A DNA stretch of 64,000 nucleotides from Lysinibacillus xylanilyticus (GTDB taxonomy: Bacteria > Bacillota > Bacilli > Bacillales_A > Planococcaceae): assembly GCF_001708185.1 (NCBI RefSeq), contig NZ_MDDN01000001.1:310001-374000 (forward strand), written 5' to 3'. This document shows positions 1-64,000 of the stretch, piece after piece (position 1 is the first letter of the stretch; each line of letters begins with the position of its first letter). The translations under genes were made by a program, and so were the position numbers. The notes under the pieces were generated by a model that saw only the letters and a list, made by a program, of their open reading frames with translations, did no database searches and was not told the origin of the DNA.

Positions 1-67
1 ATTTGGTAAATAAAAATTTTGTACATTTCAAATTTTTATAAATATACAAATATTTGTGTCAGTTTTT

Positions 68-1096
68 TTAAGCTTTCACTTTTCTCACAAACATTTTGAC
101 AAACGGTACAAGGAAAATGGATACGACTAGTACTCTGAATAGCTGAAATGCAGTAACGATTGTCACATTCGCATGAACAGAAGCGGCGATAATCCCCATT
201 TGATCAAGCCCTCCTGGTACGATACTTAAAAAACCTGTCTGAAAATCAAGACCATACAAATCCTTCATGATAAATGTTAAGCCGTATGCAGCGCCAATAA
301 AGATGCCTGCTGATACAAATGCGTAAAACACATGCTTCTTCGATAAATGTAAATCCTCTTTTTTCAATAAAAGCCCAATGTAAATGCCAAGCATTAGTTG
401 CGCAATATGAAGTAGTGACAACGGTAATTTTGGTACATCCATTCCTGCTATATTTAAGCCCATCAATAAAAACACTGGACCAAGCATATAGCCTGTTGGT
501 ATTTTCACCTTTTGCGCCAGCCACCCCGCCACTCCACACACAGCGAGTAAACCTATAAGACTCCATGAATATGCTCCGTCTACTACAAACACATTTCCAC
601 CAGAGCCTGACACCATTAATGGCACAAACCCGACGATTAAAAGAACCCGTAATATTTGAAAGAACGTAATAACAACCATATCCATATCCCCTTGCTCTTC
701 AGCAAAGGCAACAACCTGTGACATTCCCCCAGGTACACAGCACGTCAACGCAGTCGCAAAATCTAAATCTGCACGCTTTGCTACTAAATAGCTGATGCAA
801 AAAAACAGTAAAATGAATAGTACATTTAAAACGACCATACTCCCTAAAAATAGTTGAATATCCTGCACGGCTTCTGGTGTAAAAGCAAAACCAATAGAAT
901 ACCCAGCGACAATTAAACCAAAATTACGAAAATATATATGCCATTTCAATTGTACTTTGGTCGATAACTGAACAATTAGTACCGCTGTTATAGCACCAAG
1001 CAACCATGGCATCGGAATATGTAAAAGTTGAAATAAAACAGCCCCTGTTAAACCAATACATAATGTAATAAACATGTGCTTATCAAAAATAAACAT
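68..1096 (-). CDS. AbrB-family integral membrane protein
   Basis: This 342-residue protein is almost entirely hydrophobic, with about ten membrane segments. It has a visible internal duplication: PGGMSQVVAFAEEQ near residue 123 is echoed by PGGLDQMGIIAASV near residue 293, each followed by a similar FQxxRVLxV helix. That two-fold repeat is the hallmark of the AbrB duplication family (COG3180), whose members are often mislabelled ammonia monooxygenase; the transported or sensed compound is unknown. The ATG is preceded by GAGGGG at good spacing. The gene stands alone, divergent from the LytTR operon. Family membership is fairly certain, function is not. Confidence 0.85.
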   Translation of the reverse strand: MFIFDKHMFITLCIGLTGAVLFQLLHIPMPWLLGAITAVLIVQLSTKVQLKWHIYFRNFGLIVAGYSIGFAFTPEAVQDIQLFLGSMVVLNVLFILLFFCISYLVAKRADLDFATALTCCVPGGMSQVVAFAEEQGDMDMVVITFFQILRVLLIVGFVPLMVSGSGGNVFVVDGAYSWSLIGLLAVCGVAGWLAQKVKIPTGYMLGPVFLLMGLNIAGMDVPKLPLSLLHIAQLMLGIYIGLLLKKEDLHLSKKHVFYAFVSAGIFIGAAYGLTFIMKDLYGLDFQTGFLSIVPGGLDQMGIIAASVHANVTIVTAFQLFRVLVVSIFLVPFVKMFVRKVKA

Positions 1097-1194
1097 AGAA
1101 GCAACCCCTCATGACTGAATAATTTTATTATGCCGTTAACTTGCCATTTTTTCTACTTCATCACTTTTTGCGAGGTTCTATATTGTTAAAAATG

Positions 1195-1225
1195 AACCTG
1201 TTATTCATGAAATTTAACCTCTTAT
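1195..1225 (+). promoter_or_regulatory. Candidate LytTR-type direct repeat upstream of the LytTR operon
   Basis: AACCTGTTAT (1195-1204) is repeated as AACCTCTTAT (1216-1225), 21 bp start to start, which is two helical turns. LytTR-domain proteins typically bind pairs of short direct repeats at this spacing. A weak -10 (TATGCT, 1254-1259) follows, so the pair would lie just upstream of a poor -35, as expected for an activator. The first copy also sits in an ATGAA/TTCAT inverted repeat (1192-1208). The site is inferred; the fit to the AgrA consensus is weak. Confidence 0.4.
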
Positions 1226-1319
1226 CCAAGATATTCTCCAAGCCAAATTTTTCTATGCTACATTATTATTACCTGATTCAGTGTTTCTCCATAGCGGAGA
1301 TATGTAAAGGAGGCCTCCA

Positions 1320-1769
1320 ATGAAAATTCATTTAACAATCAATAGTGAGCTAGAAGAAACTGAGGTTCATATACATGCGAAGGAATACACCGAGCAAATT
1401 GAACGACTGATGAAGCAGCTACAAGCGTCCCAAACCACGATGCTAGATGGCTACTTTCAACAGGAAATTCATATGCTAAAAATTTCTGATATTTACTCCA
1501 TTTACGCAGAGGGTGCAAAGGTTTTTTTGCAGACGGAAGAACAGGAATTCGAAACGAAGCGTAAATTGTATGAGCTGGAAGCACAATTATCGAAGGACTT
1601 TGCCAGAGTCAGTAAATCGACACTCGTTAACATTAATAAAATTGCCTCTATTCAAATGGGGAAAATCGGTACAACAGAACTGATATTAGAAAACGATGTG
1701 TCCGTCCATGTTAGCCGCAAATATTTAAAAGAATTAAAACACCACTTAGGTATTGGGAGGGACTCATAA
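1320..1769 (+). CDS. LytTR-domain DNA-binding regulator
   Basis: The 149-residue protein has a short N-terminal segment and a C-terminal LytTR domain (about residues 45-145), recognisable from the IxSIxxxGAKVFLQT-like strand pattern, FARVSKSTLVNINKI and VSRKYLKELK. There is no receiver domain, so it is the stand-alone type. AAAGGAGG precedes the ATG. The next gene, one base after the stop, is a DUF3021 membrane protein; stand-alone LytTR regulators paired with small membrane proteins are known as LytTR regulatory systems, in which the membrane protein restrains the regulator. By inference it controls its own operon, including the ABC exporter downstream. Confidence 0.88.
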   Translation: MKIHLTINSELEETEVHIHAKEYTEQIERLMKQLQASQTTMLDGYFQQEIHMLKISDIYSIYAEGAKVFLQTEEQEFETKRKLYELEAQLSKDFARVSKSTLVNINKIASIQMGKIGTTELILENDVSVHVSRKYLKELKHHLGIGRDS

Positions 1770-1770
1770 T

Positions 1771-2175
1771 ATGAAATTTATTCGCATGATGATTATCGGA
1801 CTACTCATATCACTTAGCTCTTCCTACGTCTTAGTAACATTAAGCGTCATATCTAATAACGCTGTAATGTCAGGATCGGAATTACTTGAACAAATTATCA
1901 TCGCAGCCATACTTGGAGCTGTAATTGGTTTGCTGTCCATCATTTTTGATATCGAGCGTTTACCTTTTATTGCTCAGTTTATTTTACATGTAATTGCAGT
2001 TACTCTGTGTGTGTTGATTGCAGGTTATTTCGGGCGCTGGTTTGAACATTCAAGCATTACGTCTATTTTTATAAGTGAAGCTATTATTTTCTTTTTCGCT
2101 TGGTGCATTATTTATGTACTTCAAAAAAATGATATTGCAAAAATCAATCAAGTAATTCAAAAAAGAAAGGAATAA
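1771..2175 (+). CDS. DUF3021 small membrane protein, likely partner of the LytTR regulator
   Basis: Four hydrophobic segments fill this 134-residue protein, in the DUF3021 pattern (an ILGAVIGLLSIIFDIERLP segment between the second and third helices). The frame is open from a TTG at 1753, but the ATG at 1771 is preferred because GGGAGG lies 8-9 bases before it; this leaves one base between the LytTR stop and this start, so the two are translationally coupled. It probably acts as the membrane-bound antagonist or sensor for the LytTR protein. That role is inferred from family context. Confidence 0.8.
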   Translation: MKFIRMMIIGLLISLSSSYVLVTLSVISNNAVMSGSELLEQIIIAAILGAVIGLLSIIFDIERLPFIAQFILHVIAVTLCVLIAGYFGRWFEHSSITSIFISEAIIFFFAWCIIYVLQKNDIAKINQVIQKRKE

Positions 2176-2180
2176 ACAAT

Positions 2181-3101
2181 ATGACCTTTGCTATACAAGT
2201 TGAAAATCTATGTAAGCAATACGGCGATTTTCAGGCAGTAAAAGGTATTTCATTTACCGTTGAGCAAGGCTCCCTCTTCGCCTTTTTAGGTGCGAATGGT
2301 GCGGGTAAATCAACGACTATTGAAATACTTTGTACATTATTAAAAAAATCAAGCGGTACAGTTAAAATTAATGGTTATACACTTGATGCAAGTAACGACA
2401 ATGCGGAAATCCGAAAATCCATTGGTGTCGTATTCCAGCAAAGTTTACTGGATGAACGATTAACAGTGCGAGAAAATATACTTCACCGTGGCAAAACATA
2501 TGGCTTATCGAAAGCTCAACTTGCCGAAAACTACCAATTCATATCCACCTATTTGCATTTAGATGATATAGAAAAACGAAAATATGGAACTTTATCAGGT
2601 GGGCAAAAAAGGCGTGCTGATATCGCTCGAGCCCTTATCCATCGACCGAAAATATTGTTTTTAGATGAACCAACAACTGGACTTGATCCACAAACGCGTC
2701 AATTCGTTTGGCAAGCCGTTAAGCAACTTCAGCTCGAAACAAACATGACTGTTTTTTTAACAACACATTATATGGAAGAAGCGGCAGTCGCTCATCAAGT
2801 CATCGTCTTAAAGGAAGGAGAAATTGTTGCTGAAGGCACACCAGACGCTCTAAAAACAAAATACGCCTATGATTCAATGGCACTTGTTTTTCATAATACT
2901 TCTGAAGGGTTACAGTGGCTCGAAGAAAATGCTATCTCCTATACAGAAAAGCTAGGCATTTTCTCCATCCGAGTCGAATCCACACTTCATGCTTTAGCGC
3001 TATTAAAAAATGCGGAGCCGCTTATTGCTTCGTTTGAAGTAATCAAAGGAACTATGGATGATGTCTTTCTTCATATCATGGCCGAGGGAGGTGTAGCTTA
3101 A
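2181..3101 (+). CDS. ABC exporter ATPase subunit (drug/antibiotic type)
   Basis: This 306-residue ATPase has Walker A GANGAGKST (about residues 38-46), signature LSGGQKRRADIARAL, Walker B ILFLDEPTTGLDP and an H-loop TTHYMEEA. The roughly 80-residue C-terminal extension ending TMDDVFLHIMAEG is typical of DrrA-like drug-resistance exporters. The ATG follows the DUF3021 stop by five bases, and its last base overlaps the permease start (TAATG). It forms the energy subunit of an exporter under the LytTR/DUF3021 pair; the substrate is unknown. Confidence 0.92.
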   Translation: MTFAIQVENLCKQYGDFQAVKGISFTVEQGSLFAFLGANGAGKSTTIEILCTLLKKSSGTVKINGYTLDASNDNAEIRKSIGVVFQQSLLDERLTVRENILHRGKTYGLSKAQLAENYQFISTYLHLDDIEKRKYGTLSGGQKRRADIARALIHRPKILFLDEPTTGLDPQTRQFVWQAVKQLQLETNMTVFLTTHYMEEAAVAHQVIVLKEGEIVAEGTPDALKTKYAYDSMALVFHNTSEGLQWLEENAISYTEKLGIFSIRVESTLHALALLKNAEPLIASFEVIKGTMDDVFLHIMAEGGVA

Positions 3102-3976
3102 TGGAAGTATTATCTAGCTTAGTACAGCGCAATAGCAAGGTTTTCAGACGTGATAAAACACAAGTCTTCTTCTCCCTGCTTTCTGTCCTTATCGTACTTG
3201 TGTTATACGCTGTATTCCTTCAAAAAATGCAAGTAGATGCCATTGAGCAAATGACGGAAGCTACGCCAGAATTAGTAACGATGGTCAATGAATGGCTAGT
3301 GGCTGGCTTACTATCTATGATCGCCGTTTCGACAACACTCGCTGCATATGGGGTCGCTGTAAAAGATTTAGAATCAAAAGCACAGGCTGATTTTTTAACT
3401 GCGCCCATTTCACGAGCAACAATTCAATTCAGTTATGTAATCAACGCATTGATCATAGGCTGTATCTTTTCTTTTATCGCCCTAATTGGCTGTGAAATTT
3501 TTATCGTTGCTACAGGCGGTGAGCTTTTAAGCTTTAAAAATTTCGTTAACGTCGTAGGCATATTATTTTTATCTGTTTTACTTGCAAGTATTTTTAATCT
3601 GTTTCTTGTGATATTTGTCAATACACAAAATTCCTTTTCAACGCTCAGTACAATCGTCGGAACAGCCATTGGTTTTTTATGTGGTGTTTATGTACCTGTA
3701 GGAGCACTGCCAACCTTTGCTCAAAACCTTATTATGTATTTCCCTATCAGCCATACAACTTTACTATTACGCAATGCCTTTATGGAGAGCTCCATTTCCA
3801 AGGTTTTCGAAGGTGCGCCCGCTTCACAGATAGACGAATACAAAAAAGTGTATGGTATTGTCTATGACCTTCACGGAAATATATTAAGTACCTCAACAAG
3901 CATTATGATTATTTTCGTCTCAATTCTTGTATTAGCAATCTTATCTATCATTATCTTTAAAAAGAAAAATAAATAA
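3101..3976 (+). CDS. ABC-2 type exporter permease
   Basis: The protein has 291 residues and six predicted membrane segments, with a long extracytoplasmic loop after the first helix (about residues 45-65) and another before the last helix, an ABC-2 permease pattern. The ATG overlaps the ATPase stop by one base, so the two are co-translated. It is the membrane half of the exporter and the last gene of the four-gene LytTR operon, followed directly by a terminator. Function follows from the pairing; the substrate cannot be read from sequence. Confidence 0.9.
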   Translation: MEVLSSLVQRNSKVFRRDKTQVFFSLLSVLIVLVLYAVFLQKMQVDAIEQMTEATPELVTMVNEWLVAGLLSMIAVSTTLAAYGVAVKDLESKAQADFLTAPISRATIQFSYVINALIIGCIFSFIALIGCEIFIVATGGELLSFKNFVNVVGILFLSVLLASIFNLFLVIFVNTQNSFSTLSTIVGTAIGFLCGVYVPVGALPTFAQNLIMYFPISHTTLLLRNAFMESSISKVFEGAPASQIDEYKKVYGIVYDLHGNILSTSTSIMIIFVSILVLAILSIIIFKKKNK

Positions 3977-3985
3977 ACACTTTCG

Positions 3986-4015
3986 CACATCGTTCATAAA
4001 ATGATGTGTTTTTTA
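3986..4015 (+). terminator. Rho-independent terminator of the LytTR/ABC operon
   Basis: CACATC (3986-3991) pairs with GATGTG (4003-4008), and seven T residues follow on the plus strand, a few bases after the permease stop. Confidence 0.75.
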
Positions 4016-4098
4016 TTGATTTTAATCAAACAATTTGTTATTTTAATAATAAATAAGCAAACAAAATAATAAATCGTTTGTTTTTAGGAGGATACTCA

Positions 4099-4854
4099 AT
4101 GGATGTTAATGAATTATTTTGGCAGGCTTCGATCCATGACATAAAAAAGGGCTACAAAGATGAAACAACACATTTTACTTGTTTGCTTTGCGGGGAAAAG
4201 ATTGAAAAGGGTATTATTTATCCACATGAAGGCGTACTCTACGAGGCAGAAAAATTTATACAGCATCATATTACTTCAGCACATCAATCTGTATTCCATT
4301 ATTTAAATGGCCTAAATAAAAAAATGACAGGATTAACTGATCATCAAAGTCATATTTTGCGCTTATTTTATGAAGGAAAAACCGATCAAGAAATTAAAGA
4401 AGAGCTGGAAATAGGTAGTGCAGCAACGATCCGTCATCATCGCTTTGCCCTTAAAGAGAAGGAACGTCAGGCAAAAACTTTTCTTGCCATGATGGATTTA
4501 TTAAAGGAGCAGAATCAAAAGGAAGAGAGCTTCGTCCCCATACACAAAACGGCTACAATGGTCGACGAACGCTATGATGTTACGATTTCTGAAGAACAGA
4601 AGTTACTAGAAAAACACTTTCCACATGGTATCGGTAAAGAGCTAGCCCGCTTCCCAAAACGCGAAAAGCATAAAATCGTGATACTCCGCGCAATCACAAA
4701 ACTTTTCGATGAAGCGAAACAGTATTCAGAAAAAGAATTAAATGCCATTATCCAACCGATCTACGAGGATTATGTACTAATACGTCGCTATTTAATCGAA
4801 TACGGTTTTATAGACCGTACAGATGATGGTAGTGCCTATTGGGTAAAAAAATAA
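4099..4854 (+). CDS. DUF2087 transcriptional regulator with zinc-binding N-terminus and LuxR-like HTH
   Basis: Three parts are visible in 251 residues. The N-terminus has a CLLCGEK knuckle and a later HHITSAHQS, suggesting a C2H2-type zinc site. A LuxR-like helix-turn-helix follows (LTDHQSHILRLFYEGKTDQE, about residues 83-130). The C-terminal DUF2087 domain (about residues 170-251) contains FPKREKHKIVILRAI and RRYLIEYGFIDRTDDG. The reading frame is open from an upstream TTG, but TAGGAGG at 4086-4092 sets the start at the ATG at 4099. The gene is co-oriented with a GIY-YIG gene 16 bases downstream. The ligand and targets are unknown. Confidence 0.85.
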   Translation: MDVNELFWQASIHDIKKGYKDETTHFTCLLCGEKIEKGIIYPHEGVLYEAEKFIQHHITSAHQSVFHYLNGLNKKMTGLTDHQSHILRLFYEGKTDQEIKEELEIGSAATIRHHRFALKEKERQAKTFLAMMDLLKEQNQKEESFVPIHKTATMVDERYDVTISEEQKLLEKHFPHGIGKELARFPKREKHKIVILRAITKLFDEAKQYSEKELNAIIQPIYEDYVLIRRYLIEYGFIDRTDDGSAYWVKK

Positions 4855-4870
4855 GAAGGCAGGGTTTTCA

Positions 4871-5215
4871 ATGGATCATAAAAAAGAATTAAAGGAAATG
4901 TATAAAGACATGAAAATTGAAGCGGGCGTTTTTACAATGACCAATAAACAAAATAGTAAAGTATTTGTTGGCAGCTTCAATAATTTAAAACGCCTAAACG
5001 GCTTTCAGTTTATGTTAAAAACAAATACACACACAAATAAAGAGCTCCAAACCGATTACAACTCATTCGGCAAAGATGCTTTTGAAATTGAAGTAGTAGA
5101 ATATTTGAAGAAAAAAGAAGAGGGCTACTTCGATGCTAAAAAAGAATTAGAAAAACTAGAGCAAAAGTGGCTCGACACGCTACAGCCTTTTGGCGAACGT
5201 GGATATAATTCTTAA
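4871..5215 (+). CDS. GIY-YIG fold family protein
   Basis: A small 114-residue protein whose N-terminal half resembles the GIY-YIG nuclease fold: GVFTMTN near residue 19 and KVFVGSFNNLKRL near residue 29 stand where GIY and YIG with the catalytic arginine region normally lie. Both signature tripeptides are degenerate, so nuclease activity is doubtful. The C-terminal half has KKELEKLEQKWLDTLQPFGERGYN, the family pattern ending in GYN. It sits 16 bases after the DUF2087 gene and ends at a strong terminator, so the two form an operon. Its partner role is not known. Confidence 0.75.
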   Translation: MDHKKELKEMYKDMKIEAGVFTMTNKQNSKVFVGSFNNLKRLNGFQFMLKTNTHTNKELQTDYNSFGKDAFEIEVVEYLKKKEEGYFDAKKELEKLEQKWLDTLQPFGERGYNS

Positions 5216-5232
5216 GTAACAAGCTACACAAT

Positions 5233-5289
5233 GAAAAAGGAATCTGTTTTCTTCACAGTTAAGCTGGTGAAATGGCAGATTCTTTTTTC
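5233..5289 (+). terminator. Terminator of the DUF2087/GIY-YIG operon
   Basis: GAAAAAGGAATCTG (5233-5246) is almost perfectly complementary to CAGATTCTTTTTTC (5276-5289), which supplies the T tract. Confidence 0.8.
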
Positions 5290-5296
5290 ATGCTGT

Positions 5297-5370
5297 TGCG
5301 CGTGGGGGGTCACTCTGATTCCCCAAGGATTTCACTTCCCGTGCGGGGATTCACTTCTCTCCCGCGAATA
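5297..5370. repeat. GC-rich degenerate tandem motif between convergent genes
   Basis: On the minus strand the motif GAAGTGAATCCCC and the variant GAAGTGAAATCC recur in tandem, followed by a looser third unit (AGAGTGACCCCCC), separated by CGCG-containing bits. The base composition is much richer in G+C than its surroundings. No ORF or standard terminator explains it. Confidence 0.35.
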
Positions 5371-5379
5371 TAGGCATCA

Positions 5380-5751
5380 CTATATTTCTTTCAATAATTC
5401 AATTTCTTGCTGAGCTTTTTTCGTTAGCTTTCCGAAAACTAGCTTATAGGAATGCTCGATTAAATTTTCTACTAAATCCATAGATACGTCATCTGCATCC
5501 ATATAGATTGAATTCCAATGTGTTTTATTCATATAGTAGCCAGGAATAATTCCTTCATAAGCTTCTCTTAATTCTTCAGCTCGATTAGGCTCACATTTCA
5601 ATGTAAGTACTGGCTTTCCAGTTGCATCTCCGCCCATCATCGCATACATTTTTCCCCCAATATGGTAGCGATCAGCTTCCCACTCTATTTTATAATCATG
5701 CGTTGTGCCATAGAGCTTTGAACAATAGGCGTGAATTTTTTCTTTATCCAT
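5380..5751 (-). CDS. MmcQ/YjbR family protein
   Basis: A 123-residue protein of the MmcQ/YjbR family (cystathionine-like double-wing DNA-binding fold). Recognisable pieces are KIEWEADRYHIGGKMYAMMGG near the start, LTLKCEPNRAEELREAYEGI in the middle and the conserved PGYYMNKTHWNSIYMD, ending with an SYKLVFGKL helix. The frame runs open to 5841, but GGGAGGG 8 bases before the ATG at 5751 marks that as the start. Family members are thought to bind DNA, but the cellular role is undefined. It converges on the GIY-YIG operon. Confidence 0.85.
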   Translation of the reverse strand: MDKEKIHAYCSKLYGTTHDYKIEWEADRYHIGGKMYAMMGGDATGKPVLTLKCEPNRAEELREAYEGIIPGYYMNKTHWNSIYMDADDVSMDLVENLIEHSYKLVFGKLTKKAQQEIELLKEI

Positions 5752-5829
5752 TTCAATACTCCCTCCCCATAATGGCCTTGGTGCACTTGTAGCTGACGTT
5801 TTCACTTTCGCTATATAACATTTCCCCGG

Positions 5830-5876
5830 CAAAAAACACACGTTCGATTATACATAGGATAACCCATAACGTGTGT
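5830..5876 (-). terminator. Terminator of the YitT gene (minus strand)
   Basis: Read on the minus strand, ACACACGTT (5876-5868) pairs with AACGTGTGT (5844-5836), followed by a run of T (5836-5831). It lies about 40 bases past the YitT stop. Confidence 0.7.
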
Positions 5877-5918
5877 AGAGAAAATAACAATTATTAATTT
5901 TTTCCAATTTAATAATTT

Positions 5919-6734
5919 TTACTTAACCCCTCGATCGAACATGCCGATGACTTCTGTAGTTTGCAATATATTGACAAAAGCTTTTTCATCCGTTTCTTTG
6001 ATCGTACCTTTTACTTCAGCAAGCTGATAGCGTGTAATAACTGTAATCAATACTTTACGACTTTCCCCTGAATAGGCACCCCTTGCGTCCATAATCGTAA
6101 CACCACGATAAAACTTTGATAGCAGTTGCTGCTTTACTTCTTCGCCCTTACTTGTAATAATCATCAGCGTCAATTTAATATGACTCGTATGAATCGTGTC
6201 AACAACCTTCCCTGTAGCATAAATCGATACGAGCGTCAGTAGTGCCGCATCCCAGCTAAAAACAAATCCGCTGATCGCTACAACAATACCATTCATCGTA
6301 GAGATTAATGTACCAAGCGGAAAATCACGTTTACGACTTAGTAGCATCGCAATAATATCAAAACCTCCAGAGGAACCAGATGCACGGAAAATCAACCCCG
6401 TTCCCAAGCCCACAATAACTCCGCCAAATAAAGAGGCAAGAATCGGCTCTTGCGTAGCTTTATAAATAGGAATAATATACAAACTTACTGACAAAACAGC
6501 GACTGAAAGTATCGTATATCCAATAAACCGCTTCCCTAACTTCATAACCCCTAAAATAAGCAATGGCAAATTCAAAAGTAAATTTAAAACCCCTGTATTC
6601 AAGGGCGTGATAATACCAAGCATGATAGCAATCCCACTTAATCCACCACTTAAAATTTCATGCGGAATTAATAAAAAATTGTAGGCAAAGGCAATTAATA
6701 TTGATGAAAGTGTAATAATGACCACATTACGCAT
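5919..6734 (-). CDS. YitT family membrane protein with DUF2179 domain
   Basis: This 271-residue protein has five or six membrane helices (residues 1-165, DUF161) followed by a cytoplasmic DUF2179 domain (about 205-265) with GVTIMDARGAYSGESRKVL and a TTEVIGMFDRG end. It belongs to the YitT/YpjC/YqfU/YvjA group of Bacilli. Function is not established; DUF2179 resembles small ligand-binding domains. A second paralogue lies at 38482-39342 in this window. The gene is monocistronic with its own terminator downstream. Confidence 0.9.
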   Translation of the reverse strand: MRNVVIITLSSILIAFAYNFLLIPHEILSGGLSGIAIMLGIITPLNTGVLNLLLNLPLLILGVMKLGKRFIGYTILSVAVLSVSLYIIPIYKATQEPILASLFGGVIVGLGTGLIFRASGSSGGFDIIAMLLSRKRDFPLGTLISTMNGIVVAISGFVFSWDAALLTLVSIYATGKVVDTIHTSHIKLTLMIITSKGEEVKQQLLSKFYRGVTIMDARGAYSGESRKVLITVITRYQLAEVKGTIKETDEKAFVNILQTTEVIGMFDRGVK

Positions 6735-6845
6735 AACGATTCCCCTATCAGTAAAACAAACAAATTTTGATACATCTTTTCCTTAGAATACCCAACTTAT
6801 TCTTTCTAAAAACCTGGATTTTGCACTGCCGTTAAACAAAGCTAT

Positions 6846-8192
6846 TTATTTCTTCTGTTGTTCTTTTTTCTGCTCCTCTTTTATCGGCTCTTCTTTTAAA
6901 GGCTCTTCTTTTTTCTCGCCTTCTTTCTCCGCTACCTTATTAATACGATCAAGCATTGGCGGATGTGTATAACGGAACCATTTTACAAGTAACTTTGGAT
7001 TTACCTCACTTAAACCAGATATCGTCAGCTTTTGGAATGCCGTAACTGCGGACTCTCGATCACCAGTAAGTGAAATCGCATATTGATCGGCTCTCGTTTC
7101 CTGATACCTTGAGATATAATTGGACAGAGGGCTTGAAGCAAATAATAAAACAGATGTTATAAGTAAAAACAATGGATACGAACCTATATCACTTAATTTT
7201 TTAATTTTTAAGACCTGTCCATAACGGCCAACAATCCATCTCATACACTTTGCTGTTAACCATAATCCTAGCAAGGTCAACAAAAGATAGCCTGCAATAC
7301 CAAAATAAATATGCTTCTCAACGTAATGTCCCATTTCATGTGCCATGATAAATAAAATTTCATTATCTGTTAGACGATTTAATGTAGTATCCCATAACAC
7401 AATCCTCGAATTACTTCCAATTCCCGTTACATAGGCATTTAGGGCATTTGTTTTTTCTGCCATATTAACTTCATAAACATGCTCTGCCGGTATATTGACT
7501 TGTGCAGCCATCGATAAGATTTTCGCCTCTAGCTCCTTATTTTTCAACGGATAAAAATCATTATATAAAGGATCAATTACAACAGGCTGGATAAACATCA
7601 CAAATATTGTAAATGGAATTGTTAAAAACCAAGCATATAGCCACCATCTTTTAGCACTTTTTTTGATAAGCCAGTAAATAACAGACACAATAATAAAGCT
7701 CATGCCAAAGTTAACCCAAAAATCGATAAGACCATCTCGCATCCACGACGAAAATCCTTGTGTACTAATACCGTAATTTTTACTTAAATTATAACGATAA
7801 TAATCGAGTGGGAATAGTACCACATATAATAAAAGTGATAATAAGAATAAATAGCTTGCATTTTGTAACAGCTTCCTTTTTGTTTGAGACGTCGCCACCT
7901 TTTCAAAATAACGAGATACGCCCATTAATAAAATCATGAAATAGACTAACCATTCCAAGGGTGTAGCAACAAAAAACAGGAAGTTTCGTATTTTCGAGTA
8001 TTCACCACTTAAATATAGTTCTCTTTCAGACATAAACATCACTGGATCCGCAGCTGTTCCCTGCATCGCTCGTGGTACTGTACCACCGCCGCTATGGAAT
8101 ATATACCAATACATACACAGCACATAAACGCCGAACAATAGTAGCGCGACAATTCCCATTTTTTTCGCTATGTCATTTCCTCCCTTGTTCAA
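6846..8192 (-). CDS. M48-family membrane zinc metalloprotease (CAAX protease 1/Ste24-like)
   Basis: The protein has about 448 residues with several membrane helices, catalytic HEMGH near residue 285 and a second zinc-ligand region ETRAD near residue 370, matching Ste24-type M48A proteases (usually about 420 residues). The N-terminal half carries four helices, and the C-terminal tail is a low-complexity run of KEEP-like repeats. The start is unclear. The outermost candidate is a TTG at 8192 with AGGA 11 bases upstream, and the first ATG is at 8159. A much better ribosome site (GGGAGG) sits 7 bases before an in-frame ATA at 8171. Likely role: quality control or processing of membrane proteins. 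Confidence 0.9.
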   Translation of the reverse strand: MNKGGNDIAKKMGIVALLLFGVYVLCMYWYIFHSGGGTVPRAMQGTAADPVMFMSERELYLSGEYSKIRNFLFFVATPLEWLVYFMILLMGVSRYFEKVATSQTKRKLLQNASYLFLLSLLLYVVLFPLDYYRYNLSKNYGISTQGFSSWMRDGLIDFWVNFGMSFIIVSVIYWLIKKSAKRWWLYAWFLTIPFTIFVMFIQPVVIDPLYNDFYPLKNKELEAKILSMAAQVNIPAEHVYEVNMAEKTNALNAYVTGIGSNSRIVLWDTTLNRLTDNEILFIMAHEMGHYVEKHIYFGIAGYLLLTLLGLWLTAKCMRWIVGRYGQVLKIKKLSDIGSYPLFLLITSVLLFASSPLSNYISRYQETRADQYAISLTGDRESAVTAFQKLTISGLSEVNPKLLVKWFRYTHPPMLDRINKVAEKEGEKKEEPLKEEPIKEEQKKEQQKK

Positions 8193-8432
8193 AGCTAAGT
8201 TCGTCCTATAGTAAGTGTAAGCTAAATTGAAAAAGTTAGAACAAATTTTTTGTGTTTTATTTACCTTCTATCCCACTTCACACATCATTTAAACCTGTTT
8301 CCAAAAAGAAAAAATTCACTCCCCTTCTCCAAACGAATGCCAAGTCTTGTAGATGCCATACACTACAGCTTGTCACGATTCCTAGAAAAGTTGCGAATTT
8401 TTCAGCGTATTTTTCGCTAATGAACTTAAAAA

Positions 8433-9242
8433 TTACATATCCATGACAAATGCCGTTTTGCCACGTTGATCATCACTTAAATAACCTGCTGACATTAATT
8501 GATCATGCCAATCTTTCTCTATAACTGCGGCTTTTAATGCGTCCTCCTCCTTCGTCGATAGTTCCACCATAATTTCTCCTTGGTATTGCCAAACCTCAAT
8601 ATCCGCTACATAGCCCGCAAAGCTTCCTTTATATGTTGTAGCCCTTGCAGGACCGTAAATTACGGCTTGGGATAATGTGTTTTGATACCATTCTTCAGAA
8701 TCCCAATTTAAAATTTTTTTTGGTACATTTTCAAAAATTAATTTTTTAGCAGCGTTTGTATCGACTGCATCATAGGACACTTTAGATGTAGTCTTTAAGG
8801 ATTCCTTACGACTAATCGTGAATGTCCGATTACCACTCTTAATATCCATTTCAAATTTATAATTAGACTCTGCTCCAGTGAAACCATGACTTTCTGTAAT
8901 AGCGATTGCTTCATCTAGAGGTGTATTTAAGAATCTCTTTTTATAGGTAATATCCATCTTATTGCTCCCTTTATAGACACGCAAACGTTGGATATAGTCT
9001 TCATTTAGAAAGGCTCTCTGTGGTGTATCAAAGAAATAAACCTTTACTTCATCTTTTTTTGTAGCCTGAAAAATATTCACAATATCCGTTTCTGTGAAAA
9101 GTTCTGATTTAATATTAAATTTAATTTCATGCTCTGGTACGATTGCTGCTTTTGCTTGTACGGATCCAACAAACATAATACTAACAAGGATAGTTCCAAT
9201 TAAACACAAATTTAGTGCCCATTTCTTCATTCGATTCATCAT
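8433..9242 (-). CDS. Secreted CYTH/triphosphate-tunnel-like protein
   Basis: The 269-residue protein starts with a signal peptide (about residues 1-32, cut near QAKA). The mature start carries EHEIK, which fits the ExExK signature of CYTH domains (triphosphate tunnel metalloenzymes). It is followed in CYTH order by VYFFDTP, LRVY, a MDITYKKRF strand and a later TFTISRKES. No Pfam call can be checked here, so the assignment rests on motif order. The ATG overlaps the MBL gene stop (ATGA) and GAGGAGG precedes it, making it the last gene of a five-gene operon. An exported CYTH protein would act on a phosphorylated compound outside the membrane; that is inference. Confidence 0.6.
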   Translation of the reverse strand: MMNRMKKWALNLCLIGTILVSIMFVGSVQAKAAIVPEHEIKFNIKSELFTETDIVNIFQATKKDEVKVYFFDTPQRAFLNEDYIQRLRVYKGSNKMDITYKKRFLNTPLDEAIAITESHGFTGAESNYKFEMDIKSGNRTFTISRKESLKTTSKVSYDAVDTNAAKKLIFENVPKKILNWDSEEWYQNTLSQAVIYGPARATTYKGSFAGYVADIEVWQYQGEIMVELSTKEEDALKAAVIEKDWHDQLMSAGYLSDDQRGKTAFVMDM

Positions 9243-10333
9243 AATACTTCCTCCTCATTTTTTATTAATTGCAAGAAAGTCGTTTCTTTAGTCGTTAATG
9301 AACTGTGAAAATAGATGGTCTTTTGTGCATGTATTTTCTTAGAAAGTGTGATGATGTCATGATAATCTGGATGCGTTTTATAAAAAAATTCCTTATGTTG
9401 ATTTCGGCTGAACTGCATGTTATATTTTCCTTTATTCCAATATCCCGTAAAGATCACTATTGCATTAGACTTTTTATGAAGTAGATCCTCTAATTTCGTT
9501 TCATCACGCTCAGGCACAAAATAGATGGCATTTTCACTATCTATCGTCTTTATCAAACATTGTCGTTTAAACGATGGTAATATTGTTTTAGTAGGCAATA
9601 AGTTTTCAGGTTCCTCATAATAGTTTTCAAATAACGACAACAAATTATCATGTATACATATCGATCTTGTCGTATGCTGAAAAAGATAAGTAGCAATATC
9701 GACTGTTTTTCCTGAAAAAGAAGATGGTAAAATAATTGGGCAGCCCGGATTTGCATGAATATATTCTGTCATTTGCTGCAATACGTCTAAATTATTGATG
9801 CGCTTCTCAACATGACCGCTATCTATAAATGCCACATCATAAATAGTGCCGTCCTCTATCGGCAATGTTGCTTTCAACAGATAGGAATCCACCACATAAT
9901 CGCCAGAGTAAAATATCACCTCCTCAAAAAAACGAATCTTATACCAAACACTTCCTATTAGGTGTCCACTATAGCCCCATTGAAAACTAAGACCATTACT
10001 AACACCTATCCACTCACCGATGGATTCGGGTTGAAAGGTTTTTGCAAGTTGGCAAGACTGCTTTAATTGCTGCGCAGTCATTTCACTCATAATGATCGGT
10101 CCTGTGTATCCCCAATTCTCAAGTAAAGGAAGAGCACCTACATGATCTGTATGTGAATGGGAAATAAATACTGCATCAAGCTTCGCTACATGAGCTTGCG
10201 TTAAATTCGGAGGAGTCTTCTGTCGATTGTTCATCACTCCGCAATCGAGTAAAATAGCATGTCCATTATTTTCAATGAAAAAGCAGTTACGGCCATACTC
10301 ACCAACCCCACCTAAAATCTCCACATTAAGCAT
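9239..10333 (-). CDS. MBL-fold metallo-hydrolase encoded with an ABC importer
   Basis: A 364-residue metallo-beta-lactamase fold protein. It opens with MLNVEILGGVGEYGRN and the metal motif SHSHTDHVGALP (about residues 63-74), then further ligand segments YSGHLIGS, FYSGDYVVDS and VAFIDSGH. The N-terminus resembles the RNase J/CPSF branch, but no full beta-CASP module is obvious. Of several in-frame ATGs, the one at 10333 has GGGGAGGA 8 bases upstream. It overlaps the permease end by 8 bases and its stop overlaps the CYTH gene start. Co-translation with a phosphate-ester-type importer suggests a phosphodiesterase or related hydrolase; the substrate is unknown. Confidence 0.8.
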   Translation of the reverse strand: MLNVEILGGVGEYGRNCFFIENNGHAILLDCGVMNNRQKTPPNLTQAHVAKLDAVFISHSHTDHVGALPLLENWGYTGPIIMSEMTAQQLKQSCQLAKTFQPESIGEWIGVSNGLSFQWGYSGHLIGSVWYKIRFFEEVIFYSGDYVVDSYLLKATLPIEDGTIYDVAFIDSGHVEKRINNLDVLQQMTEYIHANPGCPIILPSSFSGKTVDIATYLFQHTTRSICIHDNLLSLFENYYEEPENLLPTKTILPSFKRQCLIKTIDSENAIYFVPERDETKLEDLLHKKSNAIVIFTGYWNKGKYNMQFSRNQHKEFFYKTHPDYHDIITLSKKIHAQKTIYFHSSLTTKETTFLQLIKNEEEVL

Positions 10334-11987
10334 CCGCATGTCCTCCCCTTTTTTGTAGCCAGGCAAACAGCAACATGAAAATAACGGTCATGATGACTGT
10401 GATGACTGCAACAGCCATTCCTTCCCCGACATTTCCTTGCTCAAATTGACTGTAAATAAATGTCGCGCCAGTCTCCACTGAAGGGGGCAAAATAAGTAAT
10501 CCAGCGACAAGCTCACGCATTGAGATAATAAACGTCATCGTCATCCCAGCTAGAATTCCCTTCATTAATAATGGAATGATGATTTGTCGATAAACAACCC
10601 AACTACTTCTCCCAAAAATAGCCGCTGATTGGAATATCGAAGAATCTAATTGTGATAAAGAGGACTTGATATATTGCACGGAATACGGTAAGAAAAGTAC
10701 ACAATACGTCACTACAACCATTGTCTTCGTATTATAAATGGTTGCTGGTAGCCATGGCGCATTCCAAAACATAATTAACCCAACTACAAAAACAATTCCA
10801 GGAATAATGTTAGGCATTAAACTAAAGAAATCTAATACTTGCTGCTTTTTCGTTTCTCCTTTTTTAATGTATAAGGCAATGAACAAACCAATAATTGCTG
10901 TAACGACAGCTGTGATTATGGAGAAAACAACACTATTTAAAAATGCTGACAATCCAGCACTTCCACTTGTAAACACTTCCTGGTAGGAGGCAAAACTAAA
11001 ATTCCCTGCTTGCAAACCATCTCCCCTAACTTTCTGCAAAGATGTCACGATAATCGAAAAGTAAGGAATACCGATCGATAGCAAAATGATGATCCCCACA
11101 AAAAACCATGAGCCAAGCTTGACATACCACTTATCTTTGATTTCGCGAATAGCTGGTGTTTTTCCAGAAAGCACGCTATATGTATATTTGCGTCCAATAA
11201 GATTTTGAAAGTACCAGATAATGAGACAAACTGATAGTAAAAATAATGACAGCGAAGTCGCCATACTTATATCTACTGGCCATCTAGAAAGGTAAGAGTG
11301 AATTTCAGTCGTAAAAACTTGAAAACCAATTCGACTACCAAATGTTGCAGGTGTTCCAAATTCAGCTAACGTTTTGATGAAAATTAGCAAACTTCCTAGT
11401 ACGTAGCTAGAAACCAATAAAGGCAAAACTATTTTCGTCCAATTTCTCCAAGAGCTTCGTCCGAAAATTAATCCAGCATCAAGAAAGGATCCATTGATTC
11501 TTAATAGCGTATTTTTTAGCATTAAATATAAAAAAGGAAAAAGATGCAGGCTCATAATCATGACCATTCCAGATAAGGAGAAGAACGCTTCCGTCATCCA
11601 AGCAGCACTTGGAAATAGCTGTTGGAGAAAACCATTATTTTGCATAAACAATATCCAGCCCATCGAGCCAATATACGGTGGTGTCATAAACGGAATCGTT
11701 AGAACAATATCTAGCCAATTATATTTATACAAGCTTGTTTTCGTTCTTATTAACGCCATGGGGAATGCTATAATTGTTGTCCCTATAATAACTAAAACTC
11801 CTAATAGTATAGAGTTTCCAAGCGTATGCCACACTCTCTCATTGGTAAACATTCTATTAATCTGTGAAACGTCTAATTGCCCATCTTTCATAAATGTATA
11901 TAGCACAATGGCAATTAACGGTGCGATAGCAAACGTGATGACAAGTGTCAGTAATAATCCAAAAGTTCGTCTGCCTTCCATCATCAT
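10326..11987 (-). CDS. Fused two-domain ABC importer permease (Fe3+/phosphonate/sugar-phosphate type)
   Basis: The 553-residue protein has two permease halves of about six helices each. Each carries an EAA-like loop: DAGLIFGRSSWRNWTKIVLP near residue 170 and QSAAIFGRSSWVVYRQIIIP near residue 455. Fused permeases of this length are typical of the AfuB/FbpB/PhnU-V class that imports ferric iron, 2-aminoethylphosphonate or sugar phosphates. The first of three ATGs follows GGGAAGGA at 11 bases. It lies between the binding-protein and MBL genes of the same operon. The class is clear, but the substrate cannot be told apart by eye. Confidence 0.88.
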   Translation of the reverse strand: MMMEGRRTFGLLLTLVITFAIAPLIAIVLYTFMKDGQLDVSQINRMFTNERVWHTLGNSILLGVLVIIGTTIIAFPMALIRTKTSLYKYNWLDIVLTIPFMTPPYIGSMGWILFMQNNGFLQQLFPSAAWMTEAFFSLSGMVMIMSLHLFPFLYLMLKNTLLRINGSFLDAGLIFGRSSWRNWTKIVLPLLVSSYVLGSLLIFIKTLAEFGTPATFGSRIGFQVFTTEIHSYLSRWPVDISMATSLSLFLLSVCLIIWYFQNLIGRKYTYSVLSGKTPAIREIKDKWYVKLGSWFFVGIIILLSIGIPYFSIIVTSLQKVRGDGLQAGNFSFASYQEVFTSGSAGLSAFLNSVVFSIITAVVTAIIGLFIALYIKKGETKKQQVLDFFSLMPNIIPGIVFVVGLIMFWNAPWLPATIYNTKTMVVVTYCVLFLPYSVQYIKSSLSQLDSSIFQSAAIFGRSSWVVYRQIIIPLLMKGILAGMTMTFIISMRELVAGLLILPPSVETGATFIYSQFEQGNVGEGMAVAVITVIMTVIFMLLFAWLQKRGGHADA

Positions 11988-12019
11988 TGATATTTCAATC
12001 CTTCCCTAGAAAAACTTAA

Positions 12020-12038
12020 AGGAGGCTAAAAACCTCCC
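12020..12038 (-). promoter_or_regulatory. Intra-operon hairpin between binding-protein and permease genes
   Basis: On the minus strand GGGAGG and CCTCCT flank a 7-base loop, followed by a T-rich stretch. It is too weak to be a full terminator and more likely trims or attenuates the transcript, so that the binding protein is made in excess over the permease. Confidence 0.45.
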
Positions 12039-12046
12039 AAAACTAC

Positions 12047-13072
12047 TTAACGAAAAAGATCATTGAATTTAGTTAATATTTCAAGTTGCTTCGCTTCTGC
12101 GCCCTTCCAGTTCACATTTAGCTGAGGAATTTCATCTAAGGCTGCACGATTCTTTACAGCTATATCTTTGTTGCCTGGTAGCAAGTAGGCGTCTGCGACA
12201 AGCTTTTGCCCTTCATCTGACAGTAAAAAATCAACGTATGCTTTTGCACTCTCTACATTTTTTGCATCCTTTAAAATACCAACAGCTCGTGGACTGACAA
12301 CTGTCCCGCTTTTTGGATAAACAATTTCTACTGGCTCACCCTCAGCTTTTGCTTTATAGGCCATGTAATCTACACCTGAAATTGTGGCATTTTTGTCACC
12401 AGTAATAACAGCATCTAACGCTTCCTTATTGGCACCATTCACCTGTAAACCATTTTCCTTCCACTTCTCCATCGTAGTCCAAGCCGTTTTTTCCGCTTCT
12501 GTATATCCATATAGGAAATCTACAGCAGAGCCTGACAAACTTGGATCTGGTATATTAATTTTATTTTGCCATTCAGCTTTTGCTAAATCTGTCCATTCTT
12601 CCGGAGCCTGTTGCGTATTTTTTGTATTATAAGCAATTCCTAAAGCGGAGGCACTGTAACCATAATAATAACCTTCTGCATCTGACCAATCGCTATTGAT
12701 TTTCTTTGCATTTGCAACATCTTTATAGCTTTGAAGCTGATCCGTTTCCTTTAAGCCATCCATTGAAGCGACAGAGGCTAGTACAACAACGTCTGCTACA
12801 GGGTTATTTTTCTCTGCTTCTAAACGTGATAATATTTTGCCTGTTGTCCCTTGGAACATCTCAACTTTTATTCCCGTTTGCTCTTCAAATGCTTGTTGAA
12901 TATTCGCTGCTAAACCATCTGGACCAGCAGAATATACCGTTAAAGTTTGTTCTTCTTTAGGCTCTGCACTGGATTCTTTATTGCTCTCTACTGTTTTATT
13001 TCCACAGCCCGCTAATGCTAATGTTAAAAGAATGCCCGCTGTAGCAAATAGTTTTACACTTCGTTTTTTCAA
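12047..13072 (-). CDS. ABC importer substrate-binding lipoprotein (AfuA/PhnS-like)
   Basis: A 341-residue lipoprotein: signal peptide with lipobox LALAGC (Cys near residue 23), then a charged linker and a type II periplasmic-binding fold starting LTVYSAGPDGLAANIQQAF, with GTTGKILSRLEAEKNNP and ADVVVLAS typical of the ferric-iron/phosphonate/sugar-phosphate group. It ends SDEGQKLVADAYLLPGN, also family-typical. The ATG overlaps the ATPase stop by four bases (ATGA). It captures the substrate at the outer face of the membrane. I cannot see the tyrosine cluster that would mark an iron binder, so an anionic phosphorylated ligand is at least as likely. Confidence 0.88.
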   Translation of the reverse strand: MKKRSVKLFATAGILLTLALAGCGNKTVESNKESSAEPKEEQTLTVYSAGPDGLAANIQQAFEEQTGIKVEMFQGTTGKILSRLEAEKNNPVADVVVLASVASMDGLKETDQLQSYKDVANAKKINSDWSDAEGYYYGYSASALGIAYNTKNTQQAPEEWTDLAKAEWQNKINIPDPSLSGSAVDFLYGYTEAEKTAWTTMEKWKENGLQVNGANKEALDAVITGDKNATISGVDYMAYKAKAEGEPVEIVYPKSGTVVSPRAVGILKDAKNVESAKAYVDFLLSDEGQKLVADAYLLPGNKDIAVKNRAALDEIPQLNVNWKGAEAKQLEILTKFNDLFR

Positions 13073-14034
13073 TGTAAACCCTCCAATTGATAGATTTGTT
13101 TTTCATCAATAAAAACCTCAAGCTGCTTACCATGTTCTATAGGTTCTACCTCGTAAAAGCTCCAATGCTTACCATCTACCTGTGCCTGCACTAAATATCG
13201 ATCTCCAACAAAGGTACTTTTTACAATCATCGCTTGTTTCGCAATTGTTCCTGGGCGTGCTACTCTGGAAACTCCTTCAGGTCGCACAATATAATTACCT
13301 TTATCAAACCAGTTCACTTTTCCGATAAAATCTGCTACATATGGTGTTGCTGGGGCGTGATATATTTCTTCTGGCGTTCCTACTTGTGCAATTCTTCCTG
13401 CCTCCATCACGATAATTTGATCGGACATTGCCATAGCCTCTGTTTGATCATGTGTGACAAAAATCGCCTGACAATCTAGCTCATGAATAATATGCATGAT
13501 TTCATCTTGCATTTTTTCTCTTAGTACTGCGTCGAGCGCCGATAAAGGTTCATCAAACAAAATAAGCTTTGGATTTGTCGCAAGTGCCCTCGCAAGCGCT
13601 ACCCGTTGTTGCTGTCCTCCAGATAACTCACCAGGCTTTCGTTTTTCAAATCCTTCCATTTTGACCAATCGCATAACGTGCTCTACTCGTGCCGGAATAT
13701 CTGACTTTGGAACAATTCCCTTCAAGCCAAAAGCAATGTTTTGGAAAATCGTCATATGAGGCCATAATGCAAAATCTTGAAATACCATTGTCATATTTCG
13801 CTTATTTGGTTTTACATTTTTACGAAGTTTGGATGAATAAATAATTGTTTCATCAAAACGGATTTCTCCTTTTGTTGGTTGTTCAAGACCTGCTAATAGT
13901 TTTAATAACGTTGTCTTTCCACAGCCTGATTGTCCTAAGATTGTAATGAATTTGCTATCCAACTCAATATTGATGGGCCATAGCGCTTGAGCCTGTCCAT
14001 ATTTTTTCTCGATATTCGTTAATGAGATTTTCAT
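13069..14034 (-). CDS. ABC importer ATPase (PotA/FbpC-like)
   Basis: The 321-residue ATPase has Walker A GQSGCGKTT (about residues 34-42), signature LSGGQQQRVALARALA, Walker B LILFDEPLSALD and H-loop VTHDQTEAM, then a C-terminal regulatory extension of about 80 residues (TOBE-like, YIVRPEGVSR). This is the import-type arrangement of the PotA/FbpC/AfuC group. It is the first gene of the operon that runs on through binding protein, permease, MBL hydrolase and CYTH protein. It is transcribed away from the LysR gene at 14172, which is its likely regulator. Confidence 0.92.
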   Translation of the reverse strand: MKISLTNIEKKYGQAQALWPINIELDSKFITILGQSGCGKTTLLKLLAGLEQPTKGEIRFDETIIYSSKLRKNVKPNKRNMTMVFQDFALWPHMTIFQNIAFGLKGIVPKSDIPARVEHVMRLVKMEGFEKRKPGELSGGQQQRVALARALATNPKLILFDEPLSALDAVLREKMQDEIMHIIHELDCQAIFVTHDQTEAMAMSDQIIVMEAGRIAQVGTPEEIYHAPATPYVADFIGKVNWFDKGNYIVRPEGVSRVARPGTIAKQAMIVKSTFVGDRYLVQAQVDGKHWSFYEVEPIEHGKQLEVFIDEKQIYQLEGLH

Positions 14035-14070
14035 AATATCCTCCTTGTTAATTACAACTATAAATTCCAG

Positions 14071-14085
14071 ATATTTAGAAAATAT
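14071..14085. promoter_or_regulatory. Candidate LysR box between importer operon and LysR gene
   Basis: ATATTTAGAAAATAT is a dyad with 6-bp arms and a 3-base centre. It contains the T-N11-A pattern of LysR-family operators (T 14072, A 14084) and lies in the 137-bp divergent intergenic region. Confidence 0.5.
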
Positions 14086-14171
14086 TAATCTACTATTAAT
14101 AACTCGTTAAAAAAAATCTAATAAACTAAAGCAAATACAAGATTTTTTCTAATTTACTTTAGGAGGATAAA

Positions 14172-15059
14172 ATGAATAATGTAAAATTACAGGCATTTTG
14201 CCTACTTGTAGAATTTAAAAAATTAGCTCCTGTTGCCAAAGAGCTTGGACTTACAGCACCGACAGTATCCTTTCATATTCGCTCAATTGAAGAGGAATAT
14301 GGCATCCGTTTATTTCGGACAAATGCAGGTGGATACCGTTTAACAGAAGCGGGAGAAGGACTCTATCATTACGCTCGCCAAATTGTACAGCTACAAAAAG
14401 ACATGAACCGCTTTGTCGAAAATCTTTTAGCCGGCAATATCGGCTCCATTCGGCTTGGAGCAAGCGGGTTACCTGCGCATATTTTTATGCCGGATATCAT
14501 CCATCAAATTTCAACAACCTATCCAGATATCCGAATATCACTGGAAGTAAAAACAGCTCCCGAAATTGAACAAATGGTAGCCCTTCAAGAATTAGATTTC
14601 GGGCTAATTATGGAAACAAAACAAGAAAATTCGTCCCTTGTCTACGAAACAATTGGTGAAGACGAACTTGTATTGGCATTAAGCCCTACCCATGAGCTTG
14701 CAGCAAAAAAGGACATCTCAAAAGCAGATGTCCTAAAAAACAAAGTATTATTGCACACTTCCTCTAGTTCAACGAATCATTTTATAGAAAAATGGATGGA
14801 TCCATTTCACCCATCCATTTATACAATCGAGCTAGATTCTGTCAGTACGATTAAGAAGATGCTTACTTTCGGAAAAACAATTGCCTTTTTATCAGTTGCC
14901 TTCATTGAGGATGAATTAAAATCAGGACTTTTAATAAAAAAAGACTTATACGATGTGGCGCTTAATAGAAAGATTCAACTTATTTACTCTAAATCTCGTC
15001 TAGAAACTAAAATGGATTCATTTGTAAAAGCTGCAATTTATGATTTAGCTAAACAGTAA
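14172..15059 (+). CDS. LysR-family transcriptional regulator
   Basis: A 295-residue LysR-type regulator: winged HTH over about residues 1-60 (LQAFCLLVEFKKLAPVAKEL, then TAPTVSFHIRSIEEEYGIRLF), followed by a two-lobe effector domain. Length and order are standard. TAGGAGG lies 7 bases before the ATG. It is divergent from the importer operon and probably activates or represses it in response to the imported compound or a breakdown product, from a dyad at 14071-14085. A strong terminator follows. Confidence 0.92.
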   Translation: MNNVKLQAFCLLVEFKKLAPVAKELGLTAPTVSFHIRSIEEEYGIRLFRTNAGGYRLTEAGEGLYHYARQIVQLQKDMNRFVENLLAGNIGSIRLGASGLPAHIFMPDIIHQISTTYPDIRISLEVKTAPEIEQMVALQELDFGLIMETKQENSSLVYETIGEDELVLALSPTHELAAKKDISKADVLKNKVLLHTSSSSTNHFIEKWMDPFHPSIYTIELDSVSTIKKMLTFGKTIAFLSVAFIEDELKSGLLIKKDLYDVALNRKIQLIYSKSRLETKMDSFVKAAIYDLAKQ

Positions 15060-15195
15060 AAATATATCCATTTAGAGTTGTTATAGCTATCTGAATTACT
15101 GACAAAAGATATACTACACAATTTATAAATTTTGTAAATACTCAAACAGAAAGCTATTCATATACTTTTTGTTTACCATGTTTAAATTAACACGA

Positions 15196-15240
15196 AAAGA
15201 GCACCGTAAAGCTTATAAACGCTGATACGGTGCTTTTGTT
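15196..15240 (+). terminator. Terminator after the LysR gene
   Basis: GCACCGTA (15201-15208) pairs with TACGGTGC (15226-15233), followed by TTTTGTTT. Confidence 0.75.
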
Positions 15241-15642
15241 TAGTTAATGTTCTAGATAGGGCGTATAGCCTTTCTTTTAGCTTCCTACCCTCTTTTGGAT
15301 ATCATTCCAGCTTCTCCTCTGAAAAAGGAAAATATCAGTACTTTTTTCACTATAAACATAGAGAAAATTCATTGCATAACAGACTAAATACTTAGTAATT
15401 TTAAAAAATTCAGGACAATTTGAACCCATTTCCCTCTAGTAAAATGTAAAATATCTGATAGTATTTAATGGTAAAATGAATAATTTACTTACTTTATTGG
15501 TATTATAGATTTTTATTTTTTTATTGTAAATCTGTAGATTGTACAAGTTTAATAGTTAGATTCAAAAAAATACCGTCTGACATCAGACAAAAAAACACTT
15601 TTTACCGAGAAAATGATACAACAACTGGGGGTACTACTATTG
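15241..15642. other. Gene-free stretch with a 14-bp palindrome before the BMP gene
   Basis: About 400 bases with no convincing ORF. The only ordered element is GTCTGA-ca-TCAGAC (15575-15588), a palindrome flanked by A runs. It lies 55-68 bases upstream of the BMP lipoprotein start and could be an operator. No sigma-D-like promoter was recognised. Confidence 0.35.
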
Positions 15643-16626
15643 AAAAAATTAATGATTGGCTTTTGTTTGATAGCTTTGTTATTAACTGGCTGCTCAACGG
15701 CTCAGACAGAAAAATCGAAAGAAGAATATAAAATAGGGATCCTGCTTTCAGATGCTGGTCTTGGTGACGAATCATTTAATGACTCCGCTTTTAAAGGGCT
15801 TGAGAAAGCACGAGATGAGCTAGGTATTTTATTTGATTATAAAGAGGCGCCTGATGGTAATTACGAAGAGAAGCTTGAAGAACTTGTCTCAGAAAATTAT
15901 AACGTCATTATTGGTCTTGGCTTCTCTGTACAGGAAGCATTGGAAAAGACAGCAAAACAACATCCAGATCAACAATTCATCCTTATCGATGCGCAATCAG
16001 AAGTTGAAAATATCATTTCAATAACATTTAAAGAGCAGGAAGGAAGCTTTTTACTTGGAATGGTTGCTGCAATGACGAGTAAAACTGGAAAAATAGGATT
16101 TATTGGTGGTGCAGATGTTCCGGTTATCCATCACTTTGAAAACGGCTTTATTGAGGGAGCTAAATATTATAATCCAAATATCGAAATCATTAGTGAATAT
16201 GCCGGCTCATTTGATGATACCGAGGCTGGTGCCGCAATCGCAGAACGTTACATAAAGAACAAAGTAGATTTTATTTATCATGCAGCGGGATTCACAGGCT
16301 TTGGCGCCATTAAAAAAGCTGAAGAAATGGGTGTTTATGCAGCGGGTGTAGATATAGATCAATTTTACATTGCAGAAAAAACGGTCGTAACATCTATGTT
16401 AAAAAATGTCGACCAAGCTGTTTTTAACATGTGTAAAACATTAGTTGAGGAAGGGCAAATTTCCGAAAAATCATTTTCATTCGGTCTAGCTGATAATGGA
16501 GTCGGACTTGCAGATATCCGTATTATCAAATTAACATCTGAACAGCAGGCTGCCATTGAACAAGCCGAAGAAGATATTGTCTCAGGTAAAATAAAAGTTA
16601 CCGCAGAAAAGGAGAATAGCCAGTGA
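15643..16626 (+). CDS. BMP-family (PnrA/Med-like) substrate-binding lipoprotein
   Basis: A 327-residue lipoprotein of the basic membrane protein family: lipobox LLLTGC (Cys near residue 17), then the BMP landmarks [39 protein letters not shown] and [12 protein letters not shown] proteins bind nucleosides or similar ligands. The frame opens at 15613, but GGGGG before the TTG at 15643 gives a proper signal peptide starting MKKLMIG. There is no ABC permease nearby. Instead its stop overlaps the GTG start of a chemoreceptor gene, so the lipoprotein probably presents a ligand to that receptor. Confidence 0.88.
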
Positions 16627-18284
16627 CGTTACGAAAAAGATTATTTATGAACATCCTTATTCCAATTGTGCTTGCAATGGCTATGATTGGCTTTATTATC
16701 GTTCAAACATCTGATATTCAAACAACTGCACAAGATGATACAGCACTTTTGCTTGCAGTGAAAGAACTTGAACAAAGTTTAGTTGTAACAAGTCTATCAT
16801 TAAACAATTACACTTATTTAGACAGTGAGGCCAATAAAAATGAAGCTCTGGCAAATTTGAAAGTAACAGATGCGAATTTAAAAGCACTTTCTTCTGTTGC
16901 GAGGGTACCTGAACATAAGGCCATTATCAAAAAAATCGAAGGTAAATACATAGAACTAGCAAAAGCTACAGAGACAGGTTTTGTTGCGAACAACCGTCCT
17001 GAAATAAAAAAACAAGCAATTAGAATTTCTGGCATTCTAAATGATATGCATTTACTGAAAAAAGAAACAAATGAATGGTATAAAGAAATAAATCAAAAGA
17101 CTGAGCAAAAAATTACTTTTATTACCACAACTACAATCGTAGGAAGTATTCTATTACTTATTGTTACATCCATTTTTTCATATGTTGTAGCGAAAAGAAT
17201 TACAAATCCGATTAATCAAATTGTGGATTGTGCACAATTAGTGGCCGCAGGGAATCTAACTATAGATACATCTTCCCTATCCTATAAGCAGGGCAGTCGA
17301 AATGAAGTTGATCAACTGACTGAGAACTTTTCCATAATGATTGACAATCTAAAAAGCACCGTACATTCCATTGACGATGTAGGTAAAAATGTTAGCCTAT
17401 TTACAAAAGATGTGACGAGCTATATTGAAACCGTTAATGCCGGAAGTAAACAAATTGCTTCATCAACGGACGAATTGGCGAAAGGAAGCCTAACTATTTC
17501 AGAAGATATCCAATCAACGGCTATCCTTATGAATACGATGACAGATCAATTTACTACTGTTCAACAGACAAGCGAACAATCGGCGGCAAACAGTAAACTG
17601 GCACTTGCTGCTGTTCAAAATGGCCGTAGTTCCTTAGAAAAGCAATCCTCCATCGCGAAGGATATTTCATCCACATCGATTAACATTAAAGAGGCTGTTA
17701 CTCAATTTTCTCAATTTACAACAGAAATTGAAGGCGCAGCTAATGTAGTTCACACGATTGCTGAACAAACAAATCTTTTGGCATTAAATGCTGCAATCGA
17801 GGCTGCACGTGCTGGAGAAGCCGGAAAAGGATTTGCCATCGTGGCACAAGAAGTCAAAAAACTGTCATTTGAAACCGAAAAAGCAACTACTCTCATCTCT
17901 TCTATGGTTACCCATATAGAAGATGGCATTATGCTTATTCTTTCTACTGCTGAGCAAGGACATCAGCTTTCTAACGAACAATTACAATCGATGACCGATA
18001 CAGAAAAGTCATTTGAGGAGATTGTAGCCCATGTTTTAGACATTAATGATCAGTTACAACACCTTACTAAAGATATGGTGCAAACAACTGCAATGAGTCA
18101 GCAAATGAACAGTACAATTGAAAACATTTCAGCGATCACCGAAGAAACAGCAGCTGGCACAGAAGAAATATCCGCCTCTACTCAAGAACAGCTTCTGTCA
18201 TTCGAGAAAATTAGTGAAAAGGTTTCTGACCTTCAAGAAATGACAAATACATTGTCTGTAGAGCTTAAAAAATTCACATTATAA
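16623..18284 (+). CDS. Methyl-accepting chemotaxis protein coupled to a BMP lipoprotein
   Basis: The 553-residue receptor has a first membrane helix at about 8-27, a roughly 130-residue extracellular helical region, a second helix at about 162-188, a HAMP domain (about 190-245) and the signalling domain with the near-invariant hairpin tip [20 protein letters not shown] (about residues 380-400). The sensor region looks like a plain four-helix bundle with no PAS or Cache fold. The GTG start (AAGGAG eight bases before) overlaps the BMP stop. The overlap suggests a receptor that senses the loaded lipoprotein. A terminator lies 28 bases past the stop. Confidence 0.92.
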
Positions 18285-18312
18285 TGTAAAATAAACATCA
18301 TTAGCTTCTTTG

Positions 18313-18361
18313 AAAAATCCCGAATAGCGGACACTTAAAAAGTGGTCTATTCGGGATTTTT
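18313..18361 (+). terminator. Terminator of the BMP/MCP operon
   Basis: AAAAATCCCGAATAG (18313-18327) and CTATTCGGGATTTTT (18347-18361) are perfect complements. The T tract serves the plus strand, and the A tract could serve minus-strand transcripts. Confidence 0.88.
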
Positions 18362-18398
18362 CTTTTGTGAAATTGGTTATCAGTATACTATCGCTCGA

Positions 18399-18786
18399 TT
18401 ATTTATACTTTCTATTACCTTGCCCTTTTGCTTGCTCAATCATCTTTTGAATTTGTTCTTGTGTAAGTTGTAAAGTTTGTTTTAGCGTCTGTGTCCTCTT
18501 AGCTTGTTGAAGTGCCATGATAACTGCTGGGATTAAGCTAGCTTCAGAAACCGGTTTAACTAGATAACCCCTTATATTATCTTACTTAGACTTTTCTACA
18601 AATTCTTTTTGGCTATATGCAGTAATCAACAACACTGGGATATCCAGCTGACGACCAATCACCTCACTTGCTTTTAAACCACTGATTTTTGGCATTTCAA
18701 TATCCATTAATACAAGATCTGGTTTTAGCTTAAAAGCGGGTTCAATCACTCGATCTCCATCTCCTCCTTCTCCAACAATCTCATAC
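18399..18786 (-). pseudogene. Truncated ANTAR-type response regulator
   Basis: Minus-strand remnant of a receiver-plus-ANTAR regulator. The receiver piece keeps YEIVGEGGDGD, KPDLVLMDIEMPK and PVLLITAYSQ. An in-frame TAA (18582-18584) then breaks it before GYLVKPVSEASLIPAVIMAL and a partial ANTAR helix ending IEQAKGQGNRKYK. The first 15 or so residues, including the acidic pocket, are missing: the gene ends exactly where the structured repeat at 18787 begins. So there are three lesions: lost N-terminus, a stop codon, and a shortened ANTAR end. It is not expected to function. Confidence 0.8.
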
Positions 18787-18887
18787 GTTAGCCATCCATG
18801 TAGCGGCAAAAACTAGCGCCACATCACAGAAAATGAAAGATGATTAAATTCTTTCATGGGAGTTTAAGTGCAATGTTTCGCAAACTT
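18787..18887 (+). repeat. Structured dispersed repeat, copy 1
   Basis: This shares with 20272-20345 and 30924-31019 the order GTTAGCC, a stem-loop (TGTAGCG / GCGCCACA, imperfect here), then ATGAAAG-loop-CTTTCAT, then GAGTTTAAGTGCAATGTTTC ending near CAAACTT. Its left boundary coincides with the truncation point of the ANTAR pseudogene. It has the same orientation as copy 2. Confidence 0.7.
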
Positions 18888-19053
18888 TATTAATTTCCTC
18901 AAAAGTGTTCAGCATTAAAATATGTTCATAGTTTTAAATCACATTTAGCTATGTTATCCTTTCATTAAATAACGCTCCAAATATTGGATGTTTAAAAATA
19001 TCAAATAATTCACTTAACAAGTACTGAAAATAACTTAGATGGTGGTGATAATT

Positions 19054-19311
19054 TTGAAAGGAAAATTTTTCACAGGTTTATCTTTCTTCTGTTTTATGTT
19101 GAGCTTTCTTATAATTGGATTTGACTTTTTTGATTTTCTCTACGATAAAGGCATTTTTACACCATTAATTATTGGAGTATTGGGTATAATAAGTGCTTTC
19201 CTTGGAATTAAAGGTAATATCCGAATGATTCTCATACTGTTTAATTCGTTCTTTTCTATAGTTTTTCTATATGCACTATTAATAGGTATATTTGGATTTC
19301 AACAACCTTAA
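19054..19311 (+). CDS. Small membrane protein of unknown function
   Basis: An 85-residue, very hydrophobic protein with three likely membrane segments (about residues 5-25, 33-50 and 57-80). The frame opens at an ATG at 19039, but that ATG lies inside the GGTGGTGAT ribosome site, so the TTG at 19054 (MKGKFFTGLSFF) is the better start. I do not recognise the family. It lies in the island between the two direct copies of the structured repeat, so it may be horizontally acquired or a leftover of an excised segment. Confidence 0.6.
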   Translation: MKGKFFTGLSFFCFMLSFLIIGFDFFDFLYDKGIFTPLIIGVLGIISAFLGIKGNIRMILILFNSFFSIVFLYALLIGIFGFQQP

Positions 19312-19472
19312 AAGTATATTAAAATCCCTGTCTTAATAATAATTATGTTTTTTGGCTTTAAGTCTTCTATATCTTCTATTTGCTACTCCGAAAAAATCAG
19401 GTAACTAACAATGTAAAGCAGCAATAAGTTTCTCTAGTCATTAACACAATAAGGAAAACTTAGTAAAAGATG

Positions 19473-19501
19473 TTTACAAACAACTTAAAGATAGGTATAC
19501 T
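19473..19501 (+). promoter_or_regulatory. Strong sigma-A-type promoter for the small-ORF locus
   Basis: TTTACA (19473-19478), a 17-base spacer, and TATACT (19496-19501). Transcription would start near 19508, giving a leader of about 34 bases before the first small ORF. Confidence 0.7.
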
Positions 19502-19522
19502 TACAAAGTAAACAAAAAAATT

Positions 19523-19644
19523 CTTAAGGAGGTCGAATGAAATGATCGTTATTGTTAAATTGATGTCATTGGTAGTTACAACTTCAGTAAAAATGAAAAT
19601 CACACATTCGACCAGATCGGAATGGATCGCTTAAGGTTTTTTTT
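19523..19644 (+). other. Long-range mRNA fold that hides the ribosome site of the first small ORF
   Basis: GGTCGAATG (19531-19539), which overlaps AAGGAGG, is perfectly complementary to CATTCGACC (19605-19613) near the end of the ORF. Outside it, CTTAAG (19523-19528) can pair with CTTAAG (19630-19635), directly before eight T residues (19637-19644). The transcript's 5' end can therefore close onto its 3' end, masking the ribosome site and forming a terminator-like end. This resembles type I toxin mRNAs. The pairing is seen in sequence; the role is inferred. Confidence 0.5.
19542..19634 (+). CDS. 30-residue small protein, translation apparently sequestered
   Basis: The ORF reads MIVIVKLMSLVVTTSVKMKI then ten more residues ending EWIA. 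The first half is hydrophobic and the second basic/polar, the general build of small membrane-active peptides. AAGGAGG lies 9 bases upstream. A closer ATG at 19537 gives only a two-residue peptide (MK) that overlaps this start. It has its own strong promoter and the fold described at 19523-19644. I do not recognise a family; toxin-like function is speculation. Confidence 0.45.
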   Translation: MIVIVKLMSLVVTTSVKMKITHSTRSEWIA

Positions 19645-19660
19645 GTAATTAAGCATACCC

Positions 19661-19697
19661 ATACCGCAGGGAGAAGTGTGCCCCTGCGGTATTTTTG
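19661..19697 (+). terminator. First of two tandem terminators in the small-ORF locus
   Basis: ATACCGCAGGG (19661-19671) pairs perfectly with CCCTGCGGTAT (19682-19692), followed by TTTTTG. Confidence 0.85.
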
Positions 19698-19708
19698 TGC
19701 CTTTTTTC

Positions 19709-19739
19709 ACCGTAGGGGAGTCTCTCTACGGTTTTTTTC
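19709..19739 (+). terminator. Second tandem terminator, just upstream of the YrzI gene
   Basis: ACCGTAG (19709-19715) pairs with CTACGGT (19726-19732), followed by a long T run. No promoter is evident between this hairpin and the YrzI-like gene 34 bases on. Confidence 0.8.
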
Positions 19740-19772
19740 ATTTTTCACGGTAATTTAAGGAGGTGATAATAA

Positions 19773-19919
19773 ATGATATTAAACATTTTTTCTCTCACGA
19801 TAACGATTACAAAACGTGAGAAGTCTCTTGAGGAAGCACTTCATAATGAAAATGTGAAAAAAATCTTTGAAGAGAACCGAAGAAAAGTAGAAAATTATAT
19901 TCGTATTCGTCAATATTAA
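19773..19919 (+). CDS. yrzI: YrzI-family small protein
   Basis: A 48-residue protein starting MILNIFSLTITITKREKSLE, then EALHNENVKKIFEENRRK and an aromatic/basic tail. The hydrophobic start followed by KRxxSLEEAxxxExVKK is the pattern of the Bacillus YrzI family (Bac_small_yrzI). AAGGAGGTGATAATAA precedes the ATG. Functions are poorly known; in B. subtilis the yrzI locus also carries several very short ORFs on one transcript, as here (19542 and 19957). Two terminators precede it, so expression may depend on read-through or processing. Confidence 0.8.
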   Translation: MILNIFSLTITITKREKSLEEALHNENVKKIFEENRRKVENYIRIRQY

Positions 19920-19956
19920 TTTTGTTAACTAAAAAACATGAAAGGTGGGAATTGAG

Positions 19957-20037
19957 ATGATTTATATGATCAAAAGACGTTATGCAGCTTTATGGGTGGA
20001 GAAAGACACAACCACCAGATGCAGTAATATAAAGTGA
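19957..20037 (+). CDS. 26-residue small ORF downstream of YrzI
   Basis: MIYMIKRRYAALWVEKDTTT followed by six residues. AAAGGTGGG sits 8 bases before the ATG, and the ORF begins 37 bases after the YrzI stop. It is too short to test by composition; the ribosome site and its place in the locus are the only support. Confidence 0.35.
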   Translation: MIYMIKRRYAALWVEKDTTTRCSNIK

Positions 20038-20074
20038 CAATATAGCTATTTAATTTTATAATCTCAGTAAAGTT

Positions 20075-20104
20075 AACCCGTTCTAATCTAGGACGGGTTG
20101 CTTC
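20075..20104 (+). terminator. Weak terminator-like hairpin closing the small-ORF locus
   Basis: AACCCGT (20075-20081) pairs with ACGGGTT (20093-20099); only a short, interrupted T stretch follows. Confidence 0.5.
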
Positions 20105-20271
20105 AGGAGGTATTTTGCACTTTTTTAAGCGATATTTTATACATACAATTTGATGTAGTTTAAGAAAATGCGGAATTACAATGTTAGGGAAATTCTAATT
20201 CTAAATAGCGTAATTCCTCGATACTAAAATTGAATTTGGCGATTTTTAGATTAATTTCATTATTCTGCCCC

Positions 20272-20345
20272 GTTAGCCATCCATGTAGCGCAAAACAGCG
20301 CTACATCACAGATAATGAAAGATGATTAAGTTCTTTCATGGGAGT
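20272..20345 (+). repeat. Structured dispersed repeat, copy 2
   Basis: GTTAGCCATCC, then a perfect hairpin ATGTAGCGC / GCGCTACAT around a short A-rich loop, then ATGAAAG-loop-CTTTCAT and GGGAGT. It lacks the GTTTAAGTACA tail of copies 1 and 3, because just there the sequence passes into a truncated siderophore ATPase gene. It is a direct repeat of copy 1 at a distance of 1,485 bases. The region 20038-20271 before it holds no gene that I can see. Confidence 0.75.
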
Positions 20346-20352
20346 GACATAA

Positions 20353-20499
20353 GGATTTTTAAACCAAGGCCCTCCAGAGAATATTGTCACAGTAGAAATG
20401 GTTCAAGAAGTATTTGGTATGGAAGTAGCAGTATCGGAGGATCCTTTCTTTGGAACTCCATTATGTATCCCGAAAGGAAAAGGAAGGTATATAAAATGA
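20353..20499 (+). pseudogene. C-terminal fragment of a siderophore ABC ATPase (FecE/FhuC-like)
   Basis: The frame reads QGPPENIVTVEMVQEVFGM, then EVAVSEDPFFGTPLCIPKGK and ends GRYIK. This is the usual C-terminus of iron-siderophore ATPases (a GPPENIVT segment followed by a CIP segment). Walker and signature motifs are all missing. The fragment starts next to structured repeat copy 2, and its stop overlaps the ATG of the FhuF-like gene (ATGA), so an old transporter-reductase operon was cut here. Confidence 0.75.
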
Positions 20500-21149
20500 A
20501 TTTAGAGCCTTATGGCGTGGAAAAGCACCCCTCACCTCAAGGTATTCCTTTACATCAATTATTAAATAAGGATACTTTACTACCAATCATTAAACAGTAT
20601 GGAAATCATTTGAATACGCCTTCCTTAGCTGTAGCAGGTTCTCTATTTTTAAAACGTTATGCTGTTTTAGTAGCAGCTTCGAGTCTGGATTATTATGGAC
20701 TTCAAAAGAAAAAAATGGATTGGTGGTCTACAGCTCGACTTGATGTAACATCATATAAATTGCTAATTGAAGAAAATCCAACAGCACTTTTTGATGACTG
20801 TTGGAAAAATCGCATTTTCGCTCAACATTTAACACCAATGATTACTATCATCAGCGAAGAATGTAAAATTTCCTTAAAGATCCTATGGGAAAATCTCGCT
20901 GTAAGGCTACTTGCAACTCTTCGTAAAAATGAAGAATTGTATACTTTAAATGAATTAAATGAACATTTTAATGAACTTACATGCGCTGAAACTAATTGGT
21001 TAGGTATGGAGCAAAATCCTTTTCAAACTTATCTTCAGCGAAAAGAGACATGGAGTGAAGTACCCGTTCGAAAAACGTGTTGCCGATACTATCAAGTTAA
21101 TACAAAAGCAGATATTCCATACTGTAAGAACTGTCCGTTGAGGAAATAA
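20496..21149 (+). CDS. FhuF-like siderophore iron reductase domain protein
   Basis: A 217-residue protein with a CC-x(15)-C-x(2)-C cluster at its end (KTCCRYYQVN to YCKNCPLRK), the ferric-reductase [2Fe-2S] motif of FhuF. The central region resembles the IucA/FhuF fold. The ATG at 20496 has GGAAGG upstream and overlaps the stop of the broken ATPase. It would release iron from imported siderophores in the cytoplasm, but its transporter partner has been truncated, so present use is uncertain. The gene itself is intact and ends at a strong terminator. Confidence 0.8.
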   Translation: MNLEPYGVEKHPSPQGIPLHQLLNKDTLLPIIKQYGNHLNTPSLAVAGSLFLKRYAVLVAASSLDYYGLQKKKMDWWSTARLDVTSYKLLIEENPTALFDDCWKNRIFAQHLTPMITIISEECKISLKILWENLAVRLLATLRKNEELYTLNELNEHFNELTCAETNWLGMEQNPFQTYLQRKETWSEVPVRKTCCRYYQVNTKADIPYCKNCPLRK

Positions 21150-21224
21150 TAAACCTATGTTTTCCTAACCAACACGCTAGATTATGTGCTATTGTAGAGT
21201 TTTTACTATGGACAGATCACATAA

Positions 21225-21270
21225 AGAGAGAGCATGTTTTTTCACTTAACATGCTCTCTCTAATGTTTTA
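21225..21270. terminator. Bidirectional terminator between FhuF-like and DUF350 genes
   Basis: AGAGAGAGCATGTT (21225-21238) is perfectly complementary to AACATGCTCTCTCT (21248-21261), and T-rich sequence follows on the plus strand. Confidence 0.8.
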
Positions 21271-21295
21271 TTATAATTCTCTCAAATATACTTTA

Positions 21296-21709
21296 TTAAT
21301 ATGACAAACTTCCTGCAATAATTAATCCTACCGTAATGCCTACTGCAAATAAGCTGAAGCCTACTGCAGTATTTCCTTCTTCCACTTTTTTCTCCAAGCT
21401 TGTTTTTGGTGTTAATACGTATTCAATAATCAAATACACAACTACTTGTGTGGCAATTCCGATTAACCCCCAAATAATAGCATCAAGTATATGAACACTT
21501 GAAGACCATACTGTATATAATGTGATGCCTAATCCAATCACTTTTCCCCATAGCTTTAATGCCACAGCCATATTGCCTTCTTTAATTAAGTTCCACTCTG
21601 AAAATTTTGTTGTAAAAGCAAATGCAACAATACCAATCAAAATGAGAATTAACCCGGTTCCTGTATATAATAAAAAATTTAAAAAACTATCTAATGAGAA
21701 AAATCCCAT
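21296..21709 (-). CDS. DUF350 (UPF0719/YjfL-like) membrane protein
   Basis: A 137-residue protein with four membrane helices and the two-repeat pattern of DUF350: EGNMAVALKLWGKVIGLGI and EEGNTAVGFSLFAVGITVGL are clear internal repeats. The frame is open to a TTG at 21751, but GGAGTG 9 bases before the ATG at 21709 favours the shorter form. It ends an operon with a glutathionylspermidine-synthase-like ATP-grasp enzyme and a small lipoprotein, the same trio as E. coli YjfL/YjfC/YjfM. Role unknown. Confidence 0.88.
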   Translation of the reverse strand: MGFFSLDSFLNFLLYTGTGLILILIGIVAFAFTTKFSEWNLIKEGNMAVALKLWGKVIGLGITLYTVWSSSVHILDAIIWGLIGIATQVVVYLIIEYVLTPKTSLEKKVEEGNTAVGFSLFAVGITVGLIIAGSLSY

Positions 21710-21769
21710 TCCTTTACACACTCCTTTTATGATAACTTCAGTTTGATCCAATCTCTTAAATTCTTATTT

Positions 21770-23035
21770 CTAATAGCCTATTGGCAAAAAATAAGATCCG
21801 TTTTCGGTTATTTGTCCCCCTGCGCGAATGCCAATTGCACTTGCCTGACCATTAATATAAAAGCAACCATACATATAATGCGCTCGTTTGGGTCCTTGTT
21901 CTGTTTGAATAATCGTTTGTGGTAGCTCGATAAACTGTTGATAAACAGAAAGTTCATCTTTATATGTTTTATGAAAATCTTCCGCAATTTTTTTACCTGT
22001 ATTTGAAAAAATTTCGACAGTGTCTCCTTCGCGACCAAATGTAGGCTTTTTCACAAAACTTTGTCCCTGTTGTAAAAAAGCATCTGAATCTAGGTAGGTT
22101 GGTAAAAAGTATTTATGTATTGCGTCATGTTCTTGAGGCGAAAAAAAAGAATGTTGCTCCTCATGAAGCCCCCATATAAGCGCCATTATTGCCTTAGATT
22201 GTAGTAAAAAAGCAGAAGGAGGATTCACAACGGCTAGTTGTTGTTGTTCCACTAGCTTCATTAACGATTGACCTACTTTGTCTTTCGTTATTGGATCTAC
22301 ATCATGTATTAAATGTTCAATAGGATACGTTTGTCGATATAAAACATCGATTTTTTCTCCGTTTATATCATATAGACCTTGTGCTAAGATAACTTCTTCA
22401 CTTTCTAAAATCGGCTCATCTACAAGTTGTAATTGATGAAAGTCCATATACTGACTTTTTAATCCCATGAGTTCCTTTAAATACATGGTTGTCAGTTTAT
22501 CCTCTTCATGTTCCGAATGGGCTGCAAAAACAATATTGTTAGCTCCCGATCTTCCCATCGAACGAAGCGACGACGTTACAGCTTTCAACATTGCTTGTTT
22601 TAACTGATCTTCGCATCCGTCATTTGGATTTTTCAGCTCAAACTGTTCACACACTTTCCCATTCACAAAAAAGGTTTCTTTTATAAATGTAGGTGTATCT
22701 GCGTTTATTTCCAATAATTTCACTTGTTCATCTGTCACGACTAAATCTAAACGAGCAATGACACTTTCTACTGGAAGTGTTTGCAAACGGATGAAAGAGT
22801 GCGTTTCAGTTGGAAATCCAAGACGCAACAACGTCTCATCATCTAGCATCCGCAACAAAGGAGCCGATTTATAAAAAATATGGCCAATCTGTTCGGTCGC
22901 CTGGCGAATCTTATTAATCGTTTCAGTACTTTCTCTCTTAATATCAAATAGAGCATATTCCATACCATATATATCATGCCAAAAATCTTTTATCTGGCTA
23001 AAAAATTGTTGTCGATTCTCACGAAATCGGTTCAT
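21770..23035 (-). CDS. Glutathionylspermidine-synthase-like ATP-grasp amide ligase (YjfC/YgiC-like)
   Basis: The 421-residue protein matches the C-terminal synthetase domain of glutathionylspermidine synthase. Visible marks are EINADTPTF, QGLYDINGEKIDVLYR, FVKKPTFGREGDTVEIF (ATP-grasp nucleotide site) and the end GIRAGGQITENGSYFLPIGY. There is no amidase domain, as in YgiC/YjfC. These enzymes are predicted to join an amine to a peptide or protein carboxylate. The natural substrate is not known, and published comparative work links them to cell-envelope peptides. It lies two bases after the lipoprotein gene. Confidence 0.88.
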   Translation of the reverse strand: MNRFRENRQQFFSQIKDFWHDIYGMEYALFDIKRESTETINKIRQATEQIGHIFYKSAPLLRMLDDETLLRLGFPTETHSFIRLQTLPVESVIARLDLVVTDEQVKLLEINADTPTFIKETFFVNGKVCEQFELKNPNDGCEDQLKQAMLKAVTSSLRSMGRSGANNIVFAAHSEHEEDKLTTMYLKELMGLKSQYMDFHQLQLVDEPILESEEVILAQGLYDINGEKIDVLYRQTYPIEHLIHDVDPITKDKVGQSLMKLVEQQQLAVVNPPSAFLLQSKAIMALIWGLHEEQHSFFSPQEHDAIHKYFLPTYLDSDAFLQQGQSFVKKPTFGREGDTVEIFSNTGKKIAEDFHKTYKDELSVYQQFIELPQTIIQTEQGPKRAHYMYGCFYINGQASAIGIRAGGQITENGSYFLPIGY

Positions 23036-23037
23036 CT

Positions 23038-23346
23038 TTACCCTCCAAAGCCACCTTTTGAACCACTACCTATCCCTGATTTGTAATTCGTTTTATAAGT
23101 TTTATAGTCAGTACTTGTTTGTAATGAATTTTTTGTTCCGTAATATTTCCCACCATAGTAGTAGCTACCTGCATGAGTGGAATGATGATCATCACAATAA
23201 TACGTACCCGTTTCATCATCCCAATCCCAATCATCGCAATCTGTTCCAGTTGGCTCTGCATATCCCCTTTCTTCCCCACAAGCAGTTAACGATAACAAAG
23301 CTGCAGCTGCTAATGCTCCTGTCATCATTTTCTTTGTCTTATTCAT
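23038..23346 (-). CDS. Small Tyr/Gly/Asp-rich lipoprotein (YjfM/YgiB-like position)
   Basis: A 102-residue lipoprotein: lipobox LSLTAC (Cys near residue 23), then an acidic WDWDDETGTYYCDD segment and a Gly/Ser/Tyr/Lys-rich tail ending SGSKGGFGG. It occupies the YjfM/YgiB (DUF1190/UPF0441) position next to the ATP-grasp ligase in the same operon. By inference the Gly-rich tail or the acidic stretch could be the ligase target. Sequence match to DUF1190 itself is weak. Confidence 0.75.
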   Translation of the reverse strand: MNKTKKMMTGALAAAALLSLTACGEERGYAEPTGTDCDDWDWDDETGTYYCDDHHSTHAGSYYYGGKYYGTKNSLQTSTDYKTYKTNYKSGIGSGSKGGFGG

Positions 23347-23362
23347 GCTAAAAATTCCCTCC

Positions 23363-23824
23363 CTATGTTATAAGCGTATATCCTGTTGGCTTAACATATA
23401 AAACATACACACCTTGGTCTTCATCAATTTCAGCTGAGTCCCGCTCCCACTCCTTGCCTTCGATATATGTATATATACTGCCAATAATGCTTAAAATATC
23501 TAAATGATTGGTCATATATTCAAATGTAATAAGCGGATAATTTTTATAGGCATTTAATTCACGAATTTCAAGTTTAATCCCTTCATGTAAGTGTTCTGGC
23601 ATTTCAATTGGTGTTTCTTCGTATAATTGTACATAAATGACGAAGAGCTCACCTTCAATAGCAGAAGACAGCTGTTTATAGGTCTTCCCTTCTTTAATAA
23701 AAAATTCACATTCTCTTCTTGTTAAAATTTGTGGTAAATCAATATTAGTATAGTAATAGATTGGTTCAAACTTGTCTTTCTCTTTTTGCAAACGATATTC
23801 TAACATTGCACCTTCAAATTGCAT
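23363..23824 (-). CDS. Unrecognised protein leading the ATP-grasp operon
   Basis: A 153-residue soluble protein, mixed alpha/beta by eye, with no membrane segment. It starts MQFEGAMLEYRLQKEKDKFE when read from the ATG at 23824, which has AAGGGAAG six bases upstream; the longer frame to 23869 lacks a ribosome site. Conserved-looking pieces are LPQILTRRECEFFIKEGKTY and GSIYTYIEGKEWERD. I do not recognise a family. Its place 16 bases before the lipoprotein gene suggests a cytoplasmic partner of the ligase system. Confidence 0.75.
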   Translation of the reverse strand: MQFEGAMLEYRLQKEKDKFEPIYYYTNIDLPQILTRRECEFFIKEGKTYKQLSSAIEGELFVIYVQLYEETPIEMPEHLHEGIKLEIRELNAYKNYPLITFEYMTNHLDILSIIGSIYTYIEGKEWERDSAEIDEDQGVYVLYVKPTGYTLIT

Positions 23825-24141
23825 AACACACTTCCCTTTATAAATATTGTTATCTCTTCGAATTGCCATTACTAAAAATAACTACATGTATTTTTATATT
23901 TATGGTAGATTTTCTTATCCATTGGCTTTTATTAATTTTTTATACGACTGTGAATGATAAATAGTTTCATATTTTTCAACTAAACCCCACCTTTAACTAC
24001 TTGCCAATGAATTTAGAGTTTAATTGAGCGATATTCAGTAAATTAAAAAAGATGCAATATTCACGAGTAAACTCCCTTTCAAGTTTATCTCTTTGAATGA
24101 TTACATCTATTTCTTAAAACATTAGCGTACAAAATCGCAAT
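23825..24141. other. Gene-free stretch
   Basis: About 320 bases with no credible ORF. A 7-bp inverted repeat GAGTTTA (24016-24022) / TAAACTC (24068-24074) encloses AT-rich sequence. It faintly recalls the outer arms of the structured repeat family but lacks its inner hairpins. Confidence 0.3.
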
Positions 24142-25110
24142 TCATTTTATCCAATTATTTGGTTTCCAATCGTTTGCTATCCATTGTGGATCTGGCTCTT
24201 CATATGGTGCTGACGCCATTAATTTGTCTTGTGCCCATATCGCAGCTTTTGAGCGAATCATTTCATCAAGCAATGGTTGCACGAATTCCTTTGGCTCAGT
24301 GTGAAAAGCGTGAACAGCAAAATCGTAAAACCACCCACAGCTGAGTAAATAAGGCGCAATATCTTGCTTCGTTAATCCATTTTTCAACATTAACGTAAAG
24401 GAAAAAATTCGTTTACATGCATGCCAAGCCATTTTTTCTGGTGATTCCATCCATTTTTCAATGCGTTCTCTTGCTTTATCAATCATTACTAATGGGTCGT
24501 CGATAGCACGCCCATGACCAGGATACGCTTTTTTTATCGAAAGTTTAGCGAGTCGCTCTAGACTTTCATAAGAGCGTCCTAAACTGTTTGCACCTTCTCG
24601 AAAAATATTTATCCATCCAACATCATTGTGATGAAATAAATCGCCACAAATTAAAATCTGCTGTTTTGGCTCGTATAAAGAAATATGTCCTAATGTATGT
24701 CCTGGTGTATGTAAAACTTGTAAAACACTATGACCCGTATTAATCTCTTCTTCATCTACAAGTAACTGTTGCACAACATATTGTTCCACTGGTTGATCTA
24801 AATAGTGGGCACTACAAGTTTCGAAATCACAACGATTAACCATTTTTCCTTCCCAAAGATGTGCTGCAATCGGTAGGTTATATTGCCGCTGAAAATAATG
24901 ATTTCCTCCAACGTGATCGCTATGATAGTGAGTGTTAATAATGCCATTTAACTGTTTTGGTGATATCCCTGCTTCGATTAAAAGTTTCTCAGTTCGAACT
25001 ATATCGCTACCAAATCCGGTATCAATTAAAAATGATTGATTATCTTGAATAACAATACTATTGGCACTTGGAAATGGACGCTCAAAAAATAGGATTTCTG
25101 CAGTTTTCAT
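24142..25110 (-). CDS. MBL-fold metallo-hydrolase
   Basis: A 322-residue metallo-beta-lactamase fold enzyme with the dinuclear zinc motif THYHSDHVGGNH (about residues 60-71), further ligands in LHTPGHTLGHISLY and LICGDLFHH, and PGHGRAID. The C-terminal 100 residues are helical, as in glyoxalase-II-like or quorum-lactone hydrolases of this size. The substrate is unknown. It follows the MaoC-like gene by 20 bases on the same strand, so a role in thioester or acyl metabolism is possible. Confidence 0.88.
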   Translation of the reverse strand: MKTAEILFFERPFPSANSIVIQDNQSFLIDTGFGSDIVRTEKLLIEAGISPKQLNGIINTHYHSDHVGGNHYFQRQYNLPIAAHLWEGKMVNRCDFETCSAHYLDQPVEQYVVQQLLVDEEEINTGHSVLQVLHTPGHTLGHISLYEPKQQILICGDLFHHNDVGWINIFREGANSLGRSYESLERLAKLSIKKAYPGHGRAIDDPLVMIDKARERIEKWMESPEKMAWHACKRIFSFTLMLKNGLTKQDIAPYLLSCGWFYDFAVHAFHTEPKEFVQPLLDEMIRSKAAIWAQDKLMASAPYEEPDPQWIANDWKPNNWIK

Positions 25111-25130
25111 ATGGTAAACTCCTTTAAATG

Positions 25131-25508
25131 TTATAGAATAATACCTGAAAAGCTTCCCTTTAACACTTCTTTTTCAAGTTGATTTGTACACGTAAATGTT
25201 GCAGTAATTGCCGTACGATTTTTTCCATCCGGTTCATACTGTTCAATTATTACTTCACAACGAATCGTGTCATCGCTAAAAACTGGACGTAAAAATTCAT
25301 AATCCATTTTACGCGCTAACACGTTATAATCACCTCCAACTTTCGTTGGAAGCGTTGCTGTTAAAAGCCCATGTACGACAAACCGACCTTGTTCATCTGG
25401 TGTGATATGATGAGTCCCTTCATCTTTTGATACCCTCGTAAATAATTCAACATCCTCTGTTGTAAACTTACGCTCAAATGTAATTTTTTCTCCTACTTGT
25501 AATGCCAT
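25131..25508 (-). CDS. MaoC-like hotdog dehydratase
   Basis: A 125-residue single hotdog domain. FTTEDVELFTRVSKDEGTHH fits the MaoC hydratase active-site region (the usual D-x(4)-H is represented by DEGTHH), followed by VVHGLLTATLPTKVGGD and YEFLRPVFSDDTIRCEV, the typical strand order. It probably hydrates or dehydrates an enoyl-thioester, or acts as an FapR-like binder. It is the upstream partner of the MBL hydrolase. Confidence 0.85.
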   Translation of the reverse strand: MALQVGEKITFERKFTTEDVELFTRVSKDEGTHHITPDEQGRFVVHGLLTATLPTKVGGDYNVLARKMDYEFLRPVFSDDTIRCEVIIEQYEPDGKNRTAITATFTCTNQLEKEVLKGSFSGIIL

Positions 25509-25624
25509 CTATGTCCCCCCTGTTAAAAACCACAGTTATAGACTGAATAATAAAACTATTCAATCTATAAATCAAGCACTATACATATCAACCTACGAAA
25601 CAAACACTCGAAAGCAACGGACAT

Positions 25625-25660
25625 AAAAAGATGACGCTGGTAGTATACCAAAGTCATCAA
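25625..25660 (-). terminator. Terminator of the ger operon
   Basis: On the minus strand GATGAC and GTCATC arms enclose an inner GGTA/TACC-type stem, then TTTTTATG. It lies about 60 bases past the gerAB stop. Confidence 0.75.
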
Positions 25661-25718
25661 ATTGCCGCAAAGTACGGCACTCCCTCTTTATTAAACTGTC
25701 TATCTACTAGGAAGCATA

Positions 25719-26831
25719 TCAAATTTCTATTTCGTTCTTTTTCATTCTTTTTCGTATTGCATATATAACTACCAACAAAAGAGGTAAAAAAAGTCCGATT
25801 GATAATGTTAAAGAATTACCCGTTGTATCGTCAAAATGTTTTTGATAGATGATATTAGGATAAATCACAAGTGAAAGAACGACGGCAATCATGCCCAACG
25901 GTAAGGTTAAAGGGCGGTAATCTTTCAAATTTAGAATTTGTGCCATTCCTAAAACGGAAGCGTAAAAATAGAGGGTCGTCTTAAAATAGAGAGTGATCAC
26001 CCAAAGAGAAGCCATTAATCCCTCAATACGCTGTATAAAATTCCCGATATTTATCCTTTTGGTCAATTCATAGCTTGGATAAATCTCTCCGGCAGTTTTA
26101 TCAATACCTAATACTGTAACACTCAAAAATGTAATAATGATGATGACGATGCCGCCTATTAAGTTTCCTATTAAAAATGTTTTTCTCCCTTGCTTCATTT
26201 TATTAACAAAAGAAGGAAAAATCATTAAGAGAACAACGGCATTTACTGAAGATACTATGACATAAAAAATGGATGATTGAATGATTTTTTTTGTCCCCAT
26301 CTCATATACAGGCTGTATGTTTTCAAACTTCATTTCCGGTGAAAGACACACCACTAAAATGAAAAAAAAGGCGAAGAACACGACAATTAATATTTCTGCA
26401 GTACGAGCGAAGGTTTCCAATCCAAGACGGACGCCCATTACCACAATCCCCGCCATAAGAATATTAAGGACTACCATTGGGGTATTTGGCATCATATGGA
26501 TGTTTAGGAATAGCCCAAAATAATACAAAAGTTCCGAAGCATAAAAAAGAACTATTAATACAAAAAAAGCAGCTAAGGCTTTACCTATCCATCTCCCAAA
26601 TAGTTTTTCTATCATTTGGACATAGGTGAGGTGAGGGAACCAAAGTGCTATAGTGATGAGTAGCCAAATGACTAATAAACCGATTCCCGTACCAATTATA
26701 GCCGCAATCCAGGCGTCTTGTTTTGCGCCGGTTGCTAATGCTGATGGTACAGTTAAGATGCTCGTACCAATCGTAAATAAAATAACTAAAACCAGAAATT
26801 GGTACGAATTTATTTTAACGTCTTGCATCAT
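25719..26831 (-). CDS. gerAB: Spore germinant receptor B subunit (GerAB/YndE family permease)
   Basis: A 370-residue protein with ten membrane helices, of the spore-germination branch of the amino acid permease superfamily. The first helix region (SYQFLVLVILFTIGTSIL) and the PSALATGAKQDAW loop are typical. The B subunit lies in the inner spore membrane and is the likely germinant-binding component. It is the last gene of an operon of order A, C, D, B. Germinant identity cannot be inferred. Confidence 0.92.
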   Translation of the reverse strand: MMQDVKINSYQFLVLVILFTIGTSILTVPSALATGAKQDAWIAAIIGTGIGLLVIWLLITIALWFPHLTYVQMIEKLFGRWIGKALAAFFVLIVLFYASELLYYFGLFLNIHMMPNTPMVVLNILMAGIVVMGVRLGLETFARTAEILIVVFFAFFFILVVCLSPEMKFENIQPVYEMGTKKIIQSSIFYVIVSSVNAVVLLMIFPSFVNKMKQGRKTFLIGNLIGGIVIIIITFLSVTVLGIDKTAGEIYPSYELTKRINIGNFIQRIEGLMASLWVITLYFKTTLYFYASVLGMAQILNLKDYRPLTLPLGMIAVVLSLVIYPNIIYQKHFDDTTGNSLTLSIGLFLPLLLVVIYAIRKRMKKNEIEI

Positions 26832-26864
26832 TTCATATCATCCCTTCCCCTCTACACTTATCTT

Positions 26865-27101
26865 TTATTTCAAGAAATGAGAAATAAAATCATTAAGCGG
26901 TTTAAAAATAAAAGTGAGTAAATCAAATGGATTTGGAATAGTTTTTTCAAATCCAAAAAGTGTAATACTTAGACCTCCCCCAATTGCAAGAAGAATTGAA
27001 AATACAAGTAACTCTTTTTTATATTGTTTTTCCAAGAGAGGTGGAACTTCAATCCACACAATAACTGCTGCAATTAGAATTATTCCTATTGTTTTTATCA
27101 T
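26865..27101 (-). CDS. Two-helix small protein of the ger operon (D-type subunit)
   Basis: A 78-residue protein with two membrane helices (about residues 3-18 and 33-50) and a short C-terminal tail. Small two-helix D proteins are known beside some Bacillus germinant receptor operons and modulate germination efficiency; this gene has the right size, topology and place. Its ATG lies two bases after the gerAC stop with GAGGT upstream. Assignment is by context and topology. Confidence 0.75.
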   Translation of the reverse strand: MIKTIGIILIAAVIVWIEVPPLLEKQYKKELLVFSILLAIGGGLSITLFGFEKTIPNPFDLLTFIFKPLNDFISHFLK

Positions 27102-27103
27102 AA

Positions 27104-28294
27104 TTATTTAACCTCTATCTTTTCTAAGAAGGAATTACCTTCTGTACCCGTATGCACAAGTTTTACGTCTACTTTAACATTCGCTTTCAACTTAGGGAAT
27201 TCCTCATCCCACTGCTCTTTCATCTTTTTCCATTCTTTCGGATTAGATCGATGAATGGCTTCACCAAATCCAAATATGTCTGATTTATATTGTTTTTGTA
27301 ACGTTTCAATGGACATGTTAATGGTCTCTTCCATCTGTTTTTCAGTAATCTTCTCTAGCTCAACAATCGTATCTAGGTCATTAAGATTAATTTGACACTC
27401 TACTTCCCCAACATTTCCTTTTACTTTAATATTGATATCCACTTCAGGCATACCTTTGTTTATTTTGCCTTTCACTTTAGAATCTGCTTGAATAATCTCT
27501 ATAGTGGCTTTCCCCTCTTCAGGACAAGATATAGCAGTTACAGACTTTTGCACTTCGTTGACGATGCCATTATACCCTCTGCTTTCTCGTTCAGTTAACC
27601 AGCCCACCAGTTTATCTTTTTTAAACACCGCTAATTCATCATATACAATTCGCACAGGAGGATTAATCGATTCTACTTCCTGTTTGGTTGATCCTATTTC
27701 TTGATCCCCTGTTACTAGAATCCCTGTTAATACAGCTTCCGTTCCATCACTTGTCAGAGAAGCGATTAACTCATCTAACTTAATGCCGTTCGTTGCAGCC
27801 CAATAATGTTCTGACGTCTGCAGGCTGTTAAACATATTATTAGCAGGTATATTTTCAATCGTTGTTCTGACATTCAGTACTTCCGCTGCGGTCATATCCT
27901 TAGCAATAGCAACAAAGAAATCAGATCGGAGTTCCCAATCTCTTGACAATAAATCTAAGGATTTCGCTATCCCTTCTTTAGCTAAATCCTCACCAAGCAC
28001 AAGCATTCGAAGATGTCCTGGATATATTTTTCGAGGTGATGTCTTTGTAATTTTTCGAAGAGCTTCATTTACCGTTTCGCCTTTTTCCTGAAACAGGATG
28101 ACTGGTGAACGCCCAGTACTTGTTTTCGTAGGTATTTCCGAAGGTACAACCACTTGAGCAGTTACTTGGTATTCATCTTCTACTTTATCGATTCCTATCG
28201 CTAACGTAATACCAAGCTCATTTAATTCCCTCTTGTCCCAACATCCCGTAAGAATGGGGCTAAGAATTAAGAGAACAATCATGCACTTTTTCAT
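27104..28294 (-). CDS. gerAC: Spore germinant receptor C subunit (Ger(x)C lipoprotein)
   Basis: A 396-residue lipoprotein with lipobox PILTGC (Cys near residue 18) followed by WDKRELNELGITLAIGID, the Ger(x)C signature, and a C-terminal KIEVK end after the helical domain. The C subunit sits on the outer face of the inner spore membrane. GGGGG lies seven bases before the ATG, and the gene follows gerAA by three bases. Complete and of normal length. Confidence 0.93.
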   Translation of the reverse strand: MKKCMIVLLILSPILTGCWDKRELNELGITLAIGIDKVEDEYQVTAQVVVPSEIPTKTSTGRSPVILFQEKGETVNEALRKITKTSPRKIYPGHLRMLVLGEDLAKEGIAKSLDLLSRDWELRSDFFVAIAKDMTAAEVLNVRTTIENIPANNMFNSLQTSEHYWAATNGIKLDELIASLTSDGTEAVLTGILVTGDQEIGSTKQEVESINPPVRIVYDELAVFKKDKLVGWLTERESRGYNGIVNEVQKSVTAISCPEEGKATIEIIQADSKVKGKINKGMPEVDINIKVKGNVGEVECQINLNDLDTIVELEKITEKQMEETINMSIETLQKQYKSDIFGFGEAIHRSNPKEWKKMKEQWDEEFPKLKANVKVDVKLVHTGTEGNSFLEKIEVK

Positions 28295-28297
28295 CGT

Positions 28298-29908
28298 TTA
28301 ACCCCCTTCATTTTTTGGCGGCTGTGGTTTTGCAGAGGCTGAATCTTGTTGCCTAACGATATTTTGTTGACTGATTAGACGAGGCCGAGTAAACATTTTC
28401 CATATAGGCAAGAGAATAAACGTATCCTTTTGATCGGAAAGATTAAATGGAGCTATTGAAGACATATAAGGCACGCCAAAAGAACGCAAACTACATAAAT
28501 GCAGAAGTAGAGCGATTAAACCAATCGTTATTCCTAATAAACCAAAAGAAGCAGCTAATGCCATAAATCCAAAGCGTAGCATCCTTCCCGAGATAGCTAA
28601 GTTGTAAGTTGGAGAAACGAAACTAGAAATGGCGGTTATTGAAACCACAATTACCATCGCAGCAGAGATTATGCCTGCTTCAACCGCCGCTGTTCCAATT
28701 ACAAATGCCCCTACGATAGAAATGGCTGAACCGATGGTTCTTGGCATTCTTAAGCCTGCTTCACGCAAGATTTCAAAGGTGACTTCCATTATAATTGCTT
28801 CAACAAATGCCGGAAATGGAGCACCTTCTCGTTGGGCTGCCAGACTTATAAGGAGTCCAGTGGGTAACATTGCATGATTAAAAGTTGTGACCGCAATAAA
28901 TAATGCAGGTGCAAGCATTGCAATTGAAAATGCAAAAAAACGAAGGAGTCGAATAAGACTCGCAATATCTGCTCGTTGATAGTAATCTTCCGAAGATTGA
29001 AAAAATTGAACAAATAATGCTGGAACTACTAGGACAAATGGTGTTCCATCAACCAAAATGGCTATACGTCCTTCCAATAATGCTGCAGCTACTACATCCG
29101 GACGTTCCGTATTGAATATGGTTGGGAAAGGTGAATAAGGTGCATCCTGAATCAATTCCTCGATATTTCCACTTTCAAGAATTCCATCAATATCTATCTT
29201 ATCCAAACGCAAACGGACTTCTTTCACTATTTTGTCATTTGCAATTCCTTTGATATACATCATGGCAACATTCGTTTTCGTACGTTTTCCAATAATTTTT
29301 GATTCCATCCAGAGATCTGGGTCTTTCAGTCTTCTACGAACTAAGGCGGTATTGACACGCAAATTTTCGGAGAACCCTTCACGGGGTCCTCTTACTACCA
29401 CCTGGGCTGATGCTTCCGTAACTCCACGCTCAACCCAATGCCTATTGGAAATGATTAACCCTTGGGCATATCCATCGATTAAAATAATCGTATCCCCCGA
29501 TAATAGTCCAGTAAGAAGCTCTTCAAAATTAGTTAGTTCTCTAATTTCCCCCACTGTCATGGCAAAATCTTTTAATATGCTAATCAGATTTTGTTCAGGA
29601 GATAGCTTTTTCTGTAATTCGGTACCTTCGACATCTAGCATGAGCGTTTCTAAAATGAAGTTTTGTAATGAGATTGTATCGGTTAATCCATCTGTATAGA
29701 TAATACCAGCTTTAATAGTTTCTTCTTTTCCTACTCGAATTTCTCGAATGATAATATCCGAGCTTTTCCCAAGGGAATCTCTTATTCTTTGTAAATTTTC
29801 TTGAAGATTTGTTTTTAATTCGTTTGCTAAATTTGTCTTCATCATTTGGCTAGTTGAAATAGAATTGGAATGCATTTTAGAATTACTTTTCTTTCTGAAA
29901 AAGCCCAT
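28298..29908 (-). CDS. gerAA: Spore germinant receptor A subunit (GerAA/GerKA family)
   Basis: A 536-residue protein. A hydrophilic N-terminal domain (to about residue 285) with GDTIILIDGYAQGLIISNRH and VVRGPREGFSENLRVNTALV is followed by membrane helices with GRIAILVDGTPFVLVVPALF and PFPAFVEAIIMEVTFEILRE. All are GerAA-family signatures. It is the first gene of the operon. I looked for a sigma-G type promoter upstream and found no convincing one by eye. Confidence 0.93.
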   Translation of the reverse strand: MGFFRKKSNSKMHSNSISTSQMMKTNLANELKTNLQENLQRIRDSLGKSSDIIIREIRVGKEETIKAGIIYTDGLTDTISLQNFILETLMLDVEGTELQKKLSPEQNLISILKDFAMTVGEIRELTNFEELLTGLLSGDTIILIDGYAQGLIISNRHWVERGVTEASAQVVVRGPREGFSENLRVNTALVRRRLKDPDLWMESKIIGKRTKTNVAMMYIKGIANDKIVKEVRLRLDKIDIDGILESGNIEELIQDAPYSPFPTIFNTERPDVVAAALLEGRIAILVDGTPFVLVVPALFVQFFQSSEDYYQRADIASLIRLLRFFAFSIAMLAPALFIAVTTFNHAMLPTGLLISLAAQREGAPFPAFVEAIIMEVTFEILREAGLRMPRTIGSAISIVGAFVIGTAAVEAGIISAAMVIVVSITAISSFVSPTYNLAISGRMLRFGFMALAASFGLLGITIGLIALLLHLCSLRSFGVPYMSSIAPFNLSDQKDTFILLPIWKMFTRPRLISQQNIVRQQDSASAKPQPPKNEGG

Positions 29909-30261
29909 AGACTACCTCACATTTACTTTTTATTTTTTGGCTAATTAGAAAAATATCGATGGATCCGTTAACTTTTCTATTAAGCATGTTGATGAAATAT
30001 AGATTCTCATGTTCTTTAGCATAGGAATCACCTTTTAACAAATATTTTCTAATTAAATAAATCATACTACTTTTATTAAATAGCAGGATTTTTTCGACAA
30101 AACTTCTAATTAATGAACAAAAAAGCAAATGGAAAAACACATTTCTCAAATTTCACCTGTGAATACAAATGCCATCCACAATTTTTGGTGATGAACCGAA
30201 ATACCAGATTGACAGAAAACTTTGGAATTTAATTCATGACAATAAAACTTCAAAATGTAAA

Positions 30262-30296
30262 AACTCCATTTTGAAAAATAGATCAAAATGGAGTTG
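30262..30296 (-). terminator. Terminator of the 30385-30864 gene
   Basis: AACTCCATTTTGA (30262-30274) pairs with TCAAAATGGAGTT (30283-30295); on the minus strand a T-rich stretch follows. The stem core is shared with the terminator near 32375. The region 29909-30261 has no gene that I trust. Confidence 0.7.
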
Positions 30297-30384
30297 AAGT
30301 ATAAGATTTTTATAAAAAAGTGAAATCATTTCAATGAGTTTTATCCTACAAACGCCCCTTAATAGTTAAATTCCCCGCTTTTAC

Positions 30385-30864
30385 TCAACTATTTTTTAGT
30401 TTTTCATCCAATTTCTCTTCTAATTCTTCGTACTTCTCGTCACAAGCCTTAGCCTTATTACCCACTGGGATAGACATTCTAGTAATTTGAACTCTTCCAT
30501 CTTGACTATAACTACCTAAAGAGACAAACCCGATTTCACTTTCAGGGATATCTTTTATTTTCTCGCCATTCTCGTTTACGTAGAAGTATTTGGTATCATG
30601 AGATCCTGAATTTTCTCTCCCTCCCCAACCAAAATCTTCAGGAGAAGTGGTAAGCACTAAACCATCTTCATCAAAATGGTATTGGATCGTGTCATCTTCA
30701 ATTTCTAGTTGAGGAGTACCTTCTATATTGTAAACAACATAGGCACAACCCTCGTAACCATCTTGGAAATAGAATGCTTCGTCATAGACCTTGTGAGTGA
30801 ATATCCAATAAAGACAAAATCCGATAACAATTCCTATGATCATTCCTGAAATGATTTTTTTCAT
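30385..30864 (-). CDS. Membrane-anchored extracellular protein of unknown function
   Basis: A 159-residue protein with an N-terminal anchor (about residues 2-22) and an acidic extracellular domain containing IQYHFDEDGLVLTTSPEDFG and GRVQITRMSIPVGNK, ending in a charged EELEEKLDEKL helix. It resembles DUF6843-type proteins of Bacilli, without certainty. The frame opens at 30879, but GGGGG before the ATG at 30864 sets the start. The structured repeat copy 3 lies immediately upstream (30913-31019), so its transcript may begin within or beyond the repeat. Confidence 0.7.
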   Translation of the reverse strand: MKKIISGMIIGIVIGFCLYWIFTHKVYDEAFYFQDGYEGCAYVVYNIEGTPQLEIEDDTIQYHFDEDGLVLTTSPEDFGWGGRENSGSHDTKYFYVNENGEKIKDIPESEIGFVSLGSYSQDGRVQITRMSIPVGNKAKACDEKYEELEEKLDEKLKNS

Positions 30865-30912
30865 CCTGTTCACCCCCATACTGCAGGAAACCGTTATTAT
30901 CTATTACTTCAA

Positions 30913-31019
30913 TTAAACTGCCCGTTAGCCCTCTATGTAGTAAAAATCGGCGCTACATCACATATAATGAAAGATGATTAAGTACTTTCATAAGAGTTTA
31001 AGTACATTTCTTCACATTC
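30913..31019 (+). repeat. Structured dispersed repeat, copy 3 (longest)
   Basis: Outer arms TTAAACT (30913-30919) and AGTTTAA (30995-31001) enclose GCCCGTTAGCC, a first hairpin (ATGTAG / CTACAT) and a second (ATGAAAG / CTTTCAT). The whole could fold as a three-way junction. A tail AAGTACATTTCTTCACA follows. The tail overlaps the 3' end of the minus-strand gene at 31012. Confidence 0.75.
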
Positions 31020-31479
31020 TTTTCTTTAAATAAAATGAGCAAAATCCTGAAACACAAAGGCAGGCTATAAACGTCCAGAAGTTAAAAAATAAATGATTAG
31101 AAAAAGGATTTAAATAGGATATTTCGTATTCAAAATATGGATTGATTTCATTTCGAAATGAAACGATTCGGTAAATCGTCATTCCCAAAATCAGCAGAAA
31201 CACCCCTGAATAGAAGGCTTGAAATAATTTCCTTTTCACTGAAAAACGTTCATGTAACTTTTCAAAAACAAACATCATTGCAAAGAAAAAATAAAGAATA
31301 ATTAACATCGGAAACATAACAAACATTAAGCCTGGGTTTCCATTTCCTCCAACAAAATTGCCACCTGTGGGGTCGAATGAAATAGTAGTCATATTAGTGA
31401 ATGCAAAACCGACAACACTTACAATTCCCGAGATAACAACACTTAGCAAAAAAAGAAAACGCATTATACTCTTTCTCAA
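31012..31479 (-). CDS. Four-helix membrane protein of unknown function
   Basis: A 155-residue protein with four membrane segments; the longest loop, after the first helix, contains SFDPTGGNFVGGNGNPG. The TTG at 31479 is taken as the start because GGGG lies eight bases upstream (reading MRKSIMRFLFLL); the frame continues to 31512 without a ribosome site. I recognise no family. It is one of a row of small minus-strand membrane genes separated by repeat remnants. Confidence 0.65.
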   Translation of the reverse strand: MRKSIMRFLFLLSVVISGIVSVVGFAFTNMTTISFDPTGGNFVGGNGNPGLMFVMFPMLIILYFFFAMMFVFEKLHERFSVKRKLFQAFYSGVFLLILGMTIYRIVSFRNEINPYFEYEISYLNPFSNHLFFNFWTFIACLCVSGFCSFYLKKRM

Positions 31480-31549
31480 CAAACCTGCCCCTTTGTAAAT
31501 TAATTTCAACAAAAAAGCTTAAATCCTTTATGGATAAACACTACCATTT

Positions 31550-31575
31550 GTTTAAGTACATTTATTCACAAACTT
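31550..31575 (+). repeat. Repeat-family tail remnant
   Basis: GTTTAAGTACATTTATTCAC followed by AAACTT matches the tail of structured repeat copies 1 and 3. The preceding TTAAATCCTTTATGG recalls a decayed second hairpin. Confidence 0.5.
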
Positions 31576-31581
31576 AATTCT

Positions 31582-31606
31582 AAAAAAGCTTAGGCGTACC
31601 TAAGCG
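31582..31606 (-). terminator. Terminator of the 31610-31831 gene
   Basis: CTTAGG and CCTAAG arms with a four-base loop, followed on the minus strand by CTTTTTTAG. Confidence 0.75.
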
Positions 31607-31609
31607 TCA

Positions 31610-31831
31610 TTACCACTTCTCATTATTCTTATGATTTTTTCTATAAACGTAATCTGCATTTTTTAATCCGGTCCAATTACTAATAAAATTAATAATCACT
31701 ATAAAAATTCCAAATAAAACAAACGCCACACTGTAATGACCTTTGAAAACTAAAACAAACGCCGCAACCAATAGTAATATCATTATAACTATTACCGAGA
31801 CTTGTAATTTTCCCTTCTTCTTATCATTCAT
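31610..31831 (-). CDS. Small two-helix membrane protein
   Basis: A 73-residue protein: a lysine-rich start, two membrane helices (about residues 11-28 and 33-52) and a polar basic tail (YVYRKNHKNNEKW). TAGGAGG lies 8 bases before the ATG, so expression is credible. No family recognised. It has its own terminator and lies between two remnants of the dispersed repeat. Confidence 0.65.
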   Translation of the reverse strand: MNDKKKGKLQVSVIVIMILLLVAAFVLVFKGHYSVAFVLFGIFIVIINFISNWTGLKNADYVYRKNHKNNEKW

Positions 31832-31943
31832 ATGTTCAACCTCCTATCAAATCGCCAATATTTTTCCGTATCTTTTAATACAATTTAGATGGTTTTTTCT
31901 ACCATATTCCTAATATTTACAATACCATCTAGTGTGAATATTA

Positions 31944-31987
31944 TTCAACTAAACTGCGTTGATAGTTTAAGTACATATCTTCACAAT
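31944..31987 (+). repeat. Repeat-family remnant lacking the inner hairpins
   Basis: TTCAACTAAACTGCGTTGAT then AGTTTAAGTACATATCTTCA. The left end matches the left end of copy 3 (TTCAATTAAACTGC) and the right matches its tail, so the two hairpins have been lost between them. Confidence 0.5.
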
Positions 31988-32024
31988 TTTTATATCATTT
32001 TTAACATAAATATCCCTCAAAAAA

Positions 32025-32060
32025 AAAATTACCTTGAAGAAAATCTTTGAAGGTAATTTT
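32025..32060. terminator. Symmetric hairpin in the 31832-32432 gap
   Basis: AAAATTACCTT (32025-32035) pairs perfectly with AAGGTAATTTT (32050-32060), with A and T runs on the two sides, so it could stop transcription on either strand. The 600-base gap around it has no gene that I can see. Confidence 0.6.
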
Positions 32061-32065
32061 ATAAA

Positions 32066-32190
32066 ACGTTATGGCTCATCACCATAACGTGTGGTTGAAT
32101 TCTGTTCCGACTGGGGGTCGTCGGGGCAACAGATGTTTTTTGTGCGAAAGAGAAGCGGCTGCAACAAATGTTTTCTGTACAAATTCTAGT
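32066..32190. repeat. Second repeat family, copy A (ACGTTATGG element)
   Basis: ACGTTATGG (32066-32074) forms a 9-bp hairpin with CCATAACGT (32082-32090). From 32073 to 32115 the sequence matches 47214-47256 at 40 of 43 positions. Beyond that, GCAACAGATGTTTTTTGT and GCAACAAATGTTTTCTGT form a close direct repeat. Confidence 0.65.
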
Positions 32191-32354
32191 CTGCTAAAAG
32201 AAGCTACATAATAGTAGTCCGTGATCATTTGGCCTTTCAGACATCAAAAAGACAATGGACAATTTTTATATTTAGGGTCATATATCAAGCTATATTCAGC
32301 CTCTACTTTCCTAACATTGCTGACTTTCACAAATCCATATTTTTAGATACATAA

Positions 32355-32392
32355 AATAAATCCATTTTGAAAAGATTGTTCAAAATGGATCC
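32355..32392 (-). terminator. Terminator of the 32433-33002 gene
   Basis: ATCCATTTTGA (32360-32370) and TCAAAATGGAT (32380-32390) are perfect complements; TTTATTTTATG follows on the minus strand. Confidence 0.75.
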
Positions 32393-32432
32393 GTCTTTAG
32401 CAAATTTAACTCTATATTTATAAAAAATTTGA

Positions 32433-33002
32433 TTATTTTTGGTATCCTTGCTGCACTACAGCTACCCTACTATGTAACATTTTTATTTCAAAATATAACC
32501 ATATTGAAAATACAATCTCCAAAAGCATCATAATAAGCGCCAATATTATTGGACTAAAATTAACTCCTATAATTAAAGAAGTTAAAGAAACGATTATCGC
32601 CATTACAAAATATGCTTTAGATTTATATAACCACCCAAAAGGTAGTAAGTGAGCTCCAAATATGATAGCTAATATCATAACTAATTTTTCTGGAACTGCT
32701 TGATAAATCCATATAGCAATCAAAATATATAAAATTTGATTACAGGAGAATATTATACCTAAATTATTTAATGGGTTATCTTTTGTTGAGAATTCTGCCT
32801 TAATTAATTTCGAAATTAAAAAAGCTAATGGTAAAAGTACTGCGGTAAAACAAAATGTTAAAAAATTTCTAGTTGCTATATCATTTATCGGAAGTAACCA
32901 TATTATAAAAATTGAACTCCAAATAATTATTGATGCAAGGATAAAATGCAAACCTCGCTTCCCTCTTAACGCTATGTCTTCTCTTGATGTATTTATTTCC
33001 AA
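32433..33002 (-). CDS. DUF7010-like membrane protein
   Basis: A 189-residue protein with six membrane helices. Its beginning, SREDIALRGKRGLHFILASI, has the LRGKRG-then-helix layout of DUF7010 proteins of Bacilli. The start is the TTG at 33002, with TAGGAG eight bases upstream; the frame extends to 33065 but that extra sequence has no ribosome site and spoils the family-typical N-terminus. Function unknown. Confidence 0.7.
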   Translation of the reverse strand: MEINTSREDIALRGKRGLHFILASIIIWSSIFIIWLLPINDIATRNFLTFCFTAVLLPLAFLISKLIKAEFSTKDNPLNNLGIIFSCNQILYILIAIWIYQAVPEKLVMILAIIFGAHLLPFGWLYKSKAYFVMAIIVSLTSLIIGVNFSPIILALIMMLLEIVFSIWLYFEIKMLHSRVAVVQQGYQK

Positions 33003-33352
33003 AAACTCATCTCCTAAAATATATTCACGATATAATAATATAGCTTTTTTTACAATAAATTTCAATTACCATATACTATTTCAAGTTATTATCATTAGCC
33101 ATTTAAATTGATGGTTATTTATAAAGTTGATCAAAACTCATTTCGTGACTTTATTGCAAATCAACATCGGGCGGAATACTCTATGTGTTCCACTATTTCA
33201 GCAGGTATTTTTAACCCCCACTGTAAGAAGTCTCCCATCTATAGAGGTGGGAGACTTCTGCTGTTATAAGTTAAAAAGTTTGATTAATATTCACTTAGAA
33301 TCCTTTAAGCGAAAAGGAATTAAACAGTGCTTCTATTTAAAACAGTACGACT
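33003..33352. other. Gene-free stretch with a perfect 12-bp hairpin
   Basis: AGAAGTCTCCCA (33226-33237) and TGGGAGACTTCT (33248-33259) form a perfect hairpin with no adjoining T tract on either strand, so it is not a normal terminator. It resembles the subterminal hairpins of IS200/IS605 elements and may be a relic; no transposase fragment is visible. A short ORF over it is not convincing. Confidence 0.4.
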
Positions 33353-33793
33353 TTATTTCAAACTATACTTTGCTAACATTTCTCCCCAGGGAGCCATTCC
33401 TGCTTCTTTAAAACCTACACTAGCATATAGTTTTCTTGCTTGCTCATTGTCCGGCTGATATCCAAGCCATATGACATCAGTGCGATCTTCTTGACTCTCA
33501 ATGTCTTGAATAATTAACTTCATCGCGCTCTTGCCGTGTCCACGCCCTTGATATTGCTCATCAATCATAAATCTGTATATCCAATAGTTTCCGTCATCCG
33601 AATCTATCCCGTACATCGCGAAACCGATAAGCATTTCACCACAATAAATCGCCTTTATCTTCATGTGCGGAAAAAATTTACTTTCTGCAATTGAATACAG
33701 ATTTGAGGCAATAAACCCTTGCTGTTCTTGCTTAGGCTTCAGTTGAATACAAGCTTCCCAATTACTTTGATCAATCGATTTTAAACTAATCAA
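33353..33793 (-). CDS. GNAT acetyltransferase (spermidine/spermine acetyltransferase-like)
   Basis: A 146-residue GNAT protein. IYRFMIDEQYQGRGHGKSAM (about residues 72-91) is the acetyl-CoA binding motif A, and QPDNEQARKLYASVGFKEAG is motif B. The start ISLKSIDQSNWEACIQLKPK and the GNYWIYRFMI strand resemble BltD/PaiA-like polyamine acetyltransferases. The TTG start is preceded by GGGAGG at ten bases. Substrate is inferred from resemblance only. Confidence 0.85.
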   Translation of the reverse strand: MISLKSIDQSNWEACIQLKPKQEQQGFIASNLYSIAESKFFPHMKIKAIYCGEMLIGFAMYGIDSDDGNYWIYRFMIDEQYQGRGHGKSAMKLIIQDIESQEDRTDVIWLGYQPDNEQARKLYASVGFKEAGMAPWGEMLAKYSLK

Positions 33794-34184
33794 ATTTCAG
33801 ATTCCTCCCTAGTAGTAGAGAAATCCATTGTCACGAATTCTCTACAAAATTAGTTTTCCCCTGCCGATAAAATAACTTATTGTCTTGATATACATAGCAC
33901 ATCACTCCTCCTAAGATGGATTGTCAACGTTAAACCGTACAATTTAATAAAGCAAACGATTTGCTCTCCATTTGTACTCTCGTTTAGTTCGACACCCGCA
34001 GACAAATCCCTTCTATATTTCTCCAAACAGCCAATTTAAGTTTTCGTACTGCCACTACACTTTCAGTAAAAAACATTTGCTGAGAGAAGTTAAATCTTAA
34101 TCATCGAATTAGTTCTCTAAAATCATCACCATCTTTTTTTCTCTTCATATTCTATAATCAGACCTAATTTTGAGGGGGAAACGT
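33794..34184. other. Intergenic stretch; possible short leader ORF
   Basis: No clear gene. On the minus strand an ATG at 33902 with AGGAGG four bases upstream opens a 23-residue ORF to 33831, ahead of the GNAT gene; it could be a leader peptide or chance. At 34078-34094 lies one copy of the 17-bp TGCTGARAGAAGTTAAA repeat. Confidence 0.3.
34078..34094 (+). repeat. 17-bp repeat TGCTGAGAGAAGTTAAA, copy 1
   Basis: Matches 35799-35815 and 58784-58800 with one mismatch. All three copies lie at or just beyond gene ends. Confidence 0.5.
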
Positions 34185-35582
34185 ATGGGGATTGAATTCA
34201 CTGCTCTCCATTGGATTTACGTTATTTTTATTATCCTTATCATTGGCTTTATGGTTAAACGTCGCGATACCACCCTCATTTGTATTATTGGCATCTTCAT
34301 GCTAGCAATCGTAGCTACAGGTGATTTAACTTCATCTATAAGCGGCGTTTTTAACAGCTTCATTTATGCGATTACAGAGCTTTTATCAACCATTCTAATT
34401 ATTTCTATTATCGTTGCCATGAGTCGCGTTTTGATGACTTCAGGTATTAACGAAGTCATGATTGCTCCTTTTACGAAAATCATTAAAACACCAACACTAG
34501 CTTATTGGACGATTGGTCTGTTAATGATGTTTATTTCCTGGTTTTTCTGGCCATCACCAGCTGTGGCGCTTTTAGGGGCAGTTCTCTTGCCAGTTGCAAT
34601 ACGCGCAGGTCTGCCAGCACTTGGAGTGGCAATGGCGATGAATTTATTTGGTCATGGAATTGCACTTTCGAGTGATTTTGTTATACAGGGGGCTCCGAAA
34701 CTGACTGCTGATGCTGCTGGTATTCCAGTTGGTGAGGTAGTAGCTGCTAGTATCCCTCTTGTCATTACAATGGGCGTTGTCACAACATTAGTCGCCTATA
34801 TTTTATTACGACGCGATATGAAACGTGGAGCACTATATTTGAACGCTACAAATGACACAAGTGAAGACGCTGAACAAGTAACCGTTGAACACTTGCTGAC
34901 ACTTGGACAAAAACGCTTTTTCGCAGTTCTCATTCCAATTGCCTTTGTCCTCGATGTCATTGCCATGTCCATCTTAAAATTACAAGGTGGAGATGCTACA
35001 GCTTTAATAGGTGGAACATCCGTCTTTATACTTCTGTTGCTTTGTGTTGTAGCTCATAAAAACCAAGGCCTTGAAAAGACAACAAGCTATTTAATTCAAG
35101 GATTTCAGTTCGGATTTAAAGTGTTTGGGCCAGTTATTCCCATTGCGGCCTTCTTCTATCTAGGGGACTCTGGCTTCACACAAATTATCGGCGACTACTT
35201 ACCAACCGCTTCACATGGTATCGTCAACGATCTCGGCGTGGGTCTAGCTGCTGTCGTACCATTAACAAAAGAAGTTGCGGTCATTACTTTAACAGTCGTT
35301 GGCGCCATTACAGGATTAGACGGCTCAGGCTTCTCAGGCATTTCCTTAGCAGGCTCCGTTGGTAGTTTGTTTGGCAATGCTATTGATGGAGGTACAGCAA
35401 CTTTAACAGCACTTGGGCAAATTACAGCAATTTGGGTTGGAGGCGGAACGATCATCCCCTGGGCATTGATTCCAGCCGCTGCAATTTGTAACGTTAGCCC
35501 CTTCGAACTTGCAAGGCGTAATTTATTGCCCGTGATAATTGGACTTGTCGTTACAACCATTGTGGCAGTGTTTTTGATTTAA
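34185..35582 (+). CDS. Ion-transporter superfamily permease (organic acid or ion carrier)
   Basis: A 465-residue protein with about twelve membrane helices and the inverted-repeat build of the IT superfamily: GHGIALSSDFVIQGAPKLTA in the first half and GSLFGNAIDGGTATLTALGQ in the second look like the paired re-entrant loops. The start is the ATG at 34185, preceded by GAGGGGG; the frame opens 15 bases earlier at a TTG inside that ribosome site. Substrate is unknown, perhaps a di- or tricarboxylate. The gene is monocistronic with a strong terminator. Confidence 0.75.
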   Translation: MGIEFTALHWIYVIFIILIIGFMVKRRDTTLICIIGIFMLAIVATGDLTSSISGVFNSFIYAITELLSTILIISIIVAMSRVLMTSGINEVMIAPFTKIIKTPTLAYWTIGLLMMFISWFFWPSPAVALLGAVLLPVAIRAGLPALGVAMAMNLFGHGIALSSDFVIQGAPKLTADAAGIPVGEVVAASIPLVITMGVVTTLVAYILLRRDMKRGALYLNATNDTSEDAEQVTVEHLLTLGQKRFFAVLIPIAFVLDVIAMSILKLQGGDATALIGGTSVFILLLLCVVAHKNQGLEKTTSYLIQGFQFGFKVFGPVIPIAAFFYLGDSGFTQIIGDYLPTASHGIVNDLGVGLAAVVPLTKEVAVITLTVVGAITGLDGSGFSGISLAGSVGSLFGNAIDGGTATLTALGQITAIWVGGGTIIPWALIPAAAICNVSPFELARRNLLPVIIGLVVTTIVAVFLI

Positions 35583-35588
35583 CATTGT

Positions 35589-35631
35589 GAAAGTAAGGAA
35601 CCTTTTAGTTAGGTTACTTACTTTCTTTTTT
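35589..35631 (+). terminator. Terminator of the permease gene
   Basis: GAAAGTAAGGAACCT (35589-35603) pairs with AGGTTACTTACTTTC (35611-35625), followed by a T run. Confidence 0.85.
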
Positions 35632-35798
35632 ATATCACTTCACAAGTATAATTTACCTGTATTAACTAGTAAGGCAGATGATTTAGATGATGATTCAATC
35701 GCCCTTACCTCGAACAAAACAATAATAATTTTGACTATTTTATAAAAGCATTTCTTTGAGCGTAGCTATTGCATACACTATTTTCCTAAAAAAATAAT

Positions 35799-35815
35799 TG
35801 CTGAAAGAAGTTAAA
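35799..35815 (+). repeat. 17-bp repeat TGCTGAAAGAAGTTAAA, copy 2
   Basis: Identical to 58784-58800; its last bases overlap the stop codon of the minus-strand permease gene at 35811. Confidence 0.5.
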
Positions 35816-36590
35816 ATTTCTTTTTCGCAATAAAACTTTGCATAGTCATAATCATCAATAAAACCAACAGCAATGTTACGACAACATTAATGCCATACCA
35901 AGTACCCACCTCACCTGTCATCAAAATATTTGTTGCAGACAAACTATTACTAGCAGGATTAATAACGTCTAAGATTGTATGTAACCCCGCAGTGAAACGA
36001 CATATTAATAGGACAACGATACTTATTAATGCAATAAATGCAGGACTAGTAAAAAATGTACTCATCATCGCCACAAACGTTATGACAAATAACAGCCAAA
36101 CACAATAGAATACGAAAGCCCACATAGCTTGTGTCATAGGAACAGTAGTAAATAAATACGCTGAGTAGCCATAAGACACAACATAGCCAAGAGCTATACA
36201 GATAACTGCCATTATATAATGGATAATGATTTTACTATTTAAATAAGATGATATCGATACTGGCCTTGTTAGGATAAATGCCATCATGCCATTCGCTTTT
36301 TCCCCTTGGATAATACTCATAGTAGCAACTGCCAGAATAATAATGCCTAGTTGATCAAATTGTGAATTTAATGTTGAGGCAAGTACCTCACCTCCCTCTG
36401 GCTTTGCCATGTTAGGATCAATCATTATACCTTCAACCCCACCAGCTGATTGTAAAATAACTGGTAAATAATACGTCATAATCGGCTGAGTTAGCCCTAG
36501 TAAGATAAAGACAATTGGGAGCCAAACTATTTTATATTCTTTTGTCATTTGATTTATTTCTTTTTTGCTTAACGCGATAAAAGCATGCAT
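35811..36590 (-). CDS. ABC-2 exporter permease (YxlG-like)
   Basis: A 259-residue protein with six membrane helices and the order of ABC-2 permeases of the YxlG type (MHAFIALSKKEINQMTKEYK start, QGEKANGMMAFILTRPVS in the middle). It lies four bases after the ATPase gene and ends the set PLDc_N protein, ATPase, permease, as in yxlE-yxlF-yxlG of the B. subtilis sigY operon. Here there is no sigma factor gene beside it. Confidence 0.85.
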   Translation of the reverse strand: MHAFIALSKKEINQMTKEYKIVWLPIVFILLGLTQPIMTYYLPVILQSAGGVEGIMIDPNMAKPEGGEVLASTLNSQFDQLGIIILAVATMSIIQGEKANGMMAFILTRPVSISSYLNSKIIIHYIMAVICIALGYVVSYGYSAYLFTTVPMTQAMWAFVFYCVWLLFVITFVAMMSTFFTSPAFIALISIVVLLICRFTAGLHTILDVINPASNSLSATNILMTGEVGTWYGINVVVTLLLVLLMIMTMQSFIAKKKF

Positions 36591-36594
36591 TCAC

Positions 36595-37497
36595 TTACAC
36601 CACCAATTCTAAAAATATTTCTTCTAGATTATCTTGAATACCCACTTCAAATTTAGTAAACAACACTTTTGAGTCGAGTCCATGCTGTAATAATCGGTTG
36701 GCATCACCTTCCAAATGATCCACAAATACTTTAAAGCCATCTCCATAGCTTTCAATTTTCTTCACGTATGGCAAATGTTCAATCATTGTTAACCACTTCA
36801 AATCTTCCTTTCGAATCATTAAAAAGATAGCTGATTCTTGATGATGCTTAATCAATTCTAATTTTGTAGCATCCTCTATTTTGTGACCATTTTTAATCAC
36901 TACAAAGCGCTCACAAATTTCTTCTGCATCGCTCAATATATGTGTTGATAATAAAATGGTCGTCTCTTTTTTTATCTCTTTTAATAGATTTAACACTTCT
37001 CTCCTACCTATTGGATCTAGTGCAGATACCGGTTCATCCATAATCATTAAAGCTGGTTTGTGCAATAATGCTTGTGCGATGCCAAGGCGTTGTTTCATAC
37101 CACCTGAAAATGTTCTGACATGGATATGTGCTTCTTTCCCTAAGCCTACCTTTTCTAATAGCAATGGAATTTCTTTCTGCAATTCTGTTTTTGCTATGCC
37201 AGAAAGTGTCCCCATAAAGGACAATGTTTCAAATGCTGTCATCCACGAGAAAAAATTAGGATACTGAGGTAAATAACCAATTTGATGTTTCATAGATGAA
37301 TTCTTTTGACCATCAAGAAGAACTTCCCCTTCATCCGCATACAAAATGTCTGCAATGATTTGAATTAACGTAGATTTCCCTGCTCCATTTGGACCAATTA
37401 ATCCAACACACTCATTAGCATCAATGACCATTGAAAAACCATTCACAGCCGTTTTATGTTTAAATTTTTTCGTAATATTTTTAATTTCTAAGCGCAC
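36595..37497 (-). CDS. ABC exporter ATPase (YxlF-like)
   Basis: The 300-residue ATPase has Walker A GPNGAGKST, signature FSGGMKQRLGIAQALL, Walker B LMIMDEPVSALDP and an H-loop STHILSDAEE. The C-terminal extension is of the exporter type. The GTG start, with AAAGGATG upstream, overlaps the end of the PLDc_N gene by 17 bases. With the permease it forms a YxlFG-like exporter, which in B. subtilis negatively affects sigma-Y activity; the function here is not known. Confidence 0.9.
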   Translation of the reverse strand: MRLEIKNITKKFKHKTAVNGFSMVIDANECVGLIGPNGAGKSTLIQIIADILYADEGEVLLDGQKNSSMKHQIGYLPQYPNFFSWMTAFETLSFMGTLSGIAKTELQKEIPLLLEKVGLGKEAHIHVRTFSGGMKQRLGIAQALLHKPALMIMDEPVSALDPIGRREVLNLLKEIKKETTILLSTHILSDAEEICERFVVIKNGHKIEDATKLELIKHHQESAIFLMIRKEDLKWLTMIEHLPYVKKIESYGDGFKVFVDHLEGDANRLLQHGLDSKVLFTKFEVGIQDNLEEIFLELVV

Positions 37498-37732
37498 GTT
37501 TATTTACATCCTTTCTACCAATAATGAAGTATAGAACAGAACCAATCGTATTAAAGAACAAAATAATAATTGTCCACATAAGTATGTTTTCTCTCGTATC
37601 TCGGTGCCGATATAAATCGAATAAAGCAACAATGATTAGAACAAATCCTACGAATAAAAATGGCAAAATGATTGGTAGTATGCTTGCCCAATCCAATTGA
37701 TTTAAATCATCAAAACTATAGTGTAATTTCAT
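37481..37732 (-). CDS. PLDc_N-domain small membrane protein (YxlE-like)
   Basis: An 83-residue protein with two membrane helices (about residues 18-40 and 52-70) and the PLDc_N pattern (DLYRHRD then NTIGSVLYFIIGRKD). GGGGG seven bases before the ATG at 37732 fixes the start; the frame extends to 37747. It heads the YxlEFG-like operon. A long palindrome (37751-37772) sits just upstream and is probably its operator. Confidence 0.85.
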   Translation of the reverse strand: MKLHYSFDDLNQLDWASILPIILPFLFVGFVLIIVALFDLYRHRDTRENILMWTIIILFFNTIGSVLYFIIGRKDVNKRALRN

Positions 37733-37750
37733 TACTAAAACCCCCATTCA

Positions 37751-37772
37751 TTATCATTATCAATAATGATAA
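37751..37772. promoter_or_regulatory. Perfect 22-bp palindrome upstream of the YxlEFG-like operon
   Basis: TTATCATTAT (37751-37760) and ATAATGATAA (37763-37772) are perfect 10-bp arms around CA. It lies 19 bases from the YxlE-like start, at the promoter or transcript start. The core GATAATGATAAT is also two Fur-box hexamers in tandem, so Fur or the divergent HTH regulator are both candidates. Confidence 0.6.
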
Positions 37773-37837
37773 CAAAATACTTTAAAAATTTCATCCTTTT
37801 TACTGTACATCCTTTTAAAAAATATATATTATATTTT

Positions 37838-37851
37838 TGAGAATGTTCTCA
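37838..37851. promoter_or_regulatory. 14-bp palindrome before the HTH regulator gene
   Basis: TGAGAATGTTCTCA is perfect (6-bp arms, TG centre), about 64-77 bases before the regulator start, a likely autoregulatory operator. It differs from the 22-bp palindrome. Confidence 0.5.
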
Positions 37852-37914
37852 CGTTGATAACATTTTATTACTACCCTTGATACCATCTCATTTTTTCTAT
37901 AGGAGGATCGTTTT

Positions 37915-38448
37915 ATGCGTAATAAAGCAGAGGTCTTAATGCACCCTGTGAGAATGAAAATTTTACAAGCTCTGAATAAAGAAGAAGGCTTAAGCACTTT
38001 GGAGATGATTACTGTCATTAAGGATGTACCTCAAGCTACTTTATATCGACATATCCAAATTTTGGTGGATGAAAACATTATAAAAATTGTAAAAGAGCGA
38101 AAAGTACGTTCTGTTACAGAGAAATTTTATGCATTAAATGAAGGAGCAGCAAAACTGAGTAAGGAGGATTGGTCACAACTAACAATCAAACAAAAATTAA
38201 ATTATGTTTCCTATTATCAATTAGCTTTACTATCTCAATATCAAAATTATTTAAATTCACTTGATGAAAAAGAAAGCACGGCAGATCTTGCAACTTTTTC
38301 ATTTCTTGACTTGTCATTAACGAATGATCAATTTATGAACTTTGAAAATGAATTAAACAATTTAGTAACTAAATACTATAATATGGCCGACTCAACTGAA
38401 GAAACTGAGACAAAAACAATTGCTGTAAATATTATTCCAAAACCTTAA
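37915..38448 (+). CDS. ArsR-like winged-helix transcriptional regulator
   Basis: A 177-residue protein: an N-terminal winged helix (MHPVRMKILQALNKEEGLST, then VPQATLYRHIQILVDENIIK, about residues 9-65) and a helical C-terminal domain of about 100 residues ending in an acidic tail. It resembles HTH_20/ArsR-type regulators that flank ABC operons. TAGGAGG lies nine bases before the ATG. It is divergent from the YxlEFG-like operon and probably represses it; two palindromes lie between. Confidence 0.85.
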   Translation: MRNKAEVLMHPVRMKILQALNKEEGLSTLEMITVIKDVPQATLYRHIQILVDENIIKIVKERKVRSVTEKFYALNEGAAKLSKEDWSQLTIKQKLNYVSYYQLALLSQYQNYLNSLDEKESTADLATFSFLDLSLTNDQFMNFENELNNLVTKYYNMADSTEETETKTIAVNIIPKP

Positions 38449-38481
38449 GTATTATTTTACATACAGAAATGGAGAAGATGA

Positions 38482-39342
38482 ATGAAAAAAAGAAAGTTAA
38501 TTGAAAACACACGAAAATTTATTCTGATTGTCATTGGCGCTGTCATTGCAGCATATGGACTAGAGGCGGTATTGATACCGAACGATGTCATTGATGGTGG
38601 TGTGACGGGGATTAGTATTATGGGCGCACATCTCTTTGGTATTCCGTTAGGCGTGCTGCTCTTTGTATTAAATATTCCGTTTATTTTTATTGGCTACAAA
38701 CAAGTAGGTAAAACTTTTGCATTGATGAGTTGTGCTGGAATAGCAGCTTTATCTGTTTCCACAGTCCTTTTACACGATGTTAAAACAATTTTAGGTCCAG
38801 AAGATCCTTTATTAATTGTTTTAGCTGGTGGTATGTTACTTGGTGTTGGGATTGGGATTGTCTTACGTAACGGTGGCGCTTTAGATGGCTCTGAGGTTTT
38901 AGCCGTGCTACTATCTCGAAAGATTCCATTTTCAGTCGGGGATATTATATTATTTATTAATGCCTTTATTTTCTTAGGGGCAAGCTTTATTTTTGGATTG
39001 GAGAGCGCATTATATTCAGCTTTAACGTACTATATTGCGAAAAACGTTATCGATATTATTCAAGATGGTTTAGAAAAATCAAAAGACGTTCGTGTTGTTA
39101 GTTCGAAGTCAGAGGAAATTGGAGATGCGATTCAAGCTCGTTTAGGTCGTGGTGTTACCTATACACAGGGTCGTGGTGGTTTTTCAAATGAACCAACTGA
39201 AATTTTAAACTGTGTTATTAACCGTATGGAAGAAAATAAGATTGTTTCAATTATTAAAGGTATCGATGAAAGTGCTTTTGTCGTCATTTCTGATGTTTCA
39301 GAGGTACGCGGTGGTAACTTCAAAAAACGTGATATTCACTAA
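38482..39342 (+). CDS. YitT family membrane protein with DUF2179 domain (second copy)
   Basis: A 286-residue protein with five to six membrane helices (about residues 12-170), then a DUF2179 domain (about 215-280) with GRGVTYTQGRGGFSNEPTEI and SAFVVISDVSEVRGGNFKK. It is a clear paralogue of the gene at 5919-6734: the same PNDVIDGGVTGIS versus PHEILSGGLSGIA and RNGGALDGSEVLA versus RASGSSGGFDIIA segments. It starts 33 bases after the HTH gene and ends at a strong terminator. Role unknown. Confidence 0.9.
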   Translation: MKKRKLIENTRKFILIVIGAVIAAYGLEAVLIPNDVIDGGVTGISIMGAHLFGIPLGVLLFVLNIPFIFIGYKQVGKTFALMSCAGIAALSVSTVLLHDVKTILGPEDPLLIVLAGGMLLGVGIGIVLRNGGALDGSEVLAVLLSRKIPFSVGDIILFINAFIFLGASFIFGLESALYSALTYYIAKNVIDIIQDGLEKSKDVRVVSSKSEEIGDAIQARLGRGVTYTQGRGGFSNEPTEILNCVINRMEENKIVSIIKGIDESAFVVISDVSEVRGGNFKKRDIH

Positions 39343-39362
39343 ATCAAAAGTAATGTTTGATA

Positions 39363-39404
39363 AAAAATATTCTCATTGGATTACGTCCAATGAGGATATT
39401 TTTT
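39363..39404 (+). terminator. Terminator of the second YitT gene
   Basis: AAAATATTCTCATTGGA pairs with TCCAATGAGGATATTTT around a five-base loop and ends in T6. Confidence 0.88.
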
Positions 39405-39489
39405 ATAGCGCGGTAAATTAATTTTTAATCAATAGGATATTCAATAAATCTATTTTTTTAGAATTCATAGTTTTGTTTTACGGACAAAA

Positions 39490-40932
39490 TTATTTTGGAA
39501 TTTTTTCAATGTTAGTACACAGAGGAAAAGTAATATTATACTTGGTTCCTAATTGAGGTTTACTCTTTATATCAATCTCTCCCCCATGAGCTATAATAAT
39601 TTGTCTTGCAATTGCCATTCCTAACCCTGTTCCCTGATTATTAGATGATGCACTAGTTCCTCGGTAATATCGATCAAATAAGTGCTCAATCGTTTCTTGA
39701 TCCATACCGACTCCATCATCTTTAATTACAACACGAATTTGTCTTGGGTAAGACAAGTCTTCATGTAGGAAAATTTTAATGTTGGTTTCAGGGGGATTAT
39801 GCTTAATACAATTAGCAATTAAATTTTCAAATGCCCGCTTCAAGTATCTTGTATCCATATTAAGGATAATTTGTTCCTTACTTGATTCAAATGAAAACAT
39901 CTTATTTTTCGATTCAGGCAATCTATATAGTTGTTCTAGAACATCTTTAAGAATATTTACAAGATTATTTTGTTCAAATTGTATTGGAATAGAATCATTT
40001 TTTAATTGAAATGTTAAGTTGAAGTCTTCAATTAATTGTTCCATATACTCTACACGATTCTCCATGATTCTGGAAAATTGACGTATCTTATCTTGTTCCC
40101 ATTCGTATTCACGTGAAGATAACAAAACAATATAACCTTTAATAACAGACAAGGGGGTTTTAAGATCATGTGAGACTCCTGTTAGCCATTCTTCCCTAGT
40201 CTTTTCTAATAACTCCCGTTCTTCTGAATTTCTTTGAAGAGTTGATGTAAGATTGGAAAGAGCCTGCGTCAATTCTTCATACGTACTATATTTAGTTTTA
40301 TTTCTCCACCGTTTTTTTTGATTAAATTTCCATTTAGAAAAAGGTTCTTCATATTTTTCATTAGATAGATTTTCAATCCACGATACAGTATGTAGTAAAG
40401 GAGCACCTAGTTGTCTTCCAAAAAATAAAGCAAGTAGTATTCCAATTATCATGATTGAGAGCATCCATAGATTATTTACCCAATAGAAAAACGGATTATT
40501 ATTTGACATCGGCTTACCTAAAACCCATGTAAGATTTTGGCTATCAATAGTTTTATACCATGTTGACAGCTGATATCCTTTTTTTGTGGGATACAGTTAA
40601 TCAGAAACTAGTTCTCCTGGAGTATAATGTTCTTTTATATTTTGGGGTTTATTAAAGGAAAATATTTCATCGCCATTTTCATCTAATATTTGGATCCACA
40701 TTTTATTTTTTAATAAAGCATCTTTAATCTTAGAACTTATTGTAAGTTTTTGATCTACGACACTGGTATGTTCAACAGCATTGCTAATCGTTAATCGTGC
40801 ACTTTCTGTTTTATTTTGTCCAAGAAAGAAACTGAAAAAAACAATGGTTATTACAATAAGTAAGCTCCAAGTAAACATTAACCAGAAAAGGCGTGAAATG
40901 AAAAAATAGGCAACACGATTTTTTAATTTCAC
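39490..40932 (-). pseudogene. Sensor histidine kinase split by an in-frame stop
   Basis: Two ORFs in the same frame (40932-40597 and 40509-39490) are parts of one kinase of about 480 residues. An in-frame TAA (40599-40597) follows GELVSD, and 29 sense codons separate it from the next ATG. The first part has a membrane helix near residues 15-40 and an extracytoplasmic sensor region. The second has another helix, the phospho-acceptor motif SHDLKTPLSVIKGY and ATP-binding boxes DDGVGMDQE and GTGLGMAIARQI. Unless the stop is read through or is a sequence error, signalling is lost. The GTG start overlaps the original stop of the response regulator. Confidence 0.8.
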
Positions 40933-41653
40933 AATAAGCCCTCTTTTGTGTCTACTTCAAAAATATAGCCTAATCCTCGAATTGTTTTTATCCATTTAGG
41001 TCTACTAGGATCTTTTCTATTTTTTCACGTAAACGTCGCACATGTACCATCACTGTACTATCTCCACCATATATTTCACCCCATACATCCTTATAGATTT
41101 GATGTTTACTTAAAATTCGGTTGGGATGCTCGCAAAAATAGAGCAAAAGTTTCATTTCCTGAGTAGGACACTCTATTCTTTCGCCATTAACAATAAGTTT
41201 GCCCATATTGGGATCTAGAGAAAAATAGGCAAAATCGTAAATCTGTTTTCTTACATACTGTGATGGAATTTTAGTAAAACGTTTTAATTGTGCTTTTACA
41301 CGAGCAACGACTTCTAATGGATTAAAAGGCTTTGTAATATAGTCGTCTCCTCCAAAACTAAACCCCTGTAATTTATCTAAATCGGTAGTTTTAGCTGTAA
41401 GAAACAGTACTGGTACATCTGTCTCGAAACGAATTTTATTGCACAAAGTAAAGCCGTCTGTATCAGGTAACATTACATCTAACAATATAATGTCTGGTTT
41501 TTTTTGAGTTGTTATAGAAAGTGCTTCTGCTCCATTAGTGGCGATTAAGATATTTTGAAAACCTTCCTTTTCAAAGACTGTTACTAATAAATCTAAAATG
41601 TACTGATCATCATCAACCATCAGAATTTTATGATTCTCGATTTTAAAAGTCAC
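40929..41653 (-). pseudogene. OmpR-family response regulator with a late frameshift
   Basis: The receiver domain is intact (MVDDDQYILDLL, phospho-acceptor LLDVMLPD, LFLTAKT, GGDDYITKPFNPLEV). The winged helix reaches VMVHVRRLREKIEK and then goes out of frame, stopping at 40988. Skipping one base after the AAAA run near 41015 restores the expected DPSRPKWIKTIRGLGYIFEV and a stop at 40929 that overlaps the kinase start. One lost A therefore removes the wing hairpin. Recognition helix residues remain, so weak DNA binding cannot be excluded. Confidence 0.78.
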
Positions 41654-41840
41654 CTATATCATCCTCTCTATCTCAACTATTATTTTACCTTAAACATAAA
41701 TATAAAAAGTCGTTAATAAAAGAATTAATACTCCGTTTAATTTTCTGAAAAATCAGAGTACGAATTCCTTAGCATTCCATGTAGGTTGATTAAAATAGAT
41801 ACTTATTATAGAACTAGCCGTTTAGCAAATGTTTAAGAAG

Positions 41841-41868
41841 AGTTTCATTCATGTTCATTAAGTTTCAT
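41841..41868 (+). promoter_or_regulatory. Direct repeat AGTTTCAT upstream of the ABC exporter operon
   Basis: AGTTTCAT at 41841 and again at 41861, 20 bp apart, just before the ATPase gene; likely the binding site of the now damaged response regulator. Confidence 0.4.
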
Positions 41869-41896
41869 ATACGATTGAAATGAGGTGAGGAAATAG

Positions 41897-42808
41897 ATGA
41901 AGAATCAAATAGTGGTGACAAATGAGCTTACCAAAAAGTATAAAGGGCATACATCTGTGGAAGGAGTAAATTTACGAATTGAACGTGGACAAATTTATGG
42001 ATTCCTTGGTCCTAATGGAGCTGGAAAAACTACAACAATTCGAATGTTACTAGGTTTAATAAAACCGACAAAGGGAAATATTGAAATTTTTGGTCAAAGT
42101 CTAGAAAAAGATCGGCTACAAATTTTACAACGAATTGGATCATTAGTGGAGTCTCCAACATTCTATGGGAACTTAACCGGACGTGAAAATTTAGAGGCTG
42201 TTCGTAGGTTAAGAAATCTTCCAGAAAATAGCGTTGACGAAGTATTGGATGTAGTAAGATTGACTAAATCTGCGAACCGACTAACAAAAGAATATTCACT
42301 TGGAATGAAGCAGCGACTTGGGATTGCTACGGCACTATTAAGCAAGCCGGATTTATTAATTTTAGATGAGCCGACAAATGGTTTGGATCCGTCGGGTATT
42401 CAAGAAATAAGAGAGTTAATAAAAAAATTGCCTGAGTCTGGTATGAGCGTCCTTTTATCTAGTCACTTATTAAGTGAAATAGACCAGATGGCTACGCAAG
42501 TTGGGATTATTAATTGCGGAAAAATGATTTTTCAAGATTCAATTGAGCAATTAAGACGAAAAAGAAAACCGTTATTAAAAGTAGGAGTTAGTGATTTAGT
42601 TGAAGCAAATACACTATTAAAAGGAAAAGGATTAAAGACTGATTTGCAAAAAGATTTTTTGTGGCTTCACCAAACAGAGCCAGAGTTTGTTTCAGAAATC
42701 AATTCCATTCTAGTTCACTCAGGACTATCTGTGTATCGACTTGAGGAAGTGAAAAGAACACTTGAAGATATTTTTTTAGAACTAATTGGTAGTGAGAAAA
42801 GCTTATGA
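41897..42808 (+). CDS. Lantibiotic-immunity-type ABC ATPase
   Basis: The 303-residue ATPase has Walker A GPNGAGKTT, signature YSLGMKQRLGIATALL, Walker B LLILDEPTNGLDPSG and H-loop SSHLLSEID. LESSQ-type variations and the roughly 80-residue tail match the BcrA/NisF/MutF group, which protects against bacitracin or lantibiotics. Its stop overlaps the first permease start (ATGA). It is divergent from the decayed two-component system, the usual partner of such exporters. Confidence 0.9.
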   Translation: MKNQIVVTNELTKKYKGHTSVEGVNLRIERGQIYGFLGPNGAGKTTTIRMLLGLIKPTKGNIEIFGQSLEKDRLQILQRIGSLVESPTFYGNLTGRENLEAVRRLRNLPENSVDEVLDVVRLTKSANRLTKEYSLGMKQRLGIATALLSKPDLLILDEPTNGLDPSGIQEIRELIKKLPESGMSVLLSSHLLSEIDQMATQVGIINCGKMIFQDSIEQLRRKRKPLLKVGVSDLVEANTLLKGKGLKTDLQKDFLWLHQTEPEFVSEINSILVHSGLSVYRLEEVKRTLEDIFLELIGSEKSL

Positions 42809-43563
42809 AAAATATCTTATGGGCAGATAAAATCAAATTAAAACGTTCTTCGCTATTAATTATTGTTCCATTGGTTCCGTTACTTATCATTGCATATGAG
42901 TTGGTGAATCTCACCTATCGCGCTGAGTTTGTGGAAAAACAAGCTGAGATGTTCGGCGCAGGCTCAATGTGGATGTATTTAATATATGACAATAGTTTGT
43001 TATTTGGTCTAGGTTTTCCATTAGCCGTTACACTAGCTGCATCAGTGATTGCAAATATTGAACATCAAGCTAATGGATGGAAACAAACCCTTTCAATGCC
43101 TATAGCAAGAGGGAAAATTTATTTGAGTAAATTTACTTGGCTAACAATTAGTCTATTCCTATCCACTACTATTTTTCTGATTGGCATGGTTTTTTTAGGA
43201 AAGGTACTATCATTTGAAGAGGATATTCCTTGGGGCTTATTGATAGGCGATTGTTACGGTATGTTAATTACAGTATTACCAATTATGGCTTTTCAATTTT
43301 GGCTATCTATGAGCATTAAAAATCAGGCCTTCTCTATTCTTATCGGATCAGTTTCCTCTATTATGGGTCTGTTTTTAGCAGCTGCTCAAACGACTAGATG
43401 GTTACCATTTGCCTATCCAATTCAATCATCAACGGTTATATTGCAGTATGAGGGAATAGGATATAACCCAGATTTTTCGGCATTTCTTCTTGTAAATCTA
43501 ATATTAGGTATCATCCTGTTTTTTATGGGGTCCATGCATTTTGCCAAACGGAATGTCCAATAA
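42805..43563 (+). CDS. Lantibiotic-immunity-type ABC permease 1
   Basis: A 252-residue protein with six membrane helices, starting MKNILWADKIKLKRSSLLII. The NIEHQANGWKQTLSMPIARG segment is the mark of the MutE/NisE immunity permeases. It is co-translated with the ATPase by a four-base overlap. The second permease starts almost identically, so the pair arose by duplication and probably forms a heterodimer. Confidence 0.88.
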   Translation: MKNILWADKIKLKRSSLLIIVPLVPLLIIAYELVNLTYRAEFVEKQAEMFGAGSMWMYLIYDNSLLFGLGFPLAVTLAASVIANIEHQANGWKQTLSMPIARGKIYLSKFTWLTISLFLSTTIFLIGMVFLGKVLSFEEDIPWGLLIGDCYGMLITVLPIMAFQFWLSMSIKNQAFSILIGSVSSIMGLFLAAAQTTRWLPFAYPIQSSTVILQYEGIGYNPDFSAFLLVNLILGIILFFMGSMHFAKRNVQ

Positions 43564-43576
43564 GGGAGGGCTAATT

Positions 43577-44311
43577 TTGAAAAATATCTTATTTGTTGAA
43601 CGATTAAAGTTAAAACGCTCCAATTTATGGTTACTTTACTTTATTGGTCCTATACTAGGTGTGGCATTAGCTTATATTAATTTCTTTAAAAACTATGATC
43701 TCCTAATGCAACCTGGAGATAATGCTTGGATAGAAGTGTGGACACAAGCCGCATTATTTATGGGACCTTTTGTATTACCAATCTTAGTAGGAATATATTC
43801 AGCACTAATTTGTAGAAGTGAACATGCGGGAGGTGGATGGAAACAACTACTAGTATTACCAGTTAAACACTCGGTCGTCTTCCTAGGTAAATTTATTACA
43901 GTGGTCCATATGGTAATCATTACAATGTTAATTTTATTAATCTTTTTTATTGGATTTGGTTATATTAAAGGAATCAAAGACACCCTTCCGATCTTTACAA
44001 TATTGGGGTATATAATTAACGGTATTATAGCGTGTCTACCTTTAATTCTTTTGCATTTAATTATTTCCATAAGAGCTAAAACATTTGGCATACCATTGGC
44101 CATCAGTATTGTTTTTACACTTCCAGCGATTATTGTTGCCAGCACACCATTAGGCCAGATTTATCCATGGACACTGCCAATGTTAGCAATGTCACCTAAG
44201 GACGAATCACCTATTCAATCTTATTTCTTATTTTATACACTATTAGGTGGAACTTTTATCACTTTACTAGTTTATGGTTTGAGAAGTTTTCGTAAACGGG
44301 ACATAATTTAA
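43577..44311 (+). CDS. Lantibiotic-immunity-type ABC permease 2
   Basis: A 244-residue protein with six membrane helices. The TTG at 43577 is chosen because GGGAGG lies 7 bases before it and the product then starts MKNILFVERLKLKRSNLWLL, parallel to permease 1; the frame is open from 43541, inside the preceding gene. It shares the CRSEHAGGGWKQLLVLPVKH motif. It completes an ATPase plus two-permease exporter (FEG or BcrAB-like). Confidence 0.88.
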   Translation: MKNILFVERLKLKRSNLWLLYFIGPILGVALAYINFFKNYDLLMQPGDNAWIEVWTQAALFMGPFVLPILVGIYSALICRSEHAGGGWKQLLVLPVKHSVVFLGKFITVVHMVIITMLILLIFFIGFGYIKGIKDTLPIFTILGYIINGIIACLPLILLHLIISIRAKTFGIPLAISIVFTLPAIIVASTPLGQIYPWTLPMLAMSPKDESPIQSYFLFYTLLGGTFITLLVYGLRSFRKRDII

Positions 44312-44367
44312 CTGTTTTGACCAATACTAGGCTCAAATACCTACTTTGTTTATTTACCACAATGACG

Positions 44368-44397
44368 AAGTGCAGTCACCTGCACTTACATATTTTT
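44368..44397 (+). terminator. First terminator after the exporter operon
   Basis: AAGTGCAG (44368-44375) pairs with CTGCACTT (44380-44387), followed by ACATATTTTTT. Confidence 0.7.
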
Positions 44398-44446
44398 TAG
44401 AGACGATCGATGAATACGATGTTTCATCAGTTTGAGGGCTACCCAA

Positions 44447-44491
44447 CACTCAAAAAAGAGCTATTCAACATTGAACAGCTCTCTTTTTGAG
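44447..44491 (+). terminator. Second terminator-like hairpin after the exporter operon
   Basis: AAAAAAGAGCTATTCAA pairs with TTGAACAGCTCTCTTTTT; a strong symmetric stem in the 44312-44669 gap, which otherwise has no gene that I trust. Confidence 0.7.
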
Positions 44492-44669
44492 TAATTATTG
44501 TTTCTACTAGTTTCCTAGGCTTGCTTAATTGCCATTTTTTAAAATTCTACCATCACTTAGTAGTTCAGCTGACAAGACTTCCACATATTTTCCATGCAGT
44601 ATATCTTTTGACGATTAATCTAATTTCCTATAGGCTTTTATTAAATCGGTTTATACAAAGGAGTATTAA

Positions 44670-44975
44670 ATGGATATATTTATCGCCAGTAATCGTCAAC
44701 TACCTATACGTTATTACGTCAATGAAGCAATTTGGATTCGTCGCGGTGGCAGTACAAAACTTCCCGAACTAACATTACCGTTTTTTGTCGAGGTGGAAAT
44801 TAAAAACCGTGTAAACTTACAAATAATAATCGAATATATTTTTGAATTCCAACGACAGTACAAACAAACAGAAATTCAAATCCTAATAAAAGACACATAT
44901 ATTTTAGCTAATATCCAAGACATGCTTACTAACAATACGTTGACCAATCACACGATCACTATTCAGCAGGTGTAA
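44670..44975 (+). CDS. Small protein of unknown function, convergent with a kinase gene
   Basis: A 101-residue soluble protein, alternating beta-like and helical, starting MDIFIASNRQLPIRYYVNEA. AAAGGAG lies six bases before the ATG. The last 17 bases overlap the 3' end of the histidine kinase gene on the other strand, unusual for a real gene pair but possible. I recognise no family. Confidence 0.5.
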   Translation: MDIFIASNRQLPIRYYVNEAIWIRRGGSTKLPELTLPFFVEVEIKNRVNLQIIIEYIFEFQRQYKQTEIQILIKDTYILANIQDMLTNNTLTNHTITIQQV

Positions 44976-46479
44976 CAGGTAATTCAATGAAAAACTTCAG
45001 CAAGTGATCTGCATATTTTGCGTCAATTTTACCACCATGTAGTTCTACTATACTCTTTGCAATAGCAAGTCCAAGTCCTGAACCTTCCGCTACGCTTGTT
45101 CTAGACTGATCTTTTTTATAAAATCGCTCAAATAAGTTCATTAGCTCTTCGGATGTAAATTCATCACTTTCATTTGCAACACAGATTTGAACATTGCCCT
45201 CTTGTCTTTCAAGAGAAACAAAAATCTTACCGTCACCTGTACTATATTTAATGGCATTCATTAATAAATTATCAAAAACTCTGACAATTTTTTCGGAATC
45301 AACCGTAGTAAAGATCCGCTCCTCAGAGAAATTTTTTGTAAATGAACGATGGTTTTCCTCTGCCTGCGGGATTAACTCCTCAATTAATTGATCGAGAAGC
45401 TCATTGATACATACCTCTTGTTGCACAAGGACAATGCTTTCATTCGTTAGCTTCGTATACTCAAATAAATCATCAATTAGGTTTTTTAATTGTTCAGATT
45501 TTGAAAAAGCAATCTTTAAATACTCATCATACTGCTCCTTCGTGTCATACCTCTCATCTCTTAACAATCGTAAATAGCCCATAATCGAAGTAAGTGGTGT
45601 TCGTAGGTCATGCGAAACATTAGTAATTAATTCATTTTTTTGTTTTTCAATCCTTCGTTCCATCTCTATATTCGTCATAATTGCTTCGGCCATATGATTG
45701 ACGTTCTCTGTTAATAAAGCTATTTCATCTATCCCCTTTTTTTCAATTCGATAAGTTAAATCTCCTTTTGCGATTTCCTTAACCCCCTCCGCCAACGACT
45801 CAATTTGTTTCATTTTTCGTTTTGTTAAGTAAAAGAATGACAGGGCAAAAACAGCAATTCCAATTAATACGGGAAAAGGACCCTCCGTAATGCTTGTAAT
45901 AAGTACGCCTGTTGGAATACCACTGACAAACAAATATAAATTTTTATCTTCTATAGTTATTGGATTAAAGGCAATAATTTCTTTATGCGATTGCTCGACT
46001 GTAGGTATATCATAATTAAAATTAAAGAGTGGATTATTGATTGCAAAATCCATTACCTGACGAATCTTATTATGTACATCAATTTGTTCCTCTTCCGCTT
46101 GCTTTGTTTTATACAAAACTTTACCGTGCTCATCGGTAACTAACACTTTCAGCGCTCGCTCTGTCGATTTCAGTTTTTCATTTTCTGCTTCAATCATTTG
46201 CAGTATAGTTTCGACACTATTTTCACTAACAGCCAAATCTGCCGCTTGCTTTGCTTGAAAATTTATTTGCTGCATATCTCCACTGTAGTCAATGGTAGGT
46301 GTTGGATTCCCAACATACGGTAGAGTAAATCGTGCAACAAGTAAACCGAGAAATGCACAAAGGATAAAGGTTGTTAAAAGTTGAATTCTAATACTTTCCC
46401 GAACTTTTGTAATGGCATTCACTATAAATAATTTAAGTTTGCTTAGTAAGTATTTAAATGGCTTAATGATCTTTCTCAA
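44959..46479 (-). CDS. Sensor histidine kinase (VanS/ResE-like)
   Basis: The 506-residue kinase has a first membrane helix at about 30-50, an extracytoplasmic sensor domain of about 130 residues, a second helix near 185-210, HAMP (about 210-265), the phospho-acceptor motif NVSHDLRTPLTSIMGY, N box FDNLLMNAIKYS and G box GSGLGLAIAKSI. The TTG start, with GTAGG upstream, overlaps the response regulator gene end by 17 bases. Together they form a VanRS-like pair that, from neighbours and upstream repeats, probably responds to envelope stress. Confidence 0.92.
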   Translation of the reverse strand: MRKIIKPFKYLLSKLKLFIVNAITKVRESIRIQLLTTFILCAFLGLLVARFTLPYVGNPTPTIDYSGDMQQINFQAKQAADLAVSENSVETILQMIEAENEKLKSTERALKVLVTDEHGKVLYKTKQAEEEQIDVHNKIRQVMDFAINNPLFNFNYDIPTVEQSHKEIIAFNPITIEDKNLYLFVSGIPTGVLITSITEGPFPVLIGIAVFALSFFYLTKRKMKQIESLAEGVKEIAKGDLTYRIEKKGIDEIALLTENVNHMAEAIMTNIEMERRIEKQKNELITNVSHDLRTPLTSIMGYLRLLRDERYDTKEQYDEYLKIAFSKSEQLKNLIDDLFEYTKLTNESIVLVQQEVCINELLDQLIEELIPQAEENHRSFTKNFSEERIFTTVDSEKIVRVFDNLLMNAIKYSTGDGKIFVSLERQEGNVQICVANESDEFTSEELMNLFERFYKKDQSRTSVAEGSGLGLAIAKSIVELHGGKIDAKYADHLLKFFIELPVTPAE

Positions 46480-47164
46480 TTTTATAACCTACTCCCCATA
46501 CGGTTTTAATATACTGAGGATTTCTTGGATTTGTCTCAATTCTTTCTCGAATTTTACGGATATGTACCATGACCGTATTTTCAGACTGTATAGCTTCTTC
46601 CTTCCAAACCCTTTCATAAATTTGCTCAGCACTCATGACCATTCCTTGATTTCTTGCGAGTAATTCAAGTACTGAAAACTCCCTTGGCGTCAGCTTCACT
46701 TTTTCATTATTAACGACTACTTCATGTGTGGCAGTATTAATTCGCATATCACCTATTTCTATTTCATTTTCGTTCATCGTATCTAGTCGATTCATTTTGA
46801 TGTATCTACGAAGCTGAGATTTAATGCGCGCAATTAGCTCTAATGGGTTAAATGGCTTTGTTACATAGTCGTCTGCCCCTAAAGTTAATCCAGTAATCTT
46901 ATCCATATCCTGTGATTTTGCGGACAACATAATAATTGGCATCTCGGCTATTTCCCTTACTTTCATACACATCTCAATACCATCTACATTCGGCATCATA
47001 ATATCTAGAACAATTAAATGTACTTTATGTTTCGTTAAAAGATTAAGGCCTTCTTCTCCATCACTAGCTTCTAGTACATCAAATCCTTCGTTTTTTAAAT
47101 AAATAGCAATAAGATTTCTAATCTCTTTTTCATCATCCACAATAAGAATTGTTTCTTTATTCAT
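46463..47164 (-). CDS. OmpR-family response regulator (VanR-like)
   Basis: A 233-residue regulator: receiver with VDDEKEIRNLIAIYL, phospho-acceptor IVLDIMMPNVDG, MLSAKSQD and GADDYVTKPFNPLE. The winged helix (about residues 135-230) has LTPREFSVLELLARNQGMVM and VMVHIRKIRERIE, ending VWGVGYKIEKDH. Intact, in contrast to the damaged relative at 40929. A probable target is the methyltransferase/DedA operon just upstream, whose promoter region carries three TTTCTTAA repeats. Confidence 0.92.
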   Translation of the reverse strand: MNKETILIVDDEKEIRNLIAIYLKNEGFDVLEASDGEEGLNLLTKHKVHLIVLDIMMPNVDGIEMCMKVREIAEMPIIMLSAKSQDMDKITGLTLGADDYVTKPFNPLELIARIKSQLRRYIKMNRLDTMNENEIEIGDMRINTATHEVVVNNEKVKLTPREFSVLELLARNQGMVMSAEQIYERVWKEEAIQSENTVMVHIRKIRERIETNPRNPQYIKTVWGVGYKIEKDH

Positions 47165-47213
47165 CTAATCCCACCAATTATAAAATATATTAAACTATCC
47201 AATGTGTTAACCA

Positions 47214-47256
47214 GGCTCATCACCATAACGTGGGGTTGATTTCCGTTCCGACTGGG
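47214..47256. repeat. Second repeat family, copy B
   Basis: Matches 32073-32115 at 40 of 43 positions: GGCTCATCACCATAACGTG, then a GGTTGA stretch ending GTTCCGACTGGG. It lies between the DedA and response regulator genes and lacks the left hairpin arm of copy A. Confidence 0.65.
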
Positions 47257-47311
47257 CGCTTTTTACCTGTCAAACTATTTCCTTTACAATAATTTCCGTT
47301 CCTAATTTTAA

Positions 47312-47899
47312 CTATTTTTTTAATTTTCGTATATAAAAATAATAAAAACACCCTACAATAGCGACGAAAACCCCAAAATATATTCCATATCTCGTAGCTA
47401 GCGCAGAAATATATTCCATATGTTTTCCAAAGAACAAACCAAGTGTAAAGTAGATCAATGTCCAAACAAAACCTGTTGTGTAGGAATACATCGCATATTT
47501 TTTAAATGACATGTTATTCATACCCACTAAGTATGGAATGATATGTCTTACAAATGGTATAAAATAGCTTACGACTAAAGCAAAATGCCCGAACCTTTCT
47601 ATTAGTTCTTTTGATTTCAATAAATGTTTAGCATTTTTCTTCTTCACCAATTTATCAAGTATTTTATGACCAAATACTTTACCTAGGATATATCCTAAAG
47701 AAAGTCCTGACACTACACCTAAATACGTTAATATAAATGCTTTAATCACACTCATTTTTTCTAATGAAGATAGAAATCCACCACTCATAACGATCATCTC
47801 ATCAGGAAGCGGCATACCCACGATTCCTAGCCATAAGCTAAAAAATAAAGCAAAATAACCATACTGCTCAATAAATGATAAAAGATCCTGTAACCCCAT
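47312..47899 (-). CDS. DedA-family membrane protein
   Basis: A 195-residue DedA/VTT-domain protein: FSLWLGIVGMPLPDEMIVMS near residue 20 and FIPFVRHIIPYLVGMNNMSF near residue 115 are the two re-entrant segments with the conserved acidic and arginine residues. DedA proteins are lipid-carrier (undecaprenyl-phosphate or phospholipid) flippase candidates needed for envelope homeostasis. The ATG overlaps the methyltransferase stop (TAATG). Confidence 0.9.
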   Translation of the reverse strand: MGLQDLLSFIEQYGYFALFFSLWLGIVGMPLPDEMIVMSGGFLSSLEKMSVIKAFILTYLGVVSGLSLGYILGKVFGHKILDKLVKKKNAKHLLKSKELIERFGHFALVVSYFIPFVRHIIPYLVGMNNMSFKKYAMYSYTTGFVWTLIYFTLGLFFGKHMEYISALATRYGIYFGVFVAIVGCFYYFYIRKLKK

Positions 47900-48471
47900 T
47901 AACTAGCCCTCTTATTTCCTAGTTTACAGCTCAACACATAAGCTGGCGGAAAATTAACCCACACTTTTTCATGTGAAATGTTCTCAAAAAATTGTTGAAT
48001 AAAGGATTTTCTTACAAGCGAATATTGGAATGTAATAAATTCTCCATCCTCTAAGCAATCCTTTACATTATGTAAAATTCGTGATGAAACGGCTGGATTC
48101 AACGATGTAAAAGGTAACCCAGATACGACATAGTCAATTTTTTCGATATTTAATGCTGCCATATACATGCATAAATCCTCAGCTGATCCATGTATAACAA
48201 TTACACTTGGCTCATGCTCAAATTGTTGACGGAGCCTTTCACAAAAAATCTCATTATATTCTATAAGAATTAGCTTCGTAGTCTTCTCTTTTCTTTTCAT
48301 TAGTTCTTTTGTAAAGGAGCCAGTGCCTGGGCCTAGTTCAACAATACATTGGGCTTTTTCAAAGCAAATCGTTTCAACCATTTTTTTTGCTAATTTTTTA
48401 GAACTAGGCGAAATTGCACCTATATTTTTTGGATTTTTTATAAATTCAGTAAGAAACGTTATAAATTGCAT
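47899..48471 (-). CDS. SAM-dependent methyltransferase, phospholipid-methyltransferase-like
   Basis: A 190-residue class I methyltransferase with motif I IVELGPGTGSFTKELMKR and YVVSGLPFTSL at the post-II position. The opening FIKNPKNIGAISPSSKKLAK is typical of PmtA-like and rRNA-dimethylase-like proteins. The ATG at 48471 has GGGGAG at nine bases; an earlier ATG (48492) lies before that site. Co-translated with DedA, it may modify a membrane lipid, by inference. Confidence 0.82.
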   Translation of the reverse strand: MQFITFLTEFIKNPKNIGAISPSSKKLAKKMVETICFEKAQCIVELGPGTGSFTKELMKRKEKTTKLILIEYNEIFCERLRQQFEHEPSVIVIHGSAEDLCMYMAALNIEKIDYVVSGLPFTSLNPAVSSRILHNVKDCLEDGEFITFQYSLVRKSFIQQFFENISHEKVWVNFPPAYVLSCKLGNKRAS

Positions 48472-48526
48472 TCCATTTTTCTCCCCGCTCATGAGTAATA
48501 TTTGAATGTTTTAAATATACCGAGCA

Positions 48527-48568
48527 TTTCTTAAAGAATTGCGAGGGAATTTCTTAACTTTTTCTTAA
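48527..48568 (-). promoter_or_regulatory. Three TTTCTTAA direct repeats upstream of the methyltransferase/DedA operon
   Basis: Copies at 48527, 48550 and 48561, spaced 23 and 11 bp, one to two helical turns, as for OmpR-family regulators (PhoP/VanR boxes). They lie 56-97 bases upstream of the methyltransferase start. The nearby VanR-like regulator is the natural candidate. Confidence 0.55.
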
Positions 48569-48691
48569 GAGTCATAAAAGGTCATTAGTTCTAATAATAT
48601 TTTCCTCAAGAAAATAGGCATACAATTGCTTCCAATGGAATAGAAACCTATATAGATACATTTACGGAAAAATAAAGTGGGGTGTGAAAGG

Positions 48692-49594
48692 ATGCTTAAA
48701 GTAAATGATGCAAAAGAAATGGTACTCAGAATTGTGCAACATGACCCATTATTTGTCGTTATACAAAATACGCCGCCTCTAGAAGAAACACTTTATAATG
48801 ACGACTATTTAGCGCATATTGAGGAATCAAATTATTATTCTACTTCAGATGTCGCTGGCTGGTTTGAAATAACTGATGCGAAGCTTCGTTATTACATTAA
48901 ACCATTTGAACAGTATATTTTTGATAGTGCTGTGAATAGCCCAAACACCAATATTCGTTTGAATCTTCCTGCCATTTTAAGACTTCGTATGATATTACTA
49001 TTAAAGGATGAACACCGCGTTAAAGGTTTGAAGCTTTTACTTGGCCTTGATGATCATGCTCAACTCATTAACCATCAAATAACTGCGACAACTGTAGGTA
49101 CTGATGATTTAACCAACAAAGTCGATGTTCTTGGAAACGTGCTACAGCAAATGATACAAACAGGACTCTTCAATATCTTTCCAACTGAAGAGCATGGAGC
49201 ATTACAAGTAACGATTAATCAAGATTTTCTTGCGCAAAAATTTCAATTACTATCCTCCGAATCTAGTCTTCAAGTTGAAGAAATTCAAAAGGAAACAGCT
49301 GAACTTAAAGAAGAAAACGAAAATTTACAAAGGCAAATTTCAGAGCTGCAAGAGGATAGCGTGAAGGATATTGTCCAAAAAATTCGTGAACGTCATATTG
49401 AAAATGAAATTGTATCGACATTGCGGACAGAAGCATTACAGCAATTTTCTACGCAAAACAAGGTAAGTTTCTTTACAAAAATTTTCCGCTCCTCACAAAT
49501 TGAGATGGAAAAAGAGCAATTTGTGTTGAGCTATATTTCGAAGCACCTGGAAGAACGTTTAGAAGTAGCACTGCATAATTATTATGGGAATTAA
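48692..49594 (+). CDS. MerR-like HTH protein with coiled coil
   Basis: A 300-residue protein. About residues 45-120 resemble a MerR-like winged helix (YYSTSDVAGWFEITDAKLRY, then LPAILRLRMILLLKDEHRVK). About residues 195-235 are a coiled coil (EIQKETAELKEENENLQRQI), and a charged helical end follows. This build recalls RacA-like or chromosome/plasmid-anchoring proteins. GGGGTG precedes the ATG at 48692; the frame opens at 48677. Target and partner are unknown. Confidence 0.7.
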   Translation: MLKVNDAKEMVLRIVQHDPLFVVIQNTPPLEETLYNDDYLAHIEESNYYSTSDVAGWFEITDAKLRYYIKPFEQYIFDSAVNSPNTNIRLNLPAILRLRMILLLKDEHRVKGLKLLLGLDDHAQLINHQITATTVGTDDLTNKVDVLGNVLQQMIQTGLFNIFPTEEHGALQVTINQDFLAQKFQLLSSESSLQVEEIQKETAELKEENENLQRQISELQEDSVKDIVQKIRERHIENEIVSTLRTEALQQFSTQNKVSFFTKIFRSSQIEMEKEQFVLSYISKHLEERLEVALHNYYGN

Positions 49595-49691
49595 ATACCT
49601 TTTCTTTAGAAATCACATAATTTTTTCCAAATTATCATTCTTTAAATACTTAAAAACCTTTGACCTAGTGGACATTTGGTTCCAGTCAGAA

Positions 49692-49822
49692 GTTTTTCGT
49701 GGGAAAATAACGAGCCTCCTCAGGGTAACGTGCTGTAGGTCACGAAGGTGTTGTCAATGGAAGTGACGATTACTTTTAACCCTCCCTGAGGGGTCTCGAT
49801 TACCCATTTGTACCCGAAAAAC
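49692..49822. repeat. 131-bp fold-back element (MITE-like or structured RNA)
   Basis: Nested complementary arms: GTTTTTCG (49692-49699) with CGAAAAAC (49815-49822), ATAACGAG with CTCGATTA, and CCTCAGGG (49718-49725) with CCCTGAGG (49784-49791). The centre has its own GTCAC/GTGAC stem. It is richer in G+C than its flanks. There is no ORF inside. It fills part of the 49595-50068 gap, which otherwise holds only the TetR promoter. Confidence 0.55.
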
Positions 49823-50007
49823 ATTGTATCGAAAATTGTTTACTTCAACTACAGGACTCATCACCCCTTCTGCATTTCTCCTTATTTTCGAAGAATAACA
49901 CAATTTTTTCCTTCCCCCTCTCCCTTATCTGTTACACACAAGGCACCTCATCCTAAAATTCACTTGATCATTCCCTAATCCCTTTGAAAAAATATCCATA
50001 TCTTAAA

Positions 50008-50036
50008 TTGACCACATTGGTCAACTCATATATAAT
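50008..50036 (+). promoter_or_regulatory. Sigma-A promoter with overlapping TetR-type operator
   Basis: -35 TTGACC (50008-50013), 17-base spacer, -10 TATAAT (50031-50036). TTGACCACATTGGTCAA (50008-50024) is a perfect palindrome covering the -35, so bound TetR would block polymerase. Confidence 0.8.
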
Positions 50037-50068
50037 CATGTTAAAAATAAACTGAAGGGAGAAAAAAC

Positions 50069-50716
50069 TTGTATCAAACATTCCTTAATTTAGAGGTTGA
50101 AAAACAACATAAAATTATTAACTCAGCACTCAAAGAATTTTCCATCAATAATTACGATACTGCTTCAACAAATAAGATCATTAAAGATGCCAAAATTTCA
50201 AAAGGTATTTTGTATCACTATTTTGGTAGTAAAAAAAATTTATATCTTTACTTATATGAATACGTTACAACGATTTTCATTGATGCAATCAATAGCCGCT
50301 TAGATTTTGAAGAACCTGACATATTTAAACGCTATGAACAAATCATGAAAATAAAATTAGAATTAATTAAGCAGTACCATACTTTATTTGATTTCCTTAA
50401 AAAAACGTATATCGAAACAAGTTTAGAAGTAAGAAGTGAGCTCGATCAATCTAATTTAACTTTACAAAATAGTTCCTATGAAAGTGTGTTTGCAGGAATT
50501 GATTACGATTTGTTTCATAAAAATATAGATAGTAAAAAAGCAATAGATACCATTCGGTGGGTTACGGATGGAATAAGTCATCGATATGAAGAACAATTAA
50601 AAAGTAATATAGATAACAGTGAGGCCTTTAACCAACTTTTAGAACAATGCATGGAGGAAGCAAACGATTATTTTCAATTTTTAAAGCAATTAGTATACAA
50701 AAACACAAAGAGGTGA
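50069..50716 (+). CDS. TetR-family regulator of an ABC exporter operon
   Basis: A 215-residue TetR protein: HTH at about residues 25-55 with KISKGILYHYFGSKKNLYLY, then an all-helical ligand domain. The TTG start has AAGGGAG seven bases upstream. The exporter ATPase follows after five bases and the permease overlaps it, so all three are one operon, autorepressed at the palindrome at 50008-50024. The inducer is unknown. Confidence 0.9.
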   Translation: MYQTFLNLEVEKQHKIINSALKEFSINNYDTASTNKIIKDAKISKGILYHYFGSKKNLYLYLYEYVTTIFIDAINSRLDFEEPDIFKRYEQIMKIKLELIKQYHTLFDFLKKTYIETSLEVRSELDQSNLTLQNSSYESVFAGIDYDLFHKNIDSKKAIDTIRWVTDGISHRYEEQLKSNIDNSEAFNQLLEQCMEEANDYFQFLKQLVYKNTKR

Positions 50717-50721
50717 ATTGT

Positions 50722-51615
50722 ATGACAATGATTGAGGTCAATAATTTGACTAAAAAATTTGGAGAATTTTATAGCATACAAAAGGTGGACTTACAAATTA
50801 ATAAAGGTGAAGTATTCGGATTTTTAGGTCCAAACGGTGCGGGTAAATCTACAACAATCCGGCATTTAATGGGCTTTTTACAACCGACAGAAGGACGTTG
50901 TTTCATTAAAGGATTAGATTGTCGTCAATCTACGGCTGAAATACAAAAATTTATTGGCTATTTACCAGGTGAAATAGCTTTTATTGATAAAATGACGGGT
51001 CAACAATTTATTAAATTTATTGCGCAAATGCGAGGATTACACGATTTAACAAGAGCACACGAACTCATGCAATACTTTGAATTAAATGCTACAGGGCTTA
51101 TAAAAAAAATGTCAAAAGGGATGAAACAAAAAGTTGGCTTAGTTTGTGCGTTTATGCATAACCCTGAAATCGTCATTCTAGATGAACCAACAAGTGGATT
51201 AGACCCTCTAATGCAAACAAAATTTATTGAATTTATTTTAGCTGAAAAAGAAAAAGGAACGACGATTTTCATGTCCTCTCATATGATTGAAGAAATCGAA
51301 AAAACTTGTGACCGTGTAGGCATAATTAATGCTGGGAAGATTGTTGCAACCGAAACAATTGCTGACTTAAAAAAACGCAAATCAAAAAAGTTTTTAATCG
51401 AATTTCACAACGAGCAGGAGCTATCTCGTTTCCTAGAAGAACCATTTAAAATTGAAAAAATCGGGCCAACAAAAGCCATTGTAAAAGTTCAAGGGAATGT
51501 CCAAACATTGCTTCCAACATTAGCAAACTATCAAATTCTTGACCTTGATGTGATTTCTCAATCTCTTGAAGATATATTCATGCATTACTATGAAAAAGGA
51601 GGTACAGAATCATGA
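50722..51615 (+). CDS. ABC exporter ATPase
   Basis: The 297-residue ATPase has Walker A GPNGAGKST, signature MSKGMKQKVGLVCAFM, Walker B IVILDEPTSGLDPLM and H-loop SSHMIEEIE. The C-terminal extension is exporter-like. The start is the ATG at 50722 (GAGGTG six bases before); the frame opens at 50647 inside the TetR gene. The signature SKG replaces the more usual SGG, common in this group. The stop overlaps the permease start. Confidence 0.9.
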   Translation: MTMIEVNNLTKKFGEFYSIQKVDLQINKGEVFGFLGPNGAGKSTTIRHLMGFLQPTEGRCFIKGLDCRQSTAEIQKFIGYLPGEIAFIDKMTGQQFIKFIAQMRGLHDLTRAHELMQYFELNATGLIKKMSKGMKQKVGLVCAFMHNPEIVILDEPTSGLDPLMQTKFIEFILAEKEKGTTIFMSSHMIEEIEKTCDRVGIINAGKIVATETIADLKKRKSKKFLIEFHNEQELSRFLEEPFKIEKIGPTKAIVKVQGNVQTLLPTLANYQILDLDVISQSLEDIFMHYYEKGGTES

Positions 51616-52409
51616 ACTTTACTTTGCTAAAACATGAAATGCTAGCTACTGTAAAACTATTTTGTATTATACTCGCTGTATTAATGCTATATATCATTAG
51701 TATTGTCTATATGTATAACCCTGAAATGAGCAATACCCTTAAACAACTTACAGCAACGATGCCCGAAATGATGGCGGCTTTTGGTATGAGTAATATAGGT
51801 GATTCATTAATTGAGTTTTTATCTACCTATCTGTATGGATTTTTATTACTAATTCTTCCGTTAGTTTTCATGATCATGTTAGCAAATAAGCTCATAATGG
51901 GCTATATCGATAATGGTTCCATGGCATACTTAATTGCAACACCGAATACACGTTTTAAAATCGTCTTTACACAAGCTTTCTTTTTAGTTGCTAGCATCTT
52001 TATACTTCTCTCGACGACAACTTTGGCTACAATCATATTTTCCGAGATTTTATTTCCAAATGAATTGGATATCACTGCTTTCCTGACATTAAATATCGGT
52101 CTTTTTTTCTTACACTTTGCCATTAGTGGCTACTGTTTTCTTGTTTCGTGCAGTAGCAAGGATTTAAGAACTTCTTACGCGTATAGTACCGGAGTGCCCA
52201 TACTGTTTTACTTAATTGAGGCGCTTGGCAATATGGGGGGCTCTTTAGAAAAGCTTCAGTACTTCACTATTTATTCGTTGTTTGACCCAGAAAAATTAAT
52301 GGCTCAAGATAGCTCGTCCATTTGGATGCTAGGAGCATTATTTTTAATCGGGATGCTATGTTATATGTTGGCTATTCGTGTTTTTGTTAAAAGGGATTTG
52401 TATTTATAA
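51612..52409 (+). CDS. ABC-2 exporter permease
   Basis: A 265-residue protein with six membrane helices, beginning MNFTLLKHEMLATVKLFCII, with NKLIMGYIDNGSMAYLIATP (a motif of ABC-2 permeases for antibiotics or quorum peptides) near residue 95. It overlaps the ATPase by four bases and is followed at once by a terminator. Substrate unknown. Confidence 0.88.
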   Translation: MNFTLLKHEMLATVKLFCIILAVLMLYIISIVYMYNPEMSNTLKQLTATMPEMMAAFGMSNIGDSLIEFLSTYLYGFLLLILPLVFMIMLANKLIMGYIDNGSMAYLIATPNTRFKIVFTQAFFLVASIFILLSTTTLATIIFSEILFPNELDITAFLTLNIGLFFLHFAISGYCFLVSCSSKDLRTSYAYSTGVPILFYLIEALGNMGGSLEKLQYFTIYSLFDPEKLMAQDSSSIWMLGALFLIGMLCYMLAIRVFVKRDLYL

Positions 52410-52412
52410 TGT

Positions 52413-52449
52413 AAAAATCTGCTTGCTTTCTCTGAACAAGCAGATTTTT
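52413..52449. terminator. Terminator of the TetR/ABC operon
   Basis: AAAAATCTGCTTG (52413-52425) and CAAGCAGATTTTT (52437-52449) are perfect complements; it can also serve the converging TetR gene. Confidence 0.88.
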
Positions 52450-52481
52450 ATTACTAATACACGTGAAACCTGTGTTAACAT

Positions 52482-53081
52482 TCAATACTGCGTAGACGTT
52501 AAATTACAAATAAACAGCACTAAACGGGAATGAATTGTTGCCAATTCCTCCACACTTACATCCTCATTTCCTCTGTCTAACCACTCCTGAATAACTCCCA
52601 AAATTGCAGAAGCTAGAAAAGCCTTTAAATATTGCTGGAAACCTGAATCTTGTAATTCCTCTCCAATAACGGATAGTCTGTCTAATATTTGATTACTAAA
52701 TACTTCCTTCATCCTTTTGCTAAATGCTGGGCTTCCCTGCTCCCCTAAGATAACTCGAAAAGCTGTAGCATGCTCTTTAATGCATGTAATGACTTCAACA
52801 AATGGTTGATATAGCTGCCCCGTTTTTAATATGTGAAAGGCTTCTAATGGTTGCACATGTTTAACATAACTTTCTAGTTCATTTAATAGCTCCTGCTGCA
52901 AATCCTCCATTACTTCAAACTTATCCTTATAATGTAAATAAAACGTTCCTCGATTAATGTTTGCAGTAGAAGCCAGATTTTTAACGGTTACTCGTTCAAA
53001 GCCTACCTCTTCTATTTGTATAATTAATGCATTTTTTATAGCTGACTTTGTTTCAAAATTCATCATTTTATGGATAGACAT
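52482..53081 (-). CDS. TetR-family regulator, divergent from HXXEE and ABC genes
   Basis: A 199-residue TetR protein: HTH at about residues 28-50 (VKNLASTANINRGTFYLHYK) and a C-terminal domain of the TetR_C_29-like kind. GGAGGG five bases before the ATG at 53081 sets the start; the frame extends to 53105. It is divergent from the HXXEE gene. Two near-identical promoter/operator copies (53124-53177, 53725-53776) suggest it controls both that gene and the ABC pair after it. Confidence 0.88.
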   Translation of the reverse strand: MSIHKMMNFETKSAIKNALIIQIEEVGFERVTVKNLASTANINRGTFYLHYKDKFEVMEDLQQELLNELESYVKHVQPLEAFHILKTGQLYQPFVEVITCIKEHATAFRVILGEQGSPAFSKRMKEVFSNQILDRLSVIGEELQDSGFQQYLKAFLASAILGVIQEWLDRGNEDVSVEELATIHSRLVLFICNLTSTQY

Positions 53082-53123
53082 GTATACCCTCCGTTCTATT
53101 GACACTTTATACCAACTTGTTCA

Positions 53124-53177
53124 TTGTAATAGCCAATATGCTAACGTAAAATTTTATTAGTATCAACACTGTGTTCA
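53124..53177 (+). promoter_or_regulatory. Promoter/operator copy 1 (HXXEE gene)
   Basis: -35 TTGTAA (53124-53129), 17-base spacer, -10 TAAAAT (53147-53152), then near-palindrome TCAACACTGTGTTCA (53163-53177) around the transcript start. The whole region is about 70 bp duplicated at 53716-53785. Confidence 0.65.
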
Positions 53178-53196
53178 GTAAAGGAGAGAGAAATTT

Positions 53197-53685
53197 ATGG
53201 AAGCTTTAGCAATTTTCTTTTGTTTAGCCATTACCCTACACAATATTGAAGAAGCTATATGGTTACCTCAATGGTCACAGCACGATTCAAAGTTTCAAAA
53301 AGCTGTGACGCCAAATGAATTTCATTTCGCAGTGTTTGTGATTACAGCTTTAGCTTATTTATCGGCATTTTTCTTTATCTTTTTGCCCCAATCTAATTTT
53401 GCGAAATGGTTTTTCGTTGGGTTTTTAGGCGCGATGATGATCAATGCTATTTTTCCGCATCTTCTAGTAACAATAGTCATGAAAAAATATGCACCTGGAC
53501 TTGTAACAGCATTACTACTTAATATTCCAATCAACTCCCTAATCATTCATAGGATGTTCGAGACTCATTTAATTGGATGGACAGAGCTACTATTTTCAAC
53601 GATTCTAGTAAGTATTAGTTTGTTAGCGCTTATCCCATTTTTGTTTAGGTTAGGAGGATTAATTTCACCTGGCTCGAAAACGTAG
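53197..53685 (+). CDS. HXXEE-domain membrane protein
   Basis: A 162-residue protein with four or five membrane helices and the family motif HNIEE (residues 14-18), plus NEFHFAVFV and HLLVTIVMKKYAPG, which carry the further conserved histidines. Function is unknown; metal or quinone-like chemistry is sometimes suggested for the family. It shares a duplicated promoter with the ABC genes downstream and is probably under the divergent TetR. Confidence 0.85.
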   Translation: MEALAIFFCLAITLHNIEEAIWLPQWSQHDSKFQKAVTPNEFHFAVFVITALAYLSAFFFIFLPQSNFAKWFFVGFLGAMMINAIFPHLLVTIVMKKYAPGLVTALLLNIPINSLIIHRMFETHLIGWTELLFSTILVSISLLALIPFLFRLGGLISPGSKT

Positions 53686-53724
53686 TAATCCAAAATCACT
53701 TAACACTTTTTATTTGTTTGTTTA

Positions 53725-53776
53725 TTGTAATTCCCAATACACTGCCTTAAAATTTCAGGTATCAACACTATGTTCA
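53725..53776 (+). promoter_or_regulatory. Promoter/operator copy 2 (ABC genes)
   Basis: -35 TTGTAA (53725-53730), 17-base spacer, -10 TAAAAT (53748-53753), then TCAACACTATGTTCA (53762-53776); same layout as copy 1. Confidence 0.65.
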
Positions 53777-53796
53777 GTAAAAGGAGCGATAAATAA

Positions 53797-54525
53797 ATGG
53801 GAAACAACGCAATTTCACTAAACTCCATTGAAAAAAAGTTTCATCAAAAACAAGTAATTGCCCCGCTTTCCTTAGAAATTCCAAAGGGACAGCTTATTGG
53901 CTTACTTGGTCCTTCAGGCTGTGGGAAAACGACGTTAATTAAAATGATCATGGGAATGATCAAACCCGATAACGGCAATATTCAAGTATTAGATTTTATC
54001 GTCCCTCATAAGCAATTACTGACGGATATCGGCTATATGGCACAATCGGATGCACTGTATTTGGATTTAACCGGTGAAGAAAACCTTCATTTTTTTGCTA
54101 AGCTTTATCGATTATCAAAAAAAGAGCGTGCTGAGCGTGTCAATTATGCTGCAAGCCTTGTTCATTTAACGGATGATTTAAATAGTAAGGTATTGAATTA
54201 TTCTGGAGGGATGAAACGGAGATTGTCCCTTGCAATTGCTCTTATCCAAAATCCAAAGCTGCTGATTTTAGATGAGCCAACTGTTGGTATTGATCCAGTA
54301 TTAAAAAAAGAAATATGGCAGGAATTAATTCGATTAAAAAACGATGAGCATAAAACCATTTTAGTAACGACACATGCAATGGATGAAGCAGAGCGCTGCG
54401 ACCAGTTGGCTATGCTACGCAATGGGCGGATCATCGCACATGGAACACCTCATGATTTGAAAGCTCATTATCAAGCAAAAGATTTTGATGAAGTATTTTT
54501 AAAAGCTGGAGGTGAAGCACTATGA
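53797..54525 (+). CDS. ABC exporter ATPase (YfiL/YhfF-like)
   Basis: A short 242-residue ATPase without the long tail: Walker A GPSGCGKTT, signature YSGGMKRRLSLAIALI, Walker B LLILDEPTVGIDPVL and H-loop TTHAMDEAERCD, ending in a DFDEVFLKAGGEAL segment. The stop overlaps the permease start by four bases. It pairs with an ABC-2 permease of the drug-export type. Expression is probably repressed by the TetR at 52482 through promoter copy 2. Confidence 0.9.
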   Translation: MGNNAISLNSIEKKFHQKQVIAPLSLEIPKGQLIGLLGPSGCGKTTLIKMIMGMIKPDNGNIQVLDFIVPHKQLLTDIGYMAQSDALYLDLTGEENLHFFAKLYRLSKKERAERVNYAASLVHLTDDLNSKVLNYSGGMKRRLSLAIALIQNPKLLILDEPTVGIDPVLKKEIWQELIRLKNDEHKTILVTTHAMDEAERCDQLAMLRNGRIIAHGTPHDLKAHYQAKDFDEVFLKAGGEAL

Positions 54526-55538
54526 GAATCGGCGCAATTGTTACAAGAATTATTCAGCAAATGGTTCGTGATAAACGTACACTTGCCCTATTATTTTTCG
54601 CACCACTTCTTGTACTTTCGCTAATGTATTTTGTGTTTAACAGTGATGAACCTGAAGTAACACTAGTTGTTTCAAATGGACCTGTACAGCTAATTGAAAA
54701 ACTTGAAGCTGCGGATTTCCATGTCATCGAAAACAATGATTTTACTATTGCCAGTCTAAAAGAAGAAAAATATGATGGCTGGTTAGCTTTCAATCAATCT
54801 CAATTAAAGCTCACATTATTAAATGATGATCCGTCTACCGCCAAGGCTTTAAAAATGAAGCTTTCTCAGGTTTTACAGCCAGAGCAATCTTCTAAGATGA
54901 AGTTGACGACTGACTATGTATATGGCGATGAAAATACCGCTATTTTTGATATTTTTAGCCCGATGCTTATAGGTTTCTTTGTTTTCTTCTTCGTCTTTTT
55001 AATCACAGGTATAGCTTTGTTAAAAGAACGAACTTCAGGGACACTGGAACGTTTACTAGCTACGCCGATTAAACGTTCTGAAATAGTTGCTGGCTATATG
55101 ATTGGTTATGGTTTATTTGCCTTACTTCAAACGACTATTATTGTATTATTCGGGATTTATGTCCTGGATATCGTACACGTTGGTTCAATTTGGCTCGTTC
55201 TACTAATCAATATTATCGTCGCACTTGTTTCATTATCATTAGGAGCTCTCTTATCAAGCTTTGCTGCTTCAGAGTTTCAAATGATGCAATTTATTCCGCT
55301 TGTCATTGTACCGCAAATTTTCTTTTCAGGTATTTTCCCACTCGATAATATGGTTGAGTGGCTACAAAATATAGGTCGAATCATGCCACTTTACTATGCC
55401 GCTGACGCGTTGAATGGGGTTATGTATAAAGGTTATTCCTTTAGTGACATTTTCTCAGACTTAGCCATTCTCACTTCCTTCGCTCTTGTGTTTATTACAT
55501 TAAATATTGTAAGTCTTAAAAAATATCGATCATTATAA
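54522..55538 (+). CDS. ABC-2 exporter permease (YhgE/YfiM-like, drug type)
   Basis: A 338-residue protein with one N-terminal helix, a large extracytoplasmic domain of about 110 residues (about 45-150) and five C-terminal helices. It carries LLKERTSGTLERLLATPIKR and IPLVIVPQIFFSGIFPLDNM, typical ABC-2 drug permease motifs. It overlaps the ATPase by four bases and ends before a strong terminator. Confidence 0.9.
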   Translation: MRIGAIVTRIIQQMVRDKRTLALLFFAPLLVLSLMYFVFNSDEPEVTLVVSNGPVQLIEKLEAADFHVIENNDFTIASLKEEKYDGWLAFNQSQLKLTLLNDDPSTAKALKMKLSQVLQPEQSSKMKLTTDYVYGDENTAIFDIFSPMLIGFFVFFFVFLITGIALLKERTSGTLERLLATPIKRSEIVAGYMIGYGLFALLQTTIIVLFGIYVLDIVHVGSIWLVLLINIIVALVSLSLGALLSSFAASEFQMMQFIPLVIVPQIFFSGIFPLDNMVEWLQNIGRIMPLYYAADALNGVMYKGYSFSDIFSDLAILTSFALVFITLNIVSLKKYRSL

Positions 55539-55540
55539 TC

Positions 55541-55574
55541 AAAAGGGTCTGCTCAAATTGGGCAGACCCTTTTT
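55541..55574 (+). terminator. Terminator of the HXXEE/ABC region
   Basis: AAAAGGGTCTGC (55541-55552) pairs with GCAGACCCTTTTT (55562-55574). Confidence 0.88.
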
Positions 55575-55742
55575 GTAAACTAACCAAAATTAGAAAATTA
55601 CACCAATTTTCATTAGCAATAGAACTAATATTCATCTATACTAAATTTACAGTTACTGGTCTTGGACTTTGTACATCGTAAGTATACATAAATAGAAATA
55701 ACAGTGATTTAGAATAAGAAAGCAAAAAAATAAAGGTGTGTA

Positions 55743-56624
55743 ATGATGAATACGATTATGGAAATCCAGAACATCTCTAAACAGTATAGAGGTAAGCAAA
55801 TTTTAGAGAATGCTACATTTTCTATTTGTGCCAATCAAATAATAGCTCTTGTAGGAAAGAATGGCTCAGGTAAGAGTACCCTTCTAAAGATCATTGCAGA
55901 ATTGGTCGATGCTGACAGTGGTTCCATTGTGAAACATCGACAATCATTAAAAATTGGATATGTGCCAGAAGTGACGCCTTCACATATTTTGTTTACACCT
56001 GAAGAATATCTTTATCATATGGGCAGCATTCGAGGTATGACCAAAAAACAACTACAGCAAAGAATAAATGACTTACTTGAATTATTTCATTTACAGGATG
56101 CACGGAATATCCGGATTGATCATTTTTCCAAGGGTATGAAGCAAAAGGTTATGATCATGCAGGCAATGCTTGAAGATACAGATCTGCTAATCTTAGATGA
56201 ACCATTGTCAGGACTCGATCCTAAAGCACAGAGCGATTTAGAAGAAACCCTCTCTATTTTAAAGGACAGAAGGTTAAGTATCGTTTTAACATGTCATGAA
56301 ACAAAATTACTTCAACATCTTGTTGATACCGTCCTTGTTATTCAAAATAACAAAGTTATTCAAAGTGATTCGACACATAAGAGGAAGACATCGAAAAATA
56401 AATTAATTTTTGAAATTTCAAGTGAGGAATTAGTTGATAACCTATTACCTATTCTTGAAATTCAACAACAAAGTCTATTAAACAACGGTTATTTTGAGGT
56501 AATCACCTTTATTAAAGCACAGGATACAGACCAAGTATTATTAGAGCTACTACATAAAAAAGCCGCAATTAAACAATTAATTCCGATAAATGAAAAGGAG
56601 GAACAATTCTATACCCATTTTTAA
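55743..56624 (+). CDS. ABC exporter ATPase
   Basis: The 293-residue ATPase has Walker A GKNGSGKST, signature FSKGMKQKVMIMQAML, Walker B LLILDEPLSGLDPKA and H-loop TCHETKLLQHLVD. The tail is exporter-like. It is paired with a permease 21 bases downstream. There is no regulator next to it. The AAAGGTG ribosome site precedes two adjacent ATGs. Confidence 0.88.
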   Translation: MMNTIMEIQNISKQYRGKQILENATFSICANQIIALVGKNGSGKSTLLKIIAELVDADSGSIVKHRQSLKIGYVPEVTPSHILFTPEEYLYHMGSIRGMTKKQLQQRINDLLELFHLQDARNIRIDHFSKGMKQKVMIMQAMLEDTDLLILDEPLSGLDPKAQSDLEETLSILKDRRLSIVLTCHETKLLQHLVDTVLVIQNNKVIQSDSTHKRKTSKNKLIFEISSEELVDNLLPILEIQQQSLLNNGYFEVITFIKAQDTDQVLLELLHKKAAIKQLIPINEKEEQFYTHF

Positions 56625-56645
56625 TGAGGAAGAATAGACGCCGAC

Positions 56646-57353
56646 ATGACTAGTTTATTACGCTATCAATTTATCAATTATTTAAGAACCTATAAATATG
56701 TTCCACCCTTTTCAATTTTCATTTTATGTCTTGTTGTAAACTATACCTTTGTCCCCAATCCAATTTTAGATAGCTATTCGTTTACAGCTATCATTCTCTT
56801 CTTTCTAATGGGATGGTTTACAATCACACTATTTCACGCAGAAGATGAAGAGCAAAAAGTAATTACCACGCTTCATGCAAAAAGTCGAAAACAGTACAAT
56901 TTAGGAATTTTTATAATCTGTGGCCTCATTGGTTTAGGCCTAAGCTGTGTATCCGTAATCTACCCTACTCTAATCGGTGCCTTTGAAGAAGAGCCAAGAT
57001 TTATACATCAATTACTAGGATTCCTATCACATTTTAGTTTATCTGTACTAGCCATTGCACTTTCAGCTATCTTTACAAGAGAACTCGTCAAAAACAATCA
57101 AAATACTTGGTGGGGTGTTCTTAGCATCTTAATTGTTTCTGTTGTGATCGCTACCTTAAAAGAGTCGATTCTTCAGATAAAGGGACTGATTTGGCTACTT
57201 CCACCCGTCCACCTGTCATTGGAAATGATGAGTTCAGAGGATTCTATAAAAACAATACCGAACAACTTTTATTCGCAGTTTGCTTGGATATTTATCTATG
57301 CAAGCCTAGTTATAGCGTTGTTCTTCCTCCTGTCAAATCGAAAAAGGAAATAA
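56646..57353 (+). CDS. ABC exporter permease-like membrane protein
   Basis: A 235-residue protein with six membrane helices, beginning MTSLLRYQFINYLRTYKYVP; membrane helix order and size fit an ABC-2 permease though no signature motif stands out. The ATG follows a GGAAG at 13 bases, a weak start site, so translation may be coupled to the ATPase. It ends just before a response-regulator remnant. Confidence 0.8.
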   Translation: MTSLLRYQFINYLRTYKYVPPFSIFILCLVVNYTFVPNPILDSYSFTAIILFFLMGWFTITLFHAEDEEQKVITTLHAKSRKQYNLGIFIICGLIGLGLSCVSVIYPTLIGAFEEEPRFIHQLLGFLSHFSLSVLAIALSAIFTRELVKNNQNTWWGVLSILIVSVVIATLKESILQIKGLIWLLPPVHLSLEMMSSEDSIKTIPNNFYSQFAWIFIYASLVIALFFLLSNRKRK

Positions 57354-57379
57354 GATTTCTAAAGAAAGAGAGACATTTT

Positions 57380-57528
57380 ATGTTAAAAAAGCGAAAGTGC
57401 TGATTATAGAAGACGAAGGTTATTTAAATACGGTATGTCAGAATTTGCAAACAGTAAATTGGATCGACGTTTCAAACAATACTGGCTGGGCAATTTTTCG
57501 TGCGTTAAATGATGAGGGCAATATATAA
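57380..57528 (+). pseudogene. Short remnant with receiver-domain N-terminus
   Basis: Reading ATG-TTA then skipping one base in the A run gives MLKK followed by AKVLIIEDEGYLNTVCQNLQ and ends RALNDEGNI-stop. The IIEDE start looks like a response regulator, but no phospho-acceptor site follows. As written, the ATG frame stops after seven residues. It may be a frameshifted fragment or a small ORF wrongly read; evidence is thin. Confidence 0.4.
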
Positions 57529-57562
57529 TAAAAGAAATTCAAACTAGATTGGTTGTGATGAA

Positions 57563-58369
57563 ATGGAAACAGTTCCCATTCCTATCGACGCTGAACATAT
57601 TGTTAGCACCTCTAGTAAAGGCGATCAATCGAAATGGCGTATCGGCAACAAGTGGGTCAAACAAAATGCACGAGGTTATGAAGGGCAAGCAGAAGTATTA
57701 GCTTCCCTCATTCTTGAATGCTCAACTCTTGATCGTTCTAAATATGTCGTCTATCAGCCATGTATCATTCAGTTGGCTGACGGTGAACAATTTGAAGGCT
57801 GCTCCTCACTCGACTTTCGTGGTACAAAACAGGAAGTGACACTTGAGCGCTTGTTTGAAGCAAATTTCAGCTCTACTGACCCTATTACAAATAACAAAAC
57901 ACTTTCTACTAAAGAAAAATTCGAGCAATTAATGGCGCAGGTTGAGCAGTATACAGGACTCGTTGTACATCAACAGATTGCACAGCTATTCGCTTTTGAT
58001 GCCCTTATTCTAAATGAAGATCTGCATACAAATAACATTTTATTTTTATACGATCCAAAAGAAAAAACATGGGAGCTGGCGCCTATTTTCGATAACGGGC
58101 TTAGCCTATTATCCGATGAAAAAGACTATCCATCCGGCAAACCTTTAACGATTTTAAAGCGAAAAGTAAAGGCAAAACCACTGAATTCATCTTTTACAAA
58201 ACAACTTGCTCTTTACGAAGGACCACCCTTTATTGATAAGGAGAAATTAGTAGCGGCAATCGATCAATCACCGTACGATTTTGGACGTGCTAAGGACGTA
58301 TTACTTTCACAGTTGCGTGATCCAGTTTTGAAACATTTATTCATAGAAGGAAGTGAATCTATTGATTGA
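57563..58369 (+). CDS. HipA-like kinase domain protein
   Basis: A 268-residue protein with HipA-kinase features: an N-terminal STSSKGDQSKWRIGNKWVKQ segment in the place of the nucleotide loop, the catalytic stretch FDALILNEDLHTNNILFLYD (about residues 149-168) and metal-binding APIFDNGLSLLSD. It lacks the HipA N-subdomain-1 and has no HipB-like neighbour. It overlaps the next gene. This pattern suggests a kinase toxin or regulator with an unrelated partner; targets unknown. A weak start site (ATG at 57563, GTTGTGATGAA upstream) is accepted. Confidence 0.7.
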   Translation: METVPIPIDAEHIVSTSSKGDQSKWRIGNKWVKQNARGYEGQAEVLASLILECSTLDRSKYVVYQPCIIQLADGEQFEGCSSLDFRGTKQEVTLERLFEANFSSTDPITNNKTLSTKEKFEQLMAQVEQYTGLVVHQQIAQLFAFDALILNEDLHTNNILFLYDPKEKTWELAPIFDNGLSLLSDEKDYPSGKPLTILKRKVKAKPLNSSFTKQLALYEGPPFIDKEKLVAAIDQSPYDFGRAKDVLLSQLRDPVLKHLFIEGSESID

Positions 58370-58763
58370 TTACATGACTTTTGACGTGATGTGGATGGAT
58401 GACATTATTGCAAATGTTGATTTAAAACCGACTGATGGTGGCACACCGTATGTCATTAACTATATTGAAGATTTTAACAAGCAATTTTCACCGACGATGG
58501 AGGGGCATATAACCTTAGAAGAACTGGAGCGTTGGCTAAAATGGCGAACCTTCCCCCCTACTCGGGTCAACGCAAAAGAATTACTGGCTTCACTAGATAT
58601 GCAAGCCTATAATCGCTGGGGCATCGTGCGAAAAACACACGGTGTCATGGCAGATGATGAGATTTGGATTCGATTTAAAGGCGAAACCCTCACACATCGG
58701 GATGTCTGCTTACGCAAGGATTTATATTATCCTGAGGAACCAAATTTTCTAGATTTTCAATAA
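58362..58763 (+). CDS. Partner protein of the HipA-like kinase
   Basis: A 133-residue soluble protein starting from the TTG at 58362, inside the kinase end (overlap of 8 bases); GGAAGTGA lies six bases before. It has GHITLEELERWLKWRTFPPT, then RWGIVRKTHGVMADDEIWIR and FKGETLTHRDVCLRKDL. I have no family name. Tight overlap argues for a physical or functional pair, perhaps antitoxin to kinase toxin. An ATG at 58374 is an alternative start. Confidence 0.7.
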   Translation: MIDYMTFDVMWMDDIIANVDLKPTDGGTPYVINYIEDFNKQFSPTMEGHITLEELERWLKWRTFPPTRVNAKELLASLDMQAYNRWGIVRKTHGVMADDEIWIRFKGETLTHRDVCLRKDLYYPEEPNFLDFQ

Positions 58764-58783
58764 GTTAACTGATGGAAGACTTA

Positions 58784-58800
58784 TGCTGAAAGAAGTTAAA
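58784..58800 (+). repeat. 17-bp repeat TGCTGAAAGAAGTTAAA, copy 3
   Basis: Identical to 35799-35815; lies just after the kinase-partner gene. Confidence 0.5.
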
Positions 58801-58821
58801 CTAGCTCTCAGACGTATTCTA

Positions 58822-58854
58822 AATCGAGTTGACGGATGATTCCCCAACTCGATT
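58822..58854 (+). terminator. Hairpin after the kinase pair
   Basis: AATCGAGTTG (58822-58831) and CAACTCGATT (58845-58854) are perfect complements with a 13-base loop. No T tract follows, so termination is uncertain. Confidence 0.45.
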
Positions 58855-58929
58855 CATCTGGGCGCTCTTTAAGAAAATTAGCATCAAACAGAGCGAAAAT
58901 TTTTAGCAAAGAACAGATAAGAGTATAAA

Positions 58930-58970
58930 ACAAGAAAAATGAATTCCTTTTTGTATCGAAAGGAATTCAA
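58930..58970 (-). terminator. Terminator of the DUF523 gene
   Basis: GAATTCCTTT (58941-58950) and AAAGGAATTC (58959-58968) are perfect complements; ATTTTTCTTG follows on the minus strand. Confidence 0.75.
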
Positions 58971-58996
58971 CTTTTCATAACTTTACAATGATAAAA

Positions 58997-59455
58997 TTAT
59001 TTGATATCTGAGAAAAAATCTTCTTCAGAAAAGACCTCAATATTATTTCTTCTGAGCAACGCGGTAGTTACGCCTACGCCAACTAATTTTGTCCCATTGA
59101 AATCTCCATTGTAAATCATTGCACTGCCACAGGATGGACTATACTCTTTTAATATAACCTTAGTTGCACCTAGTTCAAGTGCTTTCTGTAATGTTGCATA
59201 TGCACCTTTTAAATAAAGCTCCGTTACATCACTGCCAGATTTTCCAATCACTCTCGCTTTTCCAACAAGAACGTCTTCCCCATCACCGCCAACTATTTCT
59301 GCTGGCACACGAGGCGTCGAAAAACCGCCCATAAGTTCAGGGCACACAGTTACCGCCTTATTTTCTAACACAAGCTGTTGAATTCTTTCATCTAAACTAT
59401 CTGTTCCGTTATAACGTACCTTTAATCCTGCTAAGCAGGAGCTTATTAAAATCAT
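58997..59455 (-). CDS. DUF523 family protein (YbbK-like)
   Basis: A 152-residue protein with the DUF523 order: SSCLAGLKVRYNGTD near the start, VTVCPELMGGFSTPRVPAEI, then KEYSPSCGSAMIYNGDF and GVGVTTALLRRNNIEV at the end. The conserved cysteines (SSCL, CPE, SCG) suggest a metal or cluster site. Function is unknown; it is a common stand-alone gene in Bacilli. Confidence 0.9.
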   Translation of the reverse strand: MILISSCLAGLKVRYNGTDSLDERIQQLVLENKAVTVCPELMGGFSTPRVPAEIVGGDGEDVLVGKARVIGKSGSDVTELYLKGAYATLQKALELGATKVILKEYSPSCGSAMIYNGDFNGTKLVGVGVTTALLRRNNIEVFSEEDFFSDIK

Positions 59456-59824
59456 ATGCGCACCTCATTTTTTAGCAATTTCGTATAAGTATCACTATAA
59501 CTTATTAGAAAAGTCCGTCAACAGCTCTTACAATGACTTAAATTGCTTCCTTGCCCCTCAATTCTTTTTTAATGAGCGATATTGATTCTTTTAACTGACT
59601 TTAATTATTTAAGTAGCACATTCATTTCACTGATTTATGCTACTATTTCTTTATCTAGATTTTTTGAACTAGTAATACTATGCATGACAAAAAAGAAAAG
59701 TTATCAAAAATGCAAATATGATTTAATTAAAAAGCAGATCAATGGTGGAAGCGTACTGACTGGAATCTGCCAAATTCAGATGCTTGAAATTTTCGCTTTG
59801 CCATTTCAAAAGGAGGAAAAAGAA
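59456..59824. other. Gene-free stretch upstream of the Nudix gene
   Basis: No gene that I support. An open frame from 59582 runs into the Nudix frame but has no ribosome site, and AAAGGAGG at 59809-59816 marks the real Nudix start at 59825. Confidence 0.5.
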
Positions 59825-60310
59825 TTGGTTGAATTTACAATCTGTTTTCTTAAATAGGGTGACAAAATATTACTACTTAATAGAGATTATCCAGAGTGGA
59901 TGGGAGCTTGGAATGGTGTAGGAGGAAAGATTGAGAAAAATGAAACCCCACTGGCCGGTGCATTACGAGAAATTAAAGAAGAAACAGGCATTGCACTTCA
60001 GGATATTACATACAAAGGAAAAATAACGTGGACTGATGGTACAACCAACTTTGGCTGTATGTATGCTTTTATTACTGAATTGCCAGAGTCCTATCCATAT
60101 GTGACACCAATTAAAGTCGCAGAAGGCATTCTCGATTGGAAAGATCTATCATGGATTTTCCATCCTAAAAACGTCGGAATAGCAGATTTAAAATATTACT
60201 TACCAAAAATGCTAGAAGAAACAAACAACTATGAATACATATTTACATATAAAGAAAGTAAATTGATTGACGTGACTACTACTCCATTAGCACAAACAAT
60301 TATTGTCTAA
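59825..60310 (+). pseudogene. Nudix hydrolase (MutT-like) with in-frame stop
   Basis: From the TTG at 59825 (AGGAGG eight bases before) the frame reads MVEFTICFLK, then TAG (59855-59857), then GDKILLLNRDYPEWMGAWNG on to the stop, in all 161 codons. The Nudix box is perfect: GKIEKNE, seven residues, then REIKEETGI. The TAG would have been a sense codon in a KxGDKILL-type start. Translation from the later ATG at 59900 would lose the first strands. So the gene is probably inactive, unless the stop is suppressed or a sequence error. Confidence 0.75.
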
Positions 60311-60321
60311 ATACAACAAGT

Positions 60322-60350
60322 CTCGTAAACGCGACTGTAACGTTTACGAG
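60322..60350. terminator. Bidirectional hairpin between Nudix and DUF6886 genes
   Basis: CTCGTAAACG (60322-60331) and CGTTTACGAG (60341-60350) are perfect complements with a nine-base loop; flanking T tracts are weak. Confidence 0.6.
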
Positions 60351-60359
60351 GCTTGGCTG

Positions 60360-60881
60360 TTATTTTCTTGGCTGTGCAAATCGCATTCTACACATCGACC
60401 AGTTAAATGATGTTTTTTGAATTCCATCATGAATATCCCACAAATTATCAACTATTCGTACTTCAACATTACGTTTAAACAATTCCTCAAATAAATTTTC
60501 CACTTCAAATTTAGCAATAGGATATTGCGTTGTTTCACTTGTATAATAACCAGCATTTTGATCCTGTAGTGTAAACCCTTGGATATCAAACTCATATAAG
60601 TAGAGTTTCGTATTTTTCATCGTCTCAAACCACTTGCTTTCAATAACAATAACGTGTGAACATTGTGTCGATGCTATAAAAACTCGTTTATCCTGTTCCG
60701 TAGTAGTAGCACCAATATGATAACAAACACGCGGGCAATTTCTAGGTGTTAAAAAGTTAGGCAAACATGTATCGTTGATTGCCCATACTAGCCCTTTTTT
60801 CGGATCTAAATCTGGTCGATCCGGTAATCGGGGATGAAACACTGTCATATCATTTTCCTCACTGACATGAAATATTCGCAC
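60360..60881 (-). CDS. DUF6886 family protein
   Basis: A 173-residue protein opening MRIFHVSEENDMTVFHPRLP, with GLVWAINDTCLPNFLTPRNC and PRVCYHIGATTT next, the layout of DUF6886 proteins (ART-like or hypothetical). The GTG start is supported by GGAGGG at six bases. It follows the methyltransferase gene by 13 bases and converges on the Nudix gene. Function unknown. Confidence 0.8.
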   Translation of the reverse strand: MRIFHVSEENDMTVFHPRLPDRPDLDPKKGLVWAINDTCLPNFLTPRNCPRVCYHIGATTTEQDKRVFIASTQCSHVIVIESKWFETMKNTKLYLYEFDIQGFTLQDQNAGYYTSETTQYPIAKFEVENLFEELFKRNVEVRIVDNLWDIHDGIQKTSFNWSMCRMRFAQPRK

Positions 60882-60894
60882 ATGTTTCCCTCCT

Positions 60895-61656
60895 TTATTT
60901 TCTTAATTTAAATACGATAAAATCTGCACAATGTAAATCTTCCTCGAATTGTGGATACTTGGTAAGCATCTCTTTTGAAGGCATCGGTTCGATAACGTCT
61001 TCTATCGTAAATCCTGCTTGAATAATTGCTTTCATATAGTTCGTTAATGTTCGATGATAAAAGACAATTTTTTCATCAGAATCTAGCGGAAGCTTTTGAT
61101 CATATACACCTTCATAAAAATATCGCTGAACTTTCCAATACTGTTGGTCAAGTTTTCCATTTCTGATCCATCCGCTATTAGGCGTAATAAAGCAAGGATG
61201 AAGAATCGAAAAGATGAATGTGCTATTTGGCTTTAACAGGCGATACATCTCATTCAAAGCTGCCTGATAATTCTCTAAATCTTGCAGAACCATATTGGAA
61301 ACAATACAATCGAACTGTTCATCTACTAAAAAATTGAGATTTTCACAATTACCGTGTTTATATTGTATAGTGACTTCCTCACGTGTTCTTTCCCTAGCAA
61401 TTTCCAGCATTTTTTCTGAATAATCAACAGCTGTGACAATTGCTCCTTTTTGAGCAAGGATTCTACTTAAATAACCTTCTCCACATCCTGCATCTAATAG
61501 CCTTTTCCCATGTACATCTTCCAATAATGAAAAAATGGCTGGATTCAATAATACTTCACGGTGTATATCACCATGCTCATCGTAGTTTACTGTAAACCTT
61601 TCTGCATGTTGATTCCAGCGTCTAATCGCCTCTTCCGTTGTTACTGTTCTTTTCAT
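60895..61656 (-). CDS. Class I SAM-dependent methyltransferase
   Basis: A 253-residue protein: motif I LLDAGCGEGYLSRILAQKGA (about residues 51-70), VTAVDYSEKMLEIARER and DCIVSNMVLQDLENYQAALN, with HPCFITPNSGWIRNG toward the C-terminus as in YcgJ/UbiE-like small-molecule methyltransferases. Upstream partner of DUF6886 on the same transcript. The substrate is unknown. Confidence 0.88.
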   Translation of the reverse strand: MKRTVTTEEAIRRWNQHAERFTVNYDEHGDIHREVLLNPAIFSLLEDVHGKRLLDAGCGEGYLSRILAQKGAIVTAVDYSEKMLEIARERTREEVTIQYKHGNCENLNFLVDEQFDCIVSNMVLQDLENYQAALNEMYRLLKPNSTFIFSILHPCFITPNSGWIRNGKLDQQYWKVQRYFYEGVYDQKLPLDSDEKIVFYHRTLTNYMKAIIQAGFTIEDVIEPMPSKEMLTKYPQFEEDLHCADFIVFKLRK

Positions 61657-61762
61657 TCTATTTCCTCATTTCTTTATAGAATCGTAACGTTACGTCTTTT
61701 GTGCACATCAATATTTTTTTATATCATGTAGATAGAGGCATGCCATCTTTAGATAAATATTC

Positions 61763-61796
61763 AAGCCAGAAATCCTGATTGGATTTCTGGCTTTTC
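61763..61796. terminator. Bidirectional terminator between methyltransferase and MFS genes
   Basis: AAGCCAGAAATCC (61763-61775) and GGATTTCTGGCTT (61781-61793) are perfect complements with a five-base loop, then TTC on the plus strand. Confidence 0.75.
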
Positions 61797-61800
61797 TAAT

Positions 61801-63003
61801 TTAAGGACTAGATTGAGTTTTGATAGGCAATGCATGATCTAAAGTCTCCTGTCGTTTAACAGTGATCCATCTTCCACATACCATCACAATCAATGCAAAA
61901 AATACAATGACTCCTGCAAAGATAAGCGCTGCCTTATAGCTATTATAAACGGCCACAAGCTGACCAGCGATGATTGGACCAATAATTTGTCCAAATGCAT
62001 AAAACGTTGTTAACAATGATACTACTGGACCGCTTTGCGTTGGGAATAGCTGACGTGCATAAGATGTCGTTAACGTCACAATTCCTACAAATGTTAAGCC
62101 GAATAAAAACGACGATAATAATACGCTCCATGCTGTTTGTGAAAATACTGGTAACAAGATACCTAAAACTTGCAATATGTATGCCACAAACAATATTTTA
62201 ATTGCTGAGAATTTCTCTAATAATACAGTCCAAACAGGTGCTGACGGTATGGCCGCTACCCCAACAATGACCCAGCTATACGAAGAGTACTCTTGCAGTG
62301 AAGGAATATTATGAATGATATCCACTAAAAAAGTACCTGTGATAATATAGCCTAACCCCTCTAAGCCATATGCGACAATCAGCCATGGCATAAAGCCCGT
62401 TGTCATTTTTGCATCGGAGGATTTTGCGGTCCTCACACTATCCTGTACATCCAAATCTCTCCAAAGTATAAATGTCATTACTAAAAACAGAGCAGATAAA
62501 ACCCCTAAGCCGATCCACGTACCTTGCCAAGCAAAACGCGCTTCAAAAGCAGGTACGAATAAACCTGAAATAGCAATTCCTAATCCAATACCACCAAACA
62601 AATAGCCTGACCATCGTGTAAGGGCATGCTTTGCTAAATAATCCATAATAATGCTCGATGTTAAGACAAAAATAAGTCCCCCTGTGATGCCTGCAATCAG
62701 ACGAAGTACAAGCCAAATACTATATATTTCAATGATTCCCATAAGAACAATAGAAAGGACATTCAAAATAACACTTAACAATAAAAAGTTCTTTTTTTGG
62801 CGATTGATAAATCCTGCCCACAACGCGCCAATAAAATAGCCAATATAATTACTTGATGCCAAAAATCCTGCAACTTCAAACGAAAACCCGACATCATTAC
62901 GCATAAATGGCAAAATTGGTGTGAATGCAAATCGGCTAATTCCCATTGCCACTACAAGTAATAGCACCCCTCCAAATAAAATTCCAACATGCTGTCGATT
63001 CAT
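61801..63003 (-). CDS. YbfB/YjiJ-family MFS transporter
   Basis: A 400-residue protein with twelve membrane helices. MGISRFAFTPILPFMRNDVG near residue 20 is the YbfB/YjiJ family mark, and GFINRQKKN stands where the MFS loop 2-3 motif lies. Length is family-typical. It is divergent from a LysR gene that probably regulates it. The substrate is unknown. Confidence 0.9.
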   Translation of the reverse strand: MNRQHVGILFGGVLLLVVAMGISRFAFTPILPFMRNDVGFSFEVAGFLASSNYIGYFIGALWAGFINRQKKNFLLLSVILNVLSIVLMGIIEIYSIWLVLRLIAGITGGLIFVLTSSIIMDYLAKHALTRWSGYLFGGIGLGIAISGLFVPAFEARFAWQGTWIGLGVLSALFLVMTFILWRDLDVQDSVRTAKSSDAKMTTGFMPWLIVAYGLEGLGYIITGTFLVDIIHNIPSLQEYSSYSWVIVGVAAIPSAPVWTVLLEKFSAIKILFVAYILQVLGILLPVFSQTAWSVLLSSFLFGLTFVGIVTLTTSYARQLFPTQSGPVVSLLTTFYAFGQIIGPIIAGQLVAVYNSYKAALIFAGVIVFFALIVMVCGRWITVKRQETLDHALPIKTQSSP

Positions 63004-63059
63004 CTCGTCCCCACCCCCTAAAAACTTTTTGTAATTAAAAGGATACAGAGGGAAAATTA

Positions 63060-63081
63060 ATAAATCTAATATATAATTTAT
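63060..63081. promoter_or_regulatory. Dyad between MFS and LysR genes
   Basis: ATAAAT (63060-63065) and ATTTAT (63076-63081) with a ten-base spacer in the 117-bp divergent region; a plausible LysR site, but AT-rich sequence makes chance dyads common. Confidence 0.3.
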
Positions 63082-63120
63082 ATAAAAGGATAAAAATTTT
63101 TTATAAAAGGTGGATACTTA

Positions 63121-64000
63121 ATGAATTTACATGCTCTTAGATTATTCACAAAAGTAGCTGAACTCAAAAGTGTTTCAAAGGCAGCACAAGCTCTAATGAT
63201 TAGTCAGCCTGCCGTTACCATTCAAATTAAAAATTTAGAAAAAGAACTAGACTTAACTCTTTTAGAATCGAAAGGTAGAGGAATTACCTTAACACAAAAT
63301 GGCGAATTTTTATTTAAACAGGCTCAGCGATTATTTGATTTAGAATTGGATATTGAACACAAATTAGAGCAATTAAAAAACACCGGTAATGAAGAATTAC
63401 AAATTGCTTCTACCCATGTTCCATCCCATTTTTTATTACCGAAATGGCTCGCAAAATATAAGCATGCCTATCCGACAACAAATATCCACATAAAATCGGC
63501 TAATTCTCAACAAGTTATTGAAGAATTACTTCACTATAAGGCTGATATTGCTTTTATCGTAAAAGAGGACGGTCATCATCCAGATATTAATTACCAATTT
63601 CTTATGAATCTCGATTATTGGTTTATCATCCCATACGGACATCCGTTGGCAGATCAAACAGTGACTTTAGCGGAATTAATGCAAGAGCCATTTGTTTCAC
63701 GAGAAGATGGTAGCTCCACAAAAGAATATTTAAACGCTTTATGTAAGGTGCATAAAATCCCGCCACCCAGAGTAGGGCTGCAACTGGATGGTATCAATGA
63801 ATCAATTCACGCCATTGCTGCTGGATATGGTACGATGCTAGCTCCATCTATAGCAGCTTCAAGCTTTCTTCAACGGCAGCAAGTAGCCCGAGTTTTTATA
63901 AAAGACATCGACATTCAGCGTCCTATTTATCTATGCACACGGAAAAATGAACAAAGTACCTCCTCGACCTTTAATACTTTTATTAGTATCGTGAATGACT
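63121..64000 (+). CDS. LysR-family transcriptional regulator (cut by window end)
   Basis: A LysR regulator open to the window edge (293 codons so far, no stop). HTH: LHALRLFTKVAELKSVSKAA then ISQPAVTIQIKNLEKELDL (about residues 3-45). The effector domain follows with IASTHVPSHFLLPKWLAKYK and GINESIHAIAAGYGTMLAPS. AAAGGTGG lies seven bases before the ATG. Divergent from the YbfB/YjiJ transporter, its likely target. Nearly complete, only the tail is missing. Confidence 0.88.
   Translation, partial: MNLHALRLFTKVAELKSVSKAAQALMISQPAVTIQIKNLEKELDLTLLESKGRGITLTQNGEFLFKQAQRLFDLELDIEHKLEQLKNTGNEELQIASTHVPSHFLLPKWLAKYKHAYPTTNIHIKSANSQQVIEELLHYKADIAFIVKEDGHHPDINYQFLMNLDYWFIIPYGHPLADQTVTLAELMQEPFVSREDGSSTKEYLNALCKVHKIPPPRVGLQLDGINESIHAIAAGYGTMLAPSIAASSFLQRQQVARVFIKDIDIQRPIYLCTRKNEQSTSSTFNTFISIVND

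Follow-up and report, generated by a model that had tools for sequence, protein, structure and literature searches.

Hairpin repeats at gene-cassette junctions in Lysinibacillus: probable transposase-less miniatures of an IS110-family element

bcr elements and REPs are short, intergenic, hairpin-bearing repeats found in tens of copies per genome. Elements of the IS200/IS605 type carry hairpins near both ends and insert 3' of a short motif, and attC sites of integrons follow the consensus GTTRRRY/RYYYAAC. IS621 and other IS110 elements have a long left end, whose noncoding region precedes the recombinase gene, and a short right end, and a 22-bp donor of IS621 worked with RNA supplied separately, according to the part of the study cited here (PMC11208160). 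Members of the IS1111-attC group (ISKpn4, ISPst6 and their relatives) target a specific point of integron attC sites, as stated in the cited part of PMC11187229, which refers to Tetu & Holmes 2008 and Post & Hall 2009. An attC-type site comprises R''-L'' and L'-R' pairs, an unpaired spacer and a variable terminal structure (PMC2727003), and integrons are reported to be extremely rare in Firmicutes (PMC9024848), both statements being taken from portions of these papers.

We analysed a stretch of 64,000 nucleotides from Lysinibacillus xylanilyticus (hereafter the window), in which a reading of the sequence alone had noticed a family of structured repeats. Its three full copies are real and contain both hairpins described (Table 1). 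We are highly confident that they are transposase-less MITEs of about 70 bp, derived from an IS110-family insertion sequence; transposase and guide RNA would mobilise them in trans to cassette junctions. Two supposed eroded copies (31550-31575 and 31944-31987) turned out to be cassette junctions without an element, the one at 31550-31569 being more degenerate, and the tail TTTAAGTACATTTCTTCAC, formerly assigned to the repeat, belongs to a gene cassette. The arms TTAAACT/AGTTTAA, said to close copy 3, do pair, but they are two halves of a palindromic target and not element sequence.

By eye, copy 1 has no recognisable left half-site, CTCATAC preceding GTTAG; it adjoins an apparently truncated response-regulator gene on the minus strand (again a by-eye reading). 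Copy 2 is flanked by a partial half-site on the left (TTATTCTGCCCC) and by TGACATAAGG, which is not site-like, on the right. In copy 3, CATAAGAG stands in place of CATGGGAG and the first hairpin is shortened. The cargo gene beside it matches no Pfam family above cut-off; in the ORF list it begins at a TTG (31012-31512), but by eye an ATG at 31464 is the more likely start. At the place equivalent to the right boundary of this cassette, the relative L209 has CCTGCACC-GTTAG.

Table 1. Repeats, cassette junctions and cargo gene in the window (positions within the window)
Feature	Position	Strand	Basis
MITE copy 1 (GTTAG to final AG)	18787..18862	+	sequence read
MITE copy 2 (GTTAG to final AG)	20272..20344	+	sequence read
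Left half of cassette junction, TTCAATTAAACTGCCC, copy 3 inserted beside it	30908..30923	+	comparison with other sites
MITE copy 3, degenerate	30924..30996	+	sequence read
Right half of junction, TTTAAGTACATTTCTTCAC, the former tail; left end of gene cassette	30997..31015	+	
Cassette cargo gene	31012..31464	-	ORF list, profile search
Right boundary of copy 3's cassette: CAACAAACCTGCCCC, then degenerate core TTTGT	31477..31496	+	
Degenerate cassette junction without MITE	31550..31569	+	sequence read
Cassette junction without MITE: TTATTCAACTAA-ACTGCGTT-GATAG-TTTAAGTACATATCTTCAC	31941..31984	+	comparison with other sites

Other Lysinibacillus and a Bacillus harbour full-length relatives, 1590-1607 bp long, that share the ends of the MITEs and contain a gene for a DEDD/IS110 transposase. 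Five of them were found with these ends around the gene (L156, L234, L235, L237 and L075); in the L075 copy the gene is interrupted by a stop codon. The L156 protein is a DEDD transposase of the IS110 family with a C-terminal Transposase_20 domain (DEDD_Tnp_IS110, PF01548, 1.8e-41; Transposase_20, PF02371, 5.9e-21), and about 250 bp lie to the left and 125 bp to the right of its ORF, the noncoding region being upstream of tnp. Transposase matches at E<=1e-60 occur in 5 of 32 genomes of the genus; among the ten matches listed, five, in three genomes, are 82-85% identical and the other five, known by identity alone, 42-43%. What MITEs retain of the IS is a left-end stretch of about 50 nt (GTTAG/CCATCCATG-hairpin-CACCACAGA-AATGAAA, the slash marking the boundary) and about 12 nt of its right end (CTTTCATGGGAG/), and intermediate deletion forms measure 164-199 nt and 371-380 nt. 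The window MITEs share both ends with the transposase-bearing element, lack its gene and occupy the same target (copy 1 without the left half-site). In the window's genome the search turned up remnants of the transposase but no full-length parent, and its MITEs are therefore probably immobile now. One such remnant (C7:66974-67315) encodes the C-terminal 114 aa, 81% identical, and is followed by the right end TTTTCATGGGAG/TTGAATAAGG.

Further copies exist both in this genome and in its relatives. In the window's genome, 24 matches span the element body at E 1e-9 or better, among 42 at E<=10; these are minimum counts, since scoring covered 40 of 48 candidates and at least one further copy lies on C7. 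Neighbours of the copies are varied ORFs.

In every size class the element lies between GTTAG and TT(N)AA, inserted within GTTAG^TT with AG at both sides. The constancy of GTTAG is partly built in, because the element-search pattern itself contains GTTAG (with up to 3-4 mismatches allowed); independent support for the target is the sequence outside it. With at most two mismatches allowed, a threshold passed by 1.0% of 20000 random 24-mers, a left half-site precedes 51 of 71 mini copies (20 have no recognisable one), all 6 forms of 164-199 nt, 4 of the 5 measuring 371-380 nt and all 5 full-length elements; this pattern, like the guide motifs treated below, was picked after inspection of the data. 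BLAST yielded at least three pairs of filled and empty sites. Within L201, a site near 1432 carries a 198-nt element and one near 13333 is empty, and the two sites have flanks that are 99.3% (305 bp) and 99.0% (302 bp) identical. The right flank of the pair L074 and L073 is 99% identical over 302 bp, and in the window's own genome L018 and L062 share a left flank at 94% over 284 bp. The 198-nt form of L201 shares the core dinucleotide AG with its target and has no longer target duplication, as in IS110 elements. The suggestion of a non-autonomous mobile element, for which the sequence-only reading had pointed to empty sites and additional copies as evidence, is thus borne out by full-length relatives, deletion intermediates, a precise target and filled/empty pairs. 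Moreover, the cassette of copy 3 and that of L209 are 98% identical over 420 bp and their MITEs 76%, and two further pairs give 92/74% and 93/86%. This gap would fit independent insertions; a difference of 76% versus 98% might also have arisen by gene conversion or fast decay.

As would be anticipated for a bridge or seek RNA, two motifs are present in the noncoding stretch of the full-length element: CCGTTAGT, which corresponds to the target, and CATGGGAG, which matches the element's right end. Among 13 noncoding regions, 12 contain CCGTTAGT followed by GACT and 11 a donor-like motif. The noncoding donor copy equals the right end in 7 of 10 readable elements and in all five that bear a transposase (three from one genome); the three in which it differs (L138, L170 copy 2 and L201) have no transposase gene. 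In L156 the donor motif has changed in step with the IS end, noncoding copy and right end both reading CATGGTAG. Target and donor motifs together arose in 1 of 100000 mononucleotide shuffles. The noncoding region of one IS folds no better than its shuffles (z 0.31), and the consensus of ten such sequences has two domains, with compensatory change in 5 of 49 pairs. We propose that the parent IS would make a bridge/seek RNA from its left noncoding region of roughly 250 bp, with a target loop carrying CCGTTAGT and a donor loop carrying CATGGGAG. A full-length copy would supply transposase and RNA in trans, and the MITE would be inserted at the cassette junction by recombination at the AG dinucleotide of the CCGTTAGTT / CCGTTAGTTCAATAAG target, between GTTAG and TT. 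Mobilisation of MITEs is plausible, since separately supplied RNA sufficed for the short IS621 donor in the cited part of that study (PMC11208160).

The single-strand DNA fold of a well-preserved copy, L007, is the three-way junction that had been suggested (z -4.6 on one strand, -5.2 on the other). Covariation, counted over 56 copies on the structure we named and not on RNAalifold's own, bears out the first hairpin and fails to do so for the pair count of the whole structure. In the first hairpin, column pair 38-58 is U-A in 35 copies and A-U in 20, pair 41-55 C-G in 29 and U-A in 8, and pair 44-53 C-G in 45 and U-A in 4; one pair of this hairpin in ten long relatives is U-A in four, C-G in three and A-U in two. 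In the second hairpin, ATGAAAG/CTTTCAT, pairing reaches 98%, but the stem is nearly invariant and free of covariation; its two arms match sequence close to the two different ends of the full-length IS. The outer arms pair in 57% of cells. Over the whole structure, seven pairs changed on both sides against a shuffle mean of 7.4, which is no excess; cells with both-side changes numbered 40 versus 24.7 in shuffles, and 80.5% versus 78.7% of cells were paired. RNAalifold alone, applied to the 56-copy alignment, returned the second hairpin only. Of the three stems of the junction, the outermost derives from the palindrome of the target, the second hairpin from the IS ends where these are joined, and the first, which covaries, belongs to the left end of the IS. 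This first stem has been kept with compensation though short copies are devoid of the guide region.

GTTAG is the junction core of gene-cassette arrays in many bacilli, whose unit is a single small gene between AACTAA-N7-9-GTTAGTT cores. We counted 508 strict cores in 98 loci; one relative's genome has 110 exact core matches versus none for the reversed-pattern control. The pattern ACTAAN{5,8}CCGTTAG, which is too strict for Lysinibacillus, gave 18 matches versus 4 for the reversed control in the window's genome and no excess in several relatives. Ends of shared segments fall within 25 nt of cores in 697 of 1632 cases versus 4.2% of bases, and in 45 of 214 versus 4.0% when recombinase segments are left out. 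The window cassette was found in eight contexts, some with cores at its ends. Single-gene cassettes are, to judge from these comparisons, gained and lost precisely at the site, as in integrons. Composite junctions number 59, of which 56 are ordered type I then type II, and some, not all, of the 26 composite-junction folds listed form a long hairpin; many junctions have one core pair only, and array junctions do not follow the strict GTTRRRY/RYYYAAC consensus. We also considered, and dropped, the idea that the repeat is an independent cassette whose right core, GGGAG instead of GTTAG, is degenerate.

The arrays contain a 281-aa XerA-like tyrosine recombinase bounded by cores. It scores 221.6 against NF040815 (XerA, cut-off 220) and 90 bits against the integron integrase model TIGR02249 (cut-off 265), and does not qualify as IntI. 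It was found in many places, most bounded by junctions; in the boundary alignments, the 40 right-end rows include spurious anchor matches and several of the 27 left-end rows have no recognisable core (L142, L147, L186 and both L187 rows). Relative to the site, most cargo genes are antisense and the recombinase is in sense; most cassettes share one orientation. PADLOC detected no convincing defence system among 10 cargo proteins, with one marginal match (mad6, 7.7e-4) to a phosphotransferase-like protein. The recombinase, itself a cassette, probably moves the cassettes and would excise and insert them. We lean towards the view that bacilli of many genera possess an undescribed integron-like system of gene capture, with tens of single genes, attC-like sites of one or two pairs, a non-IntI XerA-type recombinase that is a free cassette, a core-guided bridge-RNA IS and MITEs at dozens of junctions.

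The repeat lies directly beside the GTTAG core and travels with cassettes, its hairpin covaries and its closing arms are supplied by the site, so one could imagine a functional, attC-like folded part of the cassette site, kept for recognition by the tyrosine recombinase. Many junctions lack the repeat, however (strict cores number 508 in 98 loci), its start is unmatched in the L144 array, empty sites exist, MITEs and cassettes differ in identity (76% versus 98%), and an IS110 transposase gene is found between left and right ends identical in kind to those of the repeat. Such a function was dropped because the longer elements and the transposase came to light, and we hold it to be very unlikely. 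Still less credible is a structured RNA, the other option named in the sequence-only reading, here taken as a riboswitch, sRNA or attenuator serving neighbouring genes: intergenic position and one hairpin with compensatory changes speak for it, but Rfam gave 0 matches in the window at gathering score, the second hairpin shows no covariation, neighbours vary and repeat ends coincide with IS ends. It is not needed for short copies, because these lack the guide region, have no Rfam match and contain one covarying stem of element sequence out of three. As to a MITE of another transposase type, e.g. IS200/IS605, a gene for an IS110-family transposase lies in all five full-length elements that have these ends, which leaves this reading almost no probability despite hairpins near both ends, insertion after GTTAG and the lack of a long target duplication.

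The repeats point to an apparently widespread, unnamed cassette system in bacilli. They also offer a natural test of RNA-guided transposition: the target is written in the noncoding region, the donor motif co-changes in one lineage, and many transposase-less copies should need RNA and enzyme in trans. We consider it moderately probable that an integron-like system, its integrase itself a cassette, is parasitised by guide-RNA MITEs in Bacillota. If so, an RNA-guided element rides on gene shuffling by a tyrosine recombinase and may lock or reroute it.

The statement that no named element resembles these repeats holds within the literature searched, the nearest published idea being the IS1111-attC group. 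Among the results listed, no title or abstract start concerned a MITE of an IS110 element or integron-like arrays in Lysinibacillus, Psychrobacillus, Sporosarcina or Paenisporosarcina, subscription papers and preprints being outside the scope. In contrast to bcr elements and REPs, likewise short intergenic hairpin repeats, the repeats described here have an identified parent, target and boundaries. The cassette arrays resemble integrons and CALINs, as far as the cited portions of PMC8618304, PMC9024848 and PMC2727003 go, in their single small genes of mostly unrelated families, in sites where two inverted core pairs may flank a variable hairpin, in a site-associated tyrosine recombinase and in one main cassette orientation; here, however, the recombinase is XerA-like and itself a mobile cassette, and cargo is mostly antisense to the site. 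Judged by the cited part of its description, the IS1111-attC group likewise consists of DEDD IS110/IS1111 elements inserting at cassette recombination sites, but its noncoding region lies downstream of tnp and it has subterminal inverted repeats, whereas the full-length elements reported here have that region upstream, in the IS110-group layout; it targets integron attC, and here the targets are integron-like sites of bacilli, with most copies found being transposase-less miniatures. To IS621/IS110, within the cited part of that work, the likeness extends to end layout, a dinucleotide core common to donor and target, and target and donor guide motifs; the differences are that the core here is AG (in transposase orientation), that the target is a cassette junction and that the putative guide function is read from sequence only.

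All three full repeats proposed by the sequence-only reading are present in the window, according to both sequence reading and a repeat search, while its two eroded copies are instead palindromic junction sites without a repeat. Searches with copy 3 revealed further copies in the genome of the window and in related ones. In the former, at least 24 matches span the element body, among 42 matches at E<=10. Matches at E<=1 were obtained in 34 of 41 genomes; convincing ones (best E below 1e-5) occurred in 14 of 25 genomes of the same genus, including that of the window, and in none of 16 genomes outside it. Copies 1 and 2 adjoin apparent gene fragments, which suggests decay or insertion away from a proper junction. 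A second dispersed repeat has no evident likeness to the first.

Coordinates of the repeats and associated features
Feature	Location	Remark
Copy 1	window 18787-18862	
Copy 2	window 20272-20344	
Copy 3	window 30924-30996	
Fragment beside copy 1	window 18500-18786	response regulator, by eye
Fragment beside copy 2	window 20345 onward	end of ATPase-like gene, by eye
Cassette ORF beside copy 3	window 31012-31464	
Second dispersed repeat	window 32073-32115 and 47214-47256	43 nt, 93% identity, begins GGCTCATCACCATAACGT
C-terminal transposase remnant	C7:66974-67315 (contig of own genome)	followed by a right end
Group II intron domains	L136:582-818, 7001-7299, 12828-12912	Psychrobacillus cassette array; Rfam
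Near-identical stretches from TTATTGAACTACT.CACTGAACTATGGGACTC	L065:5702 onward; L074:11342 onward; L077 near 6911 (- strand)	three genomes; glyoxalase-like ORF in L065
Runs of four adjacent tyrosine-recombinase genes	G020:C1:4471764-4476104; G046:C11:184500-187752	distant kin (31-39%) of cassette recombinase

When other genera were searched with the beginning of the repeat, we found longer elements sharing its first 50 nt and last 12 nt and falling into size classes of 164-199 nt, 371-380 nt and, at full length, 1590-1607 bp. The full-length element at locus L156 has a gene for a 410-aa member of the IS110 transposase family; L234, L235 and L237 carry open relatives of this transposase (82-85% identity), and the copy at L075 is interrupted by a stop. 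Since the longer elements have the same ends and the full-length ones code for an IS110 transposase, the window repeats are internally deleted copies of this insertion sequence. The only transposase sequences found in the genome of the window were the C-terminal remnant and a more decayed piece on contig C23, so the mini copies there are probably now stranded.

One good copy does fold as the three-way junction drawn by the sequence-only reading, but its outer arms are not part of the repeat; they correspond to the halves of a palindromic site, TTATTGAACTAA-N-GTTAGTTCAATAA, found alone in many places. Among 56 copies, pairing in the first hairpin is kept through double changes (U-A in 35 and A-U in 20 copies at one pair, smaller numbers at two others). 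The second hairpin hardly varies, and pairing in the outer stem reaches only 57% of cells. The first hairpin is part of the left end of the insertion sequence, and the second is left-end AATGAAA paired with right-end CTTTCAT, joined through the deletion.

The palindromic sites separate single small genes from one another. The array of Paenisporosarcina HGH0030 (L144) shows this clearly, with one small gene and a junction mostly alternating. A junction has one core, of type I (AACTAAMCTGCCCC/GTTAG) or of type II (ACTAAAGCACCC/GTTAG), or the two together, then 45-63 bp apart with a hairpin or short spacer between them; in 56 of 59 double junctions type I precedes type II. The modules lying between the two cores show two main length classes across 98 loci, about 48-51 and 58-63 bp, with a few of 45, 53, 54 and 56; many longer ones contain a terminator-like hairpin. 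The 98 loci (20 from arrays of the compared genomes, 78 obtained via the recombinase described below) hold 508 strict cores. Counting neighbouring same-strand cores 250-1500 bp apart, and identical proteins once, we found a median interval of 705 bp; in 184 of 203 cargo cases the longest ORF runs antisense to the site, 9 of 10 recombinase genes run in sense, and 12 further intervals lack an ORF of 60 aa. The 213 interval proteins, recombinases included, form 182 clusters, 166 of them singletons. Among 20 proteins hand-picked from array regions, 16 score above a Pfam cut-off, with matches to phosphotransferase, CdiI-type immunity, YxiJ, SUKH, HXXEE, HAD, isochorismatase, GNAT (three), NUDIX, glyoxalase, AsnC-type HTH, GrpB, alpha/beta hydrolase and LD-carboxypeptidase. 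A Psychrobacillus array contains group II intron domains; attC-targeting group II introns are known from integrons.

The recombinase is a 281-aa tyrosine recombinase (PF00589, 4.6e-40) scoring 221.6 with the XerA model (cut-off 220) and 90 with the integron integrase model (cut-off 265), and it occurs at 78 or more loci in named genomes of many bacilli genera. By eye, the sequence common to most copies extends from /GTTAGTAAAA to TTGACTAAAGCACC(C)/GTTA, beyond which neighbours differ (27 left-end and 40 right-end rows aligned, the latter including spurious anchors). L144 and L145, for example, are near-identical across the recombinase cassette to the core and then diverge. Of 1632 ends of DNA segments shared among the loci, 697 lie no more than 25 nt from a core, as do 4.2% of bases; recombinase segments dominate the former figure, and leaving these out and removing duplicates gives 45 of 214 against 4.0%. 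Within the genus, its own genome included, the cassette beside copy 3 appears in eight contexts, several with cores on one or both sides and others truncated. From these boundaries we infer that the recombinase moves the cassettes. The near-identical stretches in L065, L074 and L077 are possibly a recently shared cassette. Two genomes carry runs of related recombinase genes.

The left half-site of the junction is recognisable beside 51 of 71 mini copies, 6/6 elements of 164-199 nt, 4/5 of 371-380 nt and 5/5 full-length ones (1.0% of random 24-mers), and the right one beside 62/71, 5/6, 4/5 and 5/5, respectively. Constancy of GTTAG is not independent evidence, because the finder pattern itself includes it. 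Empty sites were also found. In record L201 one junction occurs twice, once filled and once empty, between flanks of about 99% identity, and the filled one has an additional CCATCC...CATGGGAG after GTTAG. In the genome of the window, filled L018 has an empty counterpart in L062, with the match (94% over 284 bp) confined to the left flank. The cassette of copy 3 and its relative in L209 are 98% identical over 420 bp and their repeats 76%, which speaks for separate insertions, although gene conversion or fast decay may produce the same disparity.

How the parent element would find the junction is suggested by about 250 bp of noncoding DNA ahead of its gene, conserved across genera and also in forms without the gene. 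This region carries CCGTTAGTCTGACT, in which the top strand of the target is followed by bases that could pair with its other half, and a copy of the right end CATGGGAG. At L156 the right end is CATGGTAG and so is the noncoding copy; the two agree in 5/5 elements with the gene and 2/5 without it. A consensus fold of ten noncoding sequences places one motif in each of two domains. Because compensatory pairs are few and a single sequence folds no better than shuffles, guide function is likely, not more. The noncoding region would act as a bridge-type RNA guiding insertion at the junction. Mini copies keep the ends and have lost this region, and so would need RNA and transposase supplied in trans.

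In bridge RNAs, one loop is reported to bind the target and another the donor, with a core dinucleotide common to both (PMC11208160), and the motifs in the noncoding region of the parent element follow this layout; for IS621, a 22-bp donor was reported functional with RNA supplied from elsewhere (PMC11208160). IS1111-family elements aimed at integron attC sites are already known (cited in PMC11187229). The parent element works alike, but with its IS110 layout it does not share theirs, and its host system is different. With IntegronFinder 2.0, a single complete integron and a few CALINs were reported from Firmicutes (PMC9024848), and the literature matches listed include no published account of these bacilli arrays. 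The arrays are integron-like in their form, the diversity of their genes and their boundaries, and differ in that their recombinase is, by model score, not IntI and itself moves as a cassette.
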